From Caulobacter sp. (GTDB taxonomy: Bacteria; Pseudomonadota; Alphaproteobacteria; Caulobacterales; Caulobacteraceae): DNA of 64,000 bases. Shown piece after piece: positions 1-64,000 of the stretch (position 1 is the first letter of the stretch; every line of letters begins with the position of its first letter). The notes under the pieces were generated by a model. The model saw only the letters and a program-made list of their open reading frames with translations, made no database searches and had not been told where the DNA came from. Both the position numbers and the translations under genes were made by a program. The stretch covers positions 62,001-126,000 of the forward strand of contig WGLL01000005.1 of assembly GCA_016125585.1 (NCBI GenBank), given 5' to 3'.

Positions 1-996
1 AAGCTCTCCGTCCTCGACCTCTGCCCCATCGTTCAGGGCGGCGACGCCGCCCAGGCCTTCGCCAACAGCGCCGATCTGGCCCGTCACGCCGAGGCGCTGG
101 GCTACGAACGCTACTGGCTGGCCGAGCATCACAACATGCAGGGCGTGGCCAGCGCCGCCACCGCCGTGGTCATCGGCCATGTGGCGGCGGCGACCAAGAC
201 CATCCGGGTCGGGGCAGGGGGGGTCATGCTGCCCAATCACGCGCCTCTGGTCATTGCCGAGCAGTTCGGCACCCTGGCGGCCCTCAATCCCGGCCGCATC
301 GATCTGGGCCTCGGACGCGCGCCGGGCACCGACCAGCTCACCGCCCACGCCCTGCGCCGCACCCTGACCGGGGATGTCGACAGCTTCCCGCGTGATGTCA
401 TGGAGCTGATCGGTTATTTCGAGCCGGACAGTCCCGAGCGCCGGGTTCGCGCCGTGCCGGGGGTCGGGCTGAGGGTGCCGATCTGGATTCTCGGCTCCAG
501 CACCTACGGCGCCCAGCTGGCGGCGGCGCTGGGCCTGCCCTACGCCTTCGCCTCCCACTTCGCGCCCGGCGAGCTGGACCACGCCCTGGCCCTGTATCGG
601 CGGCAGTTCCGGCCCTCGGAATTTCTCGACAAGCCCTACGCCATGGCCGGCTTCAACATCTTCGCCGCCGACACCGAGGCCGAGGCGCGGTTCCTGTTCA
701 GCTCGTTGCAGCAGGCCTTCGTCAATCTGCGGACCGGAAAACCCGGCCCGATGCCGCCGCCTGTGGAGGGCTTCGAGGAACGGCTCGATCCGATGGCGAA
801 GAGCCTGCTGGCCCAGGCGCTCAGCTGTTCGGCGGTCGGCGATCCGGACCAGGTCCGCGCCGGCCTGGGCGCCTTCATCGACCGCACCGGCGTCGACGAG
901 GTCATCGTCAGCGGCTCGATCTTCGACCACGCCGCCCGCAAGCGCTCCTACGAGATCGCGGCGGAGGTTCATTCGGAACTGGCGAAGGCGGCGTAG
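1..996 (+). CDS. LLM-class flavin-dependent oxidoreductase (5' end outside window)
   Basis: The reading frame is open from base 1, so the N-terminus is cut by the window edge; only a few residues are probably missing, because the visible start ([10 protein letters not shown]) is where this family's first beta strand lies. The protein is a bacterial luciferase-like monooxygenase: the EHHNM segment early in the barrel, the [15 protein letters not shown] stretch and the DLGLGRAPG motif are typical of the MsnO8-type subgroup. Such enzymes use reduced flavin and O2; the substrate cannot be read from sequence. It ends at TAG 994-996 and is followed by a palindromic repeat pair rather than a co-directional gene. 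Confidence 0.88.
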
Positions 997-1005
997 CGAG
1001 ATGCG

Positions 1006-1210
1006 CCTCCCTTCCCACTGGAGGGGGGAAGGGCCGGGGATGGGGGTGGAGGACTTTCCGCCAGGCTGTCCTTCGAGTGTTCATTTGCTGATGTGAGTGA
1101 CGAGTTGACCGTCTGCAGGCGGTTTGAAGCGTGGCCCGTGACCAGGCGCCGCGCTTGCCTCAACCGCCGCCACCCCCATCCCCAACCCTTCCCCCCACCA
1201 GGGGGAAGGG
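1006..1210. repeat. Inverted pair of GC-rich intergenic repeats (family A)
   Basis: Two copies of a unit of roughly 45 bp face each other. The left copy reads cttcccactggaggggggaa followed by a GGGGATGGGGGTGGAGG end; the right copy at about 1165-1210 is its reverse complement (CACCCCCATCCCC, then a CCAGGGGGAAGGG end). Each unit is itself palindromic (CTTCCC...GGGAAGGG). The same arrangement recurs at 55247-55410 and, as a variant, at 61220-61381. It lies between convergent genes, and a strong hairpin here could slow transcription from both sides. This resembles REP/BIME-type elements; no transposase is nearby. Confidence 0.75.
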
Positions 1211-1225
1211 AGCTTTCAGAGGATC

Positions 1226-1705
1226 CTAAACCCGCGCCAATCCCTCAGGCGCGACGGCCCCGTCCCGCAATGGCTTCCACAGCACCCGCCTCGAATCGAC
1301 CGGGCCGGGCATGACGATCCCGGGCGCCTGCACGAAACTCACCCGGCCGAAGTATGGCGCGTCGCCGACCAGGAAGACGCTGTCCCAGCCGGCCTTCGTC
1401 GCCGCGGCGCAGGCCAGTTCGACCAGCCGCTGGCCGACCCCGTGCTTGCGTTCCTCGGCCTCCACGGCGATGGGGCCGAGAAACACGGCGACGCCGTCGC
1501 CGACCCGGGCCGGCCACATCCGCACCGAGCCCAGCAGCGCCTCGCCGCGCCAGGCGCTGAACGACAGGGCGGGGATCAGGTCGTTGCCCTCGCGCAGGCG
1601 CTCGGCCGCCTTGGCGTAGCGGCCGGGGCCGAAGGCCCGCTCGGTCAGGGCGGCGATCAGGGGGGCGTCGGCGGGCGCCTCGGGGCGATAGAGAATGTCG
1701 GGCAT
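1226..1705 (-). CDS. GNAT family N-acetyltransferase
   Basis: A 159-aa single-domain GNAT acetyltransferase. The central strand with FLGPIAVEAEERKHGVGQRL contains the acetyl-CoA pyrophosphate-binding loop (a variant of R/Q-x-x-G-x-G/A), followed by the typical VFLVGDAPYFGRVSF segment seen in YhbS-like members. It transfers an acetyl group from acetyl-CoA to an unknown amine. It is oriented away from the MFS gene downstream of it on the other strand. No neighbour hints at a substrate. Confidence 0.85.
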   Translation of the reverse strand: MPDILYRPEAPADAPLIAALTERAFGPGRYAKAAERLREGNDLIPALSFSAWRGEALLGSVRMWPARVGDGVAVFLGPIAVEAEERKHGVGQRLVELACAAATKAGWDSVFLVGDAPYFGRVSFVQAPGIVMPGPVDSRRVLWKPLRDGAVAPEGLARV

Positions 1706-1924
1706 GGGCTCGGCGGAATCCGGGATCAGAAGGGACGGATCGTCCCGCCAGGAGCGGGAACGGCTAGCGGCGCGGGCGTGTCGCGCGGCGGGGCGTTCGT
1801 CGGAGGCGCAGCATGGCGAGCCCCTCCTTCAAGCGGCCGTTCGGAGCGCGCGACTTACGGTCGTCGCGGCCCCGCGTCAATGGCGTTGCAGCCCGGCCCG
1901 CGCCGGGCCAAGTTACCATCCCAG

Positions 1925-3175
1925 ATGAGCGAATCTCCCGACGACGACAGTTCGATGCGCGCCCTGCTGGGGCAGCGCGATTTTGTATTGTTCTGGTTCT
2001 CGCGGTGGACCGCCGTCCTCGGGGTCCAGATCCAGAGCGTCGCCCTCGGCTGGCACGTCTACGACCTCGCCCGGCGGACCATGCCGGTCAATGAGGCGGC
2101 CTTCATGGTCAGCATGATCGGCCTGGTGTCCTTCGTGCCGGTCCTGCTGCTGGCCCTGCCGGCGGGAGAGACCGCCGATCGTCACAACCGGCGCGGCATC
2201 CTGCTGTTCTGCTACGCCGCCGAGATCGCCATCGCCGGGACCCTGGCGGTCATCGCCTTCCTCAATCGCGAGACCATCCCGATCCTGCTGGGGGCGGCGG
2301 TGCTGTTCGGCGCCGCCCGGGCCTTCTTCGCCCCGGCCAACACCGCCCTTGGCCCGATGCTGGTGCCCCGCGCCCTGCTGCCCCGGGCCATCGCCTGGAA
2401 CTCCCTGGCCTGGCAGACCGCCTCGGTGATCGGCCCGGCGATCGGCGGCGTTCTGATCGCCGTCTCGCTGAGCGCGCCCTACGCCGCGTCCTTCGTGCTC
2501 TACGCCATCGCCGGCCTGTGCATCCTGCTGGTCCGCAAGAACGCCCAGCCGGAGGTGCAGCCGGGGTCCCGCTGGACCCTGATGAAACAGGGCCTGTCCT
2601 ACGTCTGGAACAACAAGATCGTCTTCGGGGCCATCTCCCTTGACCTCGCCGCCGTGATCCTCGGCGGGGCCACCGCCCTGCTGCCGGTGTTCGCCCGCGA
2701 CGTGCTGCACGTCGAGGCCTGGGGCTTCGGCATCCTGCGCGCCGCCCCGGCGGTTGGCGCCGCCAGCGTGGCCATCTATCTGGCGGCCAATCCGATCCGC
2801 GCGCGCGCCGGCCTGATCATGTTCGCCTCGGTCGCTCTGTTCGGGGCCGGCACCATCGTCTTTGGCCTGTCAAACATCTTCTGGCTGTCGGTCGTCGCCC
2901 TGGCGGTGCTCGGCGGGGCCGACATGGTCAGCGTCTATGTCCGCCAGACCCTGATCCAGCTGGCCACCCCCGACAACATGCGCGGCCGGGTCGCCACCGT
3001 CTCCTCCCTGTTCATCGGCGCGTCCAACGAACTGGGCGAGTTCGAGAGCGGGGTGGTGGCGCGGTTCCTGGGACCGGTCGGGGCGGCGGTGTTCGGCGGC
3101 ATCGGGGCCCTGGCGGTCACCGGTCTCTGGGCCTGGATGTTCCCGACCTTGAGGAAAGCCGACCGGCTGGTCTGA
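1925..3175 (+). CDS. MFS transporter (EntS-like MFS_3 group)
   Basis: About 416 aa with about twelve hydrophobic segments. The frame is open far upstream, but the ATG at 1925 (MSESPDDDSS) gives the usual start, with the first membrane helix beginning near residue 18 (FVLFWFSRWTAVLG). The loop between helices 2 and 3 carries the MFS signature-like PAGETADRHNRRGIL. The sequence resembles the drug and siderophore exporter group that includes EntS. It is a proton-driven inner-membrane exporter of unknown substrate. The region 1706-1924 is non-coding apart from overlapping spurious frames. Confidence 0.85.
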   Translation: MSESPDDDSSMRALLGQRDFVLFWFSRWTAVLGVQIQSVALGWHVYDLARRTMPVNEAAFMVSMIGLVSFVPVLLLALPAGETADRHNRRGILLFCYAAEIAIAGTLAVIAFLNRETIPILLGAAVLFGAARAFFAPANTALGPMLVPRALLPRAIAWNSLAWQTASVIGPAIGGVLIAVSLSAPYAASFVLYAIAGLCILLVRKNAQPEVQPGSRWTLMKQGLSYVWNNKIVFGAISLDLAAVILGGATALLPVFARDVLHVEAWGFGILRAAPAVGAASVAIYLAANPIRARAGLIMFASVALFGAGTIVFGLSNIFWLSVVALAVLGGADMVSVYVRQTLIQLATPDNMRGRVATVSSLFIGASNELGEFESGVVARFLGPVGAAVFGGIGALAVTGLWAWMFPTLRKADRLV

Positions 3176-3261
3176 GCCAAACCCGTCGCCGTGCCTCTTG
3201 CGTGACCCAAGGTCGCGGTCCTAGACCCTTTCCCAACATCGCAAGCGAGGAGACGCGAAAC

Positions 3262-4179
3262 ATGGGCGTACTGTCAGGCAAGGTCGTGATCGTCACCGGC
3301 GCCGCCGGCGGCATCGGCAAGGAGTGCGCCCTGCTGGCGGCCCGCGAGGGCGCCAAGGTGGTGGTCAATGATCTGGGCGGCAGCGTCGGCGGCGGCGATG
3401 AAGGCTCGGCCGGCCCCGCCCAGCAGACCGCCAACGAGATCAAGGCGGCCGGCGGCGAGGCCGTCGCCAACTCCGACAGCGTCACCAGCATGAGCGCCGT
3501 CAAGGCCATGGTCGAACAGGCCAAGGACGAGTTCGGCGGCCTGCACGCCATCATCAATCCGGCCGGCATCCTGCGCGACAAGATGTTCCACAAGATGAGC
3601 GACGAGGACTGGGACCGGGTCATCGAGGTCCACCTGCGCGGCGCCTACAACGTCTCCCGCGCCGCCGTGGAGCTGTTCCGCGACCAGCAGGAAGGCAGCT
3701 TCGTCCACTTCACCTCGACCAGCGGCCTGATCGGCAACATCGGCCAGGCCAACTACGCCGCCGCCAAGCTGGGGGTCATGGGCCTCTCGCGCATCCTGGC
3801 CATGGAAGGGGCGCTGAAGAACGTCCGCTCCAACATCATCGCCCCCTTCGCCTGGACCCGGATGATCGCCACGATTCCCGTCAAGGACGAGGCCTCGGCC
3901 CAGCGCGTCGACCGCATGAAGAACGCCATGCGCGCCGATCAGGTGGCCCAACTCGCCGTCGCCCTCGCCAGCCCCGAAGCGAAGGACGTCTCCGGCCAGA
4001 TCTTCGCCGTTCGCGGCAACGAGGTCATCCTGTTCGACCAGCCCCGGCCGATCCGCAATATGGCCAACCTCGAAGGCTGGACCCCCCGTTCCCTGCTCGA
4101 CGTCGCCCTGCCGGCGATGAAGAACAGCTTCTTCGACGCGGGCGCCAGCGCCTCGGTGTTCCCCTACGATCCAATTTAA
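3262..4179 (+). CDS. SDR family NAD(P)-dependent oxidoreductase (multifunctional-enzyme type 2-like)
   Basis: A 305-aa short-chain dehydrogenase. The start at 3262 is supported by the GCGAGGAG ribosome-binding site just upstream and by the first strand VVIVTGAAGGIGKE (TGxxxGxG nucleotide-binding loop, residues about 12-20). The catalytic Ser-Tyr-Lys is visible in HFTSTSGLIG and NYAAAKLGV. The insertion NDLGGSVGGGDEGS is typical of the 17beta-HSD4-like D-3-hydroxyacyl-CoA dehydrogenase subgroup, so a role in fatty acid or CoA-ester oxidation is likely. The thiolase that follows on the same strand supports this. Confidence 0.87.
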   Translation: MGVLSGKVVIVTGAAGGIGKECALLAAREGAKVVVNDLGGSVGGGDEGSAGPAQQTANEIKAAGGEAVANSDSVTSMSAVKAMVEQAKDEFGGLHAIINPAGILRDKMFHKMSDEDWDRVIEVHLRGAYNVSRAAVELFRDQQEGSFVHFTSTSGLIGNIGQANYAAAKLGVMGLSRILAMEGALKNVRSNIIAPFAWTRMIATIPVKDEASAQRVDRMKNAMRADQVAQLAVALASPEAKDVSGQIFAVRGNEVILFDQPRPIRNMANLEGWTPRSLLDVALPAMKNSFFDAGASASVFPYDPI

Positions 4180-4185
4180 GGGCCC

Positions 4186-4320
4186 GTCATCCCGGACGGC
4201 CCGCCGGGCCGATCCGGGACCCAGGGGCGGCGACTGCCAAGCCTGGGATGTCCGGTCATTCGAGTTTCCGCCCCCCTGGGTCCCGGCTCTCCGCGCTTCG
4301 CGCTGCGGCCGGGATGACGG
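4186..4320. repeat. Long imperfect palindrome, intergenic repeat family C
   Basis: The element begins GTCATCCCGGACGG and ends CGGCCGGGATGACGG, with internal inverted arms GGGACCCAGG / CCTGGGTCCC. A second copy of the same architecture lies at 15679-15810. It sits between the SDR and thiolase genes, 20 bp upstream of the thiolase start. If transcribed it would form a long hairpin in the intercistronic mRNA. Confidence 0.75.
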
Positions 4321-4340
4321 CCAAAGAGAGAACCATTCCC

Positions 4341-5540
4341 ATGCGCAGAGTCGCCATCGTCAGCCCCATCCGCACCGCCGTCGGCAAGTTCCAGGGCGGC
4401 CTGTCGAGCATCAGCGCCGGCGATCTCGGCGCGGTCATCATCAAGGCCCTGATGGAGCGCACCGGGCTCGACCCCGAGCGCATCGACGACGTCACCTTTA
4501 GCCAAGGCTATCCCAACGGCGAGGCCCCCTGCATCGCCCGCTGGTCGTCGCTGGCCGCCGGCCTGCCGATCTCCATCCCCGGTGTCTCCATGGATCGACG
4601 CTGCGGCAGCGGTCTGCAGGCGGTGATCGACGCGGCCATGCGCATCCAGACCGGCGCCGCCGATGTCGTCCTGGCCGGCGGCTGCGAGAGCATGAGCAAT
4701 GTTGAATACTACAGCCTCGACTTGCGCGGCGGGGCCCGCGCCGGCAGCGTCACCATGCATGACCGCCTGGCCCGCGGCCGGGTGATGAGCCAGCCGATTG
4801 AGCGTTTCGGCGTCATCAGCGGCATGATCGAGACCGCCGACAACCTGGCCCGCGACTACAACATCACCCGCGAGGAGTCCGACGCCTATGCGGTGATGAG
4901 CCACCAGCGCGCCGTCGCCGCCTGGAACGAGGGCAAGTTCGCCGACGAACTGGTCCCGGTCTCGGTCAAGCAGCGCAAGGGCGACCCGGTCATCTTCGAC
5001 CGCGACGAAGGCCCCCGCGCCGACGCCTCGATGGAGACACTGGGCAAGCTGCGGGCCATCGAGAAGGACGGCGTCGTCACCGCCGGCAACGCCAGCCAGC
5101 AGAACGACGCCGCCGCCGCCTGTCTGGTGGTCGCCGAGGACAAGCTGGAGGAACTGGGTCTGGAGCCGATGGGCTGGTTCCACAGCTGGGCCGCCGCCGG
5201 CTGCGAGCCGTCCCGCATGGGCATCGGCCCGGTGCCGGCGGTCGAGCGCCTGTTCGCCCGCAACGGCCTGTCCTGGAAGGACATCGACCTGGTCGAGCTG
5301 AACGAAGCCTTCGCGCCTCAGGTCCTGGCTGTGCTCAAGGGCTGGGGCTGGGATGACCGCGACAGGCTCAACGTCAACGGCGGCGGCATCAGCCTGGGCC
5401 ACCCCATCGGCGCCACCGGCGGCCGCATCCTCGCCAATCTGCTGCGCGAGATGCAGCGCCGCGACGCCCGCTATGGTCTCGAGACCATGTGCATCGGCGG
5501 CGGCCAGGGCATTGCTGCTGTCTTTGAGCGGGCCTCATAG
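4341..5540 (+). CDS. Acetyl-CoA C-acyltransferase (thiolase)
   Basis: A 399-aa thiolase. ATG 4341 gives MRRVAIVSPIRTAVGKFQGG, the canonical thiolase N-terminus, so the longer upstream frame, which runs through a repeat, is rejected. The nucleophilic Cys is in DRRCGSGLQAV (near residue 90), the second catalytic region is NGGGISLGHPIGATGGR (His), and the C-terminal acid/base Cys is in CIGGGQGIA. It catalyses CoA-dependent cleavage or condensation of 3-ketoacyl-CoA. It lies downstream of a multifunctional-enzyme-like SDR, suggesting a beta-oxidation-type pair separated by a repeat element. Confidence 0.92.
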   Translation: MRRVAIVSPIRTAVGKFQGGLSSISAGDLGAVIIKALMERTGLDPERIDDVTFSQGYPNGEAPCIARWSSLAAGLPISIPGVSMDRRCGSGLQAVIDAAMRIQTGAADVVLAGGCESMSNVEYYSLDLRGGARAGSVTMHDRLARGRVMSQPIERFGVISGMIETADNLARDYNITREESDAYAVMSHQRAVAAWNEGKFADELVPVSVKQRKGDPVIFDRDEGPRADASMETLGKLRAIEKDGVVTAGNASQQNDAAAACLVVAEDKLEELGLEPMGWFHSWAAAGCEPSRMGIGPVPAVERLFARNGLSWKDIDLVELNEAFAPQVLAVLKGWGWDDRDRLNVNGGGISLGHPIGATGGRILANLLREMQRRDARYGLETMCIGGGQGIAAVFERAS

Positions 5541-5597
5541 GACCCGCTCGGGGCAGCGGTGCTCGAACGCGCCTGACCGAAGGAAGGGTCTGGCGCC

Positions 5598-5891
5598 TCA
5601 GCCGCTGTTGACGGTGGTCGACAGGCTGCGGCGCTGGATGCCGTCCAGCTCTTCCTTGGCGGAGGCCGCCTGGGCGTCCCACTGGGCCTTGGTCTGGCAG
5701 ACCTTCTTGCCCGGCGTCCGCGAGCCGGGGGTCTCGACCCGGCGGCAGATGGTGCGGTTGGGGTCGAGGCGCTTGGCCTTTTCCGCCTTGGACCCCTCGA
5801 CATTGACGCCCGAGACGTCGGTGGGCTGGGCCATGGCCGAGGCCGGCAGGAGCACGACCGCGAGGGCGGCCAGGATCGCGCGCGATGTCAT
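5598..5891 (-). CDS. Small secreted protein, tandem paralogue A
   Basis: 97 aa with an N-terminal signal peptide (hydrophobic segment AILAALAVVLLPASAMA, cleavage expected after AMA). The mature part contains two cysteines in an ICRR...GKKVCQTKAQW arrangement and ends in an alpha-helical, charged tail. It closely resembles the neighbouring gene at 5916-6218: both share C-x(10-12)-GSRxPxKKVCxT, then W-x-x-QAA and ELD. I do not recognise a named family. The two genes look like a local duplication, 24 bp apart on the same strand. Confidence 0.7.
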   Translation of the reverse strand: MTSRAILAALAVVLLPASAMAQPTDVSGVNVEGSKAEKAKRLDPNRTICRRVETPGSRTPGKKVCQTKAQWDAQAASAKEELDGIQRRSLSTTVNSG

Positions 5892-5915
5892 CTCATCAAT
5901 CTCCGCTGCCGTCGA

Positions 5916-6218
5916 TCAACCGCCCGAGGCGTTCTCGATCCGGTTGTTGGTGCCGTTGCGGCGCAGAAGTTCGTCCAGTTCACCCTTGGACGCGGCCGCC
6001 TGAAGCTCCCATTCCTCCTGGGTCTTGCAGACCTTCTTGGTGGGCAGGCGGCTGCCGGTGATGACCAGGGTCTTGCAGAGCCGGCCGTCCTTGGCGCGGG
6101 TCATCTTGCCGTCGCTGCCGACGATCCCCGGCTTGTCGGTGATGGTCGAAACCTGGGCGAAGCCGGCCGCGGGGGCCAGCAGGGCCGCGGCGGCGAGCAG
6201 GGCGATGGAAGCTTTCAT
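5916..6218 (-). CDS. Small secreted protein, tandem paralogue B
   Basis: 100 aa from the ATG at 6218, chosen because it starts a clean signal peptide (MKASIALLAAAALLAPAAGFA). The mature protein carries LCKTLVITGSRLPTKKVCKT, then EEWELQAAASKGELDELLRR, matching paralogue A position by position. The paired cysteines could form an intramolecular disulfide in the periplasm. Function is unknown. It is upstream of paralogue A and probably co-transcribed with it. Confidence 0.7.
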   Translation of the reverse strand: MKASIALLAAAALLAPAAGFAQVSTITDKPGIVGSDGKMTRAKDGRLCKTLVITGSRLPTKKVCKTQEEWELQAAASKGELDELLRRNGTNNRIENASGG

Positions 6219-6326
6219 GTCTGTCCCCATTTCAGGCAGTCCGGTCAGATTGGGCGAAAACACGCCCTCTCGCAAGAGCGACCCCTGTTCGCTGGCGCCA
6301 GCCGCGCCCGGCGCCGCGCCGGTCTC

Positions 6327-7181
6327 TCAGCCGATCTTGACGCCGGGCGGCGGGGGCATGTCCTCGGGAACGAAGAAGTCGGGCATCAGCGGCCGGGTCG
6401 GGTCGACGCGGTAGTGATCGAAATCCCGAACCCCCTCGTCAAAGAGAAAGCTGTCGTCGATCAGGAACTTGCCGGTGAAGCTGGCGGCGGGTTTGCAGAA
6501 GATGGCGTGGGCGGCGTCGGCCATTATCTCGGGCGTCCGGCACATCTTCATGCCCTCGTCCCCGGCCAGGGCGAACTGGATGGCGGCGGTGGCGATACCG
6601 GTGCGGGGCCACAGGCCGTTGAAGGCGATCTTGCCCCGATATTCGTCGCTCATGCCCAGCATGCACAGGCTCATCCCGTACTTGGCCATGCTGTAGGCGA
6701 CATGTCGCCCGAACCAGTGGGGCGCCAGATCCAGCGGCGGCGACAGCGCCAGAACGTGCGGATTGGCCGCCTTCAGCAGGTGCGGGATACAGGCCTTGGA
6801 GGTCAGGAAGGTGCCCCGCGCATTGACCTGATGCATCAGGTCATACCGCTTCATGTCTGTCTGTTCGGTCCCGGTCAGCTGGATGGCCGAGGCGTTGTTG
6901 ACGCAGATGTCGATCCCCCCGAACGCCGCCACGCATTTCTCGACGCCCTCATAGACCGACGCCTCGTCCCGCACATCGACGATCAGCGGCAGGGCCTTGC
7001 CCCCGGCCGCCCCGATCGCCTCGGCCGCCGAATAGATGGTCCCCGGCAGATGCTTGTGCGGCTCGGCCGTCTTGGCGGCGATGGCCACATTGGCCCCGTC
7101 CCTGGCCGCCCGCAGCGCAATCGCCAGGCCGATGCCGCGGCTGGCGCCGGTGATGAACAGGGTTTTTCCGGCAAGGCTCAT
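6327..7181 (-). CDS. SDR family oxidoreductase (HSDL2-like)
   Basis: 284 aa starting at ATG 7181 (MSLAGKTLFITGASRGIGLA). The TGASRGIG loop binds NAD(P), NNASAIQL is the NAG-type motif, and YSMAKYG supplies the catalytic Tyr and Lys. The insertion TAEPHKHLPGTIYSAAEAI after the second strand is characteristic of hydroxysteroid dehydrogenase-like protein 2 relatives, which are linked to lipid metabolism; the actual substrate is unknown. A palindromic repeat pair separates it from the next SDR. Confidence 0.85.
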   Translation of the reverse strand: MSLAGKTLFITGASRGIGLAIALRAARDGANVAIAAKTAEPHKHLPGTIYSAAEAIGAAGGKALPLIVDVRDEASVYEGVEKCVAAFGGIDICVNNASAIQLTGTEQTDMKRYDLMHQVNARGTFLTSKACIPHLLKAANPHVLALSPPLDLAPHWFGRHVAYSMAKYGMSLCMLGMSDEYRGKIAFNGLWPRTGIATAAIQFALAGDEGMKMCRTPEIMADAAHAIFCKPAASFTGKFLIDDSFLFDEGVRDFDHYRVDPTRPLMPDFFVPEDMPPPPGVKIG

Positions 7182-7228
7182 GGGGAAATCCTCTCTAGAA
7201 CCAGTCAATCCAACGCGCGCCGCTTATG

Positions 7229-7387
7229 TCCCTTCTCCCCTTGCGGGAGAAGGTGTCGGCGAAGCCGACGGATGAAGGGTCGATAACCGCCACAACCGCC
7301 ATGGCTGTCGACCGCCTCAATCCCTGTCCGCCGGCGAGACCCCTCATCCGGCGCTCCGCGCCACCTTCTCCCGCAAGGGGAGAAGGA
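7229..7387. repeat. Inverted pair of palindromic repeats (family B)
   Basis: Left unit: CCCTTCTCCCCTTGCGGGAG followed by AAGG...GATGAAGGG. Right unit: CCCCTCATCCGGCG... then CACCTTCTCCCGCAAGGGGA, which is the reverse complement of the left. Each contains the palindrome CTTCTCCC-TTGC-GGGAGAAG. A solitary half-copy occurs at 53344-53368, inside the predicted start of the xylanase gene. It lies between two SDR genes, and a REP-like role is inferred. Confidence 0.75.
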
Positions 7388-7395
7388 AGCCGGGG

Positions 7396-8361
7396 CTAAC
7401 CCACCCCCGTCGTCTCGACGCTCATCGCCCACAGCCGTTCGGCGCTGTCGGGATCAAGCGCATGCGGCATCACCCCGGCGCGGGGGTTGTCCTTCGACCA
7501 CGGCGCGGCCTGGGCGCAGTCTTCCAGATACAGCCCGCCGATGCCTTCCAGTTCGTCGCCGACCGCCGCCCAGACGCTGGTGCTGGCGCCCTGCTCGGTG
7601 GTCTTGAAGCCGGTCACCGGCTGGTCGTTCTCGTCCAGCCAGCCCATGGCCCGCTGCTCCTCGATCGGCAGGTGGCGTTGCAAAGGCGTCATGATCCCGC
7701 CCGGCATCACCGCATTGGCCGTAACGCCCTGGTCCTTGAACCGCCTGTTGAAGCCAACGGCGAACAGGGCGTTGGCGGTCTTGGCCTGGCCGTAGGCGGC
7801 CCATTTGTCATAGTCGCCGTTCCTGAAGTGGGGGTCGTCCCAGCGGATGTCGCTGCGGACGTGGCCGATCGAGGACAGGGCCACCAGCCGCGAGGTCCTG
7901 CCGCTCGCTTTGGCGCCGGCGACCAGGGCCGGGGCCAGCAGCACCGACAGCAGGAAGTGGCCGAAATGGTTGGTGCCGATCTGCATCTCCAGCCCGTCCT
8001 TGGTGTGATCGAGCGGACAGGCCATGACGGCGGCGTTGTTGATCAGGATGTTCAGGGGCCGCGTCCCCCACCGCTCGCCAAAGGCGCGGATCGAGGCGAA
8101 GTCGGACAGGTCCAGCATCTCGAAGCTCAACCTTCCCTTCGCCGTCTTTTCGATGTCGGCGATGGCGGCGGCGGCCAGGTCCGGCTTGCGGGCGGCGATG
8201 ACCACATCGGCGCCCGCCTCGGCCAGGGCCCGCGCCGTCTCCACCCCGATGCCGGTCGCCGCGCCGGTGACGATGGCGGTCAGGCCGGAAAGGTCCTTGC
8301 CGGCGACCACCTCGCGGGCGGTGCTGTAGCGTTCGAACTTCGAGGTGATGCGGTCGGTCAT
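7396..8361 (-). CDS. SDR family oxidoreductase (retinol dehydrogenase/WW-domain-like group)
   Basis: 321 aa from ATG 8361 (MTDRITSKFERYSTAREV); the open frame extends further upstream, but without family similarity. The cofactor loop is AIVTGAATGIGVETARAL, NNAAVMACPL is the structural motif, and the catalytic Tyr-Lys pair is in the YGQAKTANALF segment. This is the pattern of light-dependent protochlorophyllide- or retinol-dehydrogenase-like SDRs. It oxidises or reduces an unknown alcohol/ketone. It precedes the enoyl-CoA hydratase gene region in a run of lipid-type genes on the minus strand. Confidence 0.84.
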   Translation of the reverse strand: MTDRITSKFERYSTAREVVAGKDLSGLTAIVTGAATGIGVETARALAEAGADVVIAARKPDLAAAAIADIEKTAKGRLSFEMLDLSDFASIRAFGERWGTRPLNILINNAAVMACPLDHTKDGLEMQIGTNHFGHFLLSVLLAPALVAGAKASGRTSRLVALSSIGHVRSDIRWDDPHFRNGDYDKWAAYGQAKTANALFAVGFNRRFKDQGVTANAVMPGGIMTPLQRHLPIEEQRAMGWLDENDQPVTGFKTTEQGASTSVWAAVGDELEGIGGLYLEDCAQAAPWSKDNPRAGVMPHALDPDSAERLWAMSVETTGVG

Positions 8362-8414
8362 GGCGGCGTTTCCCTTTTTCGTTGCCGCCACTCTGGCCCG
8401 ACCGCCCGTGTCTG

Positions 8415-9212
8415 TCACCCGACCTTGCTGAAATCGGCCGGTCGCTTCTGGAAGAAGGCGGCGAAGGCCTCCGCCGCCTCGGCCGACTGCAACCGCTCGC
8501 CGAAGTAGCGACCCTCGATGTCCATCAGCTCGGCGATCTTCGCCGCATCCCGCATCAGCCGCTTGGTCACCTTCAGCGCCCCGATCGGCCGCTTGGTCAG
8601 GGCGACGGCGGCGGCCTTCGCGGCCGCCTCGACCTGGTCGGAGGCCAGGCATTTGTAGGCCACCCCGATCCGCTCGGCCTCCTCGCCGCCCAGCGCCTCG
8701 CCGAGGGCGAACATGGCGTAGGCGCGGGCATGGCCGACCCGCTGCGGCAGCAGCAGGCTGGACGCCGCTTCAGGCACCAGGGCCAGGCCGACGAAGGGCG
8801 TGGTCAGCTTCGCCTCAGGCGCCACGAACACCAGGTCGCAGTGCAGCAGCATCGTCGTGCCGACCCCGACGCCCAGACCGCGCACCGCCGCCACCAGCGG
8901 CTTTTCGGCCCGCGCCAGACCTTTCAGGAAACGGGTCACGTTGCGCTCCCCCGCCGGCCGCTCGCCGGCGTCGCGGCTGGTGTCGCCGCCGGCGTTCTGG
9001 GCGGCGAAGTCGCTGAGGTCGTTGCCGGCCGTGAACGCCTCGCTGGAGGAGTTGAACAGCACGCAACGGATCGCCGGATCGCGCTCGGCCTGGTCCAGCC
9101 CGTCGGCCAGCACCTTGTACATCGCATCGGTGATGGCGTTCTTCTTGTCGGGCCGGTTGAAGGTCAGGGTCAGCACCTCGTTCTCAACGCTGCTCAGGAC
9201 ATGATCGGTCAT
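8415..9212 (-). CDS. Enoyl-CoA hydratase/isomerase family protein
   Basis: 265 aa crotonase-fold protein. The N-terminus MTDHVLSSVENEVLTLTFNR is canonical. The oxyanion-hole motifs are EAFTAGNDLSDF and AVRGLGVGVGTTMLLHCDLV. The GNDL form is common in non-hydratase members such as isomerases, so whether it hydrates or isomerises is uncertain. Its ATG overlaps the stop of the upstream MarR gene (9209-9212), which implies translational coupling and control by the operator at 9662-9693. Confidence 0.87.
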   Translation of the reverse strand: MTDHVLSSVENEVLTLTFNRPDKKNAITDAMYKVLADGLDQAERDPAIRCVLFNSSSEAFTAGNDLSDFAAQNAGGDTSRDAGERPAGERNVTRFLKGLARAEKPLVAAVRGLGVGVGTTMLLHCDLVFVAPEAKLTTPFVGLALVPEAASSLLLPQRVGHARAYAMFALGEALGGEEAERIGVAYKCLASDQVEAAAKAAAVALTKRPIGALKVTKRLMRDAAKIAELMDIEGRYFGERLQSAEAAEAFAAFFQKRPADFSKVG

Positions 9213-9646
9213 CGGCTGTCTCTCTCCGGAAAGGTCTGTTGAATGTGGCTCAGCCAGCGGCTGACGGTGTCGATGTCGGCGGCCGAAAAGCCGTCCGTCA
9301 GGCGGGCGTTGATGGTGTCCAGCCCGGCTCTGGCGACCTTGCGGGCCTCGCGACCCTGGTCGGTCAGGTAGATCCGTTGCGCCCGCCGGTCGACAGTGTC
9401 GGCCCGCCGCTCGACCAGCCCGGCTCGCGCCATCCGGTCGATCAGCCCGGTCATCGCCGAGGGCGCCGCATCCAGCGCCGCCGCGACCTCGCCGATCAGC
9501 GCCCCGTCGTTGCGCCCCAGATGGAACAGCACCCCCGACTGCGCCGAGCTCATCCCGCCGGCCGTCTCCGCCTCGATCCACCGCTGAAGGCGCCGGTTGG
9601 CGGCGCTGAGCAGAAAGACCAGACGGGGCGGGGCGGAGGCGGGCAC
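9209..9646 (-). CDS. MarR family transcriptional regulator
   Basis: 145 aa winged-helix regulator starting with GTG at 9646. The recognition region AAALDAAPSAMTGLIDRMAR is followed by the wing AGLVERRADTVDRRAQRIYL, in the classic D-x-R-x(3-6)-L/T pattern. It is the first gene of a two-gene operon with the enoyl-CoA hydratase, overlapping it by 4 bp. Its own promoter contains a perfect palindrome between the -35 and -10 elements, so autorepression released by an acyl or aromatic CoA-type ligand is likely (inference). Confidence 0.87.
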   Translation of the reverse strand: MPASAPPRLVFLLSAANRRLQRWIEAETAGGMSSAQSGVLFHLGRNDGALIGEVAAALDAAPSAMTGLIDRMARAGLVERRADTVDRRAQRIYLTDQGREARKVARAGLDTINARLTDGFSAADIDTVSRWLSHIQQTFPERDSR

Positions 9647-9652
9647 GGCGAG

Positions 9653-9680
9653 GTTATATGCTTCGTGTACGAAATATCAA
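9653..9680 (-). promoter_or_regulatory. Sigma70-like promoter of the MarR/hydratase operon
   Basis: Read on the minus strand: -35 TTGATA (9675-9680), a 16-bp spacer, and -10 TATAAC (9653-9658). Only six bases separate the -10 element from the GTG start codon (9644-9646), so transcription would begin at or next to the start codon. The mRNA should be leaderless. Confidence 0.65.
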
Positions 9681-9693
9681 GTTCGTATGTGAA
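9662..9693. promoter_or_regulatory. Candidate MarR operator, two boxes
   Basis: Box 1 (9662-9673) TTCGTGTACGAA is a perfect inverted repeat with arms TTCGT/ACGAA, lying in the promoter spacer. Box 2 (9682-9693) TTCGTATGTGAA is a degenerate version directly upstream of the -35. The boxes are 20 bp apart, about two helical turns, placing two dimers on one DNA face. Confidence 0.6.
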
Positions 9694-9698
9694 GCACC

Positions 9699-10146
9699 TT
9701 AGGCGATGCGTTTGAGCCGGTCCTCGGGCGCCACTCGTCCATCGGCCCTTCGAATCTGGCTCAATGTAAGGGATCGCTGACCGTCCCAGACATCGGGCAA
9801 AAAGCTTAGCGCGATATGCTCCGGGCCGTTGAAAGTGATCACACCCAAGCAGGCCTCAAATCGAAATTGAAGAAAATCAGGTGGTCCGCGCGCGTATCGT
9901 GCCGCTGGCTTTCACTTGAACAGTGCGGCCGTCGGGGGCCTCGCCATCGATGCCAGTGCCATTCCTCTTCAGCAGCCGAAGTCCGAAAAGCTTCGCAGCC
10001 ACGGCCTCGCCGATGTCCCCCACGAGATTTCCGTCTAAAGTGAACTTCAGGTCGGCGAACCTGTAGTGATCCCGCAGGCGATTGCGCGCTGCGAGGAGTT
10101 CCCTGATCTCTTCAGGCAAGTTGAAATCTACCCCGCCCGGTACCAC
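9699..10146 (-). pseudogene. DUF6998-like protein gene with two frameshifts
   Basis: Three successive minus-strand frames join into one protein of about 149 codons. Frame 1 (10146 to about 9885) gives residues such as FTLDGNLVGDIGEAVAA and DGRTVQVKASG. Frame 2 (about 9890-9860) gives DHLIFFNFD. Frame 3 (about 9860-9699) gives GVITFNGPEHIALSF and ends at TAA 9699-9701 after LKRIA. Both shifts behave as single-base losses; the second falls in a T-run (minus strand) at about 9858-9860. I recall this family by its GDIGEA...D...VQVKA pattern, which resembles a PD-(D/E)XK nuclease core. It starts with GTG inside the end of the upstream hydrolase gene. A sequencing error is the alternative to true decay. 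Confidence 0.7.
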
Positions 10147-11201
10147 GTCACCCCGTCCCCGTCCGTCTCCGCCACCGCCCGCCCGCGGCCGATCAGGCAG
10201 TTGAGATGCGCCAAGCTTTCCCCCGTCGCCATGCCCATCAGTTCGGGGCCGATCGGCCGGGCGAACAGGCTGCCGAACACGTCGATGGACCGCTTGGGGG
10301 CCTCGGCGATCGACTTTTCCAGACGGGCCAGCTGCCGTTCATGCCCCGCGGCCAGATGGTCGAGCCGGGCGTGGACGCCGTAGAAGGGATCGTTATGGGC
10401 CGGCAGCACCAACACATCGGCCGGAATGGTCGCCTTCAGCTTGGCCAGGGAGTTGAGCCAGTCGGTCAGCGGGTCGCCGTCCGGCTCGGTCGGGAAGACC
10501 GAGACATTGGAGCTGATCCGCGGCAGCACCTGGTCGCCGCTGATGAAAAGGTTCAGCGCCTCGCACCACAGGCAGGCGTGGTCGGGCGAATGGCCGTTGC
10601 CGGTCACCACCCGCCAGTCGTGGTCGCCGATGCGGAACACCTCGCCGTCGGTCAGCCGGCGATAGCTGTCGGGCAGCTGGTAGATGGCCTTGCCGAAACC
10701 GCCGAAGCGGGCCCGGTAGTTGTCGATCATCTCCTCGTCCCAGCCGGCGGCGACATAGAACCGCAGGCCGTCGTCCGGCGCCTCGCGGCCGGTGTCGGCG
10801 ACCAGCATCCGGCACTGGATATACTCCAGTCGCGTCATCCACAGCCGGCACTGGAACTTGCGGGTCATCCAGCCGGCCAGGCCGATGTGATCGGGATGCA
10901 GATGGGTGACGATGACGCGGGTGATCGGGCGGCCAGCCAGCGCGCCCTTGAAGGCCTCGCGCCAGGCCTGGGCGGTCTCGCGGGTTTGCATGCCGGTGTC
11001 GACGATGCACCAGCCCTCGCCGTCGGCCAGGGCCCAGACATTGATGAAACCCAGCGGCCCGCCCAGCGGCTGGCGCAGCCACAGCACCCCCGGCGCCACC
11101 TCGACAGCGTCCCCGGCGCCCGGCGTGGGCGCGGTTTCGAACGGGTAGTCGAGCCTGGGCTTGCGGACTTCCACCGCGATGTCTTCCACGCCGTCGTGCA
11201 C
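10128..11201 (-). CDS. MBL-fold metallo-hydrolase
   Basis: 357 aa, GTG start at 11201. The metal-binding signature THLHPDHIGLAG (HxHxDH) is intact, with further ligand-containing segments GNGHSPDHACL, ISGDQVLPR and LPAHNDPF. The C-terminal roughly 100 residues form the helical extension seen in LACTB2-like and hydroxyacylglutathione hydrolase-like members. A hydrolase of thioester, lactone or phosphodiester type is expected; the substrate is unknown. Its 3' end overlaps the start of the DUF6998 pseudogene by 19 bp. Confidence 0.86.
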   Translation of the reverse strand: MHDGVEDIAVEVRKPRLDYPFETAPTPGAGDAVEVAPGVLWLRQPLGGPLGFINVWALADGEGWCIVDTGMQTRETAQAWREAFKGALAGRPITRVIVTHLHPDHIGLAGWMTRKFQCRLWMTRLEYIQCRMLVADTGREAPDDGLRFYVAAGWDEEMIDNYRARFGGFGKAIYQLPDSYRRLTDGEVFRIGDHDWRVVTGNGHSPDHACLWCEALNLFISGDQVLPRISSNVSVFPTEPDGDPLTDWLNSLAKLKATIPADVLVLPAHNDPFYGVHARLDHLAAGHERQLARLEKSIAEAPKRSIDVFGSLFARPIGPELMGMATGESLAHLNCLIGRGRAVAETDGDGVTWYRAG

Positions 11202-11349
11202 TTTGCTGCCTTTCCGATGAACGCCCGCATCATCGGACGTTCAGCCCCTCGCCGCAATTGCGCCTGTTGGGGGTGGCATCTTGACCACCTGCCTCTCGGC
11301 GCGTTTATGGCGCCAAAACACAATAACCACTGCCCAGGAGCTCGGGTCC

Positions 11350-12681
11350 ATGAGTCGCAATCGTCTCGGCGTCGCCGCCGCTATCATTCTGGCTATGGCG
11401 GCCACATCCGCCGTCACCGTGGCCGCCCCCAAGAAGGGCAAGGAAGAGGCCGCCGCCCCCGGCGCCATCACCGACAAGGATCGTGAGCGCGGCATGGCCG
11501 AAGCTCCGGCCCTGGCCCAGTCGGCCGGCCTGACCTGCAAGGTCGTCGACGCCCGCTTCATCATCGCCGACAACAAGACCAAGACCAACTATTACGAAGT
11601 CGCGTGCGACCAGGGTCTCGGCTACGTCGTCATCTCCGATCCGGCCAAGCCGGCCCCGACCGGCGCGCCCTGCTATGAGGCCAATCGCCCGATCGAGGGC
11701 AAGCCCAGCCCGCTGACCTGCCGTCTGCCCGGCAACCTGGACCTTCAGGCCCAGCTGGTCCCCTACGTCGCCAAGTCCGGCGTGACCTGCACCGTGACCA
11801 ACAGCCGCTACATCGGGGCCAGCCCGACCAAGACCTTCATCGAACTGGCCTGCCAGGAAGGCACGGGCGAGATCATGATCCTGGCCAACCCCGCCAACCT
11901 CGACGGCGGCGCCGAAATGTCCAACTGCCTCAACTATGAGCCCGGCGGCACCGTCTCCTGCGAACTGACCGACCGCGCGGCCCAGCTGAAGATCATCGAC
12001 ACCCTGATGGCCAGCTCCGGCAAGACCTGCGACCTCAAGGACAAGCGCTACGTCCTCAGCACCAAGACCGGCAGCAACTGGTACGAAGCCGCCTGTCAGG
12101 ATGGTTCGGGCTACATGATCGAACAGGCCGCCAACGGCTCGCTGGCCCGCACCGTGCCCTGCGCCGACGCGGACTTCGTCGGCGGCGGTTGCACCATGAC
12201 CGACGCCCGCGCCTCCAAGACCGAACAGAACGGCCTCTACAGCCGTCTGGCCGGCAAGGCCGGCTTCACCTGCGACGTCGAGCGCTACGGCGTGTTCAAC
12301 GTGCCGGACAAGGAAATCGTCGAGCTGAAGTGCACGGATCGTCCTGACGGCGCCATCGCCGACTTCAGCGGCGCCAAGGCCATCGTCTACAACTGCCCGG
12401 TCGCCGAAGCCCAGGGCTACCGTTGCTCCTTCTCCGACAAGGCCCAGTCCTACGCCCAGGTCACCAAGGACCTGAAGTCGCTGAAGGACACCACCTGCGT
12501 GGTCCGCGAGACCCGGCCCATGGACAAGGCCACCGACACCACCGTCTACGTCGAAGCCAACTGCAGCGACGGCAACGGCAGCTATGTGCTCGGCTACCAG
12601 CGCGGCGGGACCAAGGCCACCGAGGTGCTGGCCTGCGCCCAGGCCAAGTCGCTGGGCGGCTGCAAGCTGCCCGGCAACTGA
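11350..12681 (+). CDS. Secreted protein with five cysteine-containing repeats
   Basis: 443 aa from ATG 11350, which opens a signal peptide (hydrophobic AAAIILAMAATSAVTVAA). The mature part is five tandem units of about 75-85 residues. Each has a helix-like start, then C near a V/L-x-D/N-x-R-Y/F strand, a Y/I-E-x-x-C motif, a GY/GE strand and two further cysteines (for example TNYYEVAC, TFIELAC, NWYEAAC, EIVELKC, VYVEANC). Unit 5 ends SLGGCKLPGN, echoing CRLPGN at the end of unit 1. The regular four cysteines per unit point to disulfide-stabilised periplasmic modules. I recognise no named family. A strong terminator follows. Confidence 0.75.
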   Translation: MSRNRLGVAAAIILAMAATSAVTVAAPKKGKEEAAAPGAITDKDRERGMAEAPALAQSAGLTCKVVDARFIIADNKTKTNYYEVACDQGLGYVVISDPAKPAPTGAPCYEANRPIEGKPSPLTCRLPGNLDLQAQLVPYVAKSGVTCTVTNSRYIGASPTKTFIELACQEGTGEIMILANPANLDGGAEMSNCLNYEPGGTVSCELTDRAAQLKIIDTLMASSGKTCDLKDKRYVLSTKTGSNWYEAACQDGSGYMIEQAANGSLARTVPCADADFVGGGCTMTDARASKTEQNGLYSRLAGKAGFTCDVERYGVFNVPDKEIVELKCTDRPDGAIADFSGAKAIVYNCPVAEAQGYRCSFSDKAQSYAQVTKDLKSLKDTTCVVRETRPMDKATDTTVYVEANCSDGNGSYVLGYQRGGTKATEVLACAQAKSLGGCKLPGN

Positions 12682-12705
12682 TCGCCTGACATCAGTCCAG
12701 GGAAG

Positions 12706-12741
12706 GGGCCCGTCGGCATGCCGGCGGGCCCTTTGTCTTTT
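12706..12741 (+). terminator. Rho-independent terminator after the five-repeat protein
   Basis: The stem GGGCCCGTCGGC pairs with GCCGGCGGGCCC (12 bp, one G-U pair) around an AT loop, followed by TTTGTCTTTT. It begins 25 bp after the stop codon. Confidence 0.8.
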
Positions 12742-12836
12742 GCGCCCGGATTGTCACGGGACGCGCCGCGCGGAACCAATCTGTCGGGACGGACGCTCTA
12801 GTCGCCACGCACATCTGTTGGAGGACTGGAAAGACA

Positions 12837-13013
12837 ATGGCTGAAGGCAACAGTGGTAACAGCGGGCTGGCCTTCGTGGTCGGCGGTCTCGTGGTGGTGG
12901 TGCTGGTCATCGGCGCCTTTCTCATCTTTGGCGGCGGCCTGACCCAGAAGAAGTCGGTCGATATCAACGTCAAGGCGCCGGACATCGAGGCGCCGAAAGT
13001 TCCCGCGTCATAA
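12837..13013 (+). CDS. Small single-pass membrane protein
   Basis: 58 aa, starting MAEGNSGNSGLAFVVGGLVV, with an uninterrupted hydrophobic helix at about residues 11-33 and a short charged C-terminal tail (VDINVKAPDIEAPKVPAS). A good ribosome-binding site (GGAGGAC) lies upstream, and the codon use matches neighbouring genes. It probably sits in the inner membrane, N-terminus inside or outside unresolved. It directly precedes the DUF1206 membrane protein gene (5-bp gap), suggesting a two-gene operon. Function unknown. Confidence 0.7.
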   Translation: MAEGNSGNSGLAFVVGGLVVVVLVIGAFLIFGGGLTQKKSVDINVKAPDIEAPKVPAS

Positions 13014-13018
13014 CGAGC

Positions 13019-13882
13019 TTGGCCGGGCAAGCGCGGCGCTGGCTGCGGCGGCTGACGCCGTGGCGGCGCGAACCCTCTGAACTGGCCAGGATTCTCGAAT
13101 GGACAGCCCGCGCCGGCTACGCCGCGCGCGGGTTCGTCTATCTGAGCATCGGGACCCTGGCGGCGCTGGCCGCCGTCGAGCTGGCGAGATCGCCGGCCGG
13201 CAGCCGCGGCGCCGTGACCGCCCTGGCCGACTGGCCGCTGGGACGGCTGTGGATCGCCGTCATCGCCGGCGGCCTGATCGGCTTCGCCGTCTGGCGCGCC
13301 CTTCAATCGGTGTTCGACGCCGACCATCAGGGCCGTGATCCAAAGGCCATCGCCAGGCGGGTTGGCCAGGCCATCAGCGGCCTGGTCTACGGCGGTCTGG
13401 CCTGGTCGCTGCTGGAATTCCTCGATGGCCTTGAAGACATCAGCGAGGCGGCCGAGACCGACGCCGCCCGCCAGCAGGCCGCGGGCCTGCTCGATCTGCC
13501 GCTGGGGCGTTGGCTGGTCATCGCCCTCGGCCTGTTCATCCTCGGCGCCGGGATCGCCAACCTTCTGAAGGCTCTGGGCAAGAATTTCGGCGAGCAGCTC
13601 GCCTGTCATCGCGGCTTCCATCGCTGGGCCTGCTGGATCGGCCGTATCGGCTACGGCGCCCGGGGGATCGCCTTCGCGCCGCTGGGCTATCTGTTCATCA
13701 AGGCCGGCTGGCTGGCCAACGCGGGAGAAGCCCGCAAGCTCGGCGGCGCCCTGCAGATGCTGGAGGCCCAGCCGATGGGGTCGCCGATCCTGCTGGTGAC
13801 CGGAATAGGGCTCGTCGCCTTTGGCCTGTTCGCCATGATCGAGGCTCGCTGGCGCCACATCGACCCACCCGATCCCGCCTAG
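13019..13882 (+). CDS. DUF1206 domain-containing membrane protein
   Basis: 287 aa, TTG start 5 bp after the preceding stop. Three internal repeats of a two-helix unit are visible, each starting with a Gly/Arg-rich motif: ARAGYAARGFVYLSIG, GQAISGLVYGGLAW, GRIGYGARGIAFAPLG. This is the hallmark of DUF1206. It is predicted to be a six-helix inner-membrane protein, about the family's usual length. Function is uncharacterised. The next gene (globin) follows 33 bp downstream on the same strand. Confidence 0.85.
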   Translation: MAGQARRWLRRLTPWRREPSELARILEWTARAGYAARGFVYLSIGTLAALAAVELARSPAGSRGAVTALADWPLGRLWIAVIAGGLIGFAVWRALQSVFDADHQGRDPKAIARRVGQAISGLVYGGLAWSLLEFLDGLEDISEAAETDAARQQAAGLLDLPLGRWLVIALGLFILGAGIANLLKALGKNFGEQLACHRGFHRWACWIGRIGYGARGIAFAPLGYLFIKAGWLANAGEARKLGGALQMLEAQPMGSPILLVTGIGLVAFGLFAMIEARWRHIDPPDPA

Positions 13883-13915
13883 ACCCCGGGGGCCGCCCGG
13901 GCGCAGACTGGCGGC

Positions 13916-14308
13916 ATGAGCAACGCCATCGAAGAGTCCCTGCAGACTTTCGCGGACCGCGCCGGCGATCCGGCCCCGCTGGTCTACCGCCGGCTGTTCG
14001 CCGCCCGTCCCGATCTGGAACCCCTGTTCGTGGGCGACCGCACCGGCGCCGCGCGGGGTGAAATGCTGTCGGTGGTGTTCGAGACCCTGATGGACATGGC
14101 GGCCGGGGGCGAGGCCCGCCGGCACATGATCGCCGCCGAGGTGGTCAATCACGACCAGCTGGGCGTTCCCGGCGAGGTGTTCGCCGACTTCTTCGATCTG
14201 GTCGCGGCCGTGGTGCGGGAGACCCTGGGCCCCGACTGGACGCCGTCGATGGCCGAGGCCTGGGGCGACCTGTTGGGACGGACCCGCCAACTGTCGGTCG
14301 CCGGTTGA
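13916..14308 (+). CDS. Globin-fold protein
   Basis: 130 aa single-domain globin-like protein. VYRRLFAARPDLEPLF matches the helix B-C region, and VVNHDQLGVP contains the His expected to be the proximal haem ligand, followed by the FADFFDLVAAVVRETLG helix. The distal-side residues are not the usual Tyr/Gln pair, so oxygen-binding chemistry is uncertain. It may serve in O2 or NO handling or as a haem sensor. It lies downstream of the DUF1206 gene. Confidence 0.75.
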   Translation: MSNAIEESLQTFADRAGDPAPLVYRRLFAARPDLEPLFVGDRTGAARGEMLSVVFETLMDMAAGGEARRHMIAAEVVNHDQLGVPGEVFADFFDLVAAVVRETLGPDWTPSMAEAWGDLLGRTRQLSVAG

Positions 14309-14317
14309 GGCCCGGAC

Positions 14318-14680
14318 TCATTCCTCGTCGAGATAGCGCTCGGTCACGGCCCCATCCAGTCGGCGCACCCGCGCCCCCGCCAGAACCTCCGGGTCCATCA
14401 GCCGGGCGTTGACCCCCATGCGATCGCGCCCCGGATCCTCGGCCGACCAATGGGTGACGCAGCCACAGACCCGGCAGCGGTTGAAGGCGATCGAGCGGTC
14501 GTCCCACAGATAGCGGTCGAGCGCGACGTCGGCCGGCTCCAGCCGCACCTCGGTCGGCGAATAGTAGGCCCACAGCACGCCGTAGCGACGACAGATCGAA
14601 CAGTTGCAGTCGGTCACCGTCTCCGGCGCCGCGTCGATCTCCAGGCGCACCGCGCCGCAGTGACAGCTGGCCTCGATCAT
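14318..14680 (-). CDS. GFA family protein (CENP-V/GFA zinc-binding domain)
   Basis: 120 aa. Zinc ligands typical of glutathione-dependent formaldehyde-activating-enzyme-like proteins are in place: SCHCGAV, CNCSICRR and CRVCGC. The fold binds structural and catalytic zinc. Members often act on glutathione S-adducts, but most are uncharacterised. Its ATG abuts the stop codon of the upstream aldo/keto reductase with no spacer, so the two are translationally linked. Confidence 0.88.
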   Translation of the reverse strand: MIEASCHCGAVRLEIDAAPETVTDCNCSICRRYGVLWAYYSPTEVRLEPADVALDRYLWDDRSIAFNRCRVCGCVTHWSAEDPGRDRMGVNARLMDPEVLAGARVRRLDGAVTERYLDEE

Positions 14681-15625
14681 CTATCCCCTCGCAGCCCTGG
14701 CGATTTCCTCGGCCTTGGCGAACAGGGCCGGGTCGACCTTCGCCTCCACGGCCCTGGCGTTGTCGTCGAGCTGCGAGGGGCGGCTGGCACCGACGATGGC
14801 CGAGGCGACATTGGGCTCGCGCAGCACCCAGGCCAGGGCGAACTGGGCCAGGGTCAGGCCGGCCTCGGCCGCCAGCGGCTTCATCGCCTGGGCGGCCAGC
14901 AGCACCGGCTTTTCCATCCAGCGGCTGATGGCGGTGCTCATCGTATCGCTGGCGGCGCGGCTGTCGGCCGGCGGCGGCGCCTCCGGGTCATACTTGCCAG
15001 TCAGCACCCCCTGGGCCAGCGGCGACCAGACGATCTGGCTGATGCCGTTGGCGGCGCACAGGGGGATCACCTCCTTCTCCGGCCGCCGCCACAGCAGGCT
15101 GTACTGCGGCTGGCTGGAGACGAACTTCTCGACGCCGGGAATGGCCAGGGCGTCGCGGATGTTCTGCGGCGACCATTCCGAAAAGCCGATCCAGCGCGCC
15201 TTGCCGGCCCGCACCACCTCGCTGAGCGCCTGCATGGTCTCTTCCAGCGGCGTGTCGGGGTCGTAGCGGTGGCATTGATAGAGATCGACGTAGTCGGTCC
15301 GCAGCCGCTTCAGCGAGGCGTCGATCTGCTTGTGGACTTGCTCGCGCGACAGGCCCTTGTCGCCGCCGCCCATGTCGCCCCACAGCTTGGTGGCGAGGAT
15401 GTAGGAGTCCCGCGGCACGCCGGCCAGCGCCTCGCCGGTCACCGTCTCCGCCGCGCCCCGACCGTAGACGTTGGCGGTGTCGTGGAAGGTGATGCCCAGA
15501 TCCAGGGCGTGGCGGATGTTGGCGATCGCCGTGTCCTTCTCCACCCCGACCCCGGCGGTCAGCCAGGACCCCAGGGCGATCTCCGAGACCATCAGATCGC
15601 TCGATCCCAGCTGGCGGTATTTCAT
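14681..15625 (-). CDS. Aldo/keto reductase
   Basis: 314 aa (beta/alpha)8 NADPH-dependent reductase starting at ATG 15625 (MKYRQLGSSDLMVSEIALGS). The catalytic tetrad is visible: Asp in TFHDTANVYGRG with its Tyr, Lys in LATKLWG, and His replaced by the LYQCHRYDPDT segment as in the Kvbeta-like subgroup. The NADPH-binding SPLAQGVLTGKY and VGASRPSQLDDN motifs place it with the voltage-gated-channel beta-subunit-like AKRs (YghZ/Gpr type). It is adjacent to the GFA gene. Confidence 0.9.
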   Translation of the reverse strand: MKYRQLGSSDLMVSEIALGSWLTAGVGVEKDTAIANIRHALDLGITFHDTANVYGRGAAETVTGEALAGVPRDSYILATKLWGDMGGGDKGLSREQVHKQIDASLKRLRTDYVDLYQCHRYDPDTPLEETMQALSEVVRAGKARWIGFSEWSPQNIRDALAIPGVEKFVSSQPQYSLLWRRPEKEVIPLCAANGISQIVWSPLAQGVLTGKYDPEAPPPADSRAASDTMSTAISRWMEKPVLLAAQAMKPLAAEAGLTLAQFALAWVLREPNVASAIVGASRPSQLDDNARAVEAKVDPALFAKAEEIARAARG

Positions 15626-15678
15626 GACGCTTCTCCGTTTGGCCAAGGGTAGGGCGCCTCAGTCCCCTTCAACAACCC

Positions 15679-15810
15679 GTCATCCCGGCCGCAGCGCGAA
15701 GCGCGGAGCGCCGGGACCCAAGGGCAGCCTCGCTGGGATTGGCGGCCGCATGGCCGGTGCGCTGCACTCCCGGGGTCCCGGACCGTCCCTGCGGGACGTC
15801 CGGGATGACG
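15679..15810. repeat. Long imperfect palindrome, second copy of family C
   Basis: It begins CGTCATCCCGGCCGCAGCGC and ends GGACGTCCGGGATGACGG, with internal arms GCCGGGACCCAAGG and CCCGGGGTCCCGG. It corresponds to the copy at 4186-4320 in opposite orientation. It occupies the region between divergent AKR and pirin genes, leaving little room for separate promoters. Confidence 0.75.
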
Positions 15811-15853
15811 GCGCATTGTTGCGAAAGTCATTGGAGCGGCCCAACTAGCGTCC

Positions 15854-16714
15854 ATGACCCACAAGACTGTCCTCGCCGTTCACCCCGCCCACCGCGACGA
15901 CATCGCCGATCTGACCACCCGTCGGCCGCTGCCGGGACCCGGGGTCGATCAGGTCGATCCCTTCCTGTTCCTCAACCACCATGGCCCGCAGACCTATCCG
16001 CCAGGCAATCACGGCCTGCCGTTCGGGCCGCATCCGCATCGCGGCTTCGAGACCGTCAGCTTCATCCTGTCCGGCGAGATGGCCCATCTCGACAGTGGCG
16101 GCCATGAGAGCGTCATCGGGCCGGGCGGGGTGCAGTGGATGACCGCCGGGTCGGGTCTGGTGCATGCCGAAATCTCTCCCGCCGCCTTCAAGCAGGCCGG
16201 CGGCCCGCTGGAAATCCTGCAGCTGTGGGTCAACCTGCCGCCGGCCCTGAAGATGACCGCCCCGCGCTACATCGGTCTGCAGGCCGCCGACATCCCCGTG
16301 CATGAGGCCGACGACGGCCGCGCCCGGCTGCATCTGGTCTCGGGCCGCCATGGCGACACGGTCGGTCCCGTGGACAGCCTGACCGGGGTGTTCATGAGCA
16401 CCCTGGACCTTCAGGGCGAGGGCCGCATCCACTTCGACGGCCTGGCCGGACGCAATGTGTTTCTCTACGTCGTCGACGGGGCCATCCGCATCGGCGACCG
16501 GGCGATCGACCGCTGGTCCCTCGTCACTCTCGACCTCGCCGGCGACCGGCTCGAGATCGAGGCGGCGCCGGCGGCCCGTCTGCTGCTGGGCCATGCCGAC
16601 CCCATCGGCGCCCCGGTCGTGGCTCACGGCCCCTTCGTGATGAACACCGTGGACGAGATCCGCCAGGCGATCACCGACTACAACGCCGGCAAGTTCGGCC
16701 AGGTGCGGCTCTGA
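15854..16714 (+). CDS. Pirin family protein
   Basis: 286 aa bicupin. The N-terminal metal site is clear: FGPHPHRGFETVSFIL (two His) and HLDSGGHESVIGPGGVQWM, followed by GSGLVHAEI, the conserved pirin block. The C-terminal cupin contains GRNVFLYVVDGAIRIG. Prokaryotic pirins bind iron, and some act as quercetin dioxygenases or regulators of pyruvate metabolism; the role here is open. It ends at TGA 16714, with 233 bp of non-coding sequence before the ABC gene. Confidence 0.9.
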   Translation: MTHKTVLAVHPAHRDDIADLTTRRPLPGPGVDQVDPFLFLNHHGPQTYPPGNHGLPFGPHPHRGFETVSFILSGEMAHLDSGGHESVIGPGGVQWMTAGSGLVHAEISPAAFKQAGGPLEILQLWVNLPPALKMTAPRYIGLQAADIPVHEADDGRARLHLVSGRHGDTVGPVDSLTGVFMSTLDLQGEGRIHFDGLAGRNVFLYVVDGAIRIGDRAIDRWSLVTLDLAGDRLEIEAAPAARLLLGHADPIGAPVVAHGPFVMNTVDEIRQAITDYNAGKFGQVRL

Positions 16715-16880
16715 TACTGGCCGTAGGTCGGCCGGGCCGCGGATTGACCCACATCCGGTGACGGTCAGGCTACGCCGGACCCACGCCCAAGGCTACATCC
16801 AGCCACACTCAGGCTACCCCAAGGCGCAAAGAAATCAACAATTTAGGAAAACTGCCGGTCTCGCCGGCCGCCGCCTCTGC

Positions 16881-16886
16881 TATAAT
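16881..16886 (+). promoter_or_regulatory. Possible -10 element for the ABC transporter operon
   Basis: A consensus TATAAT lies 62 bp upstream of the ABC ATPase start, in the 233-bp gap after the pirin gene. No convincing -35 box is visible at the right distance, so this is weak. The rest of the gap (16715-16947) shows only three loose AGGCTAC direct repeats. Confidence 0.3.
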
Positions 16887-16947
16887 CGCCCGCCACTTCG
16901 ATAAGCCCGCCTTCCCCTGGCCCGCCCAGCCGGTAGACTGCGGGCCG

Positions 16948-17614
<667 letters not shown>

Positions 17615-17625
<11 letters not shown>

Positions 17626-20173
17626 CGCCGCGCGGCCCAGCGTCGCCGCCCTGTCCTGGTTGATCCTCGGGGAGTGGCGATCGCAGCCGATGCGGGTGAT
17701 CACCGCCGCCCTGGCCATTGCCGTGGGGGTGGCGCTGGGTTTCGCCGTGCATCTGATCAACGCCTCGGCGCTGGACGAGTTTTCCCGCGCCATCAGCACG
17801 GTCAACGGCGACGCCGACCTGCAGGTGCAGGCCGTCTCCAACGCCGGCTTCGACGAGGCCCTCTATCCGCGCCTCGCCCGGGCGCCGGGCGTGGCGACGG
17901 CGAGCCCGGTGATCCAGCTGACCGGCGTCGTCGAGGGCCAAAGCGACGGCCTGACGCTGATTGGCCTGGACATCTTCAGGGCCGCCGCCGTGACCCCCAA
18001 TCTGCTCGGGCGGCCGACCGCCGCTGACGGGCAGGCCGGCTTTGGCGACGCCGGCGCGGTGTTCGACGAGAACGCTGTCTTCCTGTCGCCGGCCCTGATG
18101 GCGGGCCGCGCGCCCGGCCAGAAGATCAGCCTGTCCGCGGGTGGACGCACCACCCGGCTGACCATCGCCGGGAGCCTTCCCGGTGTCGCCGAGGGGCGGC
18201 GCATCGCGGTCATGGACATCGCCGCGGCCCAATGGCGGTTTGGCCAGATCGGGCGGCTGCAGCGGATCGACCTCAAGCTGGCCGAGGGCGCCGATCGGGA
18301 CCGGACCCGCGCCGCCGTCGCCGCCCTGCTGCCGGCCGAGGCCGAGCTGGTCACCCGCGAGAGCCAGACCCGGCGCAGCGACAGCCTGTCCCGCGCCTAT
18401 CGGGTCAATCTCAACATGCTGGCGCTCATGGCGCTGCTGACCGGCGGCTTTCTGGTCTTCTCGGCCCAGTCGCTGTCGGTGGCGCGGCGGCGGGCCCAGT
18501 TCGCCCTGCTGCGGGTGCTGGGCTCCAACCGCCGGGCGCTGATGAGCCAGGTGCTGATCGAGGGCGGCGTGGTCGGGGCGGTCGGGGCGGGGCTGGGACT
18601 GGGCCTTGGCCTGCTGCTGGCCGGCGCGGCCCTACGGCTGCTCGGCGGCGATCTGGGCGGCGGCTACTTCCAGGGCGGCCAGCCGGCCCTGGTCTTCGCC
18701 CCGGTGGCGGCGGGGGTCTTCTTCGTGCTCGGGCTCGGCTGCGCCCTGGTCGGCAGTCTCGCCCCGGCGGGGGAAGCCGCGCGGGCCCAGCCGGCCGTGG
18801 CGCTGAAGAACGCCGGCGACGCCGTAGACCCCTCGGCCCGGCCGCGCATCCTGCCGGCGCTGATCCTGTTGCTGCTGGGCGGCGCCTGCGCCTTCGCCCC
18901 GGCGATCGGCGGCCTGCCGCTGCTGGGCTATGTCTCCATGGCCCTGTTGCTGGCCGGCGGCGTGGCGGCCATGCCCTGGCTGGCGCGGGCGCTGCTGTCG
19001 CCGCTGCAGGCGCGCTCGATCCGCAGCCCGGCCGCCGAACTGGCGGTGCGGCGGCTGTGGGGCGCGCCGTCCCAGGCGGCGGTGGCCCTGTGCGGCATCG
19101 TCGCCTCGACCAGTCTGATGATCGCCATGGCGGTGATGGTTTCCAGCTTTCGCGGCTCGGTCGACGACTGGCTGGGCCAGGTGCTGCCCGACGACCTCTA
19201 CCTCCGCTACGAGGGCCCCTCGGAGGCCGGCGGCCTGGACCCCGCCGCCCAGGCCCGGCTGGCGGCGGTTCCCGGCGTGGCGGCGATCCATTTCACCCGG
19301 GCGCAACCTTTGAGGCTCAATCCGGACGCCCCGCCGGTCGCCCTGGTCGCCCAGCCGGTCACCCGCGACGACCCCGGCGCCCGCCTGCCGATGATCGGCA
19401 AGCCGCGACCGCCGCCGCCCGGCCTGACGCCGGTCTGGGTCTCGGAACCGGCCGCCTGGCTCAACCACCTCAAGGTCGGAGAGGTGATCCGCCTGCCGCT
19501 CAAGGGCGGGACCAAGGTCTTCGTCGCCGGCGTCTGGCGCGACTACGCCCGGCAGAACGGCGCCCTGGTGCTGACCAGCGAGGACTACACCCGCCTGACC
19601 GGCGACGCCCTGCGGGCCGAGGCCTCGGTCGATCTGGAGCCGGGCGCCGATCTCGACCAGGTCAGCGCCGGCCTCAAGGCCGCCCTGCCGCCCGAGCTGG
19701 CGGATCGCACCCGCTTCGCCCGGCCGGGTCAGATTCGCGGCATCGCCCTTGGCCTGTTCGACCGCAGTTTCGCCATTACCTATGTGCTGGAGCTGGTCGC
19801 CATTCTGGTCGGCCTGGCCGGGGTGGCGGCGACGGTCTCGGCCCAGACCCTGGCCAGGACCAAGGAGTTCGGCATGCTGCGCCACATCGGGGTGCGCAAG
19901 CGTCAGATCACCGCCATGCTGGCCATGGAAGGGGCGCTGCTGGGCGCGGTCGGGGTCGCCGCCGGCCTGACCCTGGGGCTGATCATGAGCCAGGTGCTGA
20001 TCCATGTGGTCAATCCCCAGTCCTTCCACTGGACCATGCAGACCCGCCTGCCCTGGGGCCTGTTCGCCATCGTCACCGCAGCCCTCATCGCGGCATCGGC
20101 GGGGACGGCCCTGCTGTCGGGTCGCCGCGCCCTGTCGGTCGATGCGGTCCGCGCCGTGCGGGAGGACTGGTGA
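17615..20173 (+). CDS. FtsX-like ABC transporter permease
   Basis: About 852 aa from ATG 17615; an earlier in-frame ATG at 17597 is also possible, and both overlap the ATPase gene. The layout is that of double-FtsX permeases: an N-terminal helix (VITAALAIAVGVALGFAVHL), a large periplasmic domain (MacB-PCD type), a membrane cluster around residues 270-460 including LMALLTGGFLVFSAQSLSV, a second periplasmic domain and three C-terminal helices. The TLARTKEFGMLRHIGVRKRQ segment is the typical cytoplasmic coupling region. The stop overlaps the next start (TGATG). Confidence 0.9.
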
Positions 20174-21252
20174 TGCGCAGGATCTTCCAGGCCCTGGGCG
20201 CCGCCGCCCTGCTGTTGCTGACCGCCGCCGCCGACACGGGCCGGATCGCGCCCGACTACGCGGTGGTCAAGCCCGGCGTCGCCATCGCCTTCCCCGCCGA
20301 CCACGGCGCCCATCCGGCCTTCCGCACCGAGTGGTGGTATGTCACCGGCTGGCTGGACAGCCCCGAGGGGCCGCTTGGCTTCCAGATGACCTTCTTCCGC
20401 ACCCGGCCCGATGTCGACCAGGCCAATCCCAGCGCCTTCGCGGCGCGGCAGGTATTGTTCGCCCACGCCGCCCTGTCCGATCCCGCGGTCGGCAGGCTGC
20501 TGCATGACCAGCGGGTGGCGCGGGAGGGCTTCGGCCTGGCGCAGGCCTCGACCACCGACGGCGACATCGTGCTCGACGACTGGAGCCTGCGGCGCGGCGC
20601 CGACAACCGCTGGCGCGGCAAGGCCGGGGGCAAGGACTTCGCCCTGGACCTGACGTTCACGCCGGGCCAGCCGCCGCTGCTGCAAGGGCAGGGGGGCTAC
20701 AGCCGCAAGGGGCCCCAGGCCGGGCAGGCCAGCCACTACTACAGCCTGCCGCAGATGGCGGTCAGCGGTTCGGTGCGGCGCGGCGGCAGGACGGTGAAGG
20801 TTTCGGGACAGGCTTGGCTGGACCGCGAATGGTCCTCGACCCTGCTCGACCCCCGGGCCGTGGGCTGGGACTGGGTCGGGTTGAACCTGACGGACGGCGG
20901 CGCCCTGATGGCCTTTCAGGTGCGGGATGCGGCCGGCCGGCCGCTCTGGGCCGGCGGCTCCCTGCGGACGGCGGAGGGCGCCCGCACGGTCTTCGCTCCC
21001 GGGGATGTCGCCTTCACCACCCGCCGAAGCTGGCGCTCGCCGCGCACCGGCGCGGTCTATCCGGTCGAGCGGGGGCTGGCGGTGCAGCTGCCGGGCGGGC
21101 CCCGCGCCTTTGTGCTCAAGCCCCTGTTCGACGATCAGGAACTGGACAGCCGCGCCGGCGGCGGGCCGGTCTACTGGGAAGGCGCGGTCAGCGGCGACGG
21201 CGCGCGAGGCTATCTCGAACTGACCGGCTACTTCGAAAAGCTGACGCTGTAG
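20173..21252 (+). CDS. AttH-like lipocalin-family protein (CrtC/AttH superfamily)
   Basis: 359 aa with an N-terminal signal sequence (ALGAAALLLLTAAADT). TEWWYVTGWL near residue 50 and WLDREWSS plus VGWDWVGLNL in the second half are signatures of the carotenoid 1,2-hydratase/AttH double-lipocalin family. Despite the CrtC label many databases attach, the coupling to an ABC ATPase and an FtsX-like permease (1-bp overlap) fits the AttH role in an exported or envelope system better than carotenoid hydration. No carotenoid synthesis gene is nearby. Confidence 0.87.
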   Translation: MRRIFQALGAAALLLLTAAADTGRIAPDYAVVKPGVAIAFPADHGAHPAFRTEWWYVTGWLDSPEGPLGFQMTFFRTRPDVDQANPSAFAARQVLFAHAALSDPAVGRLLHDQRVAREGFGLAQASTTDGDIVLDDWSLRRGADNRWRGKAGGKDFALDLTFTPGQPPLLQGQGGYSRKGPQAGQASHYYSLPQMAVSGSVRRGGRTVKVSGQAWLDREWSSTLLDPRAVGWDWVGLNLTDGGALMAFQVRDAAGRPLWAGGSLRTAEGARTVFAPGDVAFTTRRSWRSPRTGAVYPVERGLAVQLPGGPRAFVLKPLFDDQELDSRAGGGPVYWEGAVSGDGARGYLELTGYFEKLTL

Positions 21253-21269
21253 CTTGCCCGACGGAAATG

Positions 21270-22205
21270 TCAGGCACCGGCGATGGCCGGATCGGCGACC
21301 GGGTCGGCGATCCGGCCCGGTCGCAGGAACAGGCGGGTGATCTCCGGGTGGCTGTGCTGGATGGCGTCGCTCAGGCGGTTGGCGACATCCTCGATCTCGC
21401 CGCCCCGGAGGTCGTCGCGAAAATCGATCGTCACCCCGACCAGGATCTCGCGAGGGCCCAGATGCAGGCTGAGAATCTCCATCACCTCGACGACGGCTTC
21501 GTCCGTTTCCAGGATCCGCCGGATGTCGGCCACCACCTCGCCGCTCGCCGCCTCGCCGGTCAGCAGGCTGCGGGTTTCATTGGCCATGAACACGGCCACC
21601 GCCGTCAGCAGCAGGCCGATGGCGATCGAGGCCGCGCCGTCGGCCCAGCCCAGGCCGAGCACCGATCCGGTGACCCCCAGGAGTGCGAACACCAGGCCGG
21701 TCAGGGCCGCCCCGTCTTCCAGCAGTACGGCGAACAGGCTGGGATCCTTGCTCGCCCGGACCGTCGCCAGAAAGCGGCCGGTCGGGGTTCGCCGGCGATG
21801 TTCCCGCCAGGCGATCAGGAAGCTGCCGCCCTCGAACAGGATGGCGAGACCGAGCACCAGGAAGTTGATCCAGGCCCGGGTCAGGGGCTCGGGATCCTGA
21901 ACCTTGTGAATCCCCTCGTAGACCGAGAAGGCGCCGCCCAGGGCGAAGACCATCAGGGCGACCACGAAGGACCAGAAATAGAGCTCCATGCCGTGGCCGA
22001 AGGGGTGGCCCGGATCGGGCGGCTTGGCGGCGCGCTTGAGGCCGAGCAGCAGCAGGCCCTGGTTGCCGGTGTCGACAAGGGAGTGGATCGCCTCGGTCAG
22101 CATGGCCGAACTGCCGGTGAAGGCGAAGGCGGCGGCCTTGCTGACCGCGATGGCCAGGTTCCCGGCCGCCGCCGCGTAGATTGCGCCTCTGGACTCGCCC
22201 GCCAT
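21270..22205 (-). CDS. Cation diffusion facilitator (CDF) transporter
   Basis: 311 aa with about six transmembrane helices and a C-terminal cytoplasmic domain (ETDEAVVEVMEILSLHLGPR). The membrane metal-site motif of helix 2 appears as HSLVDTGNQ, and helix 5 shows LEDGAAL. DPGHPFGHG is the usual helix 2-3 loop. It exports divalent cations such as Zn, Mn or Fe by proton antiport; the metal is not predictable. It converges on the AttH operon, with only 17 bp between the stops. Confidence 0.9.
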   Translation of the reverse strand: MAGESRGAIYAAAAGNLAIAVSKAAAFAFTGSSAMLTEAIHSLVDTGNQGLLLLGLKRAAKPPDPGHPFGHGMELYFWSFVVALMVFALGGAFSVYEGIHKVQDPEPLTRAWINFLVLGLAILFEGGSFLIAWREHRRRTPTGRFLATVRASKDPSLFAVLLEDGAALTGLVFALLGVTGSVLGLGWADGAASIAIGLLLTAVAVFMANETRSLLTGEAASGEVVADIRRILETDEAVVEVMEILSLHLGPREILVGVTIDFRDDLRGGEIEDVANRLSDAIQHSHPEITRLFLRPGRIADPVADPAIAGA

Positions 22206-22244
22206 TCGACTGGAAAGCCGCGGGACCAGCGGCGGTTCCGCCGG

Positions 22245-22418
22245 TCAGCCGTCGTCGGCGCCGATGTCCTTCAACAGGCGCGCCGGCAGCCGTGTTCCCA
22301 GGCGCCTGCGGAGGAGGACTTTGTCGGCAGTGATGTCGTGAAGTCTGTCCCCGCGGGGACGACGGCGAAGTCTAGACAGCGCGGCCCGGAGCCACGCCTT
22401 GATGGTCTTGAATGTCAT
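22245..22418 (-). CDS. Possible small basic protein (57 aa)
   Basis: ATG 22418 to TGA 22245 in the otherwise empty 330-bp gap upstream of the CDF gene. The translation starts MTFKTIKAWLRAALSRLRRR and ends LLKDIGADDG. It is strongly basic and helical, and the LKDIG end is reminiscent of DUF1127-type small proteins, though the match is weak. An AAGG precedes the start. It would lie 39 bp upstream of the CDF start on the same strand. The remainder of the gap (22419-22536) shows no feature I can support. Confidence 0.35.
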   Translation of the reverse strand: MTFKTIKAWLRAALSRLRRRPRGDRLHDITADKVLLRRRLGTRLPARLLKDIGADDG

Positions 22419-22536
22419 TCCAACCTTGTTGCGATGTCAGGTGAGCGATTGCGTGGGGCATGGGTCACTCTCCTGTTCGCAGCGGTTGGCGGGCCCGGAG
22501 GCCCTAGAATACCGGTCTTCTAGCAGATGGCGCCGG

Positions 22537-23835
22537 TCAGCGCTTCAGCAAATCCGCCGGCAGGGCCGGCTCGGAAATCAGCCGCTCGAACGCCGTCCAG
22601 CGCCCGTCCTGATCGGGGGCGGCGGCCTCGACATAGTCCCGCGCCATGTCCTGGCCGAGGCCGTAGTTGATGACGTAGCTACGGTAGGTCTCGGCGAAGC
22701 TGATCGACTGTTCCGCCCGGGACCGGCTGATCAACTGGTACTTCTGGGCCAGGGCGATGGCGGTCTCGCGGTCGATCTCGCCGTCGAGATACATCTGGGC
22801 CACCGTCATCCGGGCGCCGGAGAGGTCGCGCATCGCCTCGGTCAGGGCCACCTGCCGCGCCGCCGTGGCCGGATCGAGACCGGCCAGGGGAAACAGTACG
22901 TCGCGCTCGAAGGCCAGCTTGTCCTCGCCCGGGAAGGCCAGGTCGACGCCGTAGTTGGCGGTGCCCTCGGCGATCAGCGACTGGGGGCTGTAGAGGGGAT
23001 AGACGGTGAACTCGACCCAACCCCGGCCCTTGGCCAGATTGCGCTCGAGCAGCATGTTCAGCACATGGTGGCCGGGATAGCCCTCATGGCAGCCCAGATC
23101 GATGGCCCGGCCGATGCGGGCCGGCTGGTCGGTGTTGACCTGGATCAGGCTGTTGGCCCCGCCCTTGTACCAGTTGTAGCCCGACCAGGGCTTTCCGGTG
23201 ACGAACTCCAGGGTGAAGGTCTCGTCGGCGGGCAGCTGGATATGCTGCGCCGTGCGCCGGCGGCATTCGGCGATGGCCGCACGCATCACCGGCTCGAGCC
23301 GGTCGGCGGGGATCACAAAGCCCTGGTTCAGGTCATCGATCCGCTTCCACAGGGGCCCCTCGCCGGGAACCAGGGTCTCGATGCGGGCCAGGACCGGATC
23401 ATAGGCGGTCAGGGGTTTCAGGTCCGGGCGGACGCCGAACAGGCCTTCGGCCTCGTCCGCGAACCTGAAGTGCTCGCCGAGCGCCATGGACAGGCGGGTG
23501 TCGGCCGCCCGGAGCTGGCCCGCCATGAAGGCGCGGCGGTGTTGCAGCATCGGATCCTTGCTGACCGGAAGGGCGGCCAGCCGGGCGCTGAGCTTGCGGG
23601 CGTCGGCGCGCAGGGTGGCCTGGTCGCGCGGGGCGGCCTTGGCCGCGGCGGCCCATTCGGGCGGACCGTAGTAGGCGTCGACATAGCCCTCCTCCCGCTC
23701 GCCGGCCTCAAGGGTCAGCTTGACGAAATCGACGGCGATGGCGTCGAGGCTGTCCGCCGGGGCCGGCTTGGGGGCCGTCCCGCAGGCCGCGAGAAGGGCG
23801 CAGGCGACGAGGGCGGCGGTCAGGCGTCGAAACAT
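22537..23835 (-). CDS. DUF885 family lipoprotein (putative metallopeptidase)
   Basis: 432 aa. The N-terminus is a lipoprotein signal (LVACALLAACG; lipobox LAAC), so it is anchored in the envelope. The zinc-binding signature HEGYPGHH lies near residue 250, with GTANYGVDLAFPG further on as the second conserved block, typical of DUF885 proteins that resemble M32/M61-like gluzincins. A protease or peptidase role is inferred. Its ATG is directly preceded by the T-tract of an intrinsic terminator (23836-23870). Confidence 0.85.
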   Translation of the reverse strand: MFRRLTAALVACALLAACGTAPKPAPADSLDAIAVDFVKLTLEAGEREEGYVDAYYGPPEWAAAAKAAPRDQATLRADARKLSARLAALPVSKDPMLQHRRAFMAGQLRAADTRLSMALGEHFRFADEAEGLFGVRPDLKPLTAYDPVLARIETLVPGEGPLWKRIDDLNQGFVIPADRLEPVMRAAIAECRRRTAQHIQLPADETFTLEFVTGKPWSGYNWYKGGANSLIQVNTDQPARIGRAIDLGCHEGYPGHHVLNMLLERNLAKGRGWVEFTVYPLYSPQSLIAEGTANYGVDLAFPGEDKLAFERDVLFPLAGLDPATAARQVALTEAMRDLSGARMTVAQMYLDGEIDRETAIALAQKYQLISRSRAEQSISFAETYRSYVINYGLGQDMARDYVEAAAPDQDGRWTAFERLISEPALPADLLKR

Positions 23836-23870
23836 GAAAAAACCCCGTGGAACATCTGTCCCACGGGGTT
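23836..23870 (-). terminator. Intrinsic terminator directly against the DUF885 start codon
   Basis: On the minus strand: AACCCCGTGG, loop, CCACGGGGTT, then a run of six T. The hairpin follows the small membrane protein gene ending at 23909. The T-run ends next to the ATG at 23835, so the structure also forms the 5' leader of the DUF885 gene. Confidence 0.8.
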
Positions 23871-23908
23871 TGGCATAGTCGTTCGGCCTTGTGTAGGCGC
23901 GCGCGGCC

Positions 23909-24238
23909 CTAGGGCGCCGGGCGCACCGTCATCAGGCTCTTCCACAGGCCGGCGCCGGTTTCGAGAATGGCCTTGCGGCTGGTCGGGTTGGCGAAGGCGG
24001 CGATCGCCGCCCCGGCGCCGATCAGGGCCAGGATGCTGAGGGCGGGCCGGGCCTTGACCTCGGCGACCGCGGTCTTGCCGGCGGCAGTCAGGCTGGTCCG
24101 GGCGTCCCGGGCCTTGTCGAGGACCATTTCGGTCTGATCGTCGCCCCAGACCTTCTCGATGAAGCTGGTGAAGGGCGATCCGCCGGTCGAGCCATTGGCG
24201 TGCTTGGGAAGGGTGAGCGGGGTTTCGGCGTTGGCCAT
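23909..24238 (-). CDS. Small hypothetical protein with one membrane segment
   Basis: 109 aa from ATG 24238, which has a strong AAGGAG ribosome-binding site 7 bp upstream. A charged, soluble N-terminal half (FIEKVWGDDQTEMVLDKA) precedes one hydrophobic segment (ALSILALIGAGAAIAAFA, about residues 72-89). The layout recalls small ElaB/DUF883-like ribosome- or membrane-associated proteins, but no specific family is recognised. It ends 39 bp before a strong terminator hairpin. Confidence 0.65.
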   Translation of the reverse strand: MANAETPLTLPKHANGSTGGSPFTSFIEKVWGDDQTEMVLDKARDARTSLTAAGKTAVAEVKARPALSILALIGAGAAIAAFANPTSRKAILETGAGLWKSLMTVRPAP

Positions 24239-24306
24239 GGGCTGGCTCCTTGGCATGAGAGGGACGATTGCCTCCTCAACGCCCGAGCAGCCGGGTCGAT
24301 CCGTTC

Positions 24307-24909
24307 TCAGGCCGGTTTCGCCAGCCCCCGCAGAATCGCCTCGAATGTCGCCCGCCGCAGCTCCGACGGATTGACCGCCGGCGACAGTTTGCCGGCCAGT
24401 TGCAGCACCAGTCCGCCATGCAGGGCCGCCCAGAGCATGTGGGCGACCAGCTCCGGATCGCCGTCGATCAGCCCGCCCTCGACCATGCCGCCGGCCTGGC
24501 CGACCATGATGTCCCGGGCCCGGCGACTGGCGGCGACCAGATCGGGATAGTCGGCCTCGTTCGGCTGCGAGAGGTCGAACATCAGGCGGTAGGCGTCGGA
24601 GTGACCCAGGGCGAACCGGGTATAGGCCCGGCCGACCGCCTCGGAGCGCTTGACCGGATCGCTCTCGGACTTGAAGGCCGCCTCCATGGCCTTGGCGAAG
24701 CGCTCGAAGCCGCTGGCCCGGACGGCGGCGAGGATGTCGTCCTTGTCCTTGAAGTAGCGGTAGGGGGTCATCGGGCTGACCCCGAGCTCGGTCGCCAGCT
24801 GGCGCATGGTCACCGCCTCGGGGCCATGTTCGGCGAACAGACGCTCGGCGGCCTGGCAGAGGCGGTCTCGGAATTCCTCGACCTGGGCGGGGGAAAGTGC
24901 GCGGGGCAT
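24307..24909 (-). CDS. TetR/AcrR family transcriptional regulator
   Basis: About 200 aa (start at ATG 24909; 24921 also possible). The N-terminal helix-turn-helix is canonical: LFAEHGPEAVTMRQLATELG, then VSPMTPYRYFKDKDDILAAV. The C-terminal half is the TetR ligand-binding domain (TetR_C_33-like). It is divergent from the DUF2855/carotenoid-oxygenase pair, and the intervening DNA contains two abutting palindromes, so it probably represses that operon and itself. Confidence 0.88.
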   Translation of the reverse strand: MPRALSPAQVEEFRDRLCQAAERLFAEHGPEAVTMRQLATELGVSPMTPYRYFKDKDDILAAVRASGFERFAKAMEAAFKSESDPVKRSEAVGRAYTRFALGHSDAYRLMFDLSQPNEADYPDLVAASRRARDIMVGQAGGMVEGGLIDGDPELVAHMLWAALHGGLVLQLAGKLSPAVNPSELRRATFEAILRGLAKPA

Positions 24910-24930
24910 GTCACAAGGCATTGAACGGGG

Positions 24931-24960
24931 TTGTCAGCCCCTAATAGCTTACATTATAAG
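24931..24960 (+). promoter_or_regulatory. Promoter of the DUF2855/carotenoid oxygenase operon
   Basis: -35 TTGTCA (24931-24936) with -10 TTATAA (24954-24959, 17-bp spacer) or TATAAG one base on. The -10 element lies inside the first TetR-type palindrome. The start codon follows at 24987. Confidence 0.5.
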
Positions 24961-24973
24961 TTTACGTCGTAAA
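24948..24973. promoter_or_regulatory. Twin palindromes, candidate TetR operator
   Basis: Two 13-bp inverted repeats abut: CTTACATTATAAG (24948-24960) and TTTACGTCGTAAA (24961-24973, perfect around a central T). They lie in the AT-rich divergent region between the TetR gene and its putative target. Confidence 0.6.
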
Positions 24974-24986
24974 TTAAAGGTGGCCG

Positions 24987-26048
24987 ATGACCCGCTGGGA
25001 CCTGCTGATCGACAAGAGCGACCTGACCCGCACACAGGTTGCGCCCTCACAGGCGCCGCAGGCCGCTGACCTGGCCGAGGGGCAGGTGCTGCTGGCGGTC
25101 GAGCGGTTCGCCGTCACGGCCAACAACGTCACCTACGGCGCCATGGGCGACGCCTTCGGCTACTGGAAGTTCTTCCCGGCGCCGGACGGGTTCGGCCGGG
25201 TCCCGGTCTGCGGCTTCGCCCGGGTCGAGGCTTCGCGGGCCGAGGGGATCGATCCGGGCCTGCGCCTGGTCGGCTACCTGCCGATGTCCAGCCACTTCGT
25301 CGCCGACCTCGTGCGCACACGGGGCGGGCTGGTCGATGCGGCGCCGCATCGCGCCCAGCTGCCGCCCACCTACAACCAGTATGCCGAAGCGCCCGACCCG
25401 GCGGCGAGTGATGATCACCGGGCGCTGCTGAGGCCGCTGTTCGGCACCAGCTGGTTGATCGACGACTTCCTGGAAGAGGCGGGCGACTTCGGGGCGAAGA
25501 CCGTGATCCTGACCAGCGCCTCCAGCAAGACCGCGCTGGGCCTGGCCTACCGGCTGCAACAGCGGGGCGTGGCCGTCGTCGGCCTGACCTCGCCCCGGAA
25601 CATCGCGTTCCTCAAGGGCCTGGGCTGGTTCGCCGCGGTCGCCGCTTATGACGAGATCGAAACCGTGGCCGTGGAAACGCCGGTGGTCATTGTCGACTTC
25701 GCGGGGGACGCCGATGTCGTCGGCCGGCTGCACCGCCGGTTCGGCGACGCCATCGCCCACAGCGCCATCGTCGGGGCCACCCACTGGGAAGCGCCGCCGG
25801 ACGGCGCGGCCCTGCCGGGACCGGCCCGGGCGCTGTTCTTCGCCCCGGACCAGATCCGCAAGCGGTTTGCCGAATGGGGCGCGGAAGACTTCGACCGCCG
25901 GTTCACCGCCAACCTGGCCGCCTTCATCGCCGCCAGTCCGTGGCTCAAGCTTCGCACCCTCAGCGGGGCGGACGGGGCGGTCCAGGCCTGGGATGAAACG
26001 GTGCACGGCCGGGCGGCGCCCGACACCGGGCTGATCGTCGAACTTTAG
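24987..26048 (+). CDS. DUF2855 family protein
   Basis: 353 aa. The N-terminal part resembles a GroES-like medium-chain dehydrogenase start (VLLAVERFAVTANNVTYGAMG), followed by a Rossmann-like centre (KTVILTSASSKTALGLAY, then GVAVVGLTSPRN), as expected for DUF2855. NAD(P) binding is plausible, but the family is biochemically undefined. It is the first gene of an operon with the carotenoid oxygenase gene 27 bp downstream, and is controlled by the adjacent TetR-type regulator. Confidence 0.83.
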   Translation: MTRWDLLIDKSDLTRTQVAPSQAPQAADLAEGQVLLAVERFAVTANNVTYGAMGDAFGYWKFFPAPDGFGRVPVCGFARVEASRAEGIDPGLRLVGYLPMSSHFVADLVRTRGGLVDAAPHRAQLPPTYNQYAEAPDPAASDDHRALLRPLFGTSWLIDDFLEEAGDFGAKTVILTSASSKTALGLAYRLQQRGVAVVGLTSPRNIAFLKGLGWFAAVAAYDEIETVAVETPVVIVDFAGDADVVGRLHRRFGDAIAHSAIVGATHWEAPPDGAALPGPARALFFAPDQIRKRFAEWGAEDFDRRFTANLAAFIAASPWLKLRTLSGADGAVQAWDETVHGRAAPDTGLIVEL

Positions 26049-26075
26049 AACAGCAACACTGACGGGAGAGCGACC

Positions 26076-27464
26076 ATGGATGGCGAACTTCGGGGCAACC
26101 CCTTTCTGCGCGGCAACTTCGCCCCGGTCCGCAGCGAGGACGATTTTGATCTGGTCGTGACGGGCGAACTGCCGGCCGCGATCGCCGGAACCCTGTTCCG
26201 CATCGGTCCAAATCCGCAGTTCGAGCCGGACGAGCGGTTCTATCACTGGTTCGGCGGCGACGGCATGATCCACGCCCTGACCATCGAGGGCGGCAAGGTT
26301 CACTACCGCAACCGCTATGTCCGCACCCCCCGCTGGCAGACAGAGCACGCCGCCGGGCGGCGGCTCTACGGGGCGATGGGCAATCCGATGACCACCGATC
26401 CGTCGGTGATGGGCACCGACAGCGGCGTGGCCAACACCAACATCATGATGCACGCCGGCCATCTGCTGGCGCTGGAAGAGGCCCATCAGCCCTTTGAGGT
26501 GGCGGTCGGCAGCCTCGACGCCATTGGCTATCGCGACTTCGGCGGCAAGGTCACCGCCCATCCCAAGGTCGATCCCCGCACCGGCGAGATGGTGTTCATC
26601 GCCTATGCCGACGACGAACTGCCGCTGTCAGCCAAGGTCAGCTGGGGCGTAGCCGACGCGGCGGGCAATCTGGTCCGGCGCGAGACCTTCGACGCGCCCT
26701 ACTGCTCGATGATCCATGATTTCGCCCTGACCGACCGGTTCCTGGTGATTCCCGTCCTGCCCCTGACCGGCGACCTGCCTCGGGCCATGAGCGGCAAGCC
26801 GGCCTTCGCCTGGGAGCCGGACAAGCCTGCGGCCCTGGCCATCATCGACCGGCAGAAGGGCGTCTCCAGCCTGCGCTGGGCGCCGGTCGAGGTCGGCTAC
26901 GTCTTCCACGTCACCAACGCCTGGGAAGAGGGCGAGACCCTGGTCGTCGACGTCATGCGCTATCCCCAGGCGCCCTTCTTCCCCCTGGCCGATGGGGCGC
27001 CGGGGCGGGAGAGCGGCGCGGTCAGCCTGCGCTGGCGGATCGACCTGTCCGGCGACACGCCGGTCGCCACTGAAACCACCCTGGACGATCTGGCCGGCGA
27101 GTTTCCCCGCATGGACGAGCGCTTCGCCCAGCGGCCCTACCGCCACGCCTGGTTCTCCGGTCAGCAGCGGCGGCCGGGCGACATTCGCGGCGACTGTCTG
27201 GCGCATCTCGATCTGCAGACCGGCCAGCGCCAGGAATGGACCGACGAGGGTCTGGGCGGAGTTGGCGAACCGATCTTCGTGCCGGCCGGGCCCGACGCCG
27301 CCGAGGGCGAGGGCTGGATCCTCACCCTGCTCTACCGGCCTCGCGAGGAGATCAGCGAGATGGCGGTGTTCAACGCCCTCGACATCGCCGCCGGTCCGAT
27401 CGCCGTGGCGACCGTTCCGCGGCGGATTCCGTTCGGCTTCCACGCCAACTTCGTCGCCGCCTGA
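26076..27464 (+). CDS. Carotenoid oxygenase family protein (lignostilbene dioxygenase-like)
   Basis: 462 aa seven-bladed beta-propeller iron enzyme. The four iron-binding histidines are recognisable in FGGKVTAHPKVD, YCSMIHDFALTD, the VGYVFHVTNAWEEG segment and the C-terminal FGFHANFVAA. GPNPQFEP and GGDGMIHAL are family motifs. It cleaves a C=C bond of a carotenoid, apocarotenoid or stilbene with O2. The location 113 bp before the aryl-polyene cluster raises the possibility of an aryl-polyenyl or stilbene-like substrate (speculative). Confidence 0.9.
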   Translation: MDGELRGNPFLRGNFAPVRSEDDFDLVVTGELPAAIAGTLFRIGPNPQFEPDERFYHWFGGDGMIHALTIEGGKVHYRNRYVRTPRWQTEHAAGRRLYGAMGNPMTTDPSVMGTDSGVANTNIMMHAGHLLALEEAHQPFEVAVGSLDAIGYRDFGGKVTAHPKVDPRTGEMVFIAYADDELPLSAKVSWGVADAAGNLVRRETFDAPYCSMIHDFALTDRFLVIPVLPLTGDLPRAMSGKPAFAWEPDKPAALAIIDRQKGVSSLRWAPVEVGYVFHVTNAWEEGETLVVDVMRYPQAPFFPLADGAPGRESGAVSLRWRIDLSGDTPVATETTLDDLAGEFPRMDERFAQRPYRHAWFSGQQRRPGDIRGDCLAHLDLQTGQRQEWTDEGLGGVGEPIFVPAGPDAAEGEGWILTLLYRPREEISEMAVFNALDIAAGPIAVATVPRRIPFGFHANFVAA

Positions 27465-27483
27465 CCGCACCCCTTTTCAAAGG

Positions 27484-27511
27484 TTGCTCCGTGCACCCGT
27501 GGGTCTAGGAT
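27484..27511 (+). promoter_or_regulatory. Putative promoter of the left aryl-polyene arm
   Basis: -35 TTGCTC (27484-27489), 16-bp spacer and -10 TAGGAT (27506-27511), about 66 bp before the first gene. It lies in the only sizeable gap between the carotenoid oxygenase gene and the cluster. The match is moderate. Confidence 0.4.
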
Positions 27512-27577
27512 AGGAAGGCTCGGCGCCAAGGGGGCAGGTCGGGCGGCCGGACGCGTTCGAGTACGGCGGAGTGCAGA

Positions 27578-28243
27578 GTGGGGCCGATGGGTATCGCCAA
27601 TCTGGCGGTGAGGGACTGGGCCGGCGTTGTCGTCAACGCCGCCGAGGAGGCGGAGTCCGTGCGAGGCAAGGCGGCGGCCAGCGCCGCAGTGCCCATGGGC
27701 CTTCGTCGCAGAATGCCCAAGTTTACCCTCGCGGCGGTTCGCTGCGCCATCGGCGTGGCCGGTCCGGGGTGCGAGCTGGTCTTCGCCTCGCGATTCGGCG
27801 ACATCACCACAGCGCTGGGGCTGTCCGAGGCCATCGTCGCCGCCGACCTGCTGTCGCCGGCCGCCTTTTCCGCCTGCGTGCACAACGCCGCCCCGGGGCT
27901 GGCGGCCCAGATCCTCGGCGAGAAGTCGAGCCATACGGCTGTCTCGGCCGGCGCCCGCAGCCTCGACGCCGGGCTGCTGGAGGCCTGGCTGCGGCTGGCC
28001 ACCGGCGAGGCCGACGAGGTCGTGGTTCTGTTCGCCGAGCAGCCGATGCCGGATATCTACGCCGAATTCGACCATGAGCCGGGGGTTCCCCTCGTGGCCC
28101 TGGCGCTGCGGTTGGGTCTCGACGGCGCGGGAGACGCCGCGGTCGTCGGCGGCGGTCGGGCCGGCGCCCTGGCGCTGATGGACCAGCTTGAGGCCGGAGC
28201 GACGCGGGTCGCCGTCTCGACGGACTGTCAGGCTGCGGCCTGA
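27578..28243 (+). CDS. Beta-ketoacyl synthase-like protein / chain-length factor (ApeC-like)
   Basis: 221 aa from GTG 27578 (ATG 27587 is an alternative). It corresponds to the short Ketoacyl-synt_2 type: only the N-terminal thiolase-like half is present (RRRMPKFTLAAVRCAIGV, FASRFGDITTALGLSEAI, SACVHNAAPGLAAQIL). In the position of the KS nucleophile there is HTAVSAGARSL with no Cys, so it is expected to be a non-condensing chain-length factor partner of the cluster's true ketosynthases. It is first in the left arm, overlapping the acyltransferase start (TGATG). Confidence 0.8.
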   Translation: MGPMGIANLAVRDWAGVVVNAAEEAESVRGKAAASAAVPMGLRRRMPKFTLAAVRCAIGVAGPGCELVFASRFGDITTALGLSEAIVAADLLSPAAFSACVHNAAPGLAAQILGEKSSHTAVSAGARSLDAGLLEAWLRLATGEADEVVVLFAEQPMPDIYAEFDHEPGVPLVALALRLGLDGAGDAAVVGGGRAGALALMDQLEAGATRVAVSTDCQAAA

Positions 28244-29022
28244 TGGGCGGGTTCCTGGGCGCCCTGGATCGCGGCTGGCGACTGATCGCCACCGGACTGT
28301 CCTTTATCCTGTTCGGGCTGGGCGGCCTGGCCATGGCTCTGGCCATTTTTCCCTTCCTGAATGTGGGCTTCCACGCCCGCGACCTTCGCCAGCGGATCGC
28401 CCAGCGGGTCGTGCAGCGCACCTGGCGCCTCTACATCCGCGTCATGAGGCTGCTCGGGGTTCTGACCTATGAGTGCAGCGGCGAGCCCCTGTTGAAGCGC
28501 GATCACGGGGTGATGGTCGTCGCCAACCACCCCTCGCTGCTCGACATCGTCTTTCTGATGGCCTTCATGCAGCGGACCAAATGTGTGGTGAAGGCCGGCG
28601 TCTGGAACAATCCCTTCATGGCCGGAGTGGTGCGCGCCGCCGGCTACATTCCCAACCTCGGCGACCCCGAGCGGCTGCTGGACGATTGCGCCGAGGCGCT
28701 GCGCGAGGGCAACAATGTGGTGATCTTCCCCGAGGGATCCCGCACCGTTCCGGGCCAGCCGCGCAAGATGCAGCGGGGATTCGCCTATGCCGCGCTCAAG
28801 GCCGGCGCCCCGGTGCGGCTGGCCACGATCACGGTTTCGCCGCCGACCTTGCTCAAGGGCGAGCCTTGGTATCGTATTCCCCCGCGCCGACCGCACTGGG
28901 ACATTCGCATCCACGAACGGATTGAAGTTTTCGACATGGCGGGGCAAGACCCGCTGCCTGTCGCCGCGCGTCATCTGGTCACGCGTGTCGATGAGATGAT
29001 GGAAGAGAAGCTGCACGCATGA
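28243..29022 (+). CDS. 1-acyl-glycerol-phosphate acyltransferase-like protein (ApeD-like)
   Basis: 259 aa, PlsC superfamily. The catalytic H-x4-D is ANHPSLLD (His96, Asp101), and the second acceptor motif is FPEGSRT. One N-terminal membrane helix (FILFGLGGLAMALAIFPFL) anchors it on the inner membrane. In aryl-polyene clusters this enzyme is thought to transfer the polyene acyl chain, or the fatty acid, to a glycerol or sugar lipid anchor. It overlaps the first ACP gene by 4 bp. Confidence 0.87.
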   Translation: MGGFLGALDRGWRLIATGLSFILFGLGGLAMALAIFPFLNVGFHARDLRQRIAQRVVQRTWRLYIRVMRLLGVLTYECSGEPLLKRDHGVMVVANHPSLLDIVFLMAFMQRTKCVVKAGVWNNPFMAGVVRAAGYIPNLGDPERLLDDCAEALREGNNVVIFPEGSRTVPGQPRKMQRGFAYAALKAGAPVRLATITVSPPTLLKGEPWYRIPPRRPHWDIRIHERIEVFDMAGQDPLPVAARHLVTRVDEMMEEKLHA

Positions 29023-29276
29023 CCGAGCTCGAAAACGAGATCAAGGCGATGATCATCGACGTCCTCAACCTCGAGGATGTCACGCCGGACGACATTGATC
29101 CGCAGGAGGATCTTTTCGGGGATTCCGGTCTGTCCCTGGATTCCATCGATGCTCTGGAGATTGGCGTCGGGGTCCAGAAGAAGTACGGCATCAAGATCAA
29201 CGCCGAGGACAAGAGCACACGGGCGCACTTCCAGTCCGTCCGCTCCCTTGCCGAATTCGTCGCCGCGCAACGCTGA
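29019..29276 (+). CDS. Acyl carrier protein 1 (ApeE-like)
   Basis: 85 aa, acidic four-helix carrier. The phosphopantetheine attachment motif is LSLDSIDALE, with Ser42 as the modified residue. VNLED-type helix 1 and the AEDKSTRAHFQSV helix 3 region are typical of the first aryl-polyene ACP, which differs from the second one here. It carries the growing polyene or the starter aryl group. It would be activated by the phosphopantetheinyl transferase at 47746-48267. Confidence 0.92.
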   Translation: MTELENEIKAMIIDVLNLEDVTPDDIDPQEDLFGDSGLSLDSIDALEIGVGVQKKYGIKINAEDKSTRAHFQSVRSLAEFVAAQR

Positions 29277-29287
29277 CGGGGGAAAAC

Positions 29288-29536
29288 ATGGACAGACAGG
29301 CCGTCTACAAGGAAATTTCCGACTTTCTGGTCGACACCTTCGAGGTGCCGGAATCGGAGCTGTCGCCCGACGCCGATCTGGTCGAGAATCTCGGGCTCGA
29401 CAGCATCGATGCGGTCGACCTGATGGTGAAGCTGCAGGAAATCACCGGCAAGAAGGTGACGCCCGAACAGTTCAAGTCGGTGCGCACCATCAATGACGTG
29501 CTCGACGTCGTGGACCAGCTCTCCGTCGATGGCTGA
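29288..29536 (+). CDS. Acyl carrier protein 2 (ApeF-like)
   Basis: 82 aa carrier protein with the canonical LGLDSIDAVDL motif (Ser39 as the attachment site) and the helix 3 motif TPEQFKSVRTINDVLD. Two distinct ACPs side by side are a hallmark of aryl-polyene clusters. It begins 11 bp after ACP1, with a good ribosome-binding site (GACGGGGGAA). Its 3' end overlaps the next gene by 8 bp. Confidence 0.92.
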   Translation: MDRQAVYKEISDFLVDTFEVPESELSPDADLVENLGLDSIDAVDLMVKLQEITGKKVTPEQFKSVRTINDVLDVVDQLSVDG

Positions 29537-30131
29537 TCCACCGCCGGCGGGTCAGCCGGCGCGGCGCAAGATCAATCCGTCGGCCATCGCCCTGGCGGTG
29601 ATCACCGTCCTCTACCCCTTCATCGCCCTGATCGCGGTTCGGACGGTTGGTCCCGCGATCGTGGTCGGGGCGCTTTGCGTCCTGCTGCTTGGGCGGACGC
29701 TGTTCGGCGTCGGCAGGGGCATTCCGCTTGGCGTGGCGCTGGCCCCTCTGGCCGTAGCCCTGCTGATGGGGCTGATGATGCTGTGGGACGCGCACCGCGC
29801 CGTGCGGTTCTATCCGGTGTTCATGAGCGGCGCGATGCTCGCCGCCTTCGCCGCCAGCCTGGTCAAGGGGCCCAGCATGATCGAACGGCTGGCGCGGATC
29901 GCCGAGCCGGACATGCCGCCGTCGGGTGTGGCCTATACCCGCAAGGTCACCATGGTCTGGTGTCTGTTCCTGGCCCTGAACGGCCTGGTCGCCCTGTGGA
30001 CCGCGCTCTACGCCAGCCTCGAGGTCTGGACCGCCTACAACGGCTTCATCTCCTATGTCCTGATGGGCGCGCTGCTGGGCGGCGAGTTCCTGGTGCGCCG
30101 CATCGTCAGGGGGCGGGAAGGCCAGGCATGA
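29529..30131 (+). CDS. Polytopic membrane protein of aryl-polyene clusters (COG4648-like)
   Basis: 200 aa from ATG 29529, overlapping ACP2 by 8 bp. About five to six hydrophobic segments are visible, for example AIALAVITVLYPFIALIAV and LGVALAPLAVALLMGLMML, with the conserved FYPVFMSGAMLAAFAASL block and VAYTRKVTMVWCLFLALNG. The family is regularly found between the ACPs and the AMP-ligase in such clusters, but no biochemical role is established. Positioning the synthesis complex at the inner membrane is a reasonable guess. Confidence 0.8.
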   Translation: MADPPPAGQPARRKINPSAIALAVITVLYPFIALIAVRTVGPAIVVGALCVLLLGRTLFGVGRGIPLGVALAPLAVALLMGLMMLWDAHRAVRFYPVFMSGAMLAAFAASLVKGPSMIERLARIAEPDMPPSGVAYTRKVTMVWCLFLALNGLVALWTALYASLEVWTAYNGFISYVLMGALLGGEFLVRRIVRGREGQA

Positions 30132-31768
30132 GTGGCTTCCTCTCCGCCCTGCTGACAGCACCGGCCGACCGCCAGGTGTTCACGGCCCCGGCGCCGGTCA
30201 CCGCCGGCCAGATCCGCGCCACGGCGGCCGCGCTTGCTCCGAGGCTGGCGGGCCAGGCGCCGCTGTTTGTTTACACCGCCTCGGCCGCGCTGTTCACGGC
30301 GGCGCTGCTGGCGGCGGCGATAGCCCGGCGGCCGCTGGCCCTGCCGGCCCATACCCAGGACGCCTACCTGGCCGAGGTCGGCGGCGCCGGCGCGGTGCTG
30401 CTGGATGATGCGACGCTGTCGTTGTCGGCGGAGTGCGACGCCCCCGCCGGCCGCCTCACCGGCGCGGCAGACGACATCGACCTGACCTTCTTCACCTCCG
30501 GCTCGACCGGCGCGCCCAAGCGGATCGAGCGGCGGCTTTCCCAGCTTGAGACCGAGAGTCGAGCCCTGGAGGCGACCTTTGGCGATCAAACCGGTCCGGT
30601 CCAGGCGACCGTGTCGCACCAGCATATCTATGGCCTGATCTACCGCATCGTCTGGCCGGTGATGACCGGCCGCCCCAGCGCCGACATGGCCGCCGAATAC
30701 TGGGAACAGCTGGACGGACGCCTCGGGCCGGACGTGACCCTGATCTCCAGTCCGGCCCACCTGACCCGGCTGCCGCCGGTCATGGACCTGTCGTCGCAGG
30801 CGCCGGGTCTGGTCTTTTCGTCCGGCCAGCTCCTGCCCACCCCGGCCGCCCTGGCCTGCGCGGCGGTGTTCGGCCGACCGGTCACCGAGGTGCTTGGCAG
30901 CACCGAAACCGGCGGCGTGGCCTGGCGTCGTCAGGCGCTGGGCGACGAGCCCTGGACGCCCTTTTCAGTGGTGCGCGTCGGCCAGGATGAGGCGGGCGGA
31001 CTGACCGTCGCCACCCCCTATCTCGACGGCGAGGATCCGTTCCCGATGGGCGACCGTGTCGAGCCCCTGGCGGACGGCCGCTTTCGCCTTCTGGGCCGGG
31101 CCGACCGGATGGAAAAGATCGACGGCAAGCGGGTCTCCCTGACCCGGGTCGAGGAGGCGCTGACAGCTCTGCCCCAGATCGCCGAGGCCGCCGCCCTGAC
31201 CCTGCCCGATCGCCAGGGGGCGCTGGCCGCCGTCGTTGAATTGACGGCCGAGGGCGTCGCGGCGCTGGAAGAGAAGGGCGCTTTTCGCTTCGGGCGCCTT
31301 CTTCGCGCCGCTCTGGCTGATAGACTGGAGCCCATCGAACGACCCAAGCACTGGCGCTTTGTGCCCCGCATGCCGGTCGACGCACAGGGAAAACGCCGCA
31401 TCAGCGATCTTCGCGCCAGGTTTGCCGATACGCCTCGCGTGCCGCCCTATGAGGTGGTGTCCCGCGAGGGCGACACCGCACGCATGAAGGTCTCCCTGCC
31501 GCCGGACCTGATCTACTTCCAGGGCCATTTTCCGGACGAGGCGATCCTGCCGGGAATCTCCCAAGTGCATATGGCGGTGCTGATCGGCGAGCAAACCCTG
31601 GGCTTCACCCCGGCCTCGTCCGAGCTGAACCGGGTCAAGTTCAAGGACATCGTCCGTCCCGGCGAGGTGCTCGACCTGACCCTGACCGCCGATCGCGATC
31701 GCGGCCGCCTCACCTTCCAGTGGCTGCGCGCCAACGGCAACGAGGCGTCCGCCGGGGTGATCGGCTAG
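30128..31768 (+). CDS. AMP-dependent acyl-ACP ligase fused to a FabZ-like dehydratase (ApeH-ApeI fusion)
   Basis: 546 aa with two domains. Residues about 1-425 are an ANL-superfamily adenylation domain: P-loop DLTFFTSGSTGAPKRI (about 118-133), VLGSTETGG and the GRADRMEKIDGKRVSL hinge. Residues about 434-546 form a hotdog dehydratase-like domain with LIYFQGHFPDEAILPG, the ApeI/FabZ motif containing the active-site His. The ligase would activate a cinnamate- or coumarate-type starter onto an ACP, and the dehydratase would remove water in each elongation cycle. In E. coli clusters these are separate genes. It is the last gene of the left arm. Confidence 0.88.
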   Translation: MSGFLSALLTAPADRQVFTAPAPVTAGQIRATAAALAPRLAGQAPLFVYTASAALFTAALLAAAIARRPLALPAHTQDAYLAEVGGAGAVLLDDATLSLSAECDAPAGRLTGAADDIDLTFFTSGSTGAPKRIERRLSQLETESRALEATFGDQTGPVQATVSHQHIYGLIYRIVWPVMTGRPSADMAAEYWEQLDGRLGPDVTLISSPAHLTRLPPVMDLSSQAPGLVFSSGQLLPTPAALACAAVFGRPVTEVLGSTETGGVAWRRQALGDEPWTPFSVVRVGQDEAGGLTVATPYLDGEDPFPMGDRVEPLADGRFRLLGRADRMEKIDGKRVSLTRVEEALTALPQIAEAAALTLPDRQGALAAVVELTAEGVAALEEKGAFRFGRLLRAALADRLEPIERPKHWRFVPRMPVDAQGKRRISDLRARFADTPRVPPYEVVSREGDTARMKVSLPPDLIYFQGHFPDEAILPGISQVHMAVLIGEQTLGFTPASSELNRVKFKDIVRPGEVLDLTLTADRDRGRLTFQWLRANGNEASAGVIG

Positions 31769-31790
31769 GGAGGAGTCCTCAGCGGTTGGT

Positions 31791-32984
31791 TCAGGTCAAC
31801 TCCTCGGAGGAATAGCCCAGGATCTCGCGGGCGATGATCAGGCGCTGGATCTGGCCGGTGCCTTCGTAAATGTCGCTGATGCGGCCATCCCGCATGAATT
31901 TCTCGACCAGATGGTCGTGGCTGACCGACATTCCGCCCAGCACCTCCATGGCGCCTTGCGTCACCGTTCGGCAGACGTCCCCGCCCTTGGCCTTGCAGAC
32001 CGAGCTTTCCAGATTGTTGGGTTTCCGCTTGTCGCTCAGCCAGGCGGCGTGCAGCACCGTCAGGGCGGCGGCCTCGGTATCGGCCTCCAGTTCGATCAGC
32101 TTCTGCTGCGTGGCGCTGCGCTGGGGGAAGCTCTGGCTCCAGTCGACGCTGACCCCCTGTTCGGCCAGGGCGTCGACGGCGAAGTTCAGGGCGCCGCGGG
32201 CCTTGGCCACCCCGCCGGAAGCCACCGCCGGACGGGTCATGTTGAAGGTCTTCATCACCCCGCGATAGCTGGCCGATCCGCCCCCCTTGGGCACGGTCTC
32301 GTCGCCGCCCAGCAGGGCGTCGCGCGGAATGCGGCAGTCGCGGAAGGCGTAGGCGGCGGTGTCGCTGGCCCGGATGCCCAGCTTCTTCTCCTGACGCACC
32401 AGCTCGAACCCGGGCGCGTCCTTGAGCACCAGGAAGGACTTGATGCCGGCCCGGCCCGCCGACTTGTCGATGGTCGCCCAGACGATGGCGCCGTCGGCCT
32501 TGACCCCGTCGGTGACGAAGATCTTGTCGCCGTTCAGCACCCATTCGTCACCGTCCAGCCGGGCGGTGGTCTGGATGGCCTTGGTGTCGGAGCCGACGCC
32601 GGGTTCGGTGATCGACATGGCCAGGAACAGATCGCCCCATTTGGCCTTCTGCTCGGGCGTGCCGGCCGATTGCAGCGCGGCGTTGCCGAGGCCGCTGGCC
32701 CTCGCCGAGGGCATCGCCAGGCCCAGACCCCGCACCACGCCGCTGGCCGAGCCCCGGGCGATGCTGACGGCCATCATGAAGGTCATCATCGGGGTGTCGT
32801 CGGGTTGGCGCTGGCCAAACATCGGAAACACCTCCTCGAACCCGCGCTCGCCCTCGAGCCGCGCCGGCGGCGTCTCGTGCTCATGGTCCTCGTAGTAGCG
32901 GGTGTGGGCGGTCGTCGAATTGCCGACCTCGACGACCTTGTCGAGGATCTGCTGGTCGATGTCGGAGAAGCGGAAGTCAGCCAT
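31791..32984 (-). CDS. Acyl-CoA dehydrogenase, catalytic-type subunit
   Basis: 397 aa from ATG 32984. Typical ACAD blocks are present: AMSITEPGVGSDTKAIQT (FAD contact), VLNGDKIFVTDG, and near the C-terminus SDIYEGTGQIQRLIIAREIL, in which the Glu of YEGT is the usual catalytic base. An N-terminal TRYYEDHEHETPP segment replaces the common start. It oxidises an acyl-CoA to the 2-enoyl-CoA with FAD. It lies 11 bp downstream of a second ACAD in the same operon, suggesting a two-subunit enzyme. Confidence 0.9.
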   Translation of the reverse strand: MADFRFSDIDQQILDKVVEVGNSTTAHTRYYEDHEHETPPARLEGERGFEEVFPMFGQRQPDDTPMMTFMMAVSIARGSASGVVRGLGLAMPSARASGLGNAALQSAGTPEQKAKWGDLFLAMSITEPGVGSDTKAIQTTARLDGDEWVLNGDKIFVTDGVKADGAIVWATIDKSAGRAGIKSFLVLKDAPGFELVRQEKKLGIRASDTAAYAFRDCRIPRDALLGGDETVPKGGGSASYRGVMKTFNMTRPAVASGGVAKARGALNFAVDALAEQGVSVDWSQSFPQRSATQQKLIELEADTEAAALTVLHAAWLSDKRKPNNLESSVCKAKGGDVCRTVTQGAMEVLGGMSVSHDHLVEKFMRDGRISDIYEGTGQIQRLIIAREILGYSSEELT

Positions 32985-32995
32985 GTCTGTCTCTC

Positions 32996-34108
32996 CTAGA
33001 CCGAGACCGGACCGTCGAGGACGGTCAGGGTGCGGGCGTTGCGCAGCCACATTTCCAGCGGCAGGTCGCGAATGAAGCCGTGGCCGCCGAAGATCTGCAG
33101 GGCGTCGTCGGCGATCTTGATCGATTTGCGGCGGACATAATCCTGGGCCAGCACACAGGCCTTGGCCGCGCCCGGGTCATTGTGCTCGAGCAGGCTGGCG
33201 GCCTTCCAGACCATCCAGCGCATGGCCTCGCATTCGATGTGCATGTCGGCCAGCATGAAGGCGATCGACTGCTTTTTGGCGATCGGCTCGCCGAACGCGA
33301 CCCGTTCCTTGGCGTAGGGAATGGCGTAGTCGGTGGCCTGGCGCGACAGGCCCACGGCCATGGCGCAGGCCCCGATCCGGGCCTGGTTGATCAGCCGTTG
33401 GGCATCGATGCCGGCGTCGCCGCCGAGCCGCGCAGAGCCGGGCAGATCAACCTCGCTCAGGGTCACTTTGGCCTGAGGCAGGGGCTTGAGGCCCATGCTG
33501 CCGCTTTCCGCCGCCACGGTCACGCCGGCCGTGTCGCGGGGCACGATGAAGGCCGAGACCGCCTCGAGTCCGGCCGCGCCGTCCTCGGCCGCCAGCACCA
33601 GGAAGTGCCCGGCCCGGTCGCCCAGGGGAACCATGCGCTTCTCGCCGTTCAGCACCCAGCCGTTGCCCTTGCGGGCGGCGGTGGTGCGCTGGGCCTCGGC
33701 GGCGAATCCGAACTGCCCCTCCTGCAGCGCCAGGCTGGCGGCCGCGGGCGTCTCGCCCGTGAAGCGGGGCAGATGCTCGGCCTTCTGCTCGTCGGTGCCA
33801 AAGTCGATCAGGGCGGAAACGAACTGGCCCGGGGCCATGATCGCCGCCCCCTGGCTGGCGCAACCGCCGCCGAGCGCCTCCAGCACCACGGCATTGGTCA
33901 GGCAGGAGCGCTCGCCCCCGCCGCCGCCGTATTCTTCCGGGATGGCGGCGGCGATCAGGCCGAAGTCCCAGCCCTGGCGGATGATGTCCCCGGGAACCTC
34001 TCCCGCCTCGTCGATGGCCCGCGCGCCCGGCGCCAGGACCTCGGCGGCGAAAGCCTGCAGGCTCTCGCGGATCATGGTCTGCTCGTCGTTGAGCTCAAAA
34101 TCGATCAT
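32996..34108 (-). CDS. Acyl-CoA dehydrogenase paralogue with altered catalytic region
   Basis: 370 aa from ATG 34108. N-terminal ELNDEQTMIRESLQAFAAE and the middle ERVAFGEPIAKKQSIAFMLA, then IFGGHGFIRDLP, are standard. The protein ends LTVLDGPVSV, where family members normally continue with a Glu-Gly-Thr motif and some 20 more residues. The catalytic Glu position is therefore Asp or absent and the C-terminus is short. Partnering with the adjacent active ACAD, as in heteromeric alpha2beta2 ACADs, would explain this (inference). Confidence 0.85.
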   Translation of the reverse strand: MIDFELNDEQTMIRESLQAFAAEVLAPGARAIDEAGEVPGDIIRQGWDFGLIAAAIPEEYGGGGGERSCLTNAVVLEALGGGCASQGAAIMAPGQFVSALIDFGTDEQKAEHLPRFTGETPAAASLALQEGQFGFAAEAQRTTAARKGNGWVLNGEKRMVPLGDRAGHFLVLAAEDGAAGLEAVSAFIVPRDTAGVTVAAESGSMGLKPLPQAKVTLSEVDLPGSARLGGDAGIDAQRLINQARIGACAMAVGLSRQATDYAIPYAKERVAFGEPIAKKQSIAFMLADMHIECEAMRWMVWKAASLLEHNDPGAAKACVLAQDYVRRKSIKIADDALQIFGGHGFIRDLPLEMWLRNARTLTVLDGPVSV

Positions 34109-34244
34109 GCGTCTCTCCCTGATCTCAGGGATGACAGACGACCCGAACGGAAGGCAAGGGCTGTGCCTGAGAAATGGACGTTCTTGACTGGTCGGGCCGG
34201 CCACACAATGTTAAATTAGAGACTACGGAAAGGGAGCACTTATT

Positions 34245-34469
34245 GTGGCAAAACCGGGCCAGCACGTTGTCCCTAACGGCGGCAAATGGAGCGTTCGGAA
34301 GGCTGGCGCGGCTCGCGCGTCCGGCACATTCGGAACCCAGCGGGAAGCCATCGAACGCGCTCGCGATATCGCCCAAAGTCAGAAGACCGAGTTGTTCATT
34401 CACGGCCGTGATGGCCGCATCCGCGAACGTAATTCTTACGGCGATGATCCGCTTCCGCCGAAAGGCTGA
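34245..34469 (+). CDS. DUF2188 domain-containing small protein
   Basis: 74 aa, GTG start after an AGGGAG ribosome-binding site. Sequence features PNGGKWSVRKAGAARA, then TQREAIERARDIAQSQKTEL and FIHGRDGRIRERNSYG match DUF2188, a small beta-alpha-beta domain found in many mobile and chromosomal contexts. It is 2 bp upstream of the 209-aa gene and clearly forms an operon with it. Base composition is lower in GC than the surrounding cluster. A promoter-like TTGACT lies at about 34183-34188. Confidence 0.8.
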   Translation: MAKPGQHVVPNGGKWSVRKAGAARASGTFGTQREAIERARDIAQSQKTELFIHGRDGRIRERNSYGDDPLPPKG

Positions 34470-34471
34470 CG

Positions 34472-35101
34472 GTGGCTGATCCCACCTTCGAAACATCAGT
34501 CTTCATCAACTGCCCGTTCGATGAGGACTATGAGCCGATACTTCAAGCTATTCTTTTCGCCATTGTGTATCTGGGCTTTTATCCGAGGATTGCGCGGGAA
34601 CGGAACAACGCTGCGGAAAACAGGCTCGAGAAGATTCGGGAGCTGATTGAGGCCTCCAAGTTCTCCATCCACGATCTAAGCCGCTGTCAGGCGAGCAGAA
34701 AGGGCGAGGCCTATCGGCTTAACATGCCGTTTGAGCTCGGGATTGACTATGGTTGCCGTCAGTATTTTGGCGGTCGCCACGCCGACAAGAAAATCCTCAT
34801 TCTGGAGGAGCGGAAATACCGGTATCAGGCGGCGCTTTCGGATTTGGCGGGCTGCGATATCGATACCCATGGTGGTGACTTCCAGACTGCTGTCAGAAAA
34901 GTCCGCAACTGGCTCGTCACGGAAGCCGGAGCGCCTGCTGAGGGGGCAGGTAAGGTGCTGGGTAGATATGTCGATTTCCAAGGCTGGAATTATGATAAGC
35001 AACTCGCGGCCGGCTTCTCGGAAGACGACATCCAAGATTATCCCACCAAGGAACTTCTCGACGCGATGATCGAATGGGTCGCATTAGGGGGCCCTGCCTG
35101 A
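34472..35101 (+). CDS. Unassigned 209-aa protein, candidate nucleotide-binding or TIR-like fold
   Basis: GTG start 2 bp after the DUF2188 stop. Conserved-looking blocks: SVFINCPFDEDYEPIL near the N-terminus, LGFYPRIARE, KFSIHDLSRC, YRLNMPFELG, KKILILEERKYRY and SDLAGCDIDTH. I recognise this block pattern from hypothetical proteins of scattered bacteria but know no assigned function. The opening strand plus FD-x-x-Y and the alternating strand-helix pattern recall TIR or nucleoside 2-deoxyribosyltransferase folds. Codon use and GC are markedly lower than in the flanking genes, indicating transfer. Confidence 0.7.
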   Translation: MADPTFETSVFINCPFDEDYEPILQAILFAIVYLGFYPRIARERNNAAENRLEKIRELIEASKFSIHDLSRCQASRKGEAYRLNMPFELGIDYGCRQYFGGRHADKKILILEERKYRYQAALSDLAGCDIDTHGGDFQTAVRKVRNWLVTEAGAPAEGAGKVLGRYVDFQGWNYDKQLAAGFSEDDIQDYPTKELLDAMIEWVALGGPA

Positions 35102-35189
35102 CCGCGCAGGTTAAGGTGCGAGTTTAGGATATCCGCGCAGTATCTGACCAAGGCGCTGGCGTTATTCTTCGACCCGCCGGACGAGAGCC

Positions 35190-36407
35190 TCAGATCCGGC
35201 CGATGATCACCGAGGTGTTGATGCCGCCGAAGGCGAAGTTGTTGGAGGCGAAGAACTCGCTGTCCAGGTTGCGGCCGGCTCCGTCGATATAGTCGAGGGC
35301 GGCGCAGCGCGGGTCGGCTTCCTTGAAGTTGGCGATCGGGGCGACCCAGCCGCCGCGCAGCATCTCGATGCCCAGCCAGGCCTCGATGGCGCCGCAGGCC
35401 CCCAGGGTGTGGCCGAAGTGGCCCTTGAGGGTGTGGAACGGAACCTTGTCGCCGTAGACCTCGAAGCTGGCAGTGGCCTCGGAGGTGTCGCCGGCGACGG
35501 TGGCGGTGCCGTGACCGTTGATGAAGCTGAGATCCGAGGCCGAAAGCCCCGCGTCCTGCAGGGCCTGGCGCATGACCACGGCCTGAACCTCTCCGTCGGG
35601 GTGGGAGATGTGGGCGCCGTCGGCGTTGGTGGCGAAGCCTCTGATCTCGGCCAGGGGCGTGGCGCCGCGGGCCAGGGCGTGCTCCAGCTCTTCCAGCACC
35701 AGGAAGGCGGCGCCCTCGCCGGTGACCAGCCCGTCGCGGGACACGTCGAACGGCCGGCTGGCGGTCTCGTCGTTGATCTTGCTGGTGGCGTAGAGGCGGT
35801 CGAAGACCATGGCCATGGTCGGGCAAAGCTCCTCGGCCCCGCCGGCCAGCATGACGTCGGCCTTGCCGGCCTGGATGGCCTCGACGCTGTAGCCGATGCC
35901 CTGCGAGCCCGAGACACAGGCCGAGGAGGTGGTGATCACCCGGCCCTTGATGCCGAAATGGACGCTGACATTGACCGGGGCGGTATGGGCCATCATCCGG
36001 ATGTAGCTGGTGGCGTTCAGCTTGCCGGCCTTGCCGGTGACCATGAAGTTGCCGAAGTCGACGGTCGGCTCGGTGGAGCCATAGGACGAGCCGGCGGCCA
36101 CCCCCACGCGGCCGGTGGCCAGCACCGGATCATCCTTCAGACCGGCCATCTGCAGAGCGCGGTCGGCCGAATCGACCGCCATCACCGCCACCCGGCCCAT
36201 CGACCGCATGGCCTGCCGCGGGAAGTGGCCTTCATGGTGGAACCAGTCGGCGCCGCCGGCCGCCTTGATGCCCATGTCGGTCAGGCGTTCCCATTCCGGC
36301 ATATAGCGGATGCCGGTCTCGCCGGCGCGCATCCGCCCCTCGATCTCGGACCACTGCTGGCCCATCGAGGTGATGCCCGCCATTCCGGTCACCACGACAC
36401 GACGCAT
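35190..36407 (-). CDS. Beta-ketoacyl-ACP synthase (ApeR-like, FabF family)
   Basis: 405 aa condensing enzyme. The nucleophile Cys164 lies in TTSSACVSGSQG, and the two His are in INGHGTATVAGD and LKGHFGHTLGACGA, with the C-terminal FGGINTSVII loop. It is therefore a full catalytic KS that extends the polyene by two carbons using malonyl-ACP. Last gene of the right arm, starting with a 1-bp TAATG overlap with the ketoreductase. Its stop lies 88 bp from the end of the foreign cassette. Confidence 0.92.
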   Translation of the reverse strand: MRRVVVTGMAGITSMGQQWSEIEGRMRAGETGIRYMPEWERLTDMGIKAAGGADWFHHEGHFPRQAMRSMGRVAVMAVDSADRALQMAGLKDDPVLATGRVGVAAGSSYGSTEPTVDFGNFMVTGKAGKLNATSYIRMMAHTAPVNVSVHFGIKGRVITTSSACVSGSQGIGYSVEAIQAGKADVMLAGGAEELCPTMAMVFDRLYATSKINDETASRPFDVSRDGLVTGEGAAFLVLEELEHALARGATPLAEIRGFATNADGAHISHPDGEVQAVVMRQALQDAGLSASDLSFINGHGTATVAGDTSEATASFEVYGDKVPFHTLKGHFGHTLGACGAIEAWLGIEMLRGGWVAPIANFKEADPRCAALDYIDGAGRNLDSEFFASNNFAFGGINTSVIIGRI

Positions 36408-37147
36408 TACACCAATCCCCCGTTCACACCGATTACCTGCCGGGTGATGTAACCAGCTTCCCGGGAAAATAGAAATGCGATCAGACCGCTGACTTCGTCG
36501 ACCTCGCCGATCCGGCCCATCGGAATGGCCTGGATCACCTCGGGTCTCACCTCGCCGATCATGCCGGTGTCGATCAGGCCCGGCGCCACGGCGTTGACGC
36601 AGATCTTGCGGCTGGCCAGTTCCATCGCCAGGGCCTTCACCGCCCCGATGATACCGGCCTTGGCGGCGCTGTAGTTGACCTGGCCCCGGTTGCCCATCAC
36701 CCCGGAGACGCTCGACAGGGCGATGATCCTGCCGCCGTCGCGGCGGCGGATCATCGGCATCACCAGCGGATGCACGACGTTGTAGAAACCGTCGAGATTG
36801 GTTCGCAGCACCGCGTCCCAGTCCTCGCCGGAAATGGCGGGAAAGGCGTTGTCGCGGGTGATGCCGGCGCTGAGCAGCACGCCCCAGTAGGGGCCCTTCT
36901 CGGCCAGACGCGCCTCGAGCGCGGCGGTCGCGGCAGCGCGGTCGGACACATCAAAGCTGATCAGGTCCGCCTCCGAGCCGGCGGCGCGGATAGCCTCGGC
37001 GGTCGCCTCGGCGCCGGCGCGGTCTCCTCCGTAGTGAACGGTGACCGGATGGCCGGCCTCGCCGATGCGGATGGCGCTGGCGCGGCCGATGCCCTTGCTG
37101 GCGCCAGTGACCAGGACCGGCCGTTTGGCGTTCAACTCGCGGCTCAC
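36407..37147 (-). CDS. 3-ketoacyl-ACP reductase (ApeQ-like, FabG family)
   Basis: 246 aa from GTG 37147, which overlaps the dehydratase stop (GTGA). The NADPH loop is LVTGASKGIGRA, followed by LLSAGITRDN, the catalytic SSVSGVMGNRGQVNYSAAKAG (Ser, Tyr, Lys) and the C-terminal QVIGVNGGLV, which is typical of FabG. It reduces the 3-ketoacyl-ACP intermediate in each polyene cycle. Overlapping starts show tight translational coupling across the right arm. Confidence 0.92.
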   Translation of the reverse strand: MSRELNAKRPVLVTGASKGIGRASAIRIGEAGHPVTVHYGGDRAGAEATAEAIRAAGSEADLISFDVSDRAAATAALEARLAEKGPYWGVLLSAGITRDNAFPAISGEDWDAVLRTNLDGFYNVVHPLVMPMIRRRDGGRIIALSSVSGVMGNRGQVNYSAAKAGIIGAVKALAMELASRKICVNAVAPGLIDTGMIGEVRPEVIQAIPMGRIGEVDEVSGLIAFLFSREAGYITRQVIGVNGGLV

Positions 37148-37599
37148 GGCTGTACCCCTTTCAGATACTGGGTGATGTCGGCGGGCTGGAAGACATTGAC
37201 CACGGCGGTGGAGATTTCCGCGCCGGCGGCGTCGAGCAGGCGGCACTCGTAGCTGGCGGTTTCGCCCTCCAGCAGCTGCCGGCTCTCGATGGTCAGGGTC
37301 TCGCCGACCTGCAGCCAGTCGCGGCTGGCGGGGAATTTGCGACAGCCCAGCAGAAACCCGAGCGCCGCAGGCCGGTCCGACCGCCAGCGCTTGAGGCCGT
37401 CGGTGGCGCAGATCGACTGCGCCATCATCTCGAACCCGGCGTAGGTCGGCACGCCCTTGCCCGGCACCAGGAAGACATGGTCGGGGCCGATGGTGTGTTC
37501 GGCCCGGGTGATCTCGCCTTCCTCCGCGATGACGCGGTCCACCAACTGCATCGGGCGGCGGTGCGGCACCAGGCGGTCAATGGGCGGGTAGTCGGTCAT
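37144..37599 (-). CDS. 3-hydroxyacyl-ACP dehydratase (ApeP-like, hotdog fold)
   Basis: 151 aa, hotdog-fold protein of the FabA/FabZ superfamily. PPIDRLVPHRRPMQLVDRVI is the family N-terminus, and AGFEMMAQSICATDG aligns with the hotdog helix. The dehydratase of polyene cycles; with the ApeI-like domain fused to the ligase it would make a heterodimer, as reported for E. coli aryl-polyene enzymes. The active-site residues are not certain from one sequence. Confidence 0.83.
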   Translation of the reverse strand: MTDYPPIDRLVPHRRPMQLVDRVIAEEGEITRAEHTIGPDHVFLVPGKGVPTYAGFEMMAQSICATDGLKRWRSDRPAALGFLLGCRKFPASRDWLQVGETLTIESRQLLEGETASYECRLLDAAGAEISTAVVNVFQPADITQYLKGVQP

Positions 37600-37619
37600 G
37601 GCGTTATCCTGGGCCCGGC

Positions 37620-38807
37620 TCAGCTCTGGGACAGAATGACAGCGGCGTTGTTGCCGCCGAAAGCGTAGGAGGCGCTGAGGGTGTGGCGCAATCCCTGGAC
37701 CCGCTCGCCCGGCCCGGCCAGTCGCACCGGCGGCAGCTCGGGGTCGGCCTGGCCATCCCAGATGTGCGGCGGTAGGGCCCCGCTCTCCAGCGCCATCATG
37801 CAGAAGCTGGCTTGGACGGCGCCGGCGGCGCCGAGCGTGTGCCCGGTCAGGGGTTTGGTCGAGCTGCAGGGGGCGTCATCGCCGAACACGCGGTTGACGG
37901 CGCCGGCCTCCATGCGGTCGTTCAGCACCGTGCCGGTGCCGTGCAGATGGACATAGCCGATGTCCGCCGCCGACAGCCCGGCCATGGCCAGGGCCTTGCG
38001 CGCCGCGGTCTCGGCGCCCAGCCCGGTCGGATCGGGAGCGCTGATGTGGTGGGCGTCGCTGGTCTCGCCCCAGCCGGCCACGCGCACGGGCGCCTCATCG
38101 ACGGTCAGCAGGAACAGCCCCGCGCCCTCGCCGATGTTGATGCCCTTACGATTGACGCTGAAGGGGTTGGACAGCTCGCCCGACAGCGCCTCCAGGGCTC
38201 CGAAGCCGTTGACGGTCAACTCGCACAGGGTGTCGACCCCGCCGCACAGCACCGCGTCGCACAGGTCGGCCGCGATCAGCCGGGCCCCGGCCGCTATGGC
38301 CTTGGCCCCGGAGGTGCAGGCGGTGGACACCGAATAGGCCGGCCCGGCGGCTCCGGTGAGTTGCCTGGCCGCCGCCACCGGTTCGTTCAGTTCCTGGATG
38401 TCGAAGTGATAGCCGACGGGCCAGGGGCCGCCGGCCAGCCGCCCGCGCAGCGCTTGGGTGCTTTCCTCGACGCCGGAAGTGCTGGTGCCCAGCACGATCC
38501 CGACCCGCGCGGCGCCATAGCGCGATATCGCCTCGGCCACCGGGCCCTCAATTCCCTTCAGGGTGTGGGCCATCAGATGGTTGGTGCGGCTGCGGCCGAC
38601 CGGGTCGGTCAGCACCGTGGCCGGCAGATCGAACTCCAGGGCGCCGACCGGAACCTCGCGTCCGTCGGCCAGGCGCCACCGCCCTGAAACCGTCGGCGGC
38701 GCGGCGCTGAACAGGGCGGCGGCGACCGCATCCCGCGACCCGCCGAGGGCGCAGGCCACCGCATGGCTGTGAACATAGGCGCGACGGGGACCGGACCGGG
38801 GGTTCAC
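37620..38807 (-). CDS. Beta-ketoacyl-ACP synthase (ApeO-like)
   Basis: 395 aa KS with GTG start overlapping the upstream lipoprotein stop. The Cys164 nucleophile is in SVSTACTSGAKAI, with catalytic His in HLHGTGTVLND and TKPLTGHTLGAAGAV and the SASYAFGGNNAAVIL C-terminus. This is the second full KS of the cluster and may perform the initiating condensation or pair with the short KS-like protein of the left arm as a chain-length heterodimer. Confidence 0.91.
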   Translation of the reverse strand: MNPRSGPRRAYVHSHAVACALGGSRDAVAAALFSAAPPTVSGRWRLADGREVPVGALEFDLPATVLTDPVGRSRTNHLMAHTLKGIEGPVAEAISRYGAARVGIVLGTSTSGVEESTQALRGRLAGGPWPVGYHFDIQELNEPVAAARQLTGAAGPAYSVSTACTSGAKAIAAGARLIAADLCDAVLCGGVDTLCELTVNGFGALEALSGELSNPFSVNRKGINIGEGAGLFLLTVDEAPVRVAGWGETSDAHHISAPDPTGLGAETAARKALAMAGLSAADIGYVHLHGTGTVLNDRMEAGAVNRVFGDDAPCSSTKPLTGHTLGAAGAVQASFCMMALESGALPPHIWDGQADPELPPVRLAGPGERVQGLRHTLSASYAFGGNNAAVILSQS

Positions 38808-39400
38808 GGCGTCTCCCGGGTGACGATCGTCAGGCTGTAGTCGAAGTCATAGTTGGTCAGGGTGCGGCGCACGGACCCGTCGGCGTCCGCGACCGGCGGG
38901 GTGATCTCGACCACCAGTTCGCGGTCGTCGCGCACCAGCTTGCGGCGACCGTCGGGATAGTCCCAGACCGCCAGGCGACCGGCCAGGGCGGTTTCCAGGG
39001 CGGCCTTGGGCCAGTCGGCCATGACCATGTCGGCCAGAACGTTCTCGGCCCGGAAGCCGGGCGGGGTCGGCCCGTCGGCCCGGGTGACGACGCCGCCCGC
39101 TGTCCAGTCGATCTGGGCAACGCGGGGGCCGGCCGGGGCGGTGACGATCACGGTGACCCGGTCCGGGGACAGGCTGACCAGTGCGTCGAACGCGGCCTTG
39201 CGCGGGCCGTAGTTGGCGACGATCGACTGGGCCATCTCCCGTTCGCCGGGATAGCCGGGCGGGCGGGGCAGGCTCAGCCAGGTCTGGCCGCGCGCCACGG
39301 CGGCGACGCCGGCGGGCGGAGGCGGTCCCGGCGGCGCGGTCGCGCAGCCCGTAAGGGCCAGAGCGACCGTCAGGGCCGCAAGGATCGACACAAGCCTCAT
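38804..39400 (-). CDS. DUF3261-like outer-membrane lipoprotein of the cluster
   Basis: 198 aa with a lipoprotein signal peptide (LTVALALTGCA; lipobox LTGC), then a Pro-rich linker and a LolB-like beta-rich domain (QTWLSLPRPP, VIVTAPAGPRVAQIDW, ending YDFDYSLTIVTRETP). DUF3261 lipoproteins are common members of aryl-polyene clusters and may accept the product on the outer-membrane side. ATGA overlap with the halogenase-like gene upstream. Confidence 0.78.
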   Translation of the reverse strand: MRLVSILAALTVALALTGCATAPPGPPPPAGVAAVARGQTWLSLPRPPGYPGEREMAQSIVANYGPRKAAFDALVSLSPDRVTVIVTAPAGPRVAQIDWTAGGVVTRADGPTPPGFRAENVLADMVMADWPKAALETALAGRLAVWDYPDGRRKLVRDDRELVVEITPPVADADGSVRRTLTNYDFDYSLTIVTRETP

Positions 39401-40635
39401 TCCGAGGTGGCGGTCAGGAAATTGTCCACCGTCCTGAGGTACTTGACCGGGTTCTGCACGATCGGATTGGAGCGGTCCCAGGCGTAGCCGGCCAGGATCG
39501 AGGTCAGGTAGCGGGTGATGTCGTTGGCTTCGCGCGGCTTGTTGAAGATGATCCGCTGCAGGCTTTCGTCATACCAGGTGGCGACGCAGGCCCGGAAGGT
39601 CTCGATGCCGACGTAGAGCTCGTCGGAAAACTCCTTCTGCCAGTCGACGGTTTCGCCGTTCAGTTGGCGGTCGATCAGGCCGGTGGCCAGTTGGGCCGAC
39701 TTCAGGGCGATGGTCACTCCCGAGGAGAAGACCGGGTCGAGGAACTCGGCGGCGTTGCCGAGCAGGGCGTAGGAAGGCCCGAACAGGCTTTTGACGCTGC
39801 AGCTGTAGCCGCGGATGGTCCCCGGCGCGCGATAGGGCTCGGCGTTCTTGAGAATTTCGGCCATGCGGCTGGCGCGGCTGACCATGGCGTCCAGCCGCTC
39901 CTGTTCGGTGGCGCCGGCCGCCTCGATGACCTCCGGCGAACCGACCACGCCCATGGAGGTGATGCCGTCGGCCAGGGGGATCAGCCAGTACCAGACGTCC
40001 CGCTGTTCGGGGTGGATGGAGACCAGGATCTTGTTGCGGTCGAAATCGGGGTCGTCGATGTTGTCCCTGACCTGACAGAAGACGCCTTGCCGGGGCGGGA
40101 AGCTCGATGGCTCCTCGAGATCCAGCAGGCGGCTGAGGGTGCGGCCAAAGCCGCTGCCGTCGAGGCAGAACCGCGCCTCGATCACCCGCTCCTCGCCCGC
40201 CTCGTTGCGGACCGTCAGCCTCACGCCATCCTCGTCGCTCTCGAAGGCGGTGACCTCCTCGCCGTAGACCACCTTGGCGCCCATGTCGGCGGCGGCGTCG
40301 GCGAGGATCTTGTCGAACTTCGATCGCATCACCTGATAGGTGGTGCCCGGTCCCTCGGCGCTCTTGTCGGGGAAATAGATGTCCTTGTAGTCGTCGCCCA
40401 GCTGGAAGGCCGCGCCGTTCTTGAACTGGAAGCCGCCGGCTTCCACGGCGGGCAGCAGGCCGGCGTCGTCAAGGATGGCCACCGACTGGGCCAGCAGGCT
40501 CTCGCCGATCGAGAACCGCGGGAAGTGGGTCTTCTCGATGACCTCGACCGACCGGCCCTTCTGACGCAGGAAGGCGGCCGCCGCCGCGCCGGACGGACCG
40601 GCGCCGATAATCACGACATCAAGCTTCTCGGACAT
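39397..40635 (-). CDS. FAD-dependent halogenase-like oxidoreductase
   Basis: 412 aa from ATG 40635 (RBS GGAAGA). The FAD loop is GAGPSG (11-16). The halogenase-type motifs are present: WYWLIP (215-220; WxWxIP) and FLDPVFSSG (298-306; FxxPxxSxG). FSIGESLL (41-48) and Lys72 in GFQFKNGAAF sit where phenol/pyrrole-type flavin halogenases carry substrate-entry and catalytic Lys residues. Geranylgeranyl-reductase-like oxidoreductase is the alternative. In the cluster it would halogenate the aryl head group or a pathway intermediate, as in xanthomonadin or chloro-flexirubin synthesis. Confidence 0.8.
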   Translation of the reverse strand: MSEKLDVVIIGAGPSGAAAAAFLRQKGRSVEVIEKTHFPRFSIGESLLAQSVAILDDAGLLPAVEAGGFQFKNGAAFQLGDDYKDIYFPDKSAEGPGTTYQVMRSKFDKILADAAADMGAKVVYGEEVTAFESDEDGVRLTVRNEAGEERVIEARFCLDGSGFGRTLSRLLDLEEPSSFPPRQGVFCQVRDNIDDPDFDRNKILVSIHPEQRDVWYWLIPLADGITSMGVVGSPEVIEAAGATEQERLDAMVSRASRMAEILKNAEPYRAPGTIRGYSCSVKSLFGPSYALLGNAAEFLDPVFSSGVTIALKSAQLATGLIDRQLNGETVDWQKEFSDELYVGIETFRACVATWYDESLQRIIFNKPREANDITRYLTSILAGYAWDRSNPIVQNPVKYLRTVDNFLTATSE

Positions 40636-42877
40636 GTCGTCTTCCAAACCACGCAGCTACAAAGGAAAATCCGTAGGAGATGGCGAGGCCGGCCGCAACG
40701 GCTATGCCGAAGGCTCGCACAGGATAGGTCGAACTGAGGCTCAGAAGCCCCATCGAGAGGATCGCCGTCAGGGCGGTGATCAGGATCGGCAGACCGGCCA
40801 GGGGCGAGCGCTGTCCCAGGGCCGCCTCGTACCGCAGGATCGAGTAGTCGGCCCCGGTGCCGACCACGACAAAGGCCCCCATCATCGAAAAGAAGCTGAG
40901 CGGGGTGCCGAGCACCGAGGCGGCGATGATGCCGCCGACCACGCCCAGTCCCGGCGCCACAAGAATGCCAAGGGCCGTGGCCCGCCGGTAGATGAGCAGC
41001 AGCATGATCCCGACCGCGACGAAGGCGGCCAGGGCGGCCATGGCGGCCAGACGGCGGTAGTCGGCGAAGGCGCCGCTGTAGGCGTTGGCGGGATCGACAT
41101 AGGTCGCATCCCGCAGTCTGGCGGTGGCGGCGATCACCGCCGGGGCCGAGGCCTCGGGAACCGGCGCGATCAGATAATGGCGGTCGCCGCTGGTTCCGGC
41201 CAGGCCGGCGATCCAGCCGGGCAGGGGAACGCCTTCGGGGCGGGCGAAGGGCTGGAAGTCCGCCTCGGCCACGCCCAGCAGCGCGGCCCGTTCGGCGAGA
41301 TGGGGACCGATCAGCTCGTCCCGGATTCGCGTCTCGGTCCGGGCGCGGACGTCCGCCGGAGGATCGAAACGACCGGGGGCCAGGATGCCGGCGCGGGCCG
41401 GCGCCGGCAGGGCGGCCAGGACAGCGGTCTCGCGCGCCTTGGCGGCTTCGGCGGTCGGGCCCCAGCTGAGCAGGAAGTTGGGCGAGAAGCCGACGCCGGA
41501 AGCCTCCCGCACCGCCGCCTCCTCGGCGACCAGCACCGGCGAGCGCGGCTGGAATTTCCGGACATCGTCCAGGGTGGCGAAATGACCCAGGGTGAAGACC
41601 CCGCCGGCCACGAACAGCACCCCCACCACCGCCAGGGCCGGCCAGGTCCAGCGCAGGCGCTCGCGGCGGGCCTCGAGCCCGGCCCACAGCGCCGCCAGAC
41701 GCGCCTTGCGGCCCTCGGCCACGGCGCGATCGAACAGGGGAACCAGGGTGAAGGCGCAGGCCCAGGCCGAGATCAGCCCTCCGACGGCGAAGACCGCCAT
41801 CTGGCTGAAGATCGGCACGCCAAACAGCGCCAGACAGGAAAAGCCCATGGCCGAGGTGACCATGCAGACGGTCACCGGCCGGAAGATCATCGCCCGCCGC
41901 TCGGTCTGGTCGCCCCAATGGGTCAGCGGTCCGGTGGACAGGTAGTAGATGGCGTAGTCGGCGGTGACGCCGACAAAGGCCGAGCCAAACACGAAGGTCA
42001 GCATGTGCACGGTGGGAAACACCGCCAGCACCGCCGCCAGCGATCCCAGATAACCGGCGGCGACCACCAGCAGGGTGATCGGCAGGGCCCGGGGCCGCCG
42101 GAAGACCACCATCAACAGCAGGATGATGCCCAGGGTCGAGGCGACGCCGACGGTGGAGATGTCCTTCTTGGCGTGGCGGGCGCCATCCTCGGCGTGGAAG
42201 GCCGCTCCGGCCCGGGCCAGGGTCACCCCCTGATCCCGGTGAGCCTTCACCCAGCCGTCGACGACGTCGGTGAAGGTCTTCTGGGTATCCAGCCTGAAGG
42301 CCGAGCCGGTCAGCCGCCCGCTGATCAGGATCTCGCCGTCTCCGGCCATCGCTCCGCCAAACCCGCTGGCCGGCAGCAGGCAGCCGCTGAGCCGCAGGGT
42401 CAGCAGGAAGGGGTCGCGCTGCAGCATCTCGCCGCTCAGCGGCGCCACGGGTGAGAAGATCTGCACCAGGGACGACTGGACCACGCCCTCCGCCGCCGCG
42501 GCGTCGAAGTCATCCGGCGAGGGCTCGCAGCCCAGCTGGTTGCGGTTGGCGAACAGCCAGCGGGCGGTTTCCTCGCCATCGACGGCGGCGTCGACGAAGA
42601 CCCCGCTGTCCTTGAGGCGTTTCGACAGGTCGTCGGCGGCCGCCCGCGCCCCCTCGCCGTTCGGGGCCGAAACCAGCATCGCCACCCGGCTGGAGGCGGC
42701 GACGCCGGCCTGGACCATGGCTTCGCGCACCGGCGGGCGCAGCGCCTGGGCCGGCAACAGGCTCTGGATATCGGTATCCAGCGCCCCGCCGGACATCAGG
42801 CGAAAGGCGATATAGCCGGCGGCGAGGACGCAACCGACCAGATACAGACCCAGAAGTCCCAGACGCCCCCCTGTCAC
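40619..42877 (-). CDS. MMPL/RND-family exporter (ApeN-like)
   Basis: 752 aa from GTG 42877. Two repeats of one helix, a periplasmic domain and five helices are visible. First-half helices include TVGVASTLGIILLLMVVF and LVVAAGYLGSLAAVLAVF, and the FVGVTADYAIYYLS block carries the conserved Asp of helix 4. The second repeat ends VVVGTGADYSILRYEAA. It is the expected proton-driven inner-membrane exporter of polyene lipid. It overlaps the halogenase-like gene by 17 bp and follows the LolA-like gene by 6 bp. Confidence 0.9.
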   Translation of the reverse strand: MTGGRLGLLGLYLVGCVLAAGYIAFRLMSGGALDTDIQSLLPAQALRPPVREAMVQAGVAASSRVAMLVSAPNGEGARAAADDLSKRLKDSGVFVDAAVDGEETARWLFANRNQLGCEPSPDDFDAAAAEGVVQSSLVQIFSPVAPLSGEMLQRDPFLLTLRLSGCLLPASGFGGAMAGDGEILISGRLTGSAFRLDTQKTFTDVVDGWVKAHRDQGVTLARAGAAFHAEDGARHAKKDISTVGVASTLGIILLLMVVFRRPRALPITLLVVAAGYLGSLAAVLAVFPTVHMLTFVFGSAFVGVTADYAIYYLSTGPLTHWGDQTERRAMIFRPVTVCMVTSAMGFSCLALFGVPIFSQMAVFAVGGLISAWACAFTLVPLFDRAVAEGRKARLAALWAGLEARRERLRWTWPALAVVGVLFVAGGVFTLGHFATLDDVRKFQPRSPVLVAEEAAVREASGVGFSPNFLLSWGPTAEAAKARETAVLAALPAPARAGILAPGRFDPPADVRARTETRIRDELIGPHLAERAALLGVAEADFQPFARPEGVPLPGWIAGLAGTSGDRHYLIAPVPEASAPAVIAATARLRDATYVDPANAYSGAFADYRRLAAMAALAAFVAVGIMLLLIYRRATALGILVAPGLGVVGGIIAASVLGTPLSFFSMMGAFVVVGTGADYSILRYEAALGQRSPLAGLPILITALTAILSMGLLSLSSTYPVRAFGIAVAAGLAISYGFSFVAAWFGRRHVREA

Positions 42878-42883
42878 TCCTGG

Positions 42884-43471
42884 CTATCCCCCGCGCACAG
42901 CCGACATCTCGATGGCGATGCTGTCGCCATTGGCCTGGCTGATGTTGACCGCCTCGGCGCGATTGCAGCCGCTGATCTCGATGGTCGACAGGAACCGGCC
43001 CAGGCTGGCGTCCTTGGGCTTCAGCGCCAGTTTCCAGGGTGCCCCGGGGGCCGTCTGGCCGCCGCTGATCAGGTAGTAGCGCCGCAGGGCGCCGTAGTCG
43101 CCGGTGAGGATCTCGAACAGACCCGAGCTGCGCAGGAAGGGATCGGCCGAGGCTGGACCCACGGCCTGGGCCTTGCCGCCCTGCACCGACTGGGTGATGC
43201 GCCCGGGGGTGATGGTCAGGCGCACATCGACCGGCTTGATCACCCGCCAGTCGACACGGCCGGGGGTCACCTCGGCGATCCCGGTCGAGATCAGCGGCGT
43301 CTTCATGTTGGCCAGGCGCCGGGTCTGTTTGAAATCGAACTGACCGGTCTGGGCGCGCAGGGCGAAAGGATCGGCGCATTTGGCCAGGGCCGCGCCGGGC
43401 ATGCTCAGCCCGACGAGGCCGGCGGCAGCCAGGGCGAGAGCTTTTCGCGCAGGATCGGCGGGGATTCCCAA
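42884..43471 (-). CDS. LolA-like periplasmic carrier (ApeM-like)
   Basis: 195 aa with a signal peptide (ALALAAAGLVGLSMPGAALA). The core FDFKQTRRLANMKTPLIS, then VDWRVIKPVDVRLTITPG is the LolA-type beta-barrel start, and CADPFAL...SGCNRAEA supplies one cysteine at each end. It likely shuttles the aryl-polyene lipid across the periplasm. Its start overlaps the thioesterase gene by 67 bp in a different frame, so the signal peptide is encoded within the thioesterase C-terminus. Confidence 0.85.
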   Translation of the reverse strand: MGIPADPARKALALAAAGLVGLSMPGAALAKCADPFALRAQTGQFDFKQTRRLANMKTPLISTGIAEVTPGRVDWRVIKPVDVRLTITPGRITQSVQGGKAQAVGPASADPFLRSSGLFEILTGDYGALRRYYLISGGQTAPGAPWKLALKPKDASLGRFLSTIEISGCNRAEAVNISQANGDSIAIEMSAVRGG

Positions 43472-43851
43472 AGCATCGTCTCCGTCTTGATATCGACCGC
43501 CACCTGCACGCTGGTGCAGCGGGTCAGTCGTTGTCCCGTCTCCGGGTCGCGGAATTCATAGTCTATTTTGAGGCGGTTCTCCCATTCGACGATCCCCGCA
43601 TGCACCTCGAAGGTCTGGTGCAGGCGTAGGGGCCGGGCGTATCGGAACCGCATGTCGATGATCGGCCAGCCGTAGCCGGAGGCGATCATCTCGTCGTAGC
43701 CGTAGTTGATCTTGTCCAGGATGGCGACGCGCCCCAGCTCCATGAAGCGGGGATAGTTGCCGTGCCAGACGATGTTCATCGGATCGAGGTCGTAGAAGTG
43801 GGGTCTGGTCTGGACCATCGCCGAGACGATCGCCTTCATCGGTCGCCGCAT
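43405..43851 (-). CDS. Acyl-CoA/ACP thioesterase, 4HBT hotdog fold (ApeL-like)
   Basis: 148 aa from ATG 43851 (TGATG overlap with the ammonia-lyase stop). The 4-hydroxybenzoyl-CoA-thioesterase signature DLDPMNIVWHGNYPRFMELG is complete, including the catalytic Asp. It would hydrolyse or edit acyl-ACP or -CoA intermediates. It ends 67 bp inside the LolA-like gene. Confidence 0.88.
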   Translation of the reverse strand: MRRPMKAIVSAMVQTRPHFYDLDPMNIVWHGNYPRFMELGRVAILDKINYGYDEMIASGYGWPIIDMRFRYARPLRLHQTFEVHAGIVEWENRLKIDYEFRDPETGQRLTRCTSVQVAVDIKTETMLWESPPILREKLSPWLPPASSG

Positions 43852-45428
43852 CAGTCGGCTCCGAGCCAGTCCAGGCCCCTGCCGTCGGCCAGCGCCTCGC
43901 ACAGGGCCCGCAGCGCCTTGTCGAGCGGGGCGTCCTCGTCGATGAACGGCGCCAGGTCTCCGGCCGCGGCCAGGAAGCCGCCCACCCGCGTCCCCAGTTC
44001 GGCGTCCTTCAGCCCCCCGTCGCGCAGGCGCAATCGCACCGCCTGGACACAGGCGATGATGTGGGCGGCCGCCACCTGTTCGGTCAGTTCCACCACCCGC
44101 AGGGCGTCCCGCGCGGCGATCGTCCCCATCGAGACCTTGTCCTGGTTGTGACATTCGGTGCTGCGCGAAAAGACGCTGGCCGGCATGGTCAGCTTCAGGG
44201 CCTCGGCGGTCCAGGCCGAGACGCCGATCTGAACGGCCTTGAGGCCGTGATTGATCGGCGCGCGCTCGCCGGTGGCGCCCGACAGGTTGGAGGGCAGGCC
44301 GTTGTTGTAGCGGGTGTCGACCAGCAGGGCGAGCTGGCGGTCCATCAGGTCCGCGAGGTTGGCCACCAAGGTCTTCAGACTGTCCATGACAAAGCAGATG
44401 TGCCCGCCATAGAAGTGACCGCCATGCAGGGTGCGGCCATCCTCCGGGTCGAACAGCGGGTTGTCGTTGGCGCTGTTGATCTCGGTCTCGATGATCTGGC
44501 GGAACCCGCCCAGCATGTCTTCCAGCACCCCGATGACGTGCGGCGCGCAGCGAATCGAATAGCGGTCCTGCAGACGGGTCGGTGTGTGCAGCCGGGCGAA
44601 CTCGGCCAGATCGGCGCGGATCCGGGCGCCGACGCGCATCTGCCCGGGGTGCGGCTTGGCGCTCATCAGGCGCTCGTCGAAGTGGGCCGGATTGCCCAGC
44701 AGGGCCAGGCTGGCCATGGCGGTCAGGCGGCTGGTCAGGCGCGACAGCTGCTCGGCCCGGTGGAAGGCGAGGGCGGCCAGGCCGGTCATCACCGCGGTGC
44801 CGTTCATCACCGCCAGCCCTTCCTTGGGCTTGAGGGTGATGGCGCTGAGGCCGGTCCGGGCGAAAGCCTCGGCCGAACTCATCACCTGGCCCTGGAACAG
44901 CACGTCCCGCTCCCCGGCCAGGGCCCCGGCGATGTAGGACAGGGGCGTCAGGTCGCCGCTGGCGCCGACCGAGCCTTCGGCCGGGATCAGCGGCAGGATG
45001 TCCAGCCGCAGCATGTCGCCCAGCAGCCGCACCAGGTCGAGGCTGACCCCGGACCAGCCCCGCATCAGGGTCACCAGCCGCACGGCCAACACCGCCCGGG
45101 TCTCGTGAGGCTCCAGGATCCGGCCCAGGCCGCAGCCGTGGAAACGGGTCAGATGCAGCGGCAACTCGGTCACCAGGCCGGTGGGCACGCCGCGGGTGAC
45201 GCTGTCGCCATAGCCGGTGGTGACGCCGTAGATGACGCCCTCGCGCGCCAGGGTGGCCTCGACATGGCCGGCCGAGCGGGAGATGGCGGCCAGAGCCGCT
45301 TCATCGTCGGTCAGCCTCAGAGCCACGCGGCCGGTCGACAGGGCCCAGACATCCTCGATTGTCAGGTCTGCCCCGCCAATGGCGAGACCCTGGCCGTATC
45401 GGCCGCTTGTATCGTTCACGCCGTCCAT
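43851..45428 (-). CDS. Aromatic amino acid ammonia-lyase (ApeK/TAL-like)
   Basis: 525 aa from ATG 45428, which has an AAGGGG Shine-Dalgarno. The MIO cofactor triad Ala-Ser-Gly is residues 156-158 (GSVGASGDL); catalytic Tyr67 is in VIYGVTTGYG and SGATGERAP lies further on. The specificity dyad that is SH in histidine ammonia-lyases and HL in tyrosine ammonia-lyases reads Phe96-His97 in RFHGCGLG, an intermediate pattern. It deaminates tyrosine (most likely), phenylalanine or histidine to the cinnamate-type starter of the polyene. Confidence 0.88.
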   Translation of the reverse strand: MDGVNDTSGRYGQGLAIGGADLTIEDVWALSTGRVALRLTDDEAALAAISRSAGHVEATLAREGVIYGVTTGYGDSVTRGVPTGLVTELPLHLTRFHGCGLGRILEPHETRAVLAVRLVTLMRGWSGVSLDLVRLLGDMLRLDILPLIPAEGSVGASGDLTPLSYIAGALAGERDVLFQGQVMSSAEAFARTGLSAITLKPKEGLAVMNGTAVMTGLAALAFHRAEQLSRLTSRLTAMASLALLGNPAHFDERLMSAKPHPGQMRVGARIRADLAEFARLHTPTRLQDRYSIRCAPHVIGVLEDMLGGFRQIIETEINSANDNPLFDPEDGRTLHGGHFYGGHICFVMDSLKTLVANLADLMDRQLALLVDTRYNNGLPSNLSGATGERAPINHGLKAVQIGVSAWTAEALKLTMPASVFSRSTECHNQDKVSMGTIAARDALRVVELTEQVAAAHIIACVQAVRLRLRDGGLKDAELGTRVGGFLAAAGDLAPFIDEDAPLDKALRALCEALADGRGLDWLGAD

Positions 45429-45437
45429 CCCCACCCC

Positions 45438-46352
45438 TTACAGACGCCAGAAATCATAAAAGTTGAACCATTGGAACGGGTTGGCTAGCGCCTGCTGCTC
45501 GAGTTCGGCGGCAAATCGGCTGATTGAGGCTTTTACGGCGGCTTCCCGCGTCTTGCGCGGAAAATCCAGACGATCGCTGAATTTCTTGAATTGCACCCTG
45601 TAGCGGCCCTGCCGACGGACCGCGTAGAGGCTGTAGATCGGGCATTTCAGCGCCGAAGCCAGGACGAACGGGCCGATCGGAAATGGCGCGTCCTCCCCCA
45701 GGAACGGGACCCAGACCGAAGGGCTCTTGCCCCCAGGCGCCACCCGGTCGGCCAGGATCACCGCCCAGTCGCCGTTCTCCAGGGCCGAGGACAGGATCAT
45801 CGCCGCCCCGAGTCCCAGGTCGCTGACCTCGATGATGCGGACCGCCGAGCGCGGGGCCATCCGGGCCATCAGATCGGCGAAGCGGGCCGCATTGGCGCTG
45901 TGGGCCAGGACGCTGACGCCGCGACGATCCTCAAGGGTGGCGATGGCCCGCATCACTTCCGGCACGCCCAGGTGGGCCGAGACCACCACCGCGCCCCGGG
46001 GGTCGGCCCGGGCGGCGGCGAATTCCGGGTCGTCCAGGCCATCGACCTGTTCGGGACCGATGTCCCCCAGCCAGGCCGAGAACCGGTCCAGCGCCCCGCC
46101 GGCGAAGGCGAGGGCGTGTTTCAGTCCGGTGAGGTGGTTGATCTCGCCGGTATCCGCCCCGTGCTCCCGGGCCCGGCGCAGCCATTCCAGCGAGGCCCGT
46201 CGCTGACGTCCGCCGGTGATGTAGAAGTAGACCACCAGCGGCGCGATCAGGGCCATCGACACGGTGCGGCCCAGCAGGCGGTAGACCATGGCGACAATCC
46301 ACAGTCCCGCGAACGCCCCCCGTTCTCCTGTCGACGCCCAGGTCGCCGCCAT
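45438..46352 (-). CDS. LpxL/HtrB-type acyltransferase of the cluster (C-terminal ApeJ-like)
   Basis: 304 aa from ATG 46352, after a TAAGGCG ribosome-binding site. AVVVSAHLGVPEVMRA matches the HxxxE/D motif of LPLAT acyltransferases (LpxL type). An N-terminal membrane segment (VSMALIAPLVVYFYITGG) anchors it, and the C-terminus FQWFNFYDFW is typical. In many aryl-polyene clusters this domain is fused behind a GT2 glycosyltransferase; here that GT2 is a separate gene on the other strand (47034-47783). First gene of the right arm. Confidence 0.85.
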   Translation of the reverse strand: MAATWASTGERGAFAGLWIVAMVYRLLGRTVSMALIAPLVVYFYITGGRQRRASLEWLRRAREHGADTGEINHLTGLKHALAFAGGALDRFSAWLGDIGPEQVDGLDDPEFAAARADPRGAVVVSAHLGVPEVMRAIATLEDRRGVSVLAHSANAARFADLMARMAPRSAVRIIEVSDLGLGAAMILSSALENGDWAVILADRVAPGGKSPSVWVPFLGEDAPFPIGPFVLASALKCPIYSLYAVRRQGRYRVQFKKFSDRLDFPRKTREAAVKASISRFAAELEQQALANPFQWFNFYDFWRL

Positions 46353-46561
46353 ACGCCTTACCCGCCCCCGTGGTTCCGTTCCGCTCCCGGATGTCCAGAA
46401 CCGTGCAACTTCGTCTGGACCGGGACGATTCAGCCCGATCCGGGGATGATCTAGCGCGTCGCCCGGCGCCGCGTCCACGTTGAGTCGTCGTTCCCGGCGT
46501 GTATTGTCGTCATGTGCGGTTCGCCGGACGCGGACCAGTTCAAGACTGTCGGGATCAGCTC

Positions 46562-47008
46562 ATGAAGACCTTTGCCGCCCTCCTCCTCCCCCTCGCCCTT
46601 GGCCTCGCCGCCGCCCCCGCCGTCCAGGCCGCCGGCCGCGACGATGTGATCAACTTTCCGGTCGCCGATGTGCTGAACAATCCGGAATACGCCGCAAAGC
46701 TGCCGGCCGGCGTGAAATACTACTTCGGCGACTCCCGGGCGGCCGTCAGCCGCAAGCTTGGCGAGACCCGCACCAACAAGAAGACCAACGGCTTCAACAA
46801 GACCGACAAGGCGGCCTGCGAATGGGCCATGCTCAGCGCTCTCATCGCGCTGGGCGAGGACGCCAAGGGCCGGGGCGGCAACGCCGTCGTCGGCATCAAG
46901 TCCAACTACAAGGGCAACCTGACCTCCAGCAACGACACCTACGCCTGCGGCGCGGGCAACCTGATGGTCGGCGTCGCCCTGGTCGGCGAAGTGGCTGTGG
47001 TTCGCTAA
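46562..47008 (+). CDS. Secreted YbjQ-like/excinuclease-ATPase-subunit-like small protein
   Basis: 148 aa from ATG 46562 with a signal peptide (LLLPLALGLAAAPAVQA). The mature part includes CEWAMLSALIALGEDAKGRG, GNAVVGIKSNYKGNLT and the VGVALVGEVAVV end, recalling the heavy-metal-binding DUF74/YbjQ fold with two Cys. Similar proteins are often annotated as excinuclease ATPase subunit without evidence. It is divergent from the right arm and co-directional with the GT2 gene 25 bp downstream. Confidence 0.7.
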   Translation: MKTFAALLLPLALGLAAAPAVQAAGRDDVINFPVADVLNNPEYAAKLPAGVKYYFGDSRAAVSRKLGETRTNKKTNGFNKTDKAACEWAMLSALIALGEDAKGRGGNAVVGIKSNYKGNLTSSNDTYACGAGNLMVGVALVGEVAVVR

Positions 47009-47033
47009 CGGCGACACCTGCTAGATCACCGCC

Positions 47034-47783
47034 ATGAGTTTTCGTCCATGCGCGGTGATTCCCGCCTTCAATCACTACCATCGGCTCGGCCCGGTGCTCG
47101 CCGGTCTGCGGGCGCTGGACCTGCCGGTGTTCATCATCGACGACGGCAACGTGGAGCCGGTGCGGTCCGGGCTGGCGGCGTTTCATGCGCCTGCGGCCGG
47201 GGTCACCGTCATTCGCCGGCCGAGCAACGGCGGCAAGGGCGCGGCGGTCATGGACGGCTTTCGCCACGCCGCCGAGGCCGGTTTCACCCACGCCCTGCAG
47301 ATCGACGCCGATGGTCAGCATCAGCCGGAACAGGCGGCGAAGTTCCTGGCGCTGGGCCAGGCCAATCCGGCGGCGGTGATCGCCGGGGCGGCGGTCTATG
47401 ACGACAGCGTCCCGAAGGCGCGCAAGATCGGCCGCTATGTCACCCATTTCTGGGTCTGGGTGGAGACCGCCTCCCTCGACATCCAGGACAGCCTCTGCGG
47501 CTTTCGCCTCTATCCGCTGGCCGCGACCCTGAAGATGCTGAAGTCGGAGCATATCGGAACCCGGATGCAGTTCGACACCGAGATCCTGGTGCAATTGCAC
47601 TGGCGCCGCGTGCCGGTGATCAGCGTGCCGGTCCAGGTCGTCTACCCGCCCGACAACACCTCCAACTTCGCCATGCTGGCCGACAATGTGCGGATCAGCC
47701 TGATGCATCTGGGGCTGGTGCTGCAGACGCCCTTCCGCCTGCCGCTCAAGCTGCTGCGCAAGGCGCCGCCCAGACAAGGCTGA
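47034..47783 (+). CDS. GT2 family glycosyltransferase of the aryl-polyene cluster (N-terminal ApeJ-like)
   Basis: 249 aa. CAVIPAFNHYHRLGPVL begins the GT-A fold, NGGKGAAVMDGFRHA and the metal-binding DADGQHQP (DxD) are intact, and a C-terminal hydrophobic tail is present. It matches the glycosyltransferase half of ApeJ-type GT2-acyltransferase fusions. It could add a sugar to the polyene lipid. Its 3' end overlaps the phosphopantetheinyl transferase gene, on the opposite strand, by 38 bp. Confidence 0.87.
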   Translation: MSFRPCAVIPAFNHYHRLGPVLAGLRALDLPVFIIDDGNVEPVRSGLAAFHAPAAGVTVIRRPSNGGKGAAVMDGFRHAAEAGFTHALQIDADGQHQPEQAAKFLALGQANPAAVIAGAAVYDDSVPKARKIGRYVTHFWVWVETASLDIQDSLCGFRLYPLAATLKMLKSEHIGTRMQFDTEILVQLHWRRVPVISVPVQVVYPPDNTSNFAMLADNVRISLMHLGLVLQTPFRLPLKLLRKAPPRQG

Positions 47784-48267
47784 GCACGAAGCCGGGTTCG
47801 GGAAGGGTCTGCAGCAGCCAGCCTTCTCCCACCGCCACGGGGTCGGCCGACCGGTTGGCGCCGGCGATGCGGATCAGGTCCGGAGACGGGTCGGCCCCGA
47901 AGGCCTTGAACCAGGCCTCTCCGAAGGTCCAGCCGCGAAAGAACTGTTCGGGGGTTAGGCCGGCGGCCGGGGCGCCCAGGAAGTGTTCGGCGATCTCCGC
48001 CATGCGCCGCGCCGGGTCGATCCATTCGACATCGACGCCCAGCCGCGTCACCGGCGGGCGGGCCACCGCCGCCGCGACCAGGCCGCGACCGTGGCTACGG
48101 CTGAACAGGGGCGCAGTGGGATCCAGCTCGGCCTGCAGGGCCCGGGCGGCGGCGCTTTCCAACGCCTTGCCCGGTCGCTGACCGGGGGTGACGTCGGCCA
48201 GTCGCCGCGTGGCGTAGCGGATCGCCTCAGGCGTCACGCCGGGGCGACCCGGCGGGCGATCCGGCAT
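47746..48267 (-). CDS. 4'-phosphopantetheinyl transferase (Sfp/AcpT-type)
   Basis: 173 aa (ATG 48267; GTG 48237 also possible). RLGVDVEWIDPARR is the magnesium-binding GVDxE motif, and FFRGWTFGEAWFKAFG corresponds to the W-x-x-KEA-x-x-K motif, but with Gly in place of the first Lys. It would attach phosphopantetheine to the two cluster ACPs. It follows secA on the same strand by 19 bp. The C-terminus overlaps the GT2 gene convergently. Confidence 0.78.
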   Translation of the reverse strand: MPDRPPGRPGVTPEAIRYATRRLADVTPGQRPGKALESAAARALQAELDPTAPLFSRSHGRGLVAAAVARPPVTRLGVDVEWIDPARRMAEIAEHFLGAPAAGLTPEQFFRGWTFGEAWFKAFGADPSPDLIRIAGANRSADPVAVGEGWLLQTLPEPGFVLSLVWAAPCAAA

Positions 48268-48286
48268 GGCCTGCCGGCGGGCAGGG

Positions 48287-51055
<2,769 letters not shown>

Positions 51056-51145
51056 GTAGGGGATAGGTCCGTTTGAAATGTCTGGAGCGACCGGCCGAAA
51101 TCGACCGGAACGACGTCCGAAAAACCACATCTCGGGCGCGCGGGA

Positions 51146-51172
51146 GACTTAAGCAGCGACCCCCCTTAAGTC
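51146..51172. promoter_or_regulatory. Inverted repeat between secA and the DUF4282 gene
   Basis: GACTTAAG, 11 bp, CTTAAGTC: perfect 8-bp arms in the divergent region, the only AT-rich motif there. The TTAA core recalls CtrA half-sites, but the 13-bp gap does not fit the TTAA-N7-TTAA consensus. A regulator-binding site for secA or the divergent gene is possible. Confidence 0.4.
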
Positions 51173-51279
51173 AACGCGGCCGCCCGCGACAGGGGCGCCC
51201 ATTGCCCGGCGGCTCGCGCGCTGATAGCCATGCGCTCCAAAGAGCAGCCGCGTAACTGGCCGCAGCCCAAGAGGTTGGA

Positions 51280-51675
51280 ATGCCCACGAGACCCTCCCGC
51301 AAGCAAGGCGAGACCGCCAGTGTGCTGCGCGATGTGCTGACTTTCGAGCGACTGCTGACCGGTCCGGTGATTCACCTGATCTACTGGGCGGGGCTCGGCG
51401 TCATCCTGCTGGGCGCTTTCGGCTCGATCGGCGCCGCCGTCGGCGTGGCGCTGAAGGAACAGGAGATCGTCGGCAAGCTGCTGGCCCTGCCGCTGGCCGT
51501 GGCCGGGGTGCTGGTCTGCCTGATCCTGGTGCTTCTGTGGCGGTCGTTCTGTGAATTCTATGTGGCGGTGTTCCGCATCGCCGACGACCTCAAGGCCCTG
51601 CGCGCCGCCGCCGAGGGCGAGATGGGCAAGCCGGTCAACACCGGGGCCCCGCCGCAGCGGCCCTTTGCCGGCTGA
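51280..51675 (+). CDS. DUF4282 domain-containing membrane protein
   Basis: 131 aa. VLTFERLLTGPVIHLIYWAG, then two hydrophobic helices and LWRSFCEFYVAVFRIADDL are the DUF4282 pattern (two transmembrane segments and a conserved R-x-x-C-E in the second). A Pro/Lys-rich cytoplasmic start precedes it. Envelope localisation is predicted; function is unknown. It is divergent from secA. Confidence 0.8.
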   Translation: MPTRPSRKQGETASVLRDVLTFERLLTGPVIHLIYWAGLGVILLGAFGSIGAAVGVALKEQEIVGKLLALPLAVAGVLVCLILVLLWRSFCEFYVAVFRIADDLKALRAAAEGEMGKPVNTGAPPQRPFAG

Positions 51676-51797
51676 GGCGGCCCTGGAGCTTCCGGGTCCC
51701 GCTCATCCCGGCATTGAAGCTGCGCGCCGCGCTTGACGTAAAGTTGTGTTTGTCGCCTGGGCAGCCAACCGCAGAGTGGTCGTGGTTGGAGGCGACG

Positions 51798-52289
51798 ATG
51801 ATCGGGCGGCTGTTTGCGGGTCTTCTGGGCGCGGCCCTGTTGGCGGGGTGCAACGGTCCGGCCAGCAAGGCCTGCGCGATTGACGGCGCCCGCTATGTCC
51901 TTCGGGATCACGCCTACACGGCCAGCTTTCGCGAGGTTTCCGGCGCCCTGTCGGCCCACCGGCTGATCATCGACGTTCACTCGGCGAAGGCGGGGCGGAC
52001 CTACAGCTTCACGATCAACCGCGGAAACGGCGTCGGCGACGCCACGCTCTCTCCCGTGAACGGGATGATGAACGCCACCGTGCCGCTCTACACGGTGAAC
52101 GACGCCGGGAAATTCGTCGATTATTTCGGAGACAGGACCGGCCCGGCGCCGCGCCGGTTGCTGCTGCCCACGCTCGGTCAGGCGCTGTGGTACGATATTT
52201 CCGAACTGACGAATGGCGCGACCGACCAGCGCGAGCCTATGCCGCTAGCCTTCTTTGACCGGGTCGCTTGCGGACCTGTCAGGCCCTGA
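51798..52289 (+). CDS. Lipoprotein of unknown function
   Basis: 163 aa from ATG 51798, with GGAGG upstream. The signal ends in a lipobox (AALLAGCNG). The mature part is beta-rich with two Cys (SKACAIDGARYVLRDHAY and DRVACGPVRP). A conserved VPLYTVNDAGKFVDYFG segment is visible, but no family is recognised. Its 3' end overlaps the xylanase gene convergently by 11 bp. Confidence 0.72.
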   Translation: MIGRLFAGLLGAALLAGCNGPASKACAIDGARYVLRDHAYTASFREVSGALSAHRLIIDVHSAKAGRTYSFTINRGNGVGDATLSPVNGMMNATVPLYTVNDAGKFVDYFGDRTGPAPRRLLLPTLGQALWYDISELTNGATDQREPMPLAFFDRVACGPVRP

Positions 52290-53388
52290 GCGCCGCCTCC
52301 ACCGCCCTGAACGCCGCCTTGGGCTGACCCTCTCCGTCGAAAAGTAGCGGCGCATCCGAGCGATTCTCCCGCACCAGCCAGCTTTCCGGATCGCGGACGC
52401 CCCAGATGGTGAAGGCGAACTGCTGAGCCGCGGGCAGGGCGGCGAAGGCGGTGACGGCTTCGGCGTAGAGGCGGGCCTGGGCGGCGGCCTTTTCCTCGCG
52501 GGATACGAACCAGCCGCCGGCCCGGACCAGGGAGACATCCATTTCCGAGACGTGAACCTGCAGGCCGAACCGGGCCAGGGCATTGATGGTGCGGGTCAGG
52601 GCTCCGGAGGCGAGGTCGGCGTTGCAGTGGGTCTGGCAGCCGATTGCGGTCAGGGGCGCGCCGGCCCTGAGCAGGCGCTCGATCAGCCGCTGATACTGGT
52701 CGAGCTTGGCCGGATTGCTCTCGAGATTGTAGTCGTTGATGAACAGCGGCACATCCGGGTCGGCCGCGTGGGCGACATGGAAGGCGCGGACCATGTGGTC
52801 GATCTCACCCAGGCGCTGGCTCCACAGATGGTCGCGCAGGGCCGAGCCGTCGTCGCGGACCGCCTCATTGACCACATCCCAGCCAACCGCCTGACCGCGA
52901 TAGCGGCCGACCACGGCGGTGATGTAGCGGTCATAGGCCTGGCCAAAGCTTGCCCGGCGCTCGTCAAGGCGGACGAAAGCGTCAGGCGTCTGGGCGTACC
53001 AGACCAGGGCGTGGCCGAAGAGGCGGATGCCGCGCGCCCGGGCGAAGGCGGCCATGGCGTCGGGCCGGTCGAAGCGAAAAGTCCCGTCCGGCAGGACGAT
53101 GTATTCCATCTTCATCTCCCACTCGGCGGTGATCTGGGAGAAGTGCTCGGTCAGCAGGGCGGTGTAGGCGGGGTCATCGAGAAAGCCCGCCTGGACGCAG
53201 GTTCCGATCGGGAAGGGCGCAAGCGATTTCAGCGGGGCGACCGGACCCGGCGCCGGCTGGCTGTTGGCGCGCGGGGCGCAGGCGGTCAGGGCCAGGGGGG
53301 CGGCGAGGAGGGTGCGGCGGGAAAGGGGACAGGTGGGAATTCGCCCTTCTCCCGCAAGGGGAGAAGGGACCTGGGTTGGGCGTTTCAC
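52279..53388 (-). CDS. Endo-1,4-beta-xylanase, GH10 lipoprotein
   Basis: 369 aa. Catalytic residues are visible: acid/base Glu in GWDVVNEAVRD and nucleophile Glu in QVHVSEMDVS, with LFGHALVWYAQTPDA and the INDYNLES block typical of GH10. A Tat/lipoprotein-like start (LSRRTLLAAPLALTAC) gives an LTAC lipobox. The GTG 53388 start overlaps the fliJ stop, and the first 15 codons run through a family B repeat, so the real start may be further in. It hydrolyses xylan in the envelope or outside. Confidence 0.88.
   Translation of the reverse strand: MKRPTQVPSPLAGEGRIPTCPLSRRTLLAAPLALTACAPRANSQPAPGPVAPLKSLAPFPIGTCVQAGFLDDPAYTALLTEHFSQITAEWEMKMEYIVLPDGTFRFDRPDAMAAFARARGIRLFGHALVWYAQTPDAFVRLDERRASFGQAYDRYITAVVGRYRGQAVGWDVVNEAVRDDGSALRDHLWSQRLGEIDHMVRAFHVAHAADPDVPLFINDYNLESNPAKLDQYQRLIERLLRAGAPLTAIGCQTHCNADLASGALTRTINALARFGLQVHVSEMDVSLVRAGGWFVSREEKAAAQARLYAEAVTAFAALPAAQQFAFTIWGVRDPESWLVRENRSDAPLLFDGEGQPKAAFRAVEAALRA
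53344..53368. repeat. Solitary family B palindrome inside the xylanase start
   Basis: CCCTTCTCCCGCAAGGGGAG followed by AAGGG is one arm pair of the repeat seen at 7229-7387. Here it falls in the first codons of the xylanase frame and encodes part of the peptide PSPLAGEGR. Confidence 0.65.
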
Positions 53389-53795
53389 CTGCTGGCGACC
53401 CGGCGGAGGCCCAGTTCATCCAGGGCGGCGGTTTCGCGGCGGGCGGCTTCCTTGCGAGCGGCGTTGGCGGCGCCGTCGGATACCATTTCGTATTTTTTCA
53501 GGGCCTCGAAGGCTTCGCTCAGCGCGTCGCGGGCCCCTTCTTCCTGGGCGGCGAGGCTGTCGATCTGGTCCTGCAGGGCCTTGCGGCGCTGTTTGACGCC
53601 TTCGCGGAAGCCGACCAGATACCAGCCGGCCTCGGCGTCGCCCCGGGCATTGGCCAGTTCCATCTCGGCCTCGGCCTCAAGCACGGCCATCTTCAGTTCG
53701 ATTTCGGTGCGGGCGTCGACGATGGCCGACAGGCGCTTCTGCAGATCCTCGACCTGGAAGTTGGAGATGCGGATCAGCGAGCCGATGGCCTTCAT
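53385..53795 (-). CDS. fliJ: Flagellar export chaperone FliJ-like protein
   Basis: 136 aa, almost entirely coiled-coil ([37 protein letters not shown]), as expected for FliJ, the stalk protein of the flagellar type III export ATPase. Start overlaps the end of fliI by 4 bp (ATGA), which fixes the pairing. Identification rests on size, coiled coil and fliI linkage. Confidence 0.85.
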
Positions 53796-55150
53796 GCGTA
53801 TTCACCCTGGCCCTGGAAGGCGCCCTGCTGAAGGATCTGGTCGAGGGCGGCAAAGGACTCCTCGAGGCTGGTGGCCTCGTCCTTGTCCTGGCCGAGGAAG
53901 CCCTCGATGGCGGGGTTGAGGGCGATGGCCCGGTCGGTGGCCGGATCGGCCCCGGCGCGATAGGCGCCGATGCGGATCAGCTCTTCCATGTTGGCCCAGG
54001 ACGACATCACCGCCCGCGCCTCACGGACCACGTCGCGCTCGTCCATGTTCTGGCAGCCCGGCATGGTGCGGCTGATCGATTTGAGAACATTGATCGCAGG
54101 AAAGCGGCCGCGCTCGGCGATGGCCCGCTCCATGACGATGTGACCGTCAAGGATGCCTCGCACGGCGTCTGCGATGGGCTCGTTATGGTCGTCGCCGTCG
54201 ACCAGCACGGTGAACAGGCCGGTGATCGGCCCCGCCGTGGTGCCGTCGGGCCGCACGGGGCCGGGACCGGCGCGCTCCAGCAGCTTGGGCAGTTCGGTGA
54301 AGACGGTGGGGGTGTAGCCCTTGGTGGTCGGCGGCTCGCCGGCGGCGAGACCGATCTCGCGCTGGGCCATGGCGAAGCGGGTGACGCTGTCCATCAGGCA
54401 GAGGACTTCCATGTCGCGGTCGCGCAGGGCCTCGGCCACGGCCAGCGTCATATAGGCGGCCTGGCGACGCTTGAGGGCAGGCTCGTCGGAGGTGGCGACG
54501 ATGACCACGGCGCGTTTCAGACCCTCTTCGCCGAGGGTCTCCTCAATGAATTCGCGCACTTCCCGGCCCCGTTCGCCGATCAGACCGACGACGACGGCGT
54601 CGCAGTCGGCCTGGCGAGCCAGCATGGACAGCAGCACCGACTTGCCGACGCCGGAGCCGGCGAAGATGCCCAGGCGCTGGCCCCGGCAGGTGGTGGTGAA
54701 GACGTTCATCGCGCGGACGCCAAGGTCCAGGCGCTCGCCGACCCGGCCGCGGGCGTGGGCCGGCGGCGGGGCGGCGCGGAGGGGGTAGCTGGACTCGCCC
54801 TGCGGCAGGGGACCCTTGCCGTCGATGGGCTCGCCGAAGGCGTCGATGATGCGGCCAAGCCAGGCCTTGCTGGGGCGGACCGAGGCGCCGTCGGGCTGGA
54901 TACGGATCTCGGCCCCGGGGGCGACGCCCTCGACCGGACCGAAGGGCATCAGCAGGGCGCGGGAATCGCGGAAGCCGACAACCTCGGCGGCGAGGGGTTC
55001 GGCGGCGCGGCGGGTGATGTGGGCCCGGGCCCCGACGGCGAGATGCGACAGTCCGCCGCGCGCCTCGATCAGCAGGCCGTTCACCGCCGCCACCCGGCCA
55101 TAGACGGTCAGAGGTTCGATACGCTCAACGGCTGCAATCAGACTGCGCAA
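53792..55150 (-). CDS. fliI: Flagellum-specific ATP synthase FliI
   Basis: 452 aa from TTG 55150 ([20 protein letters not shown]). Walker A is [12 protein letters not shown], Walker [12 protein letters not shown] and the [18 protein letters not shown] segment is characteristic of the FliI/YscN F1-beta-like ATPases. It energises export of flagellar subunits. No convincing promoter is recognised in the 260 bp upstream, which hold a family A repeat pair. Confidence 0.94.
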
Positions 55151-55246
55151 AGGAGAAAATCCGGCCCCGGGGTACAGGGGACGGAGTCTGGGCCGATGGC
55201 GTTAAGCTGGGGTGAAGAGGGGGGCGCGAAAGGTTAATTCAACCAG

Positions 55247-55410
55247 AGCCCTTCCCCCTGGAGGGGGAAGGGCTGGATGGGGGTGGAGGCGGGTCCATCG
55301 ACTGTCTGTCCGGGTTTGGGCGCGGACCGGGCGAGCGCTCCCGACACCGCGCAAGCTGAACGGCCTCCACCCCCATCCCCGGCCCTTCCCCCCCCTCCAG
55401 GGGGAAGGGG
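55247..55410. repeat. Inverted pair of family A repeats upstream of fliI
   Basis: Left unit CCCTTCCCCCTGGAGGGGGA followed by AGGG, GGATGGGGGTGGAGG; right unit (from about 55363) CCTCCACCCCCATCCCC, then CCCCTCCAGGGGGAAGGGG. Each unit is a near-palindrome. It fills the gap between thrS and fliI, both on the minus strand. Confidence 0.75.
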
Positions 55411-55412
55411 GA

Positions 55413-57335
55413 CTACCGCCGCAGGTCTGGCGGGGTGGCTTCCGCCGTCAGCAGGGCGATCGCTTCCTCGACGGTGACGATGGTCTGGTCCTGGCTGCCC
55501 AGGCGGCGGATGGCGACCTTGCCTTCCTCGGCTTCCTTGCGGCCGACGACGGCGATGACCGGCACCTTGGCCAGGCTGTGCTCGCGGATCTTGTAGCCGA
55601 CCTTCTCGTTGCGCAGATCGGTCTCGACCCGCAGGCCGGCGGCCTTGAACTTCGCCGCGGTGGCCTGGGCGAAGTCGTCGGCGTCGGAGGTGATGGTCGC
55701 GACCACGGCCTGGACTGGCGACAGCCACAGGGGGAAGGCCCCGCCGTAGTTCTCGATCAGGATGCCGAGGAAACGCTCGAAGGTGCCGAGGATGGCGCGG
55801 TGGAGCATGACCGGGCGGTGCTTCTGGCCGTCCTCGCCGACATATTCGGCGTCGAGGCGTTCGGGCAGGACGAAGTCGAGCTGCAGCGTGCCGCACTGCC
55901 AGGTCCGGCCGATGGCGTCCTTCAGGTGGAACTCGAGCTTGGGACCATAGAAGGCCCCTTCGCCGGGCAGCATCTCGACCTCGACCCCGGCGGCGATGGC
56001 GGCGCGTTCCAGCTTCTGTTCGGCCCGGTCCCAGACCTCGTCGGTGCCGGCGCGCAGCTCGGGCCGCAGGGCCAGCTTGACGCTGTGCAGCTCGACCCCG
56101 AGGTCGGCGTAGATCTGGTAGAGCAGCTTGACGAAGGTCGTCGTCTCTTCCTCGATCTGGTCCTCGCGGCAGAAGATGTGGCCGTCGTCCTGGGTGAAGG
56201 CGCGGACCCGCAGGATGCCGTGCAGGCCGCCGGACGGCTCGAACCGGTGGCAGGCGCCGAACTCGGCCATGCGCAGGGGCAGCTCGCGGTAGGACTTCTG
56301 GCCGACGTTGAAGATCTGGACGTGGCCGGGGCAGTTCATCGGCTTGACGGCCAGGCTTTCGCCCTCGGCCGTCTCGCAGACGAACATGGCGTGGCCGAAC
56401 TTCTCCCAGTGACCGGACTTCTCCCAGAGGGCGCGGTCGAGAATCTGGGGCGTCTTGACCTCGACATAGCCGCCGGCCTCGGTCTTGCGACGCATGTAGG
56501 CCTCAAGGGCGCGGTACATGGTCCAGCCCTTGGGATGCCAGAAGATCATCCCCTTGCCCTCTTCCTGGATGTGGAAGAGGTCCATGATCTTGCCGATCTT
56601 GCGGTGGTCGCGCTTTTCGGCCTCCTCGACCCGCTTGAGGTAGGCGGCGAGGTCGTCCTCGCTGGCCCAGGCCGTGCCGTAGATGCGCTGGAGCTGGGCG
56701 TTGTTCTGGTCGCCGCGCCAATAGGCGCCGGCCAACTTGGTCAGCTTGAAGGCCTTGCCGACATGTTTGGTCGACGGCAGGTGAGGACCGCGGCAGAGGT
56801 CCTTCCAGGCGCCCTGGCGATAGACGCTGATCTGCTGATCGGCGGGGATGTCGCGGATGATGTCGGCCTTGTACTTCTCGCCGATCTCCTCGAAGTGGGC
56901 GATGGCGACGTCGCGGTTCCATTCCTCGCGGACGATCTTCTCGTCGCGGTCGACGATCTCGCGCATCTTCTTCTCGATGGCGGCGAAGTCGTCCGTCGAG
57001 AAGGGCTCCTCGCGGGCGAAGTCGTAATAGAAGCCGTCCTCGACGTTGGGGCCGATGGTCACCTGCGTCCCGGGGAACAGCTCCTGCACCGCCTCGGCCA
57101 GGACGTGGGCCGTGTCGTGGCGGATGGTGTCGAGGGCGGCGGGGTCATTGCGGTCGACGAACTCGACCTTGCCGCCGTGGGGCAGGGGGCGGTCGAAGTC
57201 GATCAGCTGGCCGTCGAGGCGGACCAGCAGGGTGCGCTTTTCCAGCGACTTGGAGATGGCGGCGGCGACGTCGCGGCCGCTGCTGCCTGGCGGATACTGA
57301 CGGGCCGAGCCGTCGGGGAAAATCAGGTCGATCAT
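55413..57335 (-). CDS. thrS: Threonyl-tRNA synthetase
   Basis: 640 aa. The TGS domain [20 protein letters not shown] is followed by the editing domain with [12 protein letters not shown], then the class II core: [39 protein letters not shown] and the C-terminal anticodon-binding domain beginning [12 protein letters not shown]. It attaches threonine to tRNA-Thr. ATG overlaps the yidD stop. Confidence 0.97.
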
Positions 57336-57571
57336 GGCGTTTCACACTTCTTCGGGGGGACCGGATCGAAACCGGAGCCGCCACAGGGATGGCATCTGCA
57401 CAGCCGATGGACGGTCAGGTAGCCGCCACGGATCGGTCCGTGCTGGATCAGCGCGTCACGGCCATAGTCCGAACAGGTCGGAAGAAAGCGGCACTGGCGC
57501 CCGATCCACGGGGACAGCGTCAGCTTGTAGGCGCGGTGCGCCAGCCGGACGCTGCGTTCATAGAGGGTCAT
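57332..57571 (-). CDS. yidD: Membrane protein insertion efficiency factor YidD
   Basis: 79 aa from ATG 57571 (ATG 57622 gives a longer version with no family support). [20 protein letters not shown], then [15 protein letters not shown] and [15 protein letters not shown] are diagnostic. It assists YidC-dependent membrane insertion. It overlaps thrS by 4 bp. Confidence 0.92.
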
Positions 57572-57631
57572 GCCGACGCTGGTTGGTTGGGGTGAACGAA
57601 ACCCGTGCCTATCCCACGCCATGGCGCAGGA

Positions 57632-58084
57632 TCAAGCGGCGTCGGCGCCGCTAGTTCGCGTCGCCGCCTGCTGGACAGCCGCCAGCGCCGCCTCGAAAGC
57701 CAGCAGGCTTGAGGCGTGGCGCGCGGGATAGTCCTTCACGGGCTGCAACACGGCGAGGTCCTTGAATCGGCCTTCGGGCGGCGGGCCGCCCTGTTTCAAC
57801 ATAGCAGAAAACGCGTCCAGCGCTGTAGCGATCTCGTCACGGGTCGCGCCGATGACATTCTCGCCGAGCACGGCGGCGGCGGCCTGGCCCAGGGCGCAGG
57901 CCTGGACGTCCTGGGCGTAGTCGGCGACGGCGCCGTCGGCGTCCAGGGAGACATCGACGGTGATGCGGCTGCCGCAGAGCTTGGCGTTGCGCTCGGCGCT
58001 GCCCTGGGGCGCATCCAGCCGGCCGGCGCGCGGCATGTTGGCGGCCAGGGCGAGAATGCGGGCGCTGTAGAGGTCGTCGAGCAT
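57632..58084 (-). CDS. IscU/NifU-N-like iron-sulfur cluster scaffold protein
   Basis: 150 aa from ATG 58084. MLDDLYSARILALAANMPRA and NAKLCGSRITVDVSLD, DVQACALGQAAAAVLG retain two of the three IscU cysteines; the usual third is missing. The family is called the IscU/SufU-like scaffold group. TGATG overlap with the SRPBCC gene indicates an operon with cysS, yidD and thrS. Confidence 0.82.
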   Translation of the reverse strand: MLDDLYSARILALAANMPRAGRLDAPQGSAERNAKLCGSRITVDVSLDADGAVADYAQDVQACALGQAAAAVLGENVIGATRDEIATALDAFSAMLKQGGPPPEGRFKDLAVLQPVKDYPARHASSLLAFEAALAAVQQAATRTSGADAA

Positions 58085-58551
58085 CAGGGTCTGGATGTGG
58101 GGACGCTGCCCCCCGCCTGCCAGCGTTTCTCCGCCTCCGCCTTCAGGGCCTCGCCCATGGCGGTGAAGCCCTCGCGAATCTTGAAGCGGATGTGGCGCGG
58201 GACGGCGTAGCGGGTCAGCAGGCCGGAAAACACCTCGCCGTTGGAGAAGATGCAGCTGCCCGGCGCCAGTTCCTCGATCTCGAAATAGCGCACCGCCTTG
58301 ACCCAGCCGCGCATCATGCTGCTGCGCCAGTGGATGTGGTCGTAGGGCGCCCAGTCGAGCACCACCGGGCGGATCGAGCGGACCTTCAGGCCAGGGACCT
58401 TCTCGTCGATATCCAGGGTCTCGCCGATGCGGATGGTCCCGGCGGCGCGCGGATACAGCGGACACCAGTCGCCCCAGTGGTCGAGGTCCGAGAGGACCTC
58501 CCAGATGGCGTCGGAGGTGGTGGAGATACCGATGCGGTGTTCGATCTTCAT
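58084..58551 (-). CDS. SRPBCC family protein
   Basis: 155 aa with the START/Bet v1-like fold: EHRIGISTTSDAIWEVLSDL, WGDWCPLYPRAAG, a long beta sheet and the C-terminal helix IREGFTAMGEALKAEAEKRW. Such proteins bind hydrophobic ligands (polyketide cyclases, coenzyme Q-binding relatives). Start lies 3 bp after the cysS stop. Confidence 0.82.
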   Translation of the reverse strand: MKIEHRIGISTTSDAIWEVLSDLDHWGDWCPLYPRAAGTIRIGETLDIDEKVPGLKVRSIRPVVLDWAPYDHIHWRSSMMRGWVKAVRYFEIEELAPGSCIFSNGEVFSGLLTRYAVPRHIRFKIREGFTAMGEALKAEAEKRWQAGGSVPTSRP

Positions 58552-58554
58552 CGC

Positions 58555-59964
58555 CTAGGCCTCCTTGATCCGCCAGGTCGCCCCCTGCGGCCCGTCCATC
58601 ACCACCACGCCCAGGGCGTCGAGCTCGCCGCGGATGCGGTCGGCGGTCGGCCAGTCCTTGCCGGCGCGGGCCTGCGCCCGCTGCACCAGCAGGGCCTCGA
58701 CCTGGCTTTTCAGGTCGTCGCCCGCCCCGCCCTGGAACCAGACCGCCGGCGGAGTCTGCAGCAGGCCCAGCAGGGCGCCGGCCGAGGTCAGGTCGTGCAT
58801 CGCCGAGGCGATGGCGTCCCGGTCGCCGCCGGCGATGGTCTCGCGCAACTCGTCAGACAGGCGGAACAGCCCGCTGAGGGCCAGCGGGGTATTGATGTCA
58901 TCGGACAGAGCCTCGAGGACCGGCGCGACCAGCCGCCCGGGGTGGGGGCTCACCACGCCGTCGCCGACCACGCGGGCGGCGTCCTGCAGGGCGCCGTAGA
59001 TGCGGTCGAGCGCCTTGCGGCTCTGGTCCAGCAGGCTCTCGGTCCACTCGAGGGGCTGGCGGTAGTGGGCGCTGAGCAGGGCCCAGCGGAGGACCTCGCC
59101 AGGAACCTTCTGCAGCAGCTCATGCGGGATGATGACGTTGCCAAGGCTCTTGGACATCTTCTCCCCGGCCATGTCGAGGAAGCCATTGTGCATCCAGTAG
59201 CGGGCGAACTCCGCCCCGTCATGGGCGCAGCGGGCCTGGGCCAGCTCGTTCTCATGGTGAGGAAAGACCAGGTCGATGCCGCCGCCGTGGATGTCGATGG
59301 GCAGTCCAAGCACCCGCTCGATCATCGTCGAGCATTCGCTGTGCCAGCCGGGGCGACCGTCGCCCCACGGCGAGGGCCAGCGCGGCTCATGCGGCTTCGA
59401 CGGCTTCCACAGCACGAAGTCGGCCGGATGGCGCTTGTAGGGGGCGACCTCGACGCGGGCGCCGGCGATCATGTCGTCCAGCGAGCGGCCCGACAGCATG
59501 CCGTAGTCCCTGGCCGACTGGGTGTCGAACAGCACATGCCCCTCGGCCTCATAGGCGCCGCCCCTGGCGATCAGCCCGGCGATGTCATCGACCATGGCCT
59601 GGATGTAGTCGGTGGCGCGCGGCTGATGGGTCGGGCGCAGGGCGCCCAGCGCGTCCATGTCCTCAAGATAGGCGGCCATATAGCGCTCGGTGATGACGCC
59701 GATCTCGACCCCCTCATCGGCGGCCTTCTGGTTGATCTTGTCGTCGACGTCGGTGACGTTGCGGGCATAGACGACGTGCTTCTCGCCATAGAGATGGCGC
59801 AACAGGCGGAACAGCACATCGAAAGCCACCACCGGCCGGGCGTTGCCGATGTGCGCGAAGCCATAGACCGTCGGCCCGCAGACATACATCGTCACCCGGT
59901 CCGGATCGGTCGGGACGAAGAGCCGCTTCTCGCGGGTCAGGGTGTCATAGAGCTTGAGGGTCAT
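58555..59964 (-). CDS. cysS: Cysteinyl-tRNA synthetase
   Basis: 469 aa class I synthetase. The HIGH-type motif is CGPTVYGFAHIGNARP, the zinc ligands are in CGPTV, SECSTM and HENELAQ, and KMSKS is GEKMSKSLGN. The C-terminal DALR-type domain follows. It heads a five-gene operon running cysS, SRPBCC, IscU-like, yidD, thrS. Confidence 0.97.
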   Translation of the reverse strand: MTLKLYDTLTREKRLFVPTDPDRVTMYVCGPTVYGFAHIGNARPVVAFDVLFRLLRHLYGEKHVVYARNVTDVDDKINQKAADEGVEIGVITERYMAAYLEDMDALGALRPTHQPRATDYIQAMVDDIAGLIARGGAYEAEGHVLFDTQSARDYGMLSGRSLDDMIAGARVEVAPYKRHPADFVLWKPSKPHEPRWPSPWGDGRPGWHSECSTMIERVLGLPIDIHGGGIDLVFPHHENELAQARCAHDGAEFARYWMHNGFLDMAGEKMSKSLGNVIIPHELLQKVPGEVLRWALLSAHYRQPLEWTESLLDQSRKALDRIYGALQDAARVVGDGVVSPHPGRLVAPVLEALSDDINTPLALSGLFRLSDELRETIAGGDRDAIASAMHDLTSAGALLGLLQTPPAVWFQGGAGDDLKSQVEALLVQRAQARAGKDWPTADRIRGELDALGVVVMDGPQGATWRIKEA

Positions 59965-59997
59965 GATCTGCTTTGGAAACTGACGTCACGTAACAAC

Positions 59998-60027
59998 TTG
60001 CCGGGCCGGCGGGCCGTCCCATATAGC
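59998..60027 (+). promoter_or_regulatory. Possible folE promoter
   Basis: -35 TTGCCG (59998-60003), 17-bp spacer and -10 ATATAG (60021-60026), or TATAGC one base later, in the cysS-folE divergent gap. The perfect palindrome TGACGTCA lies at 59981-59988, 9 bp upstream of the -35. Confidence 0.4.
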
Positions 60028-60137
60028 TGTGGTCACCGGTCGAGGCCACGCCTCTACCGCGATGTGGATGGGGTGGCACGCGTCATTCCGGGGTGATCGT
60101 CGCCCCGGCGCAACTCAGCCCCGGGATCTTCACCAAT

Positions 60138-60770
60138 ATGGACGCCATGACCGAGCGAACCCTGGCCGCGACCGGCCTTGATCTTGAACCCGTAAAGCGT
60201 CCGAGCCGTGAAGAGGCGATGGAAGCGGTGCGCACCCTGATCGCCTGGGCCGGCGATGATCCGCGCCGCGAAGGCGTGATCGACACCCCCAAGCGGGTGG
60301 TCGACGCCTATGGCGAATGGTTTGAGGGCTACACCGCCGATCCCGGCAAGGAACTCAGCCGCATCTTCGAGGATGTGCAGGGCTATGACGACATCGTCTT
60401 CCTCAAGGATATCGAGGTCGAGAGCCACTGCGAGCACCACATGGCCCCGTTCCTCGGCAAGGCCTATGTCGCCTACATGCCGACCAACCGGGTCGTCGGC
60501 ATCTCCAAGCTGGCGCGGGTGGTGGAGATCTTCGCCAAGCGCCTGCAGACCCAGGAAACCATGACCCAGCAGATCGCCGACGCCATCTGCGATTCGCTCA
60601 AGCCCGCGGGCGTGGCCATCCTGATCGACGCCGAGCATCAGTGCATGACCACCCGCGGCGTGCATCACCGCGACGTCTCGACCATCACCACCCAGTTCCG
60701 CGGGGTGTTCAAGACCGACAGCAACCTGCGCGACCGGTTCCTCGACTTCGTCTCCATGGCCAAGCGCTAG
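60138..60770 (+). CDS. folE: GTP cyclohydrolase I
   Basis: 210 aa from ATG 60138 ([10 protein letters not shown]); upstream in-frame starts exist but add unrelated residues. Zinc ligands are in [12 protein letters not shown] and [31 protein letters not shown] is the family signature. It converts GTP to 7,8-dihydroneopterin triphosphate for folate and pterin synthesis. Followed by hisI on the same strand. Confidence 0.96.
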
Positions 60771-60787
60771 AGTTCAGGCGCCGTTGC

Positions 60788-60810
60788 TCCCTCCCCATGA
60801 TGGGGAGGGA
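60788..60810. repeat. Perfect short palindrome between folE and hisI
   Basis: TCCCTCCCCAT, G, ATGGGGAGGGA: 11-bp arms around one base, 10 bp before the hisI start and overlapping its GGAGGAGGA ribosome-binding region. Related in composition to family A repeats. Confidence 0.7.
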
Positions 60811-60819
60811 GGAGGACAG

Positions 60820-61215
60820 ATGTTTCCGACCGCCGCAGACACTCAAGCTCTCGAACGTGGCGGCACGATCGCGCCGCGCTTCGACGCCAACGGCCTGATC
60901 GCCGCCATCGCCCAGCACGCCGACACCGGCGAGGTGCTGATGCTGGCCTGGATGAACGCCGAGGCCCTGAAACTGACCCTCGACACCGGCGAGGCGCACT
61001 ACTTCAGCCGCTCCCGCAACGCCCTGTGGAAGAAGGGCGAGACCAGCGGCCAGGTGCAGACCATCGTCGAAATCCGCCTCGACTGCGACCAGGACGCGGT
61101 GCTGCTGAAGGTGCGGCCGCAAGGCGACGGCGGCGCCTGCCACGTCGGCTTCCGATCCTGCTTCTACCGCGTCGTCGTCGACGGACAGCTCGTCGAGCAA
61201 TCCTCCTCCGACTGA
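60820..61215 (+). CDS. hisI: Phosphoribosyl-AMP cyclohydrolase
   Basis: 131 aa from ATG 60820. Motifs: [46 protein letters not shown] (metal) and [14 protein letters not shown] (Cys ligands). It opens the adenine ring of PR-AMP in histidine synthesis. The rest of the his operon is not in the window. Confidence 0.95.
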
Positions 61216-61219
61216 AAGT

Positions 61220-61381
61220 CGGGGGAGGGGGACCACGCGTAGCGTGGTGGAGGGGGCGGCGCCGGCGGTCAGCATGGACTCACGGTCTGGCGCTGTCGCT
61301 GACGCCGCAGTCCATCAACACCGTCAGGGGCCGGCGCGGCCCCCTCCACCCCCGCCTGTCGGCGGCGGTCCCCCTCCCCCA
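61220..61381. repeat. Family A-like inverted repeat pair after hisI
   Basis: Left GGGGGAGGGGGACCACGCGT, AGCGTGGTGGAGGGGGCGGC; right GCGCGGCCCCCTCCACCCCC, then GGTCCCCCTCCCCC. It separates the convergent hisI and phosphatase genes and can form a long hairpin. No T-tract. Confidence 0.6.
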
Positions 61382-61400
61382 GCCTTCGTCTGGAGGAGGA

Positions 61401-63089
61401 TCAGCTCAGCGTCGTCACCCCGCCGCCTTCGGCGGGCTTCACGCTGAAGGTTCCGACCGAGCCGACCGTGTAGTCCGGCGCATAGATGGTGCTGACCGCC
61501 ACCATGTCGGCGGTGGCCTGGTCGCGGGTCAGGGTCAGTTTGACGAAGCCCTTGGCGACCGAGTCGGCGAACTTGATCTCGCTGTTGCGGGCGATCAGGG
61601 CCTCGCTGATCGGCAGGCCGGGCAGCAGGTCGGAGAAGCCCGGGCTGGTGATGCCCGTCGTCCCGAACTCCGCCGCCACCAGGGTCCCGGCGGCGTCATG
61701 CAGCTCATTGGCCCAGAAGCTGTGGCTGTCGCCCGACAGCACGATGGCGCGGGCCCCGGCGGCCTTGAAGGCGTCATAGACGCGCTCGCGGGCGGCCGGA
61801 TAGCCGTCCCACTGGTCGAGGTTGAGGGGGATCGGCGTCGCCGACATCGCCGAGGACATCGCCACCCGCTTGGCGATGTAGGGCGGCAGGGAGGTCATCA
61901 GCTTGCCCCAGGCCTCCTCGCCCATCTGCTTGCGCAGGTCGGGGGCGAAGGTGCGGGCCATGACGATCTGGTTGCCGATCACCTGCCAGGCCTCGCCCTC
62001 ATCGACCGAACGCTTCACCTCTGCGGCGAACCAGGCCTCCTGTTTCGGCCCCATCAGGGCCCGCGAGGGATCATTCAGCTTCTTGAGGAATCCGGGCACG
62101 TCCGGCTGGCCGTCGGGGCCCATCAGATCGGTCTCCAGCTCCAGCTGCTTGCCGCGCGCGGTCAGCCGGGTCTCGGTCATGATCAGACTGGCGACGTCGC
62201 CGAAACGGAAGCTGCGGTTGATGGCTTCCGGCATGGTCCCGGCCGGTTCGCGGATCGGCATCCATTCGAAATAGGCCTTCAGGGCCACCGCCTTGCGCGC
62301 CGCCCAGTCGCCCTCGCCGGCCTCGGGATTGTGGTTCTCCGCCCCGTCCTTCCAGCTGTCGTTGGCTGTTTCATGGTCGTCCCAGACTACGATCCAGGGC
62401 GCGCGGGCGTGGGCCGCCTGCAGCTGGGGATCGGCCTTGTAGCAGGCGTGACGGCGGCGATAGTCGTCGAGGCTGACGATCTCGTTGACCGGGTCCAGCT
62501 TGCGGTGGGCGGCGGCCGGGGAGTCGGCGCCGTACTGGCCGTCGCCCGAGCCGTATTCATAGATGTAGTCGCCCAGGTGCAGCACGGCGTCGACCCGGTC
62601 CATCGCGGCGATGGCGCCGTAGGCGTTGAAATAGCCTTGAATGAACAGGGCGCAGCTGGCCACCGCCAGCACCACATCCTCGACCTTGCCGTCGGGCAGG
62701 GTGCGGGTCCGGCCGACCGGCGACACCGCCTCGCCAAAGCGGAACTGGTAGAAATAGTCCGTGCCGGGCTTCAGCCCGTCGACGTCGACCTTGACTGTCC
62801 AGTCGCGCTCGGCGGCGGCCCCGACCTTCACAAACCGGGTCAGGCCCTCGCGCTCCAGCGCGGCGTCCGTGCCGATGCGCAGCTCGCCCTGGATCTGGCC
62901 GCTGTGGCCGGCCGGCGGGGTGACGCGGGTCCAGACGATGACCCGATCCTGCAGCGGATCGCCCGAGGCGACGCCATGGCCGAAGGTGACGGTCGCGTGG
63001 CCCTCATGCGCGGCGGCGGCGCGGGCGGTTCCGGCGGTCGCCGCCCCGATTCCGAGGCCGGCCAATAGACGGCGTCTATCGATATTCAT
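61401..63089 (-). CDS. PhoD-like alkaline phosphatase/phosphodiesterase
   Basis: 562 aa from ATG 63089. A Tat signal (DRRRLLAGLGIGAATAGTA) fits folded cofactor-containing export. PhoD family motifs: VASCALF, LHLGDYIYEYG, WDDHETANDSW and LSGDSHSFWANEL. The N-terminal PhoD_N-type domain (VASGDPLQDRVIVWTRVTP) is present. It hydrolyses phosphomono- or diesters with Fe/Ca. Confidence 0.92.
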   Translation of the reverse strand: MNIDRRRLLAGLGIGAATAGTARAAAAHEGHATVTFGHGVASGDPLQDRVIVWTRVTPPAGHSGQIQGELRIGTDAALEREGLTRFVKVGAAAERDWTVKVDVDGLKPGTDYFYQFRFGEAVSPVGRTRTLPDGKVEDVVLAVASCALFIQGYFNAYGAIAAMDRVDAVLHLGDYIYEYGSGDGQYGADSPAAAHRKLDPVNEIVSLDDYRRRHACYKADPQLQAAHARAPWIVVWDDHETANDSWKDGAENHNPEAGEGDWAARKAVALKAYFEWMPIREPAGTMPEAINRSFRFGDVASLIMTETRLTARGKQLELETDLMGPDGQPDVPGFLKKLNDPSRALMGPKQEAWFAAEVKRSVDEGEAWQVIGNQIVMARTFAPDLRKQMGEEAWGKLMTSLPPYIAKRVAMSSAMSATPIPLNLDQWDGYPAARERVYDAFKAAGARAIVLSGDSHSFWANELHDAAGTLVAAEFGTTGITSPGFSDLLPGLPISEALIARNSEIKFADSVAKGFVKLTLTRDQATADMVAVSTIYAPDYTVGSVGTFSVKPAEGGGVTTLS

Positions 63090-63170
63090 GGAATTCCCCC
63101 TTGGACGACGGCGGCGGTTTCTTGTCTGATGTCCGCTTCTGACACCCATCCGACTACAGGAGTATGACGC

Positions 63171-63482
63171 ATGTCCAGTGAGGACCTCCACGTTCCGCGG
63201 GAAAAGCTCAAGCCCAAGACGCTCAACATGCACTACGCCATCGCTTCGCTGATCGAGGAGCTGGAAGCGGTCGACTGGTACCGTCAGCGGGCCGACGACT
63301 GCGACGACGAGGAACTGCGCAAGATCCTGCTGCACAACGCCCATGAGGAGATCGAGCACGCCGCCATGGCGCTGGAGTGGATTCGCCGCGCCGACAGCGA
63401 GTTCAATGACCAGCTCAAGGAGTATCTGTTCACCGAGGGCTCGATCACCGGCCAGGAAGAAGAGGCCACCGGCAAGGCCTGA
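63171..63482 (+). CDS. Encapsulin-type ferritin-like protein (EncFtn-like)
   Basis: 103 aa. IASLIEELEAVDWYRQRADD and LLHNAHEEIEHAAMALEWIRR follow the encapsulated-ferritin pattern; Glu30, Glu60 and His63 match the family's ferroxidase ligands, with Trp36 also kept. YLFTEGSITGQ ends the domain. The acidic tail has no visible encapsulin-targeting peptide, and no shell gene lies within the window. It probably oxidises and handles iron. Confidence 0.85.
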   Translation: MSSEDLHVPREKLKPKTLNMHYAIASLIEELEAVDWYRQRADDCDDEELRKILLHNAHEEIEHAAMALEWIRRADSEFNDQLKEYLFTEGSITGQEEEATGKA

Positions 63483-63491
63483 TCCGGCTGC

Positions 63492-63532
63492 CCGGCCCTC
63501 CTCCCCGCGAGGCGTGAGAGGAGGAGGGCCGG
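63492..63532 (+). repeat. Hairpin after the ferritin-like gene
   Basis: CCGGCCCTCCTCC and GGAGGAGGGCCGG form a 13-bp perfect stem with a 15-base loop, 9 bp after the stop. No U-run follows, so a repeat or mRNA-stabilising structure is more likely than a true terminator. Confidence 0.6.
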
Positions 63533-63605
63533 CGTCCCTCGGGAAACCTGACGGCGGCGTCATGTGTTACAGGTTCCGGGCTTGTATTCACAGGAGGCGG
63601 TTCAG

Positions 63606-64000
63606 GTGCTGCTGGGCATACTCAAACTTGTTCGCAGGATGATCGAGGGATCGGTCATGGCGATCCTGCTGATCGGCATTGTCGCCGTCTTCGGCGTCTC
63701 CGAGACCATCAACAGACTGCTGTCTGATCATGGTGTTTCATCACTGGTTTTCTTGCTGGTGCTTGCGATCGTCCTGGCCGATCTGATCGGCAAGTTCATC
63801 GGCGTGGTCAGCGCCACCTTTCCCGACATCATCCCCAAACTCGATGACGACCATCTGGAGCGCGCCTCCCTGATCGAGCGGCTGCGGCCGGGGCAAACCC
63901 TGGCCCTGCTGTCCGGGGCCTATGCGGCCCGGCTGGCGATGTTCCTGATCATCTTCGCGCTGCTGGGGGCGAGCTACGCCTGGGCGCCCGTCGCGGTGCA
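63606..64000 (+). CDS. Membrane protein of unknown function (3' end outside window)
   Basis: Open from GTG 63606 (AGGAGG upstream) to the window edge, so at least 131 codons. The visible part starts LLGILKLVRRMIEGSVMA and has three hydrophobic segments (MAILLIGIVAVFGV, LVFLLVLAIVLADLIG, FLIIFALLGASYAW). A polar loop (FPDIIPKLDDDHLER) lies between. The family cannot be assigned from this portion. Confidence 0.7.
   Translation, partial: MLLGILKLVRRMIEGSVMAILLIGIVAVFGVSETINRLLSDHGVSSLVFLLVLAIVLADLIGKFIGVVSATFPDIIPKLDDDHLERASLIERLRPGQTLALLSGAYAARLAMFLIIFALLGASYAWAPVAV

Follow-up and report, generated by a model that had tools for sequence, protein, structure and literature searches.

The aryl-polyene (APE) cluster of Escherichia coli and the roles of its Ape proteins are described in section 5 of PMC8253772, the part of that paper drawn on here. 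In the portions used of PMC3992019, the flexirubin of Chitinophaga pinensis is an aryl polyene with an ammonia-lyase-derived starter, a likeness to our reading of the present locus; in those of PMC3949708, the starter of xanthomonadin and arcuflavin comes via a chorismate-utilising enzyme. Here, we report a Caulobacter sp. locus whose sequence very probably represents a complete-looking APE cluster of the ammonia-lyase and halogenase-like subtype, at positions 27578-48267 of the window (the whole 64,000-nucleotide stretch analysed; GenBank assembly GCA_016125585.1, contig WGLL01000005.1, positions 62,001 to 126,000). By analogy, the product looks like an outer-membrane pigment of the well-known kind. 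No publication on this cluster was found in the part of the literature search results that was covered.

Open reading frames (ORFs) were scanned against Pfam and NCBIfam. Gene families, gene order, the match of the ketosynthase and chain-length factor (KS-CLF) and conservation were computed here; published APE work is the source for all reactions, for the starter and for the product and where it ends up. Comparisons covered 75 same-genus genomes, 347 genomes of the phylum and 80 named loci, the best of at least 530 confirmed relatives (one, L023, also enters the same-genus count). The plus-strand arm (27578-31768) reads ApeC-D-E-F-G-HI, and the minus-strand arm (46478-35190) reads LpxL-like acyltransferase, ammonia lyase, ApeK-L-M, halogenase-like flavoprotein and ApeN-O-P-Q-R, as follows.

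27578..28243, plus: ApeC-like chain-length factor (Ketoacyl-synt_2; PF13723, E 2e-35; solved relatives 7f28_A and 6qsp_B only)
28243..29022, plus: ApeD-like PlsC acyltransferase (PF01553)
29019..29276, plus: ApeE-like acyl carrier protein (PF00550)
29288..29536, plus: ApeF-like acyl carrier protein (PF00550)
29529..30131, plus: ApeG-like membrane protein (no Pfam match; 45-95% identical copies at the equivalent position in related loci)
30128..31768, plus: ApeH ligase fused to ApeI-type dehydratase (PF00501, PF13193, PF22818)
31791..33050, minus: acyl-CoA dehydrogenase, junction cargo (G150 and G158 have it; no copy found in G057)
32996..34204 (ORF bounds), minus: acyl-CoA dehydrogenase, junction cargo (family scan, relatives)
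34161..35185, no strand: 1,025-bp insert carrying DUF2188 (34245-34469, plus) and a further ORF (34472-35101, plus)
35190..36407, minus: ApeR-like ketosynthase (PF00109, PF02801; order and relatives)
36407..37246 (ORF bounds; start may be internal), minus: ApeQ-like ketoreductase (PF13561)
37144..37599, minus: ApeP dehydratase (PF22817, E 2e-13; 6qsr_B the sole solved match)
37620..38807, minus: ApeO-like ketosynthase (NF006618 above cut-off; 6qsp_A, 282 bits)
38804..39400, minus: ApeN, DUF3261 (PF11659)
39397..40647, minus: halogenase-like flavoprotein (PF04820, E 2e-22; K76, W219-x-W-x-I-P, F302xxPxxSxG)
40619..42877, minus: ApeM, MMPL/RND transporter (PF03176)
42884..43471 (ORF bounds), minus: ApeL, LolA-like (LolA_3, E 0.014, weak; position and relatives)
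43414..43848, minus: ApeK 4HBT thioesterase (PF13279)
43851..45434, minus: aromatic amino acid ammonia lyase (PF00221, E 4e-154; ASG triad, selectivity pair F-H)
45438..46478, minus: LpxL-like acyltransferase, placed by order as the second half of ApeJ (PF03279)
46562..47008, plus: small secreted protein of predicted YbjQ-like fold, from a family that is a candidate for APE association (predicted fold, co-occurrence)
47034..47783, plus: GT2 glycosyltransferase, placed by order as the first half of ApeJ (PF00535)
47746..48267, minus: phosphopantetheinyl transferase-like ORF (PF01648, E 6e-5; 23.5 bits, just below the cut-off of 25)

The aryl-polyene gene content given in a preliminary description of this DNA is borne out by the family scans, the gene order and the KS/CLF matches. 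Two acyl carrier proteins (ACPs; PF00550), an AMP ligase, a ketoreductase and two ketosynthases are present, as is a transport set of RND (ApeM), LolA-like (ApeL; weak profile match) and DUF3261 (ApeN) proteins. The gene order had been described as broken into opposing operons; the strands are laid out as claimed, but order inside each arm is intact, following the canonical E. coli C-D-E-F-G-H-I / J-K-L-M-N-O-P-Q-R, and the layout is common to relatives, converging arms being present in each of the four same-genus genomes, the window's among them, in which a contig covers both. ApeP occurs in 6/75 same-genus genomes, together with the same cluster genes, and in 75 of the 347 phylum genomes (five of these 75 under the Pfam cut-off); Pseudoalteromonas sp. 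CF6-2 holds a named, annotated parallel cluster. The O-methyltransferase had been reported missing, and indeed the ORFs scanned between 24 and 51 kb gave no match to a methyltransferase family; neither an ApeB methyltransferase nor an ApeA of E. coli type was found at the locus. ApeB is taken here as an accessory, not a defining, APE feature.

A fatty-acid-clade position of the ketosynthases had been named in the preliminary description as evidence that would count against the aryl-polyene reading. In a sequence search, used instead of a tree, ApeO was nearest to 6qsp_A (282 bits) and 7f28_B (270 bits), structure entries that we take to be APE-type, with FabF-type chains far behind (at most 165 bits). 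The ORF at 27578-28243 is assigned as the ApeC-like chain-length factor because the solved chains it matches are the partners of these two. The ApeP-type dehydratase scored 50.6 bits against PF22817 (cut-off, 27) and the ApeI-type dehydratase 29 bits against PF22818 (cut-off, 28.5). By order, ApeJ is two genes on opposite strands, the LpxL-like gene (45438-46478, minus) and the GT2 gene (47034-47783, plus); a 571-aa ApeJ-type gene in a related locus matches GT2 best.

In the pathway that we propose, the ammonia lyase would convert tyrosine (or phenylalanine) to a cinnamic-acid-type starter, which the ApeH domain would load on an ACP activated by the neighbouring phosphopantetheinyl transferase-like protein. 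ApeR and the ApeO:ApeC pair would elongate the starter, using malonyl units; polyene formation would fall to ApeQ, ApeP and the ApeI domain, and alteration of the aryl head to the flavoprotein. The thioesterase and acyltransferases would then transfer the acid to lipid, and ApeM, ApeL and ApeN would take the product to the outer membrane, with the secreted YbjQ-like protein as a putative periplasmic or outer-membrane accessory.

The MIO-forming ASG triad was present in all lyase ORFs of at least 400 aa (57/57). Their selectivity pair, placed by eye against the genome's own HutH and a motif that we presume to mark it, is Phe-His in 47/57, including the window, and Tyr-His in 10/57. The enzyme had been called TAL-like. 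It does belong to the MIO-type aromatic ammonia lyases, but its Phe-His pair is not the His-first pair of TALs (His at the first selectivity position, in the portions used of PMC3992019), which is absent from the window lyase.

The junction between the arms is variable cargo. What had been described as an island comprises two acyl-CoA dehydrogenases (31791-34204, ORF bounds) and a separate 1,025-bp insert (34161-35185), missing from a related genome (G158) in locus comparison; the GC content of 34205-35189 is 0.559 versus 0.685 for the window. As the insert starts at 34161, the 32996-34204 dehydrogenase probably has its true start inside the ORF bounds. Both dehydrogenases lie at the junction in the window, G150 and G158, as they might if they took part in the pathway, but none was found in 36 kb of G057 or within the flanks (up to 10 kb per side) of the best 80 named loci of at least 530; a pathway role is highly improbable, and the pair was excluded on this evidence. 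A TIR-like ORF had no relative among viral contigs. Immediately upstream of ApeC, a TetR-DUF2855-RPE65 set recurs in 6/6 same-genus loci, so placed that the set, with its RPE65-type carotenoid oxygenase (26076-27464), could be imagined to act in the pathway by cleaving or modifying the polyene. However, RPE65 relatives (E≤1e-60) occur in 35/75 and DUF2855 in 61/75 same-genus genomes, the two lie at most 3 kb apart (by eye) in 21 genomes in which no ApeP was found, and RPE65 is in 0/80 named loci (best 80 of at least 530; flanks up to 10 kb per side). We consider this role very unlikely and dropped RPE65-DUF2855 as likely mere neighbours.

The halogenase-like gene had been described as an addition to the APE set; that claim fails because the gene is a frequent component at a fixed place, with ApeP in 46 of its 47 carriers among the 347 phylum genomes. 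The two genes lie 2.1-3.7 kb apart in 40/46 genomes and 15-16 kb apart in 6/46. Among the best 80 named loci of at least 530 confirmed relatives, the flavoprotein gene sits between ApeM and ApeN/ApeO in 71/81 placements, at least two of ApeM-R are near it in 73/80, and an ammonia lyase is present in 52/80.

The protein carries GxGxxG, a catalytic Lys, WxWxIP and FxxPxxSxG, which we take to be the motif set of flavin-dependent halogenases. K76, WxWxIP and FxxPxxSxG are invariant in 86/86 aligned sequences (a set picked for resembling the window protein, with one genome represented twice), and sequence relatives include the solved halogenases 8zop, ChlB4, PltA and CmlS. The residues of WxWxIP and FxxPxxSxG are also kept in 31/31 loci of inferred family Xanthomonadaceae, with the lysine lacking only from one broken piece; these loci include a paralogue (~32% identical) in a xanthomonadin-like cluster, and xanthomonadins are brominated (portions used of PMC3691225). 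A working halogenase that chlorinates or brominates the aryl head is a reading to which we give somewhat less than an even chance. Against it, the best solved relative, 3nix, is an uncharacterised "flavoprotein/dehydrogenase", non-halogenating relatives such as QhpG match too, and the annotated copy in Pseudoalteromonas sp. CF6-2 is named an oxidoreductase. Hydroxylases and reductases belong to the same superfamily, and at roughly one chance in three the flavoprotein is a monooxygenase, for instance a hydroxylase, whose target is the aryl head or the polyene and whose halogenase motifs are inherited. The arcuflavin cluster, which has a halogenase gene and yields a non-brominated pigment (portions used of PMC3949708), is a cluster-level counter-example to the halogenase reading and a precedent for the hydroxylase, by analogy; the 86/86 invariance, in turn, argues for retained halogenase chemistry. 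On the motifs, halogenation appears slightly more likely than hydroxylation.

The YbjQ-like gene at 46562-47008 was not among the genes of the preliminary description. The profile used to find relatives (A2) was made from copies linked to APE genes and may overlook divergent ones that are not; up to 11 (A2), 5 (A1) and 10 (PF22817) candidates were scored per genome. The protein occurs in exactly the 6/75 same-genus genomes with ApeP and in 24/80 named loci (best 80 of at least 530). Across the phylum, 30/31 carriers have ApeP and 30/75 ApeP genomes have a match (hypergeometric p 1.2e-21, descriptive only because species are not independent); a match is absent from 45/75 ApeP genomes and from 19/46 of those with the flavoprotein. 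Six carriers are not linked to ApeP, five with it and one without (p 0.002); in one of the five (G289), the gene is 35 kb away and the match weak. The window protein did not match YbjQ_1 (PF01906), whose gathering cut-off was not reached, and hits at E≤0.1 came from 6/19 members of the family, the best at 0.012. For its predicted fold, 3qkb, 1vr4 and 1y2i rank first with a probability of 1.00, although E is 0.003-0.01 and TM, normalised to the query, 0.37-0.46. The label "excinuclease" or similar appears in 4/14 plasmid-collection records; literature covered in part on aryl polyenes with excinuclease was actinomycete work only. Identity with E. coli-type ApeA was rejected, as the YbjQ-like profile found no match (E up to 100) in the ORFs of one strand of L155, an APE locus of a genome without an A2 match. 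Tandem YbjQ-like arrays occur in some relatives of the window lineage. We give even odds to the YbjQ-like protein being an unrecognised APE component, chiefly of the halogenase-like subtype, that acts in the periplasm or outer membrane on the pigment-lipid or senses its insertion, with tandem-array expansion in this lineage.

The novelty claimed in the preliminary description is weakened, since the halogenase-like gene and converging arms are both common to relatives; the secreted YbjQ-like protein, which may be a further part of the pathway, is the most novel element. Two concrete gaps in knowledge emerge: the function of a halogenase-like gene common in APE clusters, and the conserved YbjQ-like protein.

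Compared with apeA-R of E. coli CFT073 (PMC8253772, part used), the window shares the within-arm orders C-I and J-R, the KS-CLF, two ACPs and LolA/RND/DUF3261 transport genes. The CFT073 cluster is one-directional, has ApeA and ApeB, and its table shows no ammonia lyase or halogenase, whereas the window has two converging arms, an ammonia lyase and a halogenase-like gene, H and I fused, ApeJ as two genes on opposite strands, and neither ApeA nor ApeB found. Flexirubin FlxA is a shown TAL (PMC3992019, part used); the first selectivity position is His in TALs and Phe in the window. Xanthomonadin clusters (PMC3691225, part used) and the xanthomonadin-like G736 locus have, like the window, APE-type KS, ketoreductase, dehydratase, ligase, MMPL, LolA and a halogenase-like gene; unlike in the window, 30 kb of G736 yielded no ammonia lyase. 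The G736 flavoproteins are only distant paralogues (about 25-33% identical), so function was not carried over from xanthomonadin. The ammonia-lyase and halogenase-like APE clusters of Pseudomonas, Shewanella, Pseudoxanthomonas and Pseudoalteromonas equal the window in gene content and likewise place the flavoprotein between ApeM and ApeN/O; they are mostly one-directional, whereas the window lineage has converging arms and, in some members, tandem YbjQ-like arrays.

Open reading frames (ORFs) between 24 and 51 kb of the window were compared with Pfam, and some also with NCBIfam, giving two arms of aryl polyene (APE) genes, a small gene outside them and an insert:

27578-28243, + strand: ApeC-like chain-length factor, first gene of the + arm
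from there to 31768, + strand, in order: PlsC acyltransferase, two ACPs, membrane protein, ligase-dehydratase fusion
46478 down to 35190, - strand, in order: LpxL-like acyltransferase, aromatic ammonia lyase, thioesterase, LolA-like protein, MMPL transporter, halogenase-like flavoprotein (39397-40647), DUF3261 protein, KS (37620-38807), ApeP-type dehydratase (37144-37599), KR, KS
46499-47008, likely start 46562, + strand: YbjQ-like protein, 148 aa, signal peptide by eye
34161-35185: 1,025-bp insert with a DUF2188 gene (PADLOC PDC-S16, E 3e-36) and a second, unassigned ORF, TIR-like by eye

Among solved structures, the KS at 37620-38807 matched 6qsp_A (282 bits) and 7f28_B (270 bits), against at most 165 bits for FabF-type chains. 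The sole matches of the chain-length factor were 7f28_A and 6qsp_B, the partner chains in the same two entries, and the only solved match of ApeP was 6qsr_B; we take all three entries to be from aryl-polyene-type systems. Because PF22817, PF22818 and NF006618 also scored above cut-off in the cluster, its assignment as an APE system, already proposed in the preliminary description, is a firm prediction.

The halogenase in that description, presented as an addition to the cluster, proved ordinary for its APE subtype. Named loci were the best 80 of at least 530 confirmed flavoprotein relatives from a search of genome contigs; among these 80, at least two of ApeM-R lay nearby in 73, an ammonia lyase was found in 52, and RPE65 in none within the compared flanks. 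The flavoprotein lay between ApeM and ApeN or ApeO in 71 of 81 placements in these loci, with eight of the remaining ten lacking a detected neighbor on one or both sides and two elsewhere in the cluster. In a phylum sample (347 genomes, ≥95% complete; flavoprotein threshold, E ≤ 1e-60), ApeP was present in 75 genomes (70 over cut-off), the flavoprotein in 47, and both in 46; at that threshold, the flavoprotein was not found in 29 ApeP genomes. The sole flavoprotein genome in which ApeP was not found (G434) has an ApeQ relative adjoining its flavoprotein. The gene is rare within the window's order (3/120 genomes), and ApeP is present in 6 of 75 same-genus genomes, all six with the flavoprotein between ApeM and ApeN. 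One named copy was annotated “NAD(P)/FAD-dependent oxidoreductase.” Halogenase genes adjoin the conserved KS pair in the clusters drawn in PMC3691225, except in L. enzymogenes and Xylella.

Whether the flavoprotein halogenates is a separate matter. Flavin-dependent-halogenase motifs were invariant in 86/86 aligned sequences, and its structural-database relatives include solved halogenases; non-halogenases also match, and no function is stated for 3nix (324 bits), the solved relative that scored best. In the family of genome G395 (139 genomes, inferred as Xanthomonadaceae by DNA likeness to Pseudoxanthomonas), 103 genomes had a match. Among the matches listed, 16 genomes showed the close type (48 to 54% identity; split into two pieces in one of them), and the rest showed paralogues only (~26 to 36%). 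One family member, G736, carries a ~32% paralogue matching PF04820 in a xanthomonadin-like cluster. When the best matches of 31 loci from this family were aligned with the window protein, the WxWxIP and FxxPxxSxG residues were kept in all 32 rows and the motif lysine in 31; the row without it is a broken piece from G800. According to passages of PMC3691225, xanthomonadins are brominated and a Lysobacter pigment, whose cluster is without a halogenase gene, is not; arcuflavin is described in PMC3949708 as non-brominated although its cluster has such a gene. On these comparisons, a halogenated pigment product is possible but somewhat doubtful.

If the product were halogenated, a phenol, and therefore tyrosine as its source, would be expected. 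The lyase, previously labeled TAL-like, has the ASG triad, as do all 57 lyase ORFs of the window and the compared loci. In NCBIfam it came closest to bagremycin/ferroverdin TALs (414 bits, below the cut-off of 1000). The selectivity pair was Phe-His in 47/57 and Tyr-His in 10/57. According to PMC3992019, TALs have His as the first residue, and in PALs it is Phe or His; the lyase assignment stands, but tyrosine selectivity is thus not secured.

The element most worth follow-up is the YbjQ-like protein, a candidate new component of APE systems as judged from its distribution. Significant Pfam or NCBIfam matches were not found for it. Its predicted structure (pLDDT 88) ranked YbjQ/DUF74 structures first, with RcsF lower and not convincing; two Cys were invariant in 25/25 sequences, and three Pasteurellaceae copies look lipoprotein-like. 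Of the 75 same-genus genomes, exactly the six in which ApeP is present have this gene, and none of the remaining 69 does. APE genes adjoin it in all six (G148 has two more matches on another contig). The window and G158 have one copy each, and G057 (six copies, L012), G150 (four, L014) and G166 (six, L016) have tandem arrays. A profile built from APE-linked copies matched 24 of the 80 best named loci, downstream of ApeR in 18; tblastn also flagged loci L034 and L036. Across the 347 phylum genomes, 31 carry it, and all but one of these have ApeP. In the 30 genomes with both, it lies within 4 kb of ApeP in 22, within 16 kb in 25, at 35 kb in one, and far away or on another contig in four; carriers unlinked to ApeP were few (five with ApeP, one without). 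It was present in 27/46 APE genomes with the flavoprotein versus 3/29 without (Fisher P = 2.8e-5). No match was found in 45 of the 75 ApeP genomes, so the protein cannot be essential to APE synthesis generally. The co-occurrence exception is G348 (L149): it has the gene, ApeP was not found in its genome, and the 20 kb read contained no APE gene. Near the APE genes of a Caballeronia insecticola replicon (L158) lie two matches (30% and 49% identity), and the flavoprotein gene is on the far side of this pair instead of between ApeM and ApeO. A relative was present in 14 plasmid-collection records, with APE genes adjoining it in 3/3 examined; “excinuclease” or a similar annotation, in 4/14, is taken for a misannotation.

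The arms converge in all four same-genus genomes with both on one contig (window, G057, G150 and G158) and lie on separate contigs in G148 and G166. Modules also converge in a Terricaulis contig (L026) and run in one direction in G110 and L024. Since orientation differs among relatives, the two modules are shuffled among them, and the split into converging arms, correct as a layout, is not unique to the window. TetR-DUF2855-RPE65-ApeC-D-E-F-G-HI is a single block in 6/6 same-genus APE genomes, and SecA flanks the other arm in 5/5 readable ones (G148 excluded). The TetR-DUF2855-RPE65 carotenoid-oxygenase part (24307-27464) is directly upstream of ApeC in all six loci; RPE65 and DUF2855 are common across the genus also without ApeP. 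Junction content differs, with two acyl-CoA dehydrogenases in the window, G150 and G158, and instead LysE-like, histidine-kinase-like and KaiC-like genes in G057 (named by eye); the first two of these were also seen in G150. The histidine-kinase-like gene (G057, L012+L013, 20.7 to 23.9 kb, adjoining the KaiC-like gene; a similar one in G150, L014+L015, 20.1 to 21.8 kb) was not seen in the window junction.

Among the junctions read, the 1,025-bp insert is in the window only; in G158 only 3 bp separate the sequences that flank it in the window. GC content is 0.559 for 34205-35189 versus 0.685 for the window. Relatives of the TIR-like ORF occur in 4/240 class genomes, window included; it is beside DUF2188 in two of four other loci (L160 and L161) and alone in L162 and L163. 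The insert may be a mobile two-gene defense-type cassette.

Neither ApeA nor ApeB, the E. coli methyltransferase, was found among the ORFs scanned in 24 to 51 kb (Pfam, partly NCBIfam). Against the E. coli cluster as tabulated in PMC8253772, the arms read C-D-E-F-G-H-I and J-K-L-M-N-O-P-Q-R, so that the gene order described earlier as broken is opposed in direction and canonical within each arm. The window differs in an extra lyase after J, an extra flavoprotein after M, and the fusion of H and I; it is a known kind of APE cluster with a lineage-specific layout.
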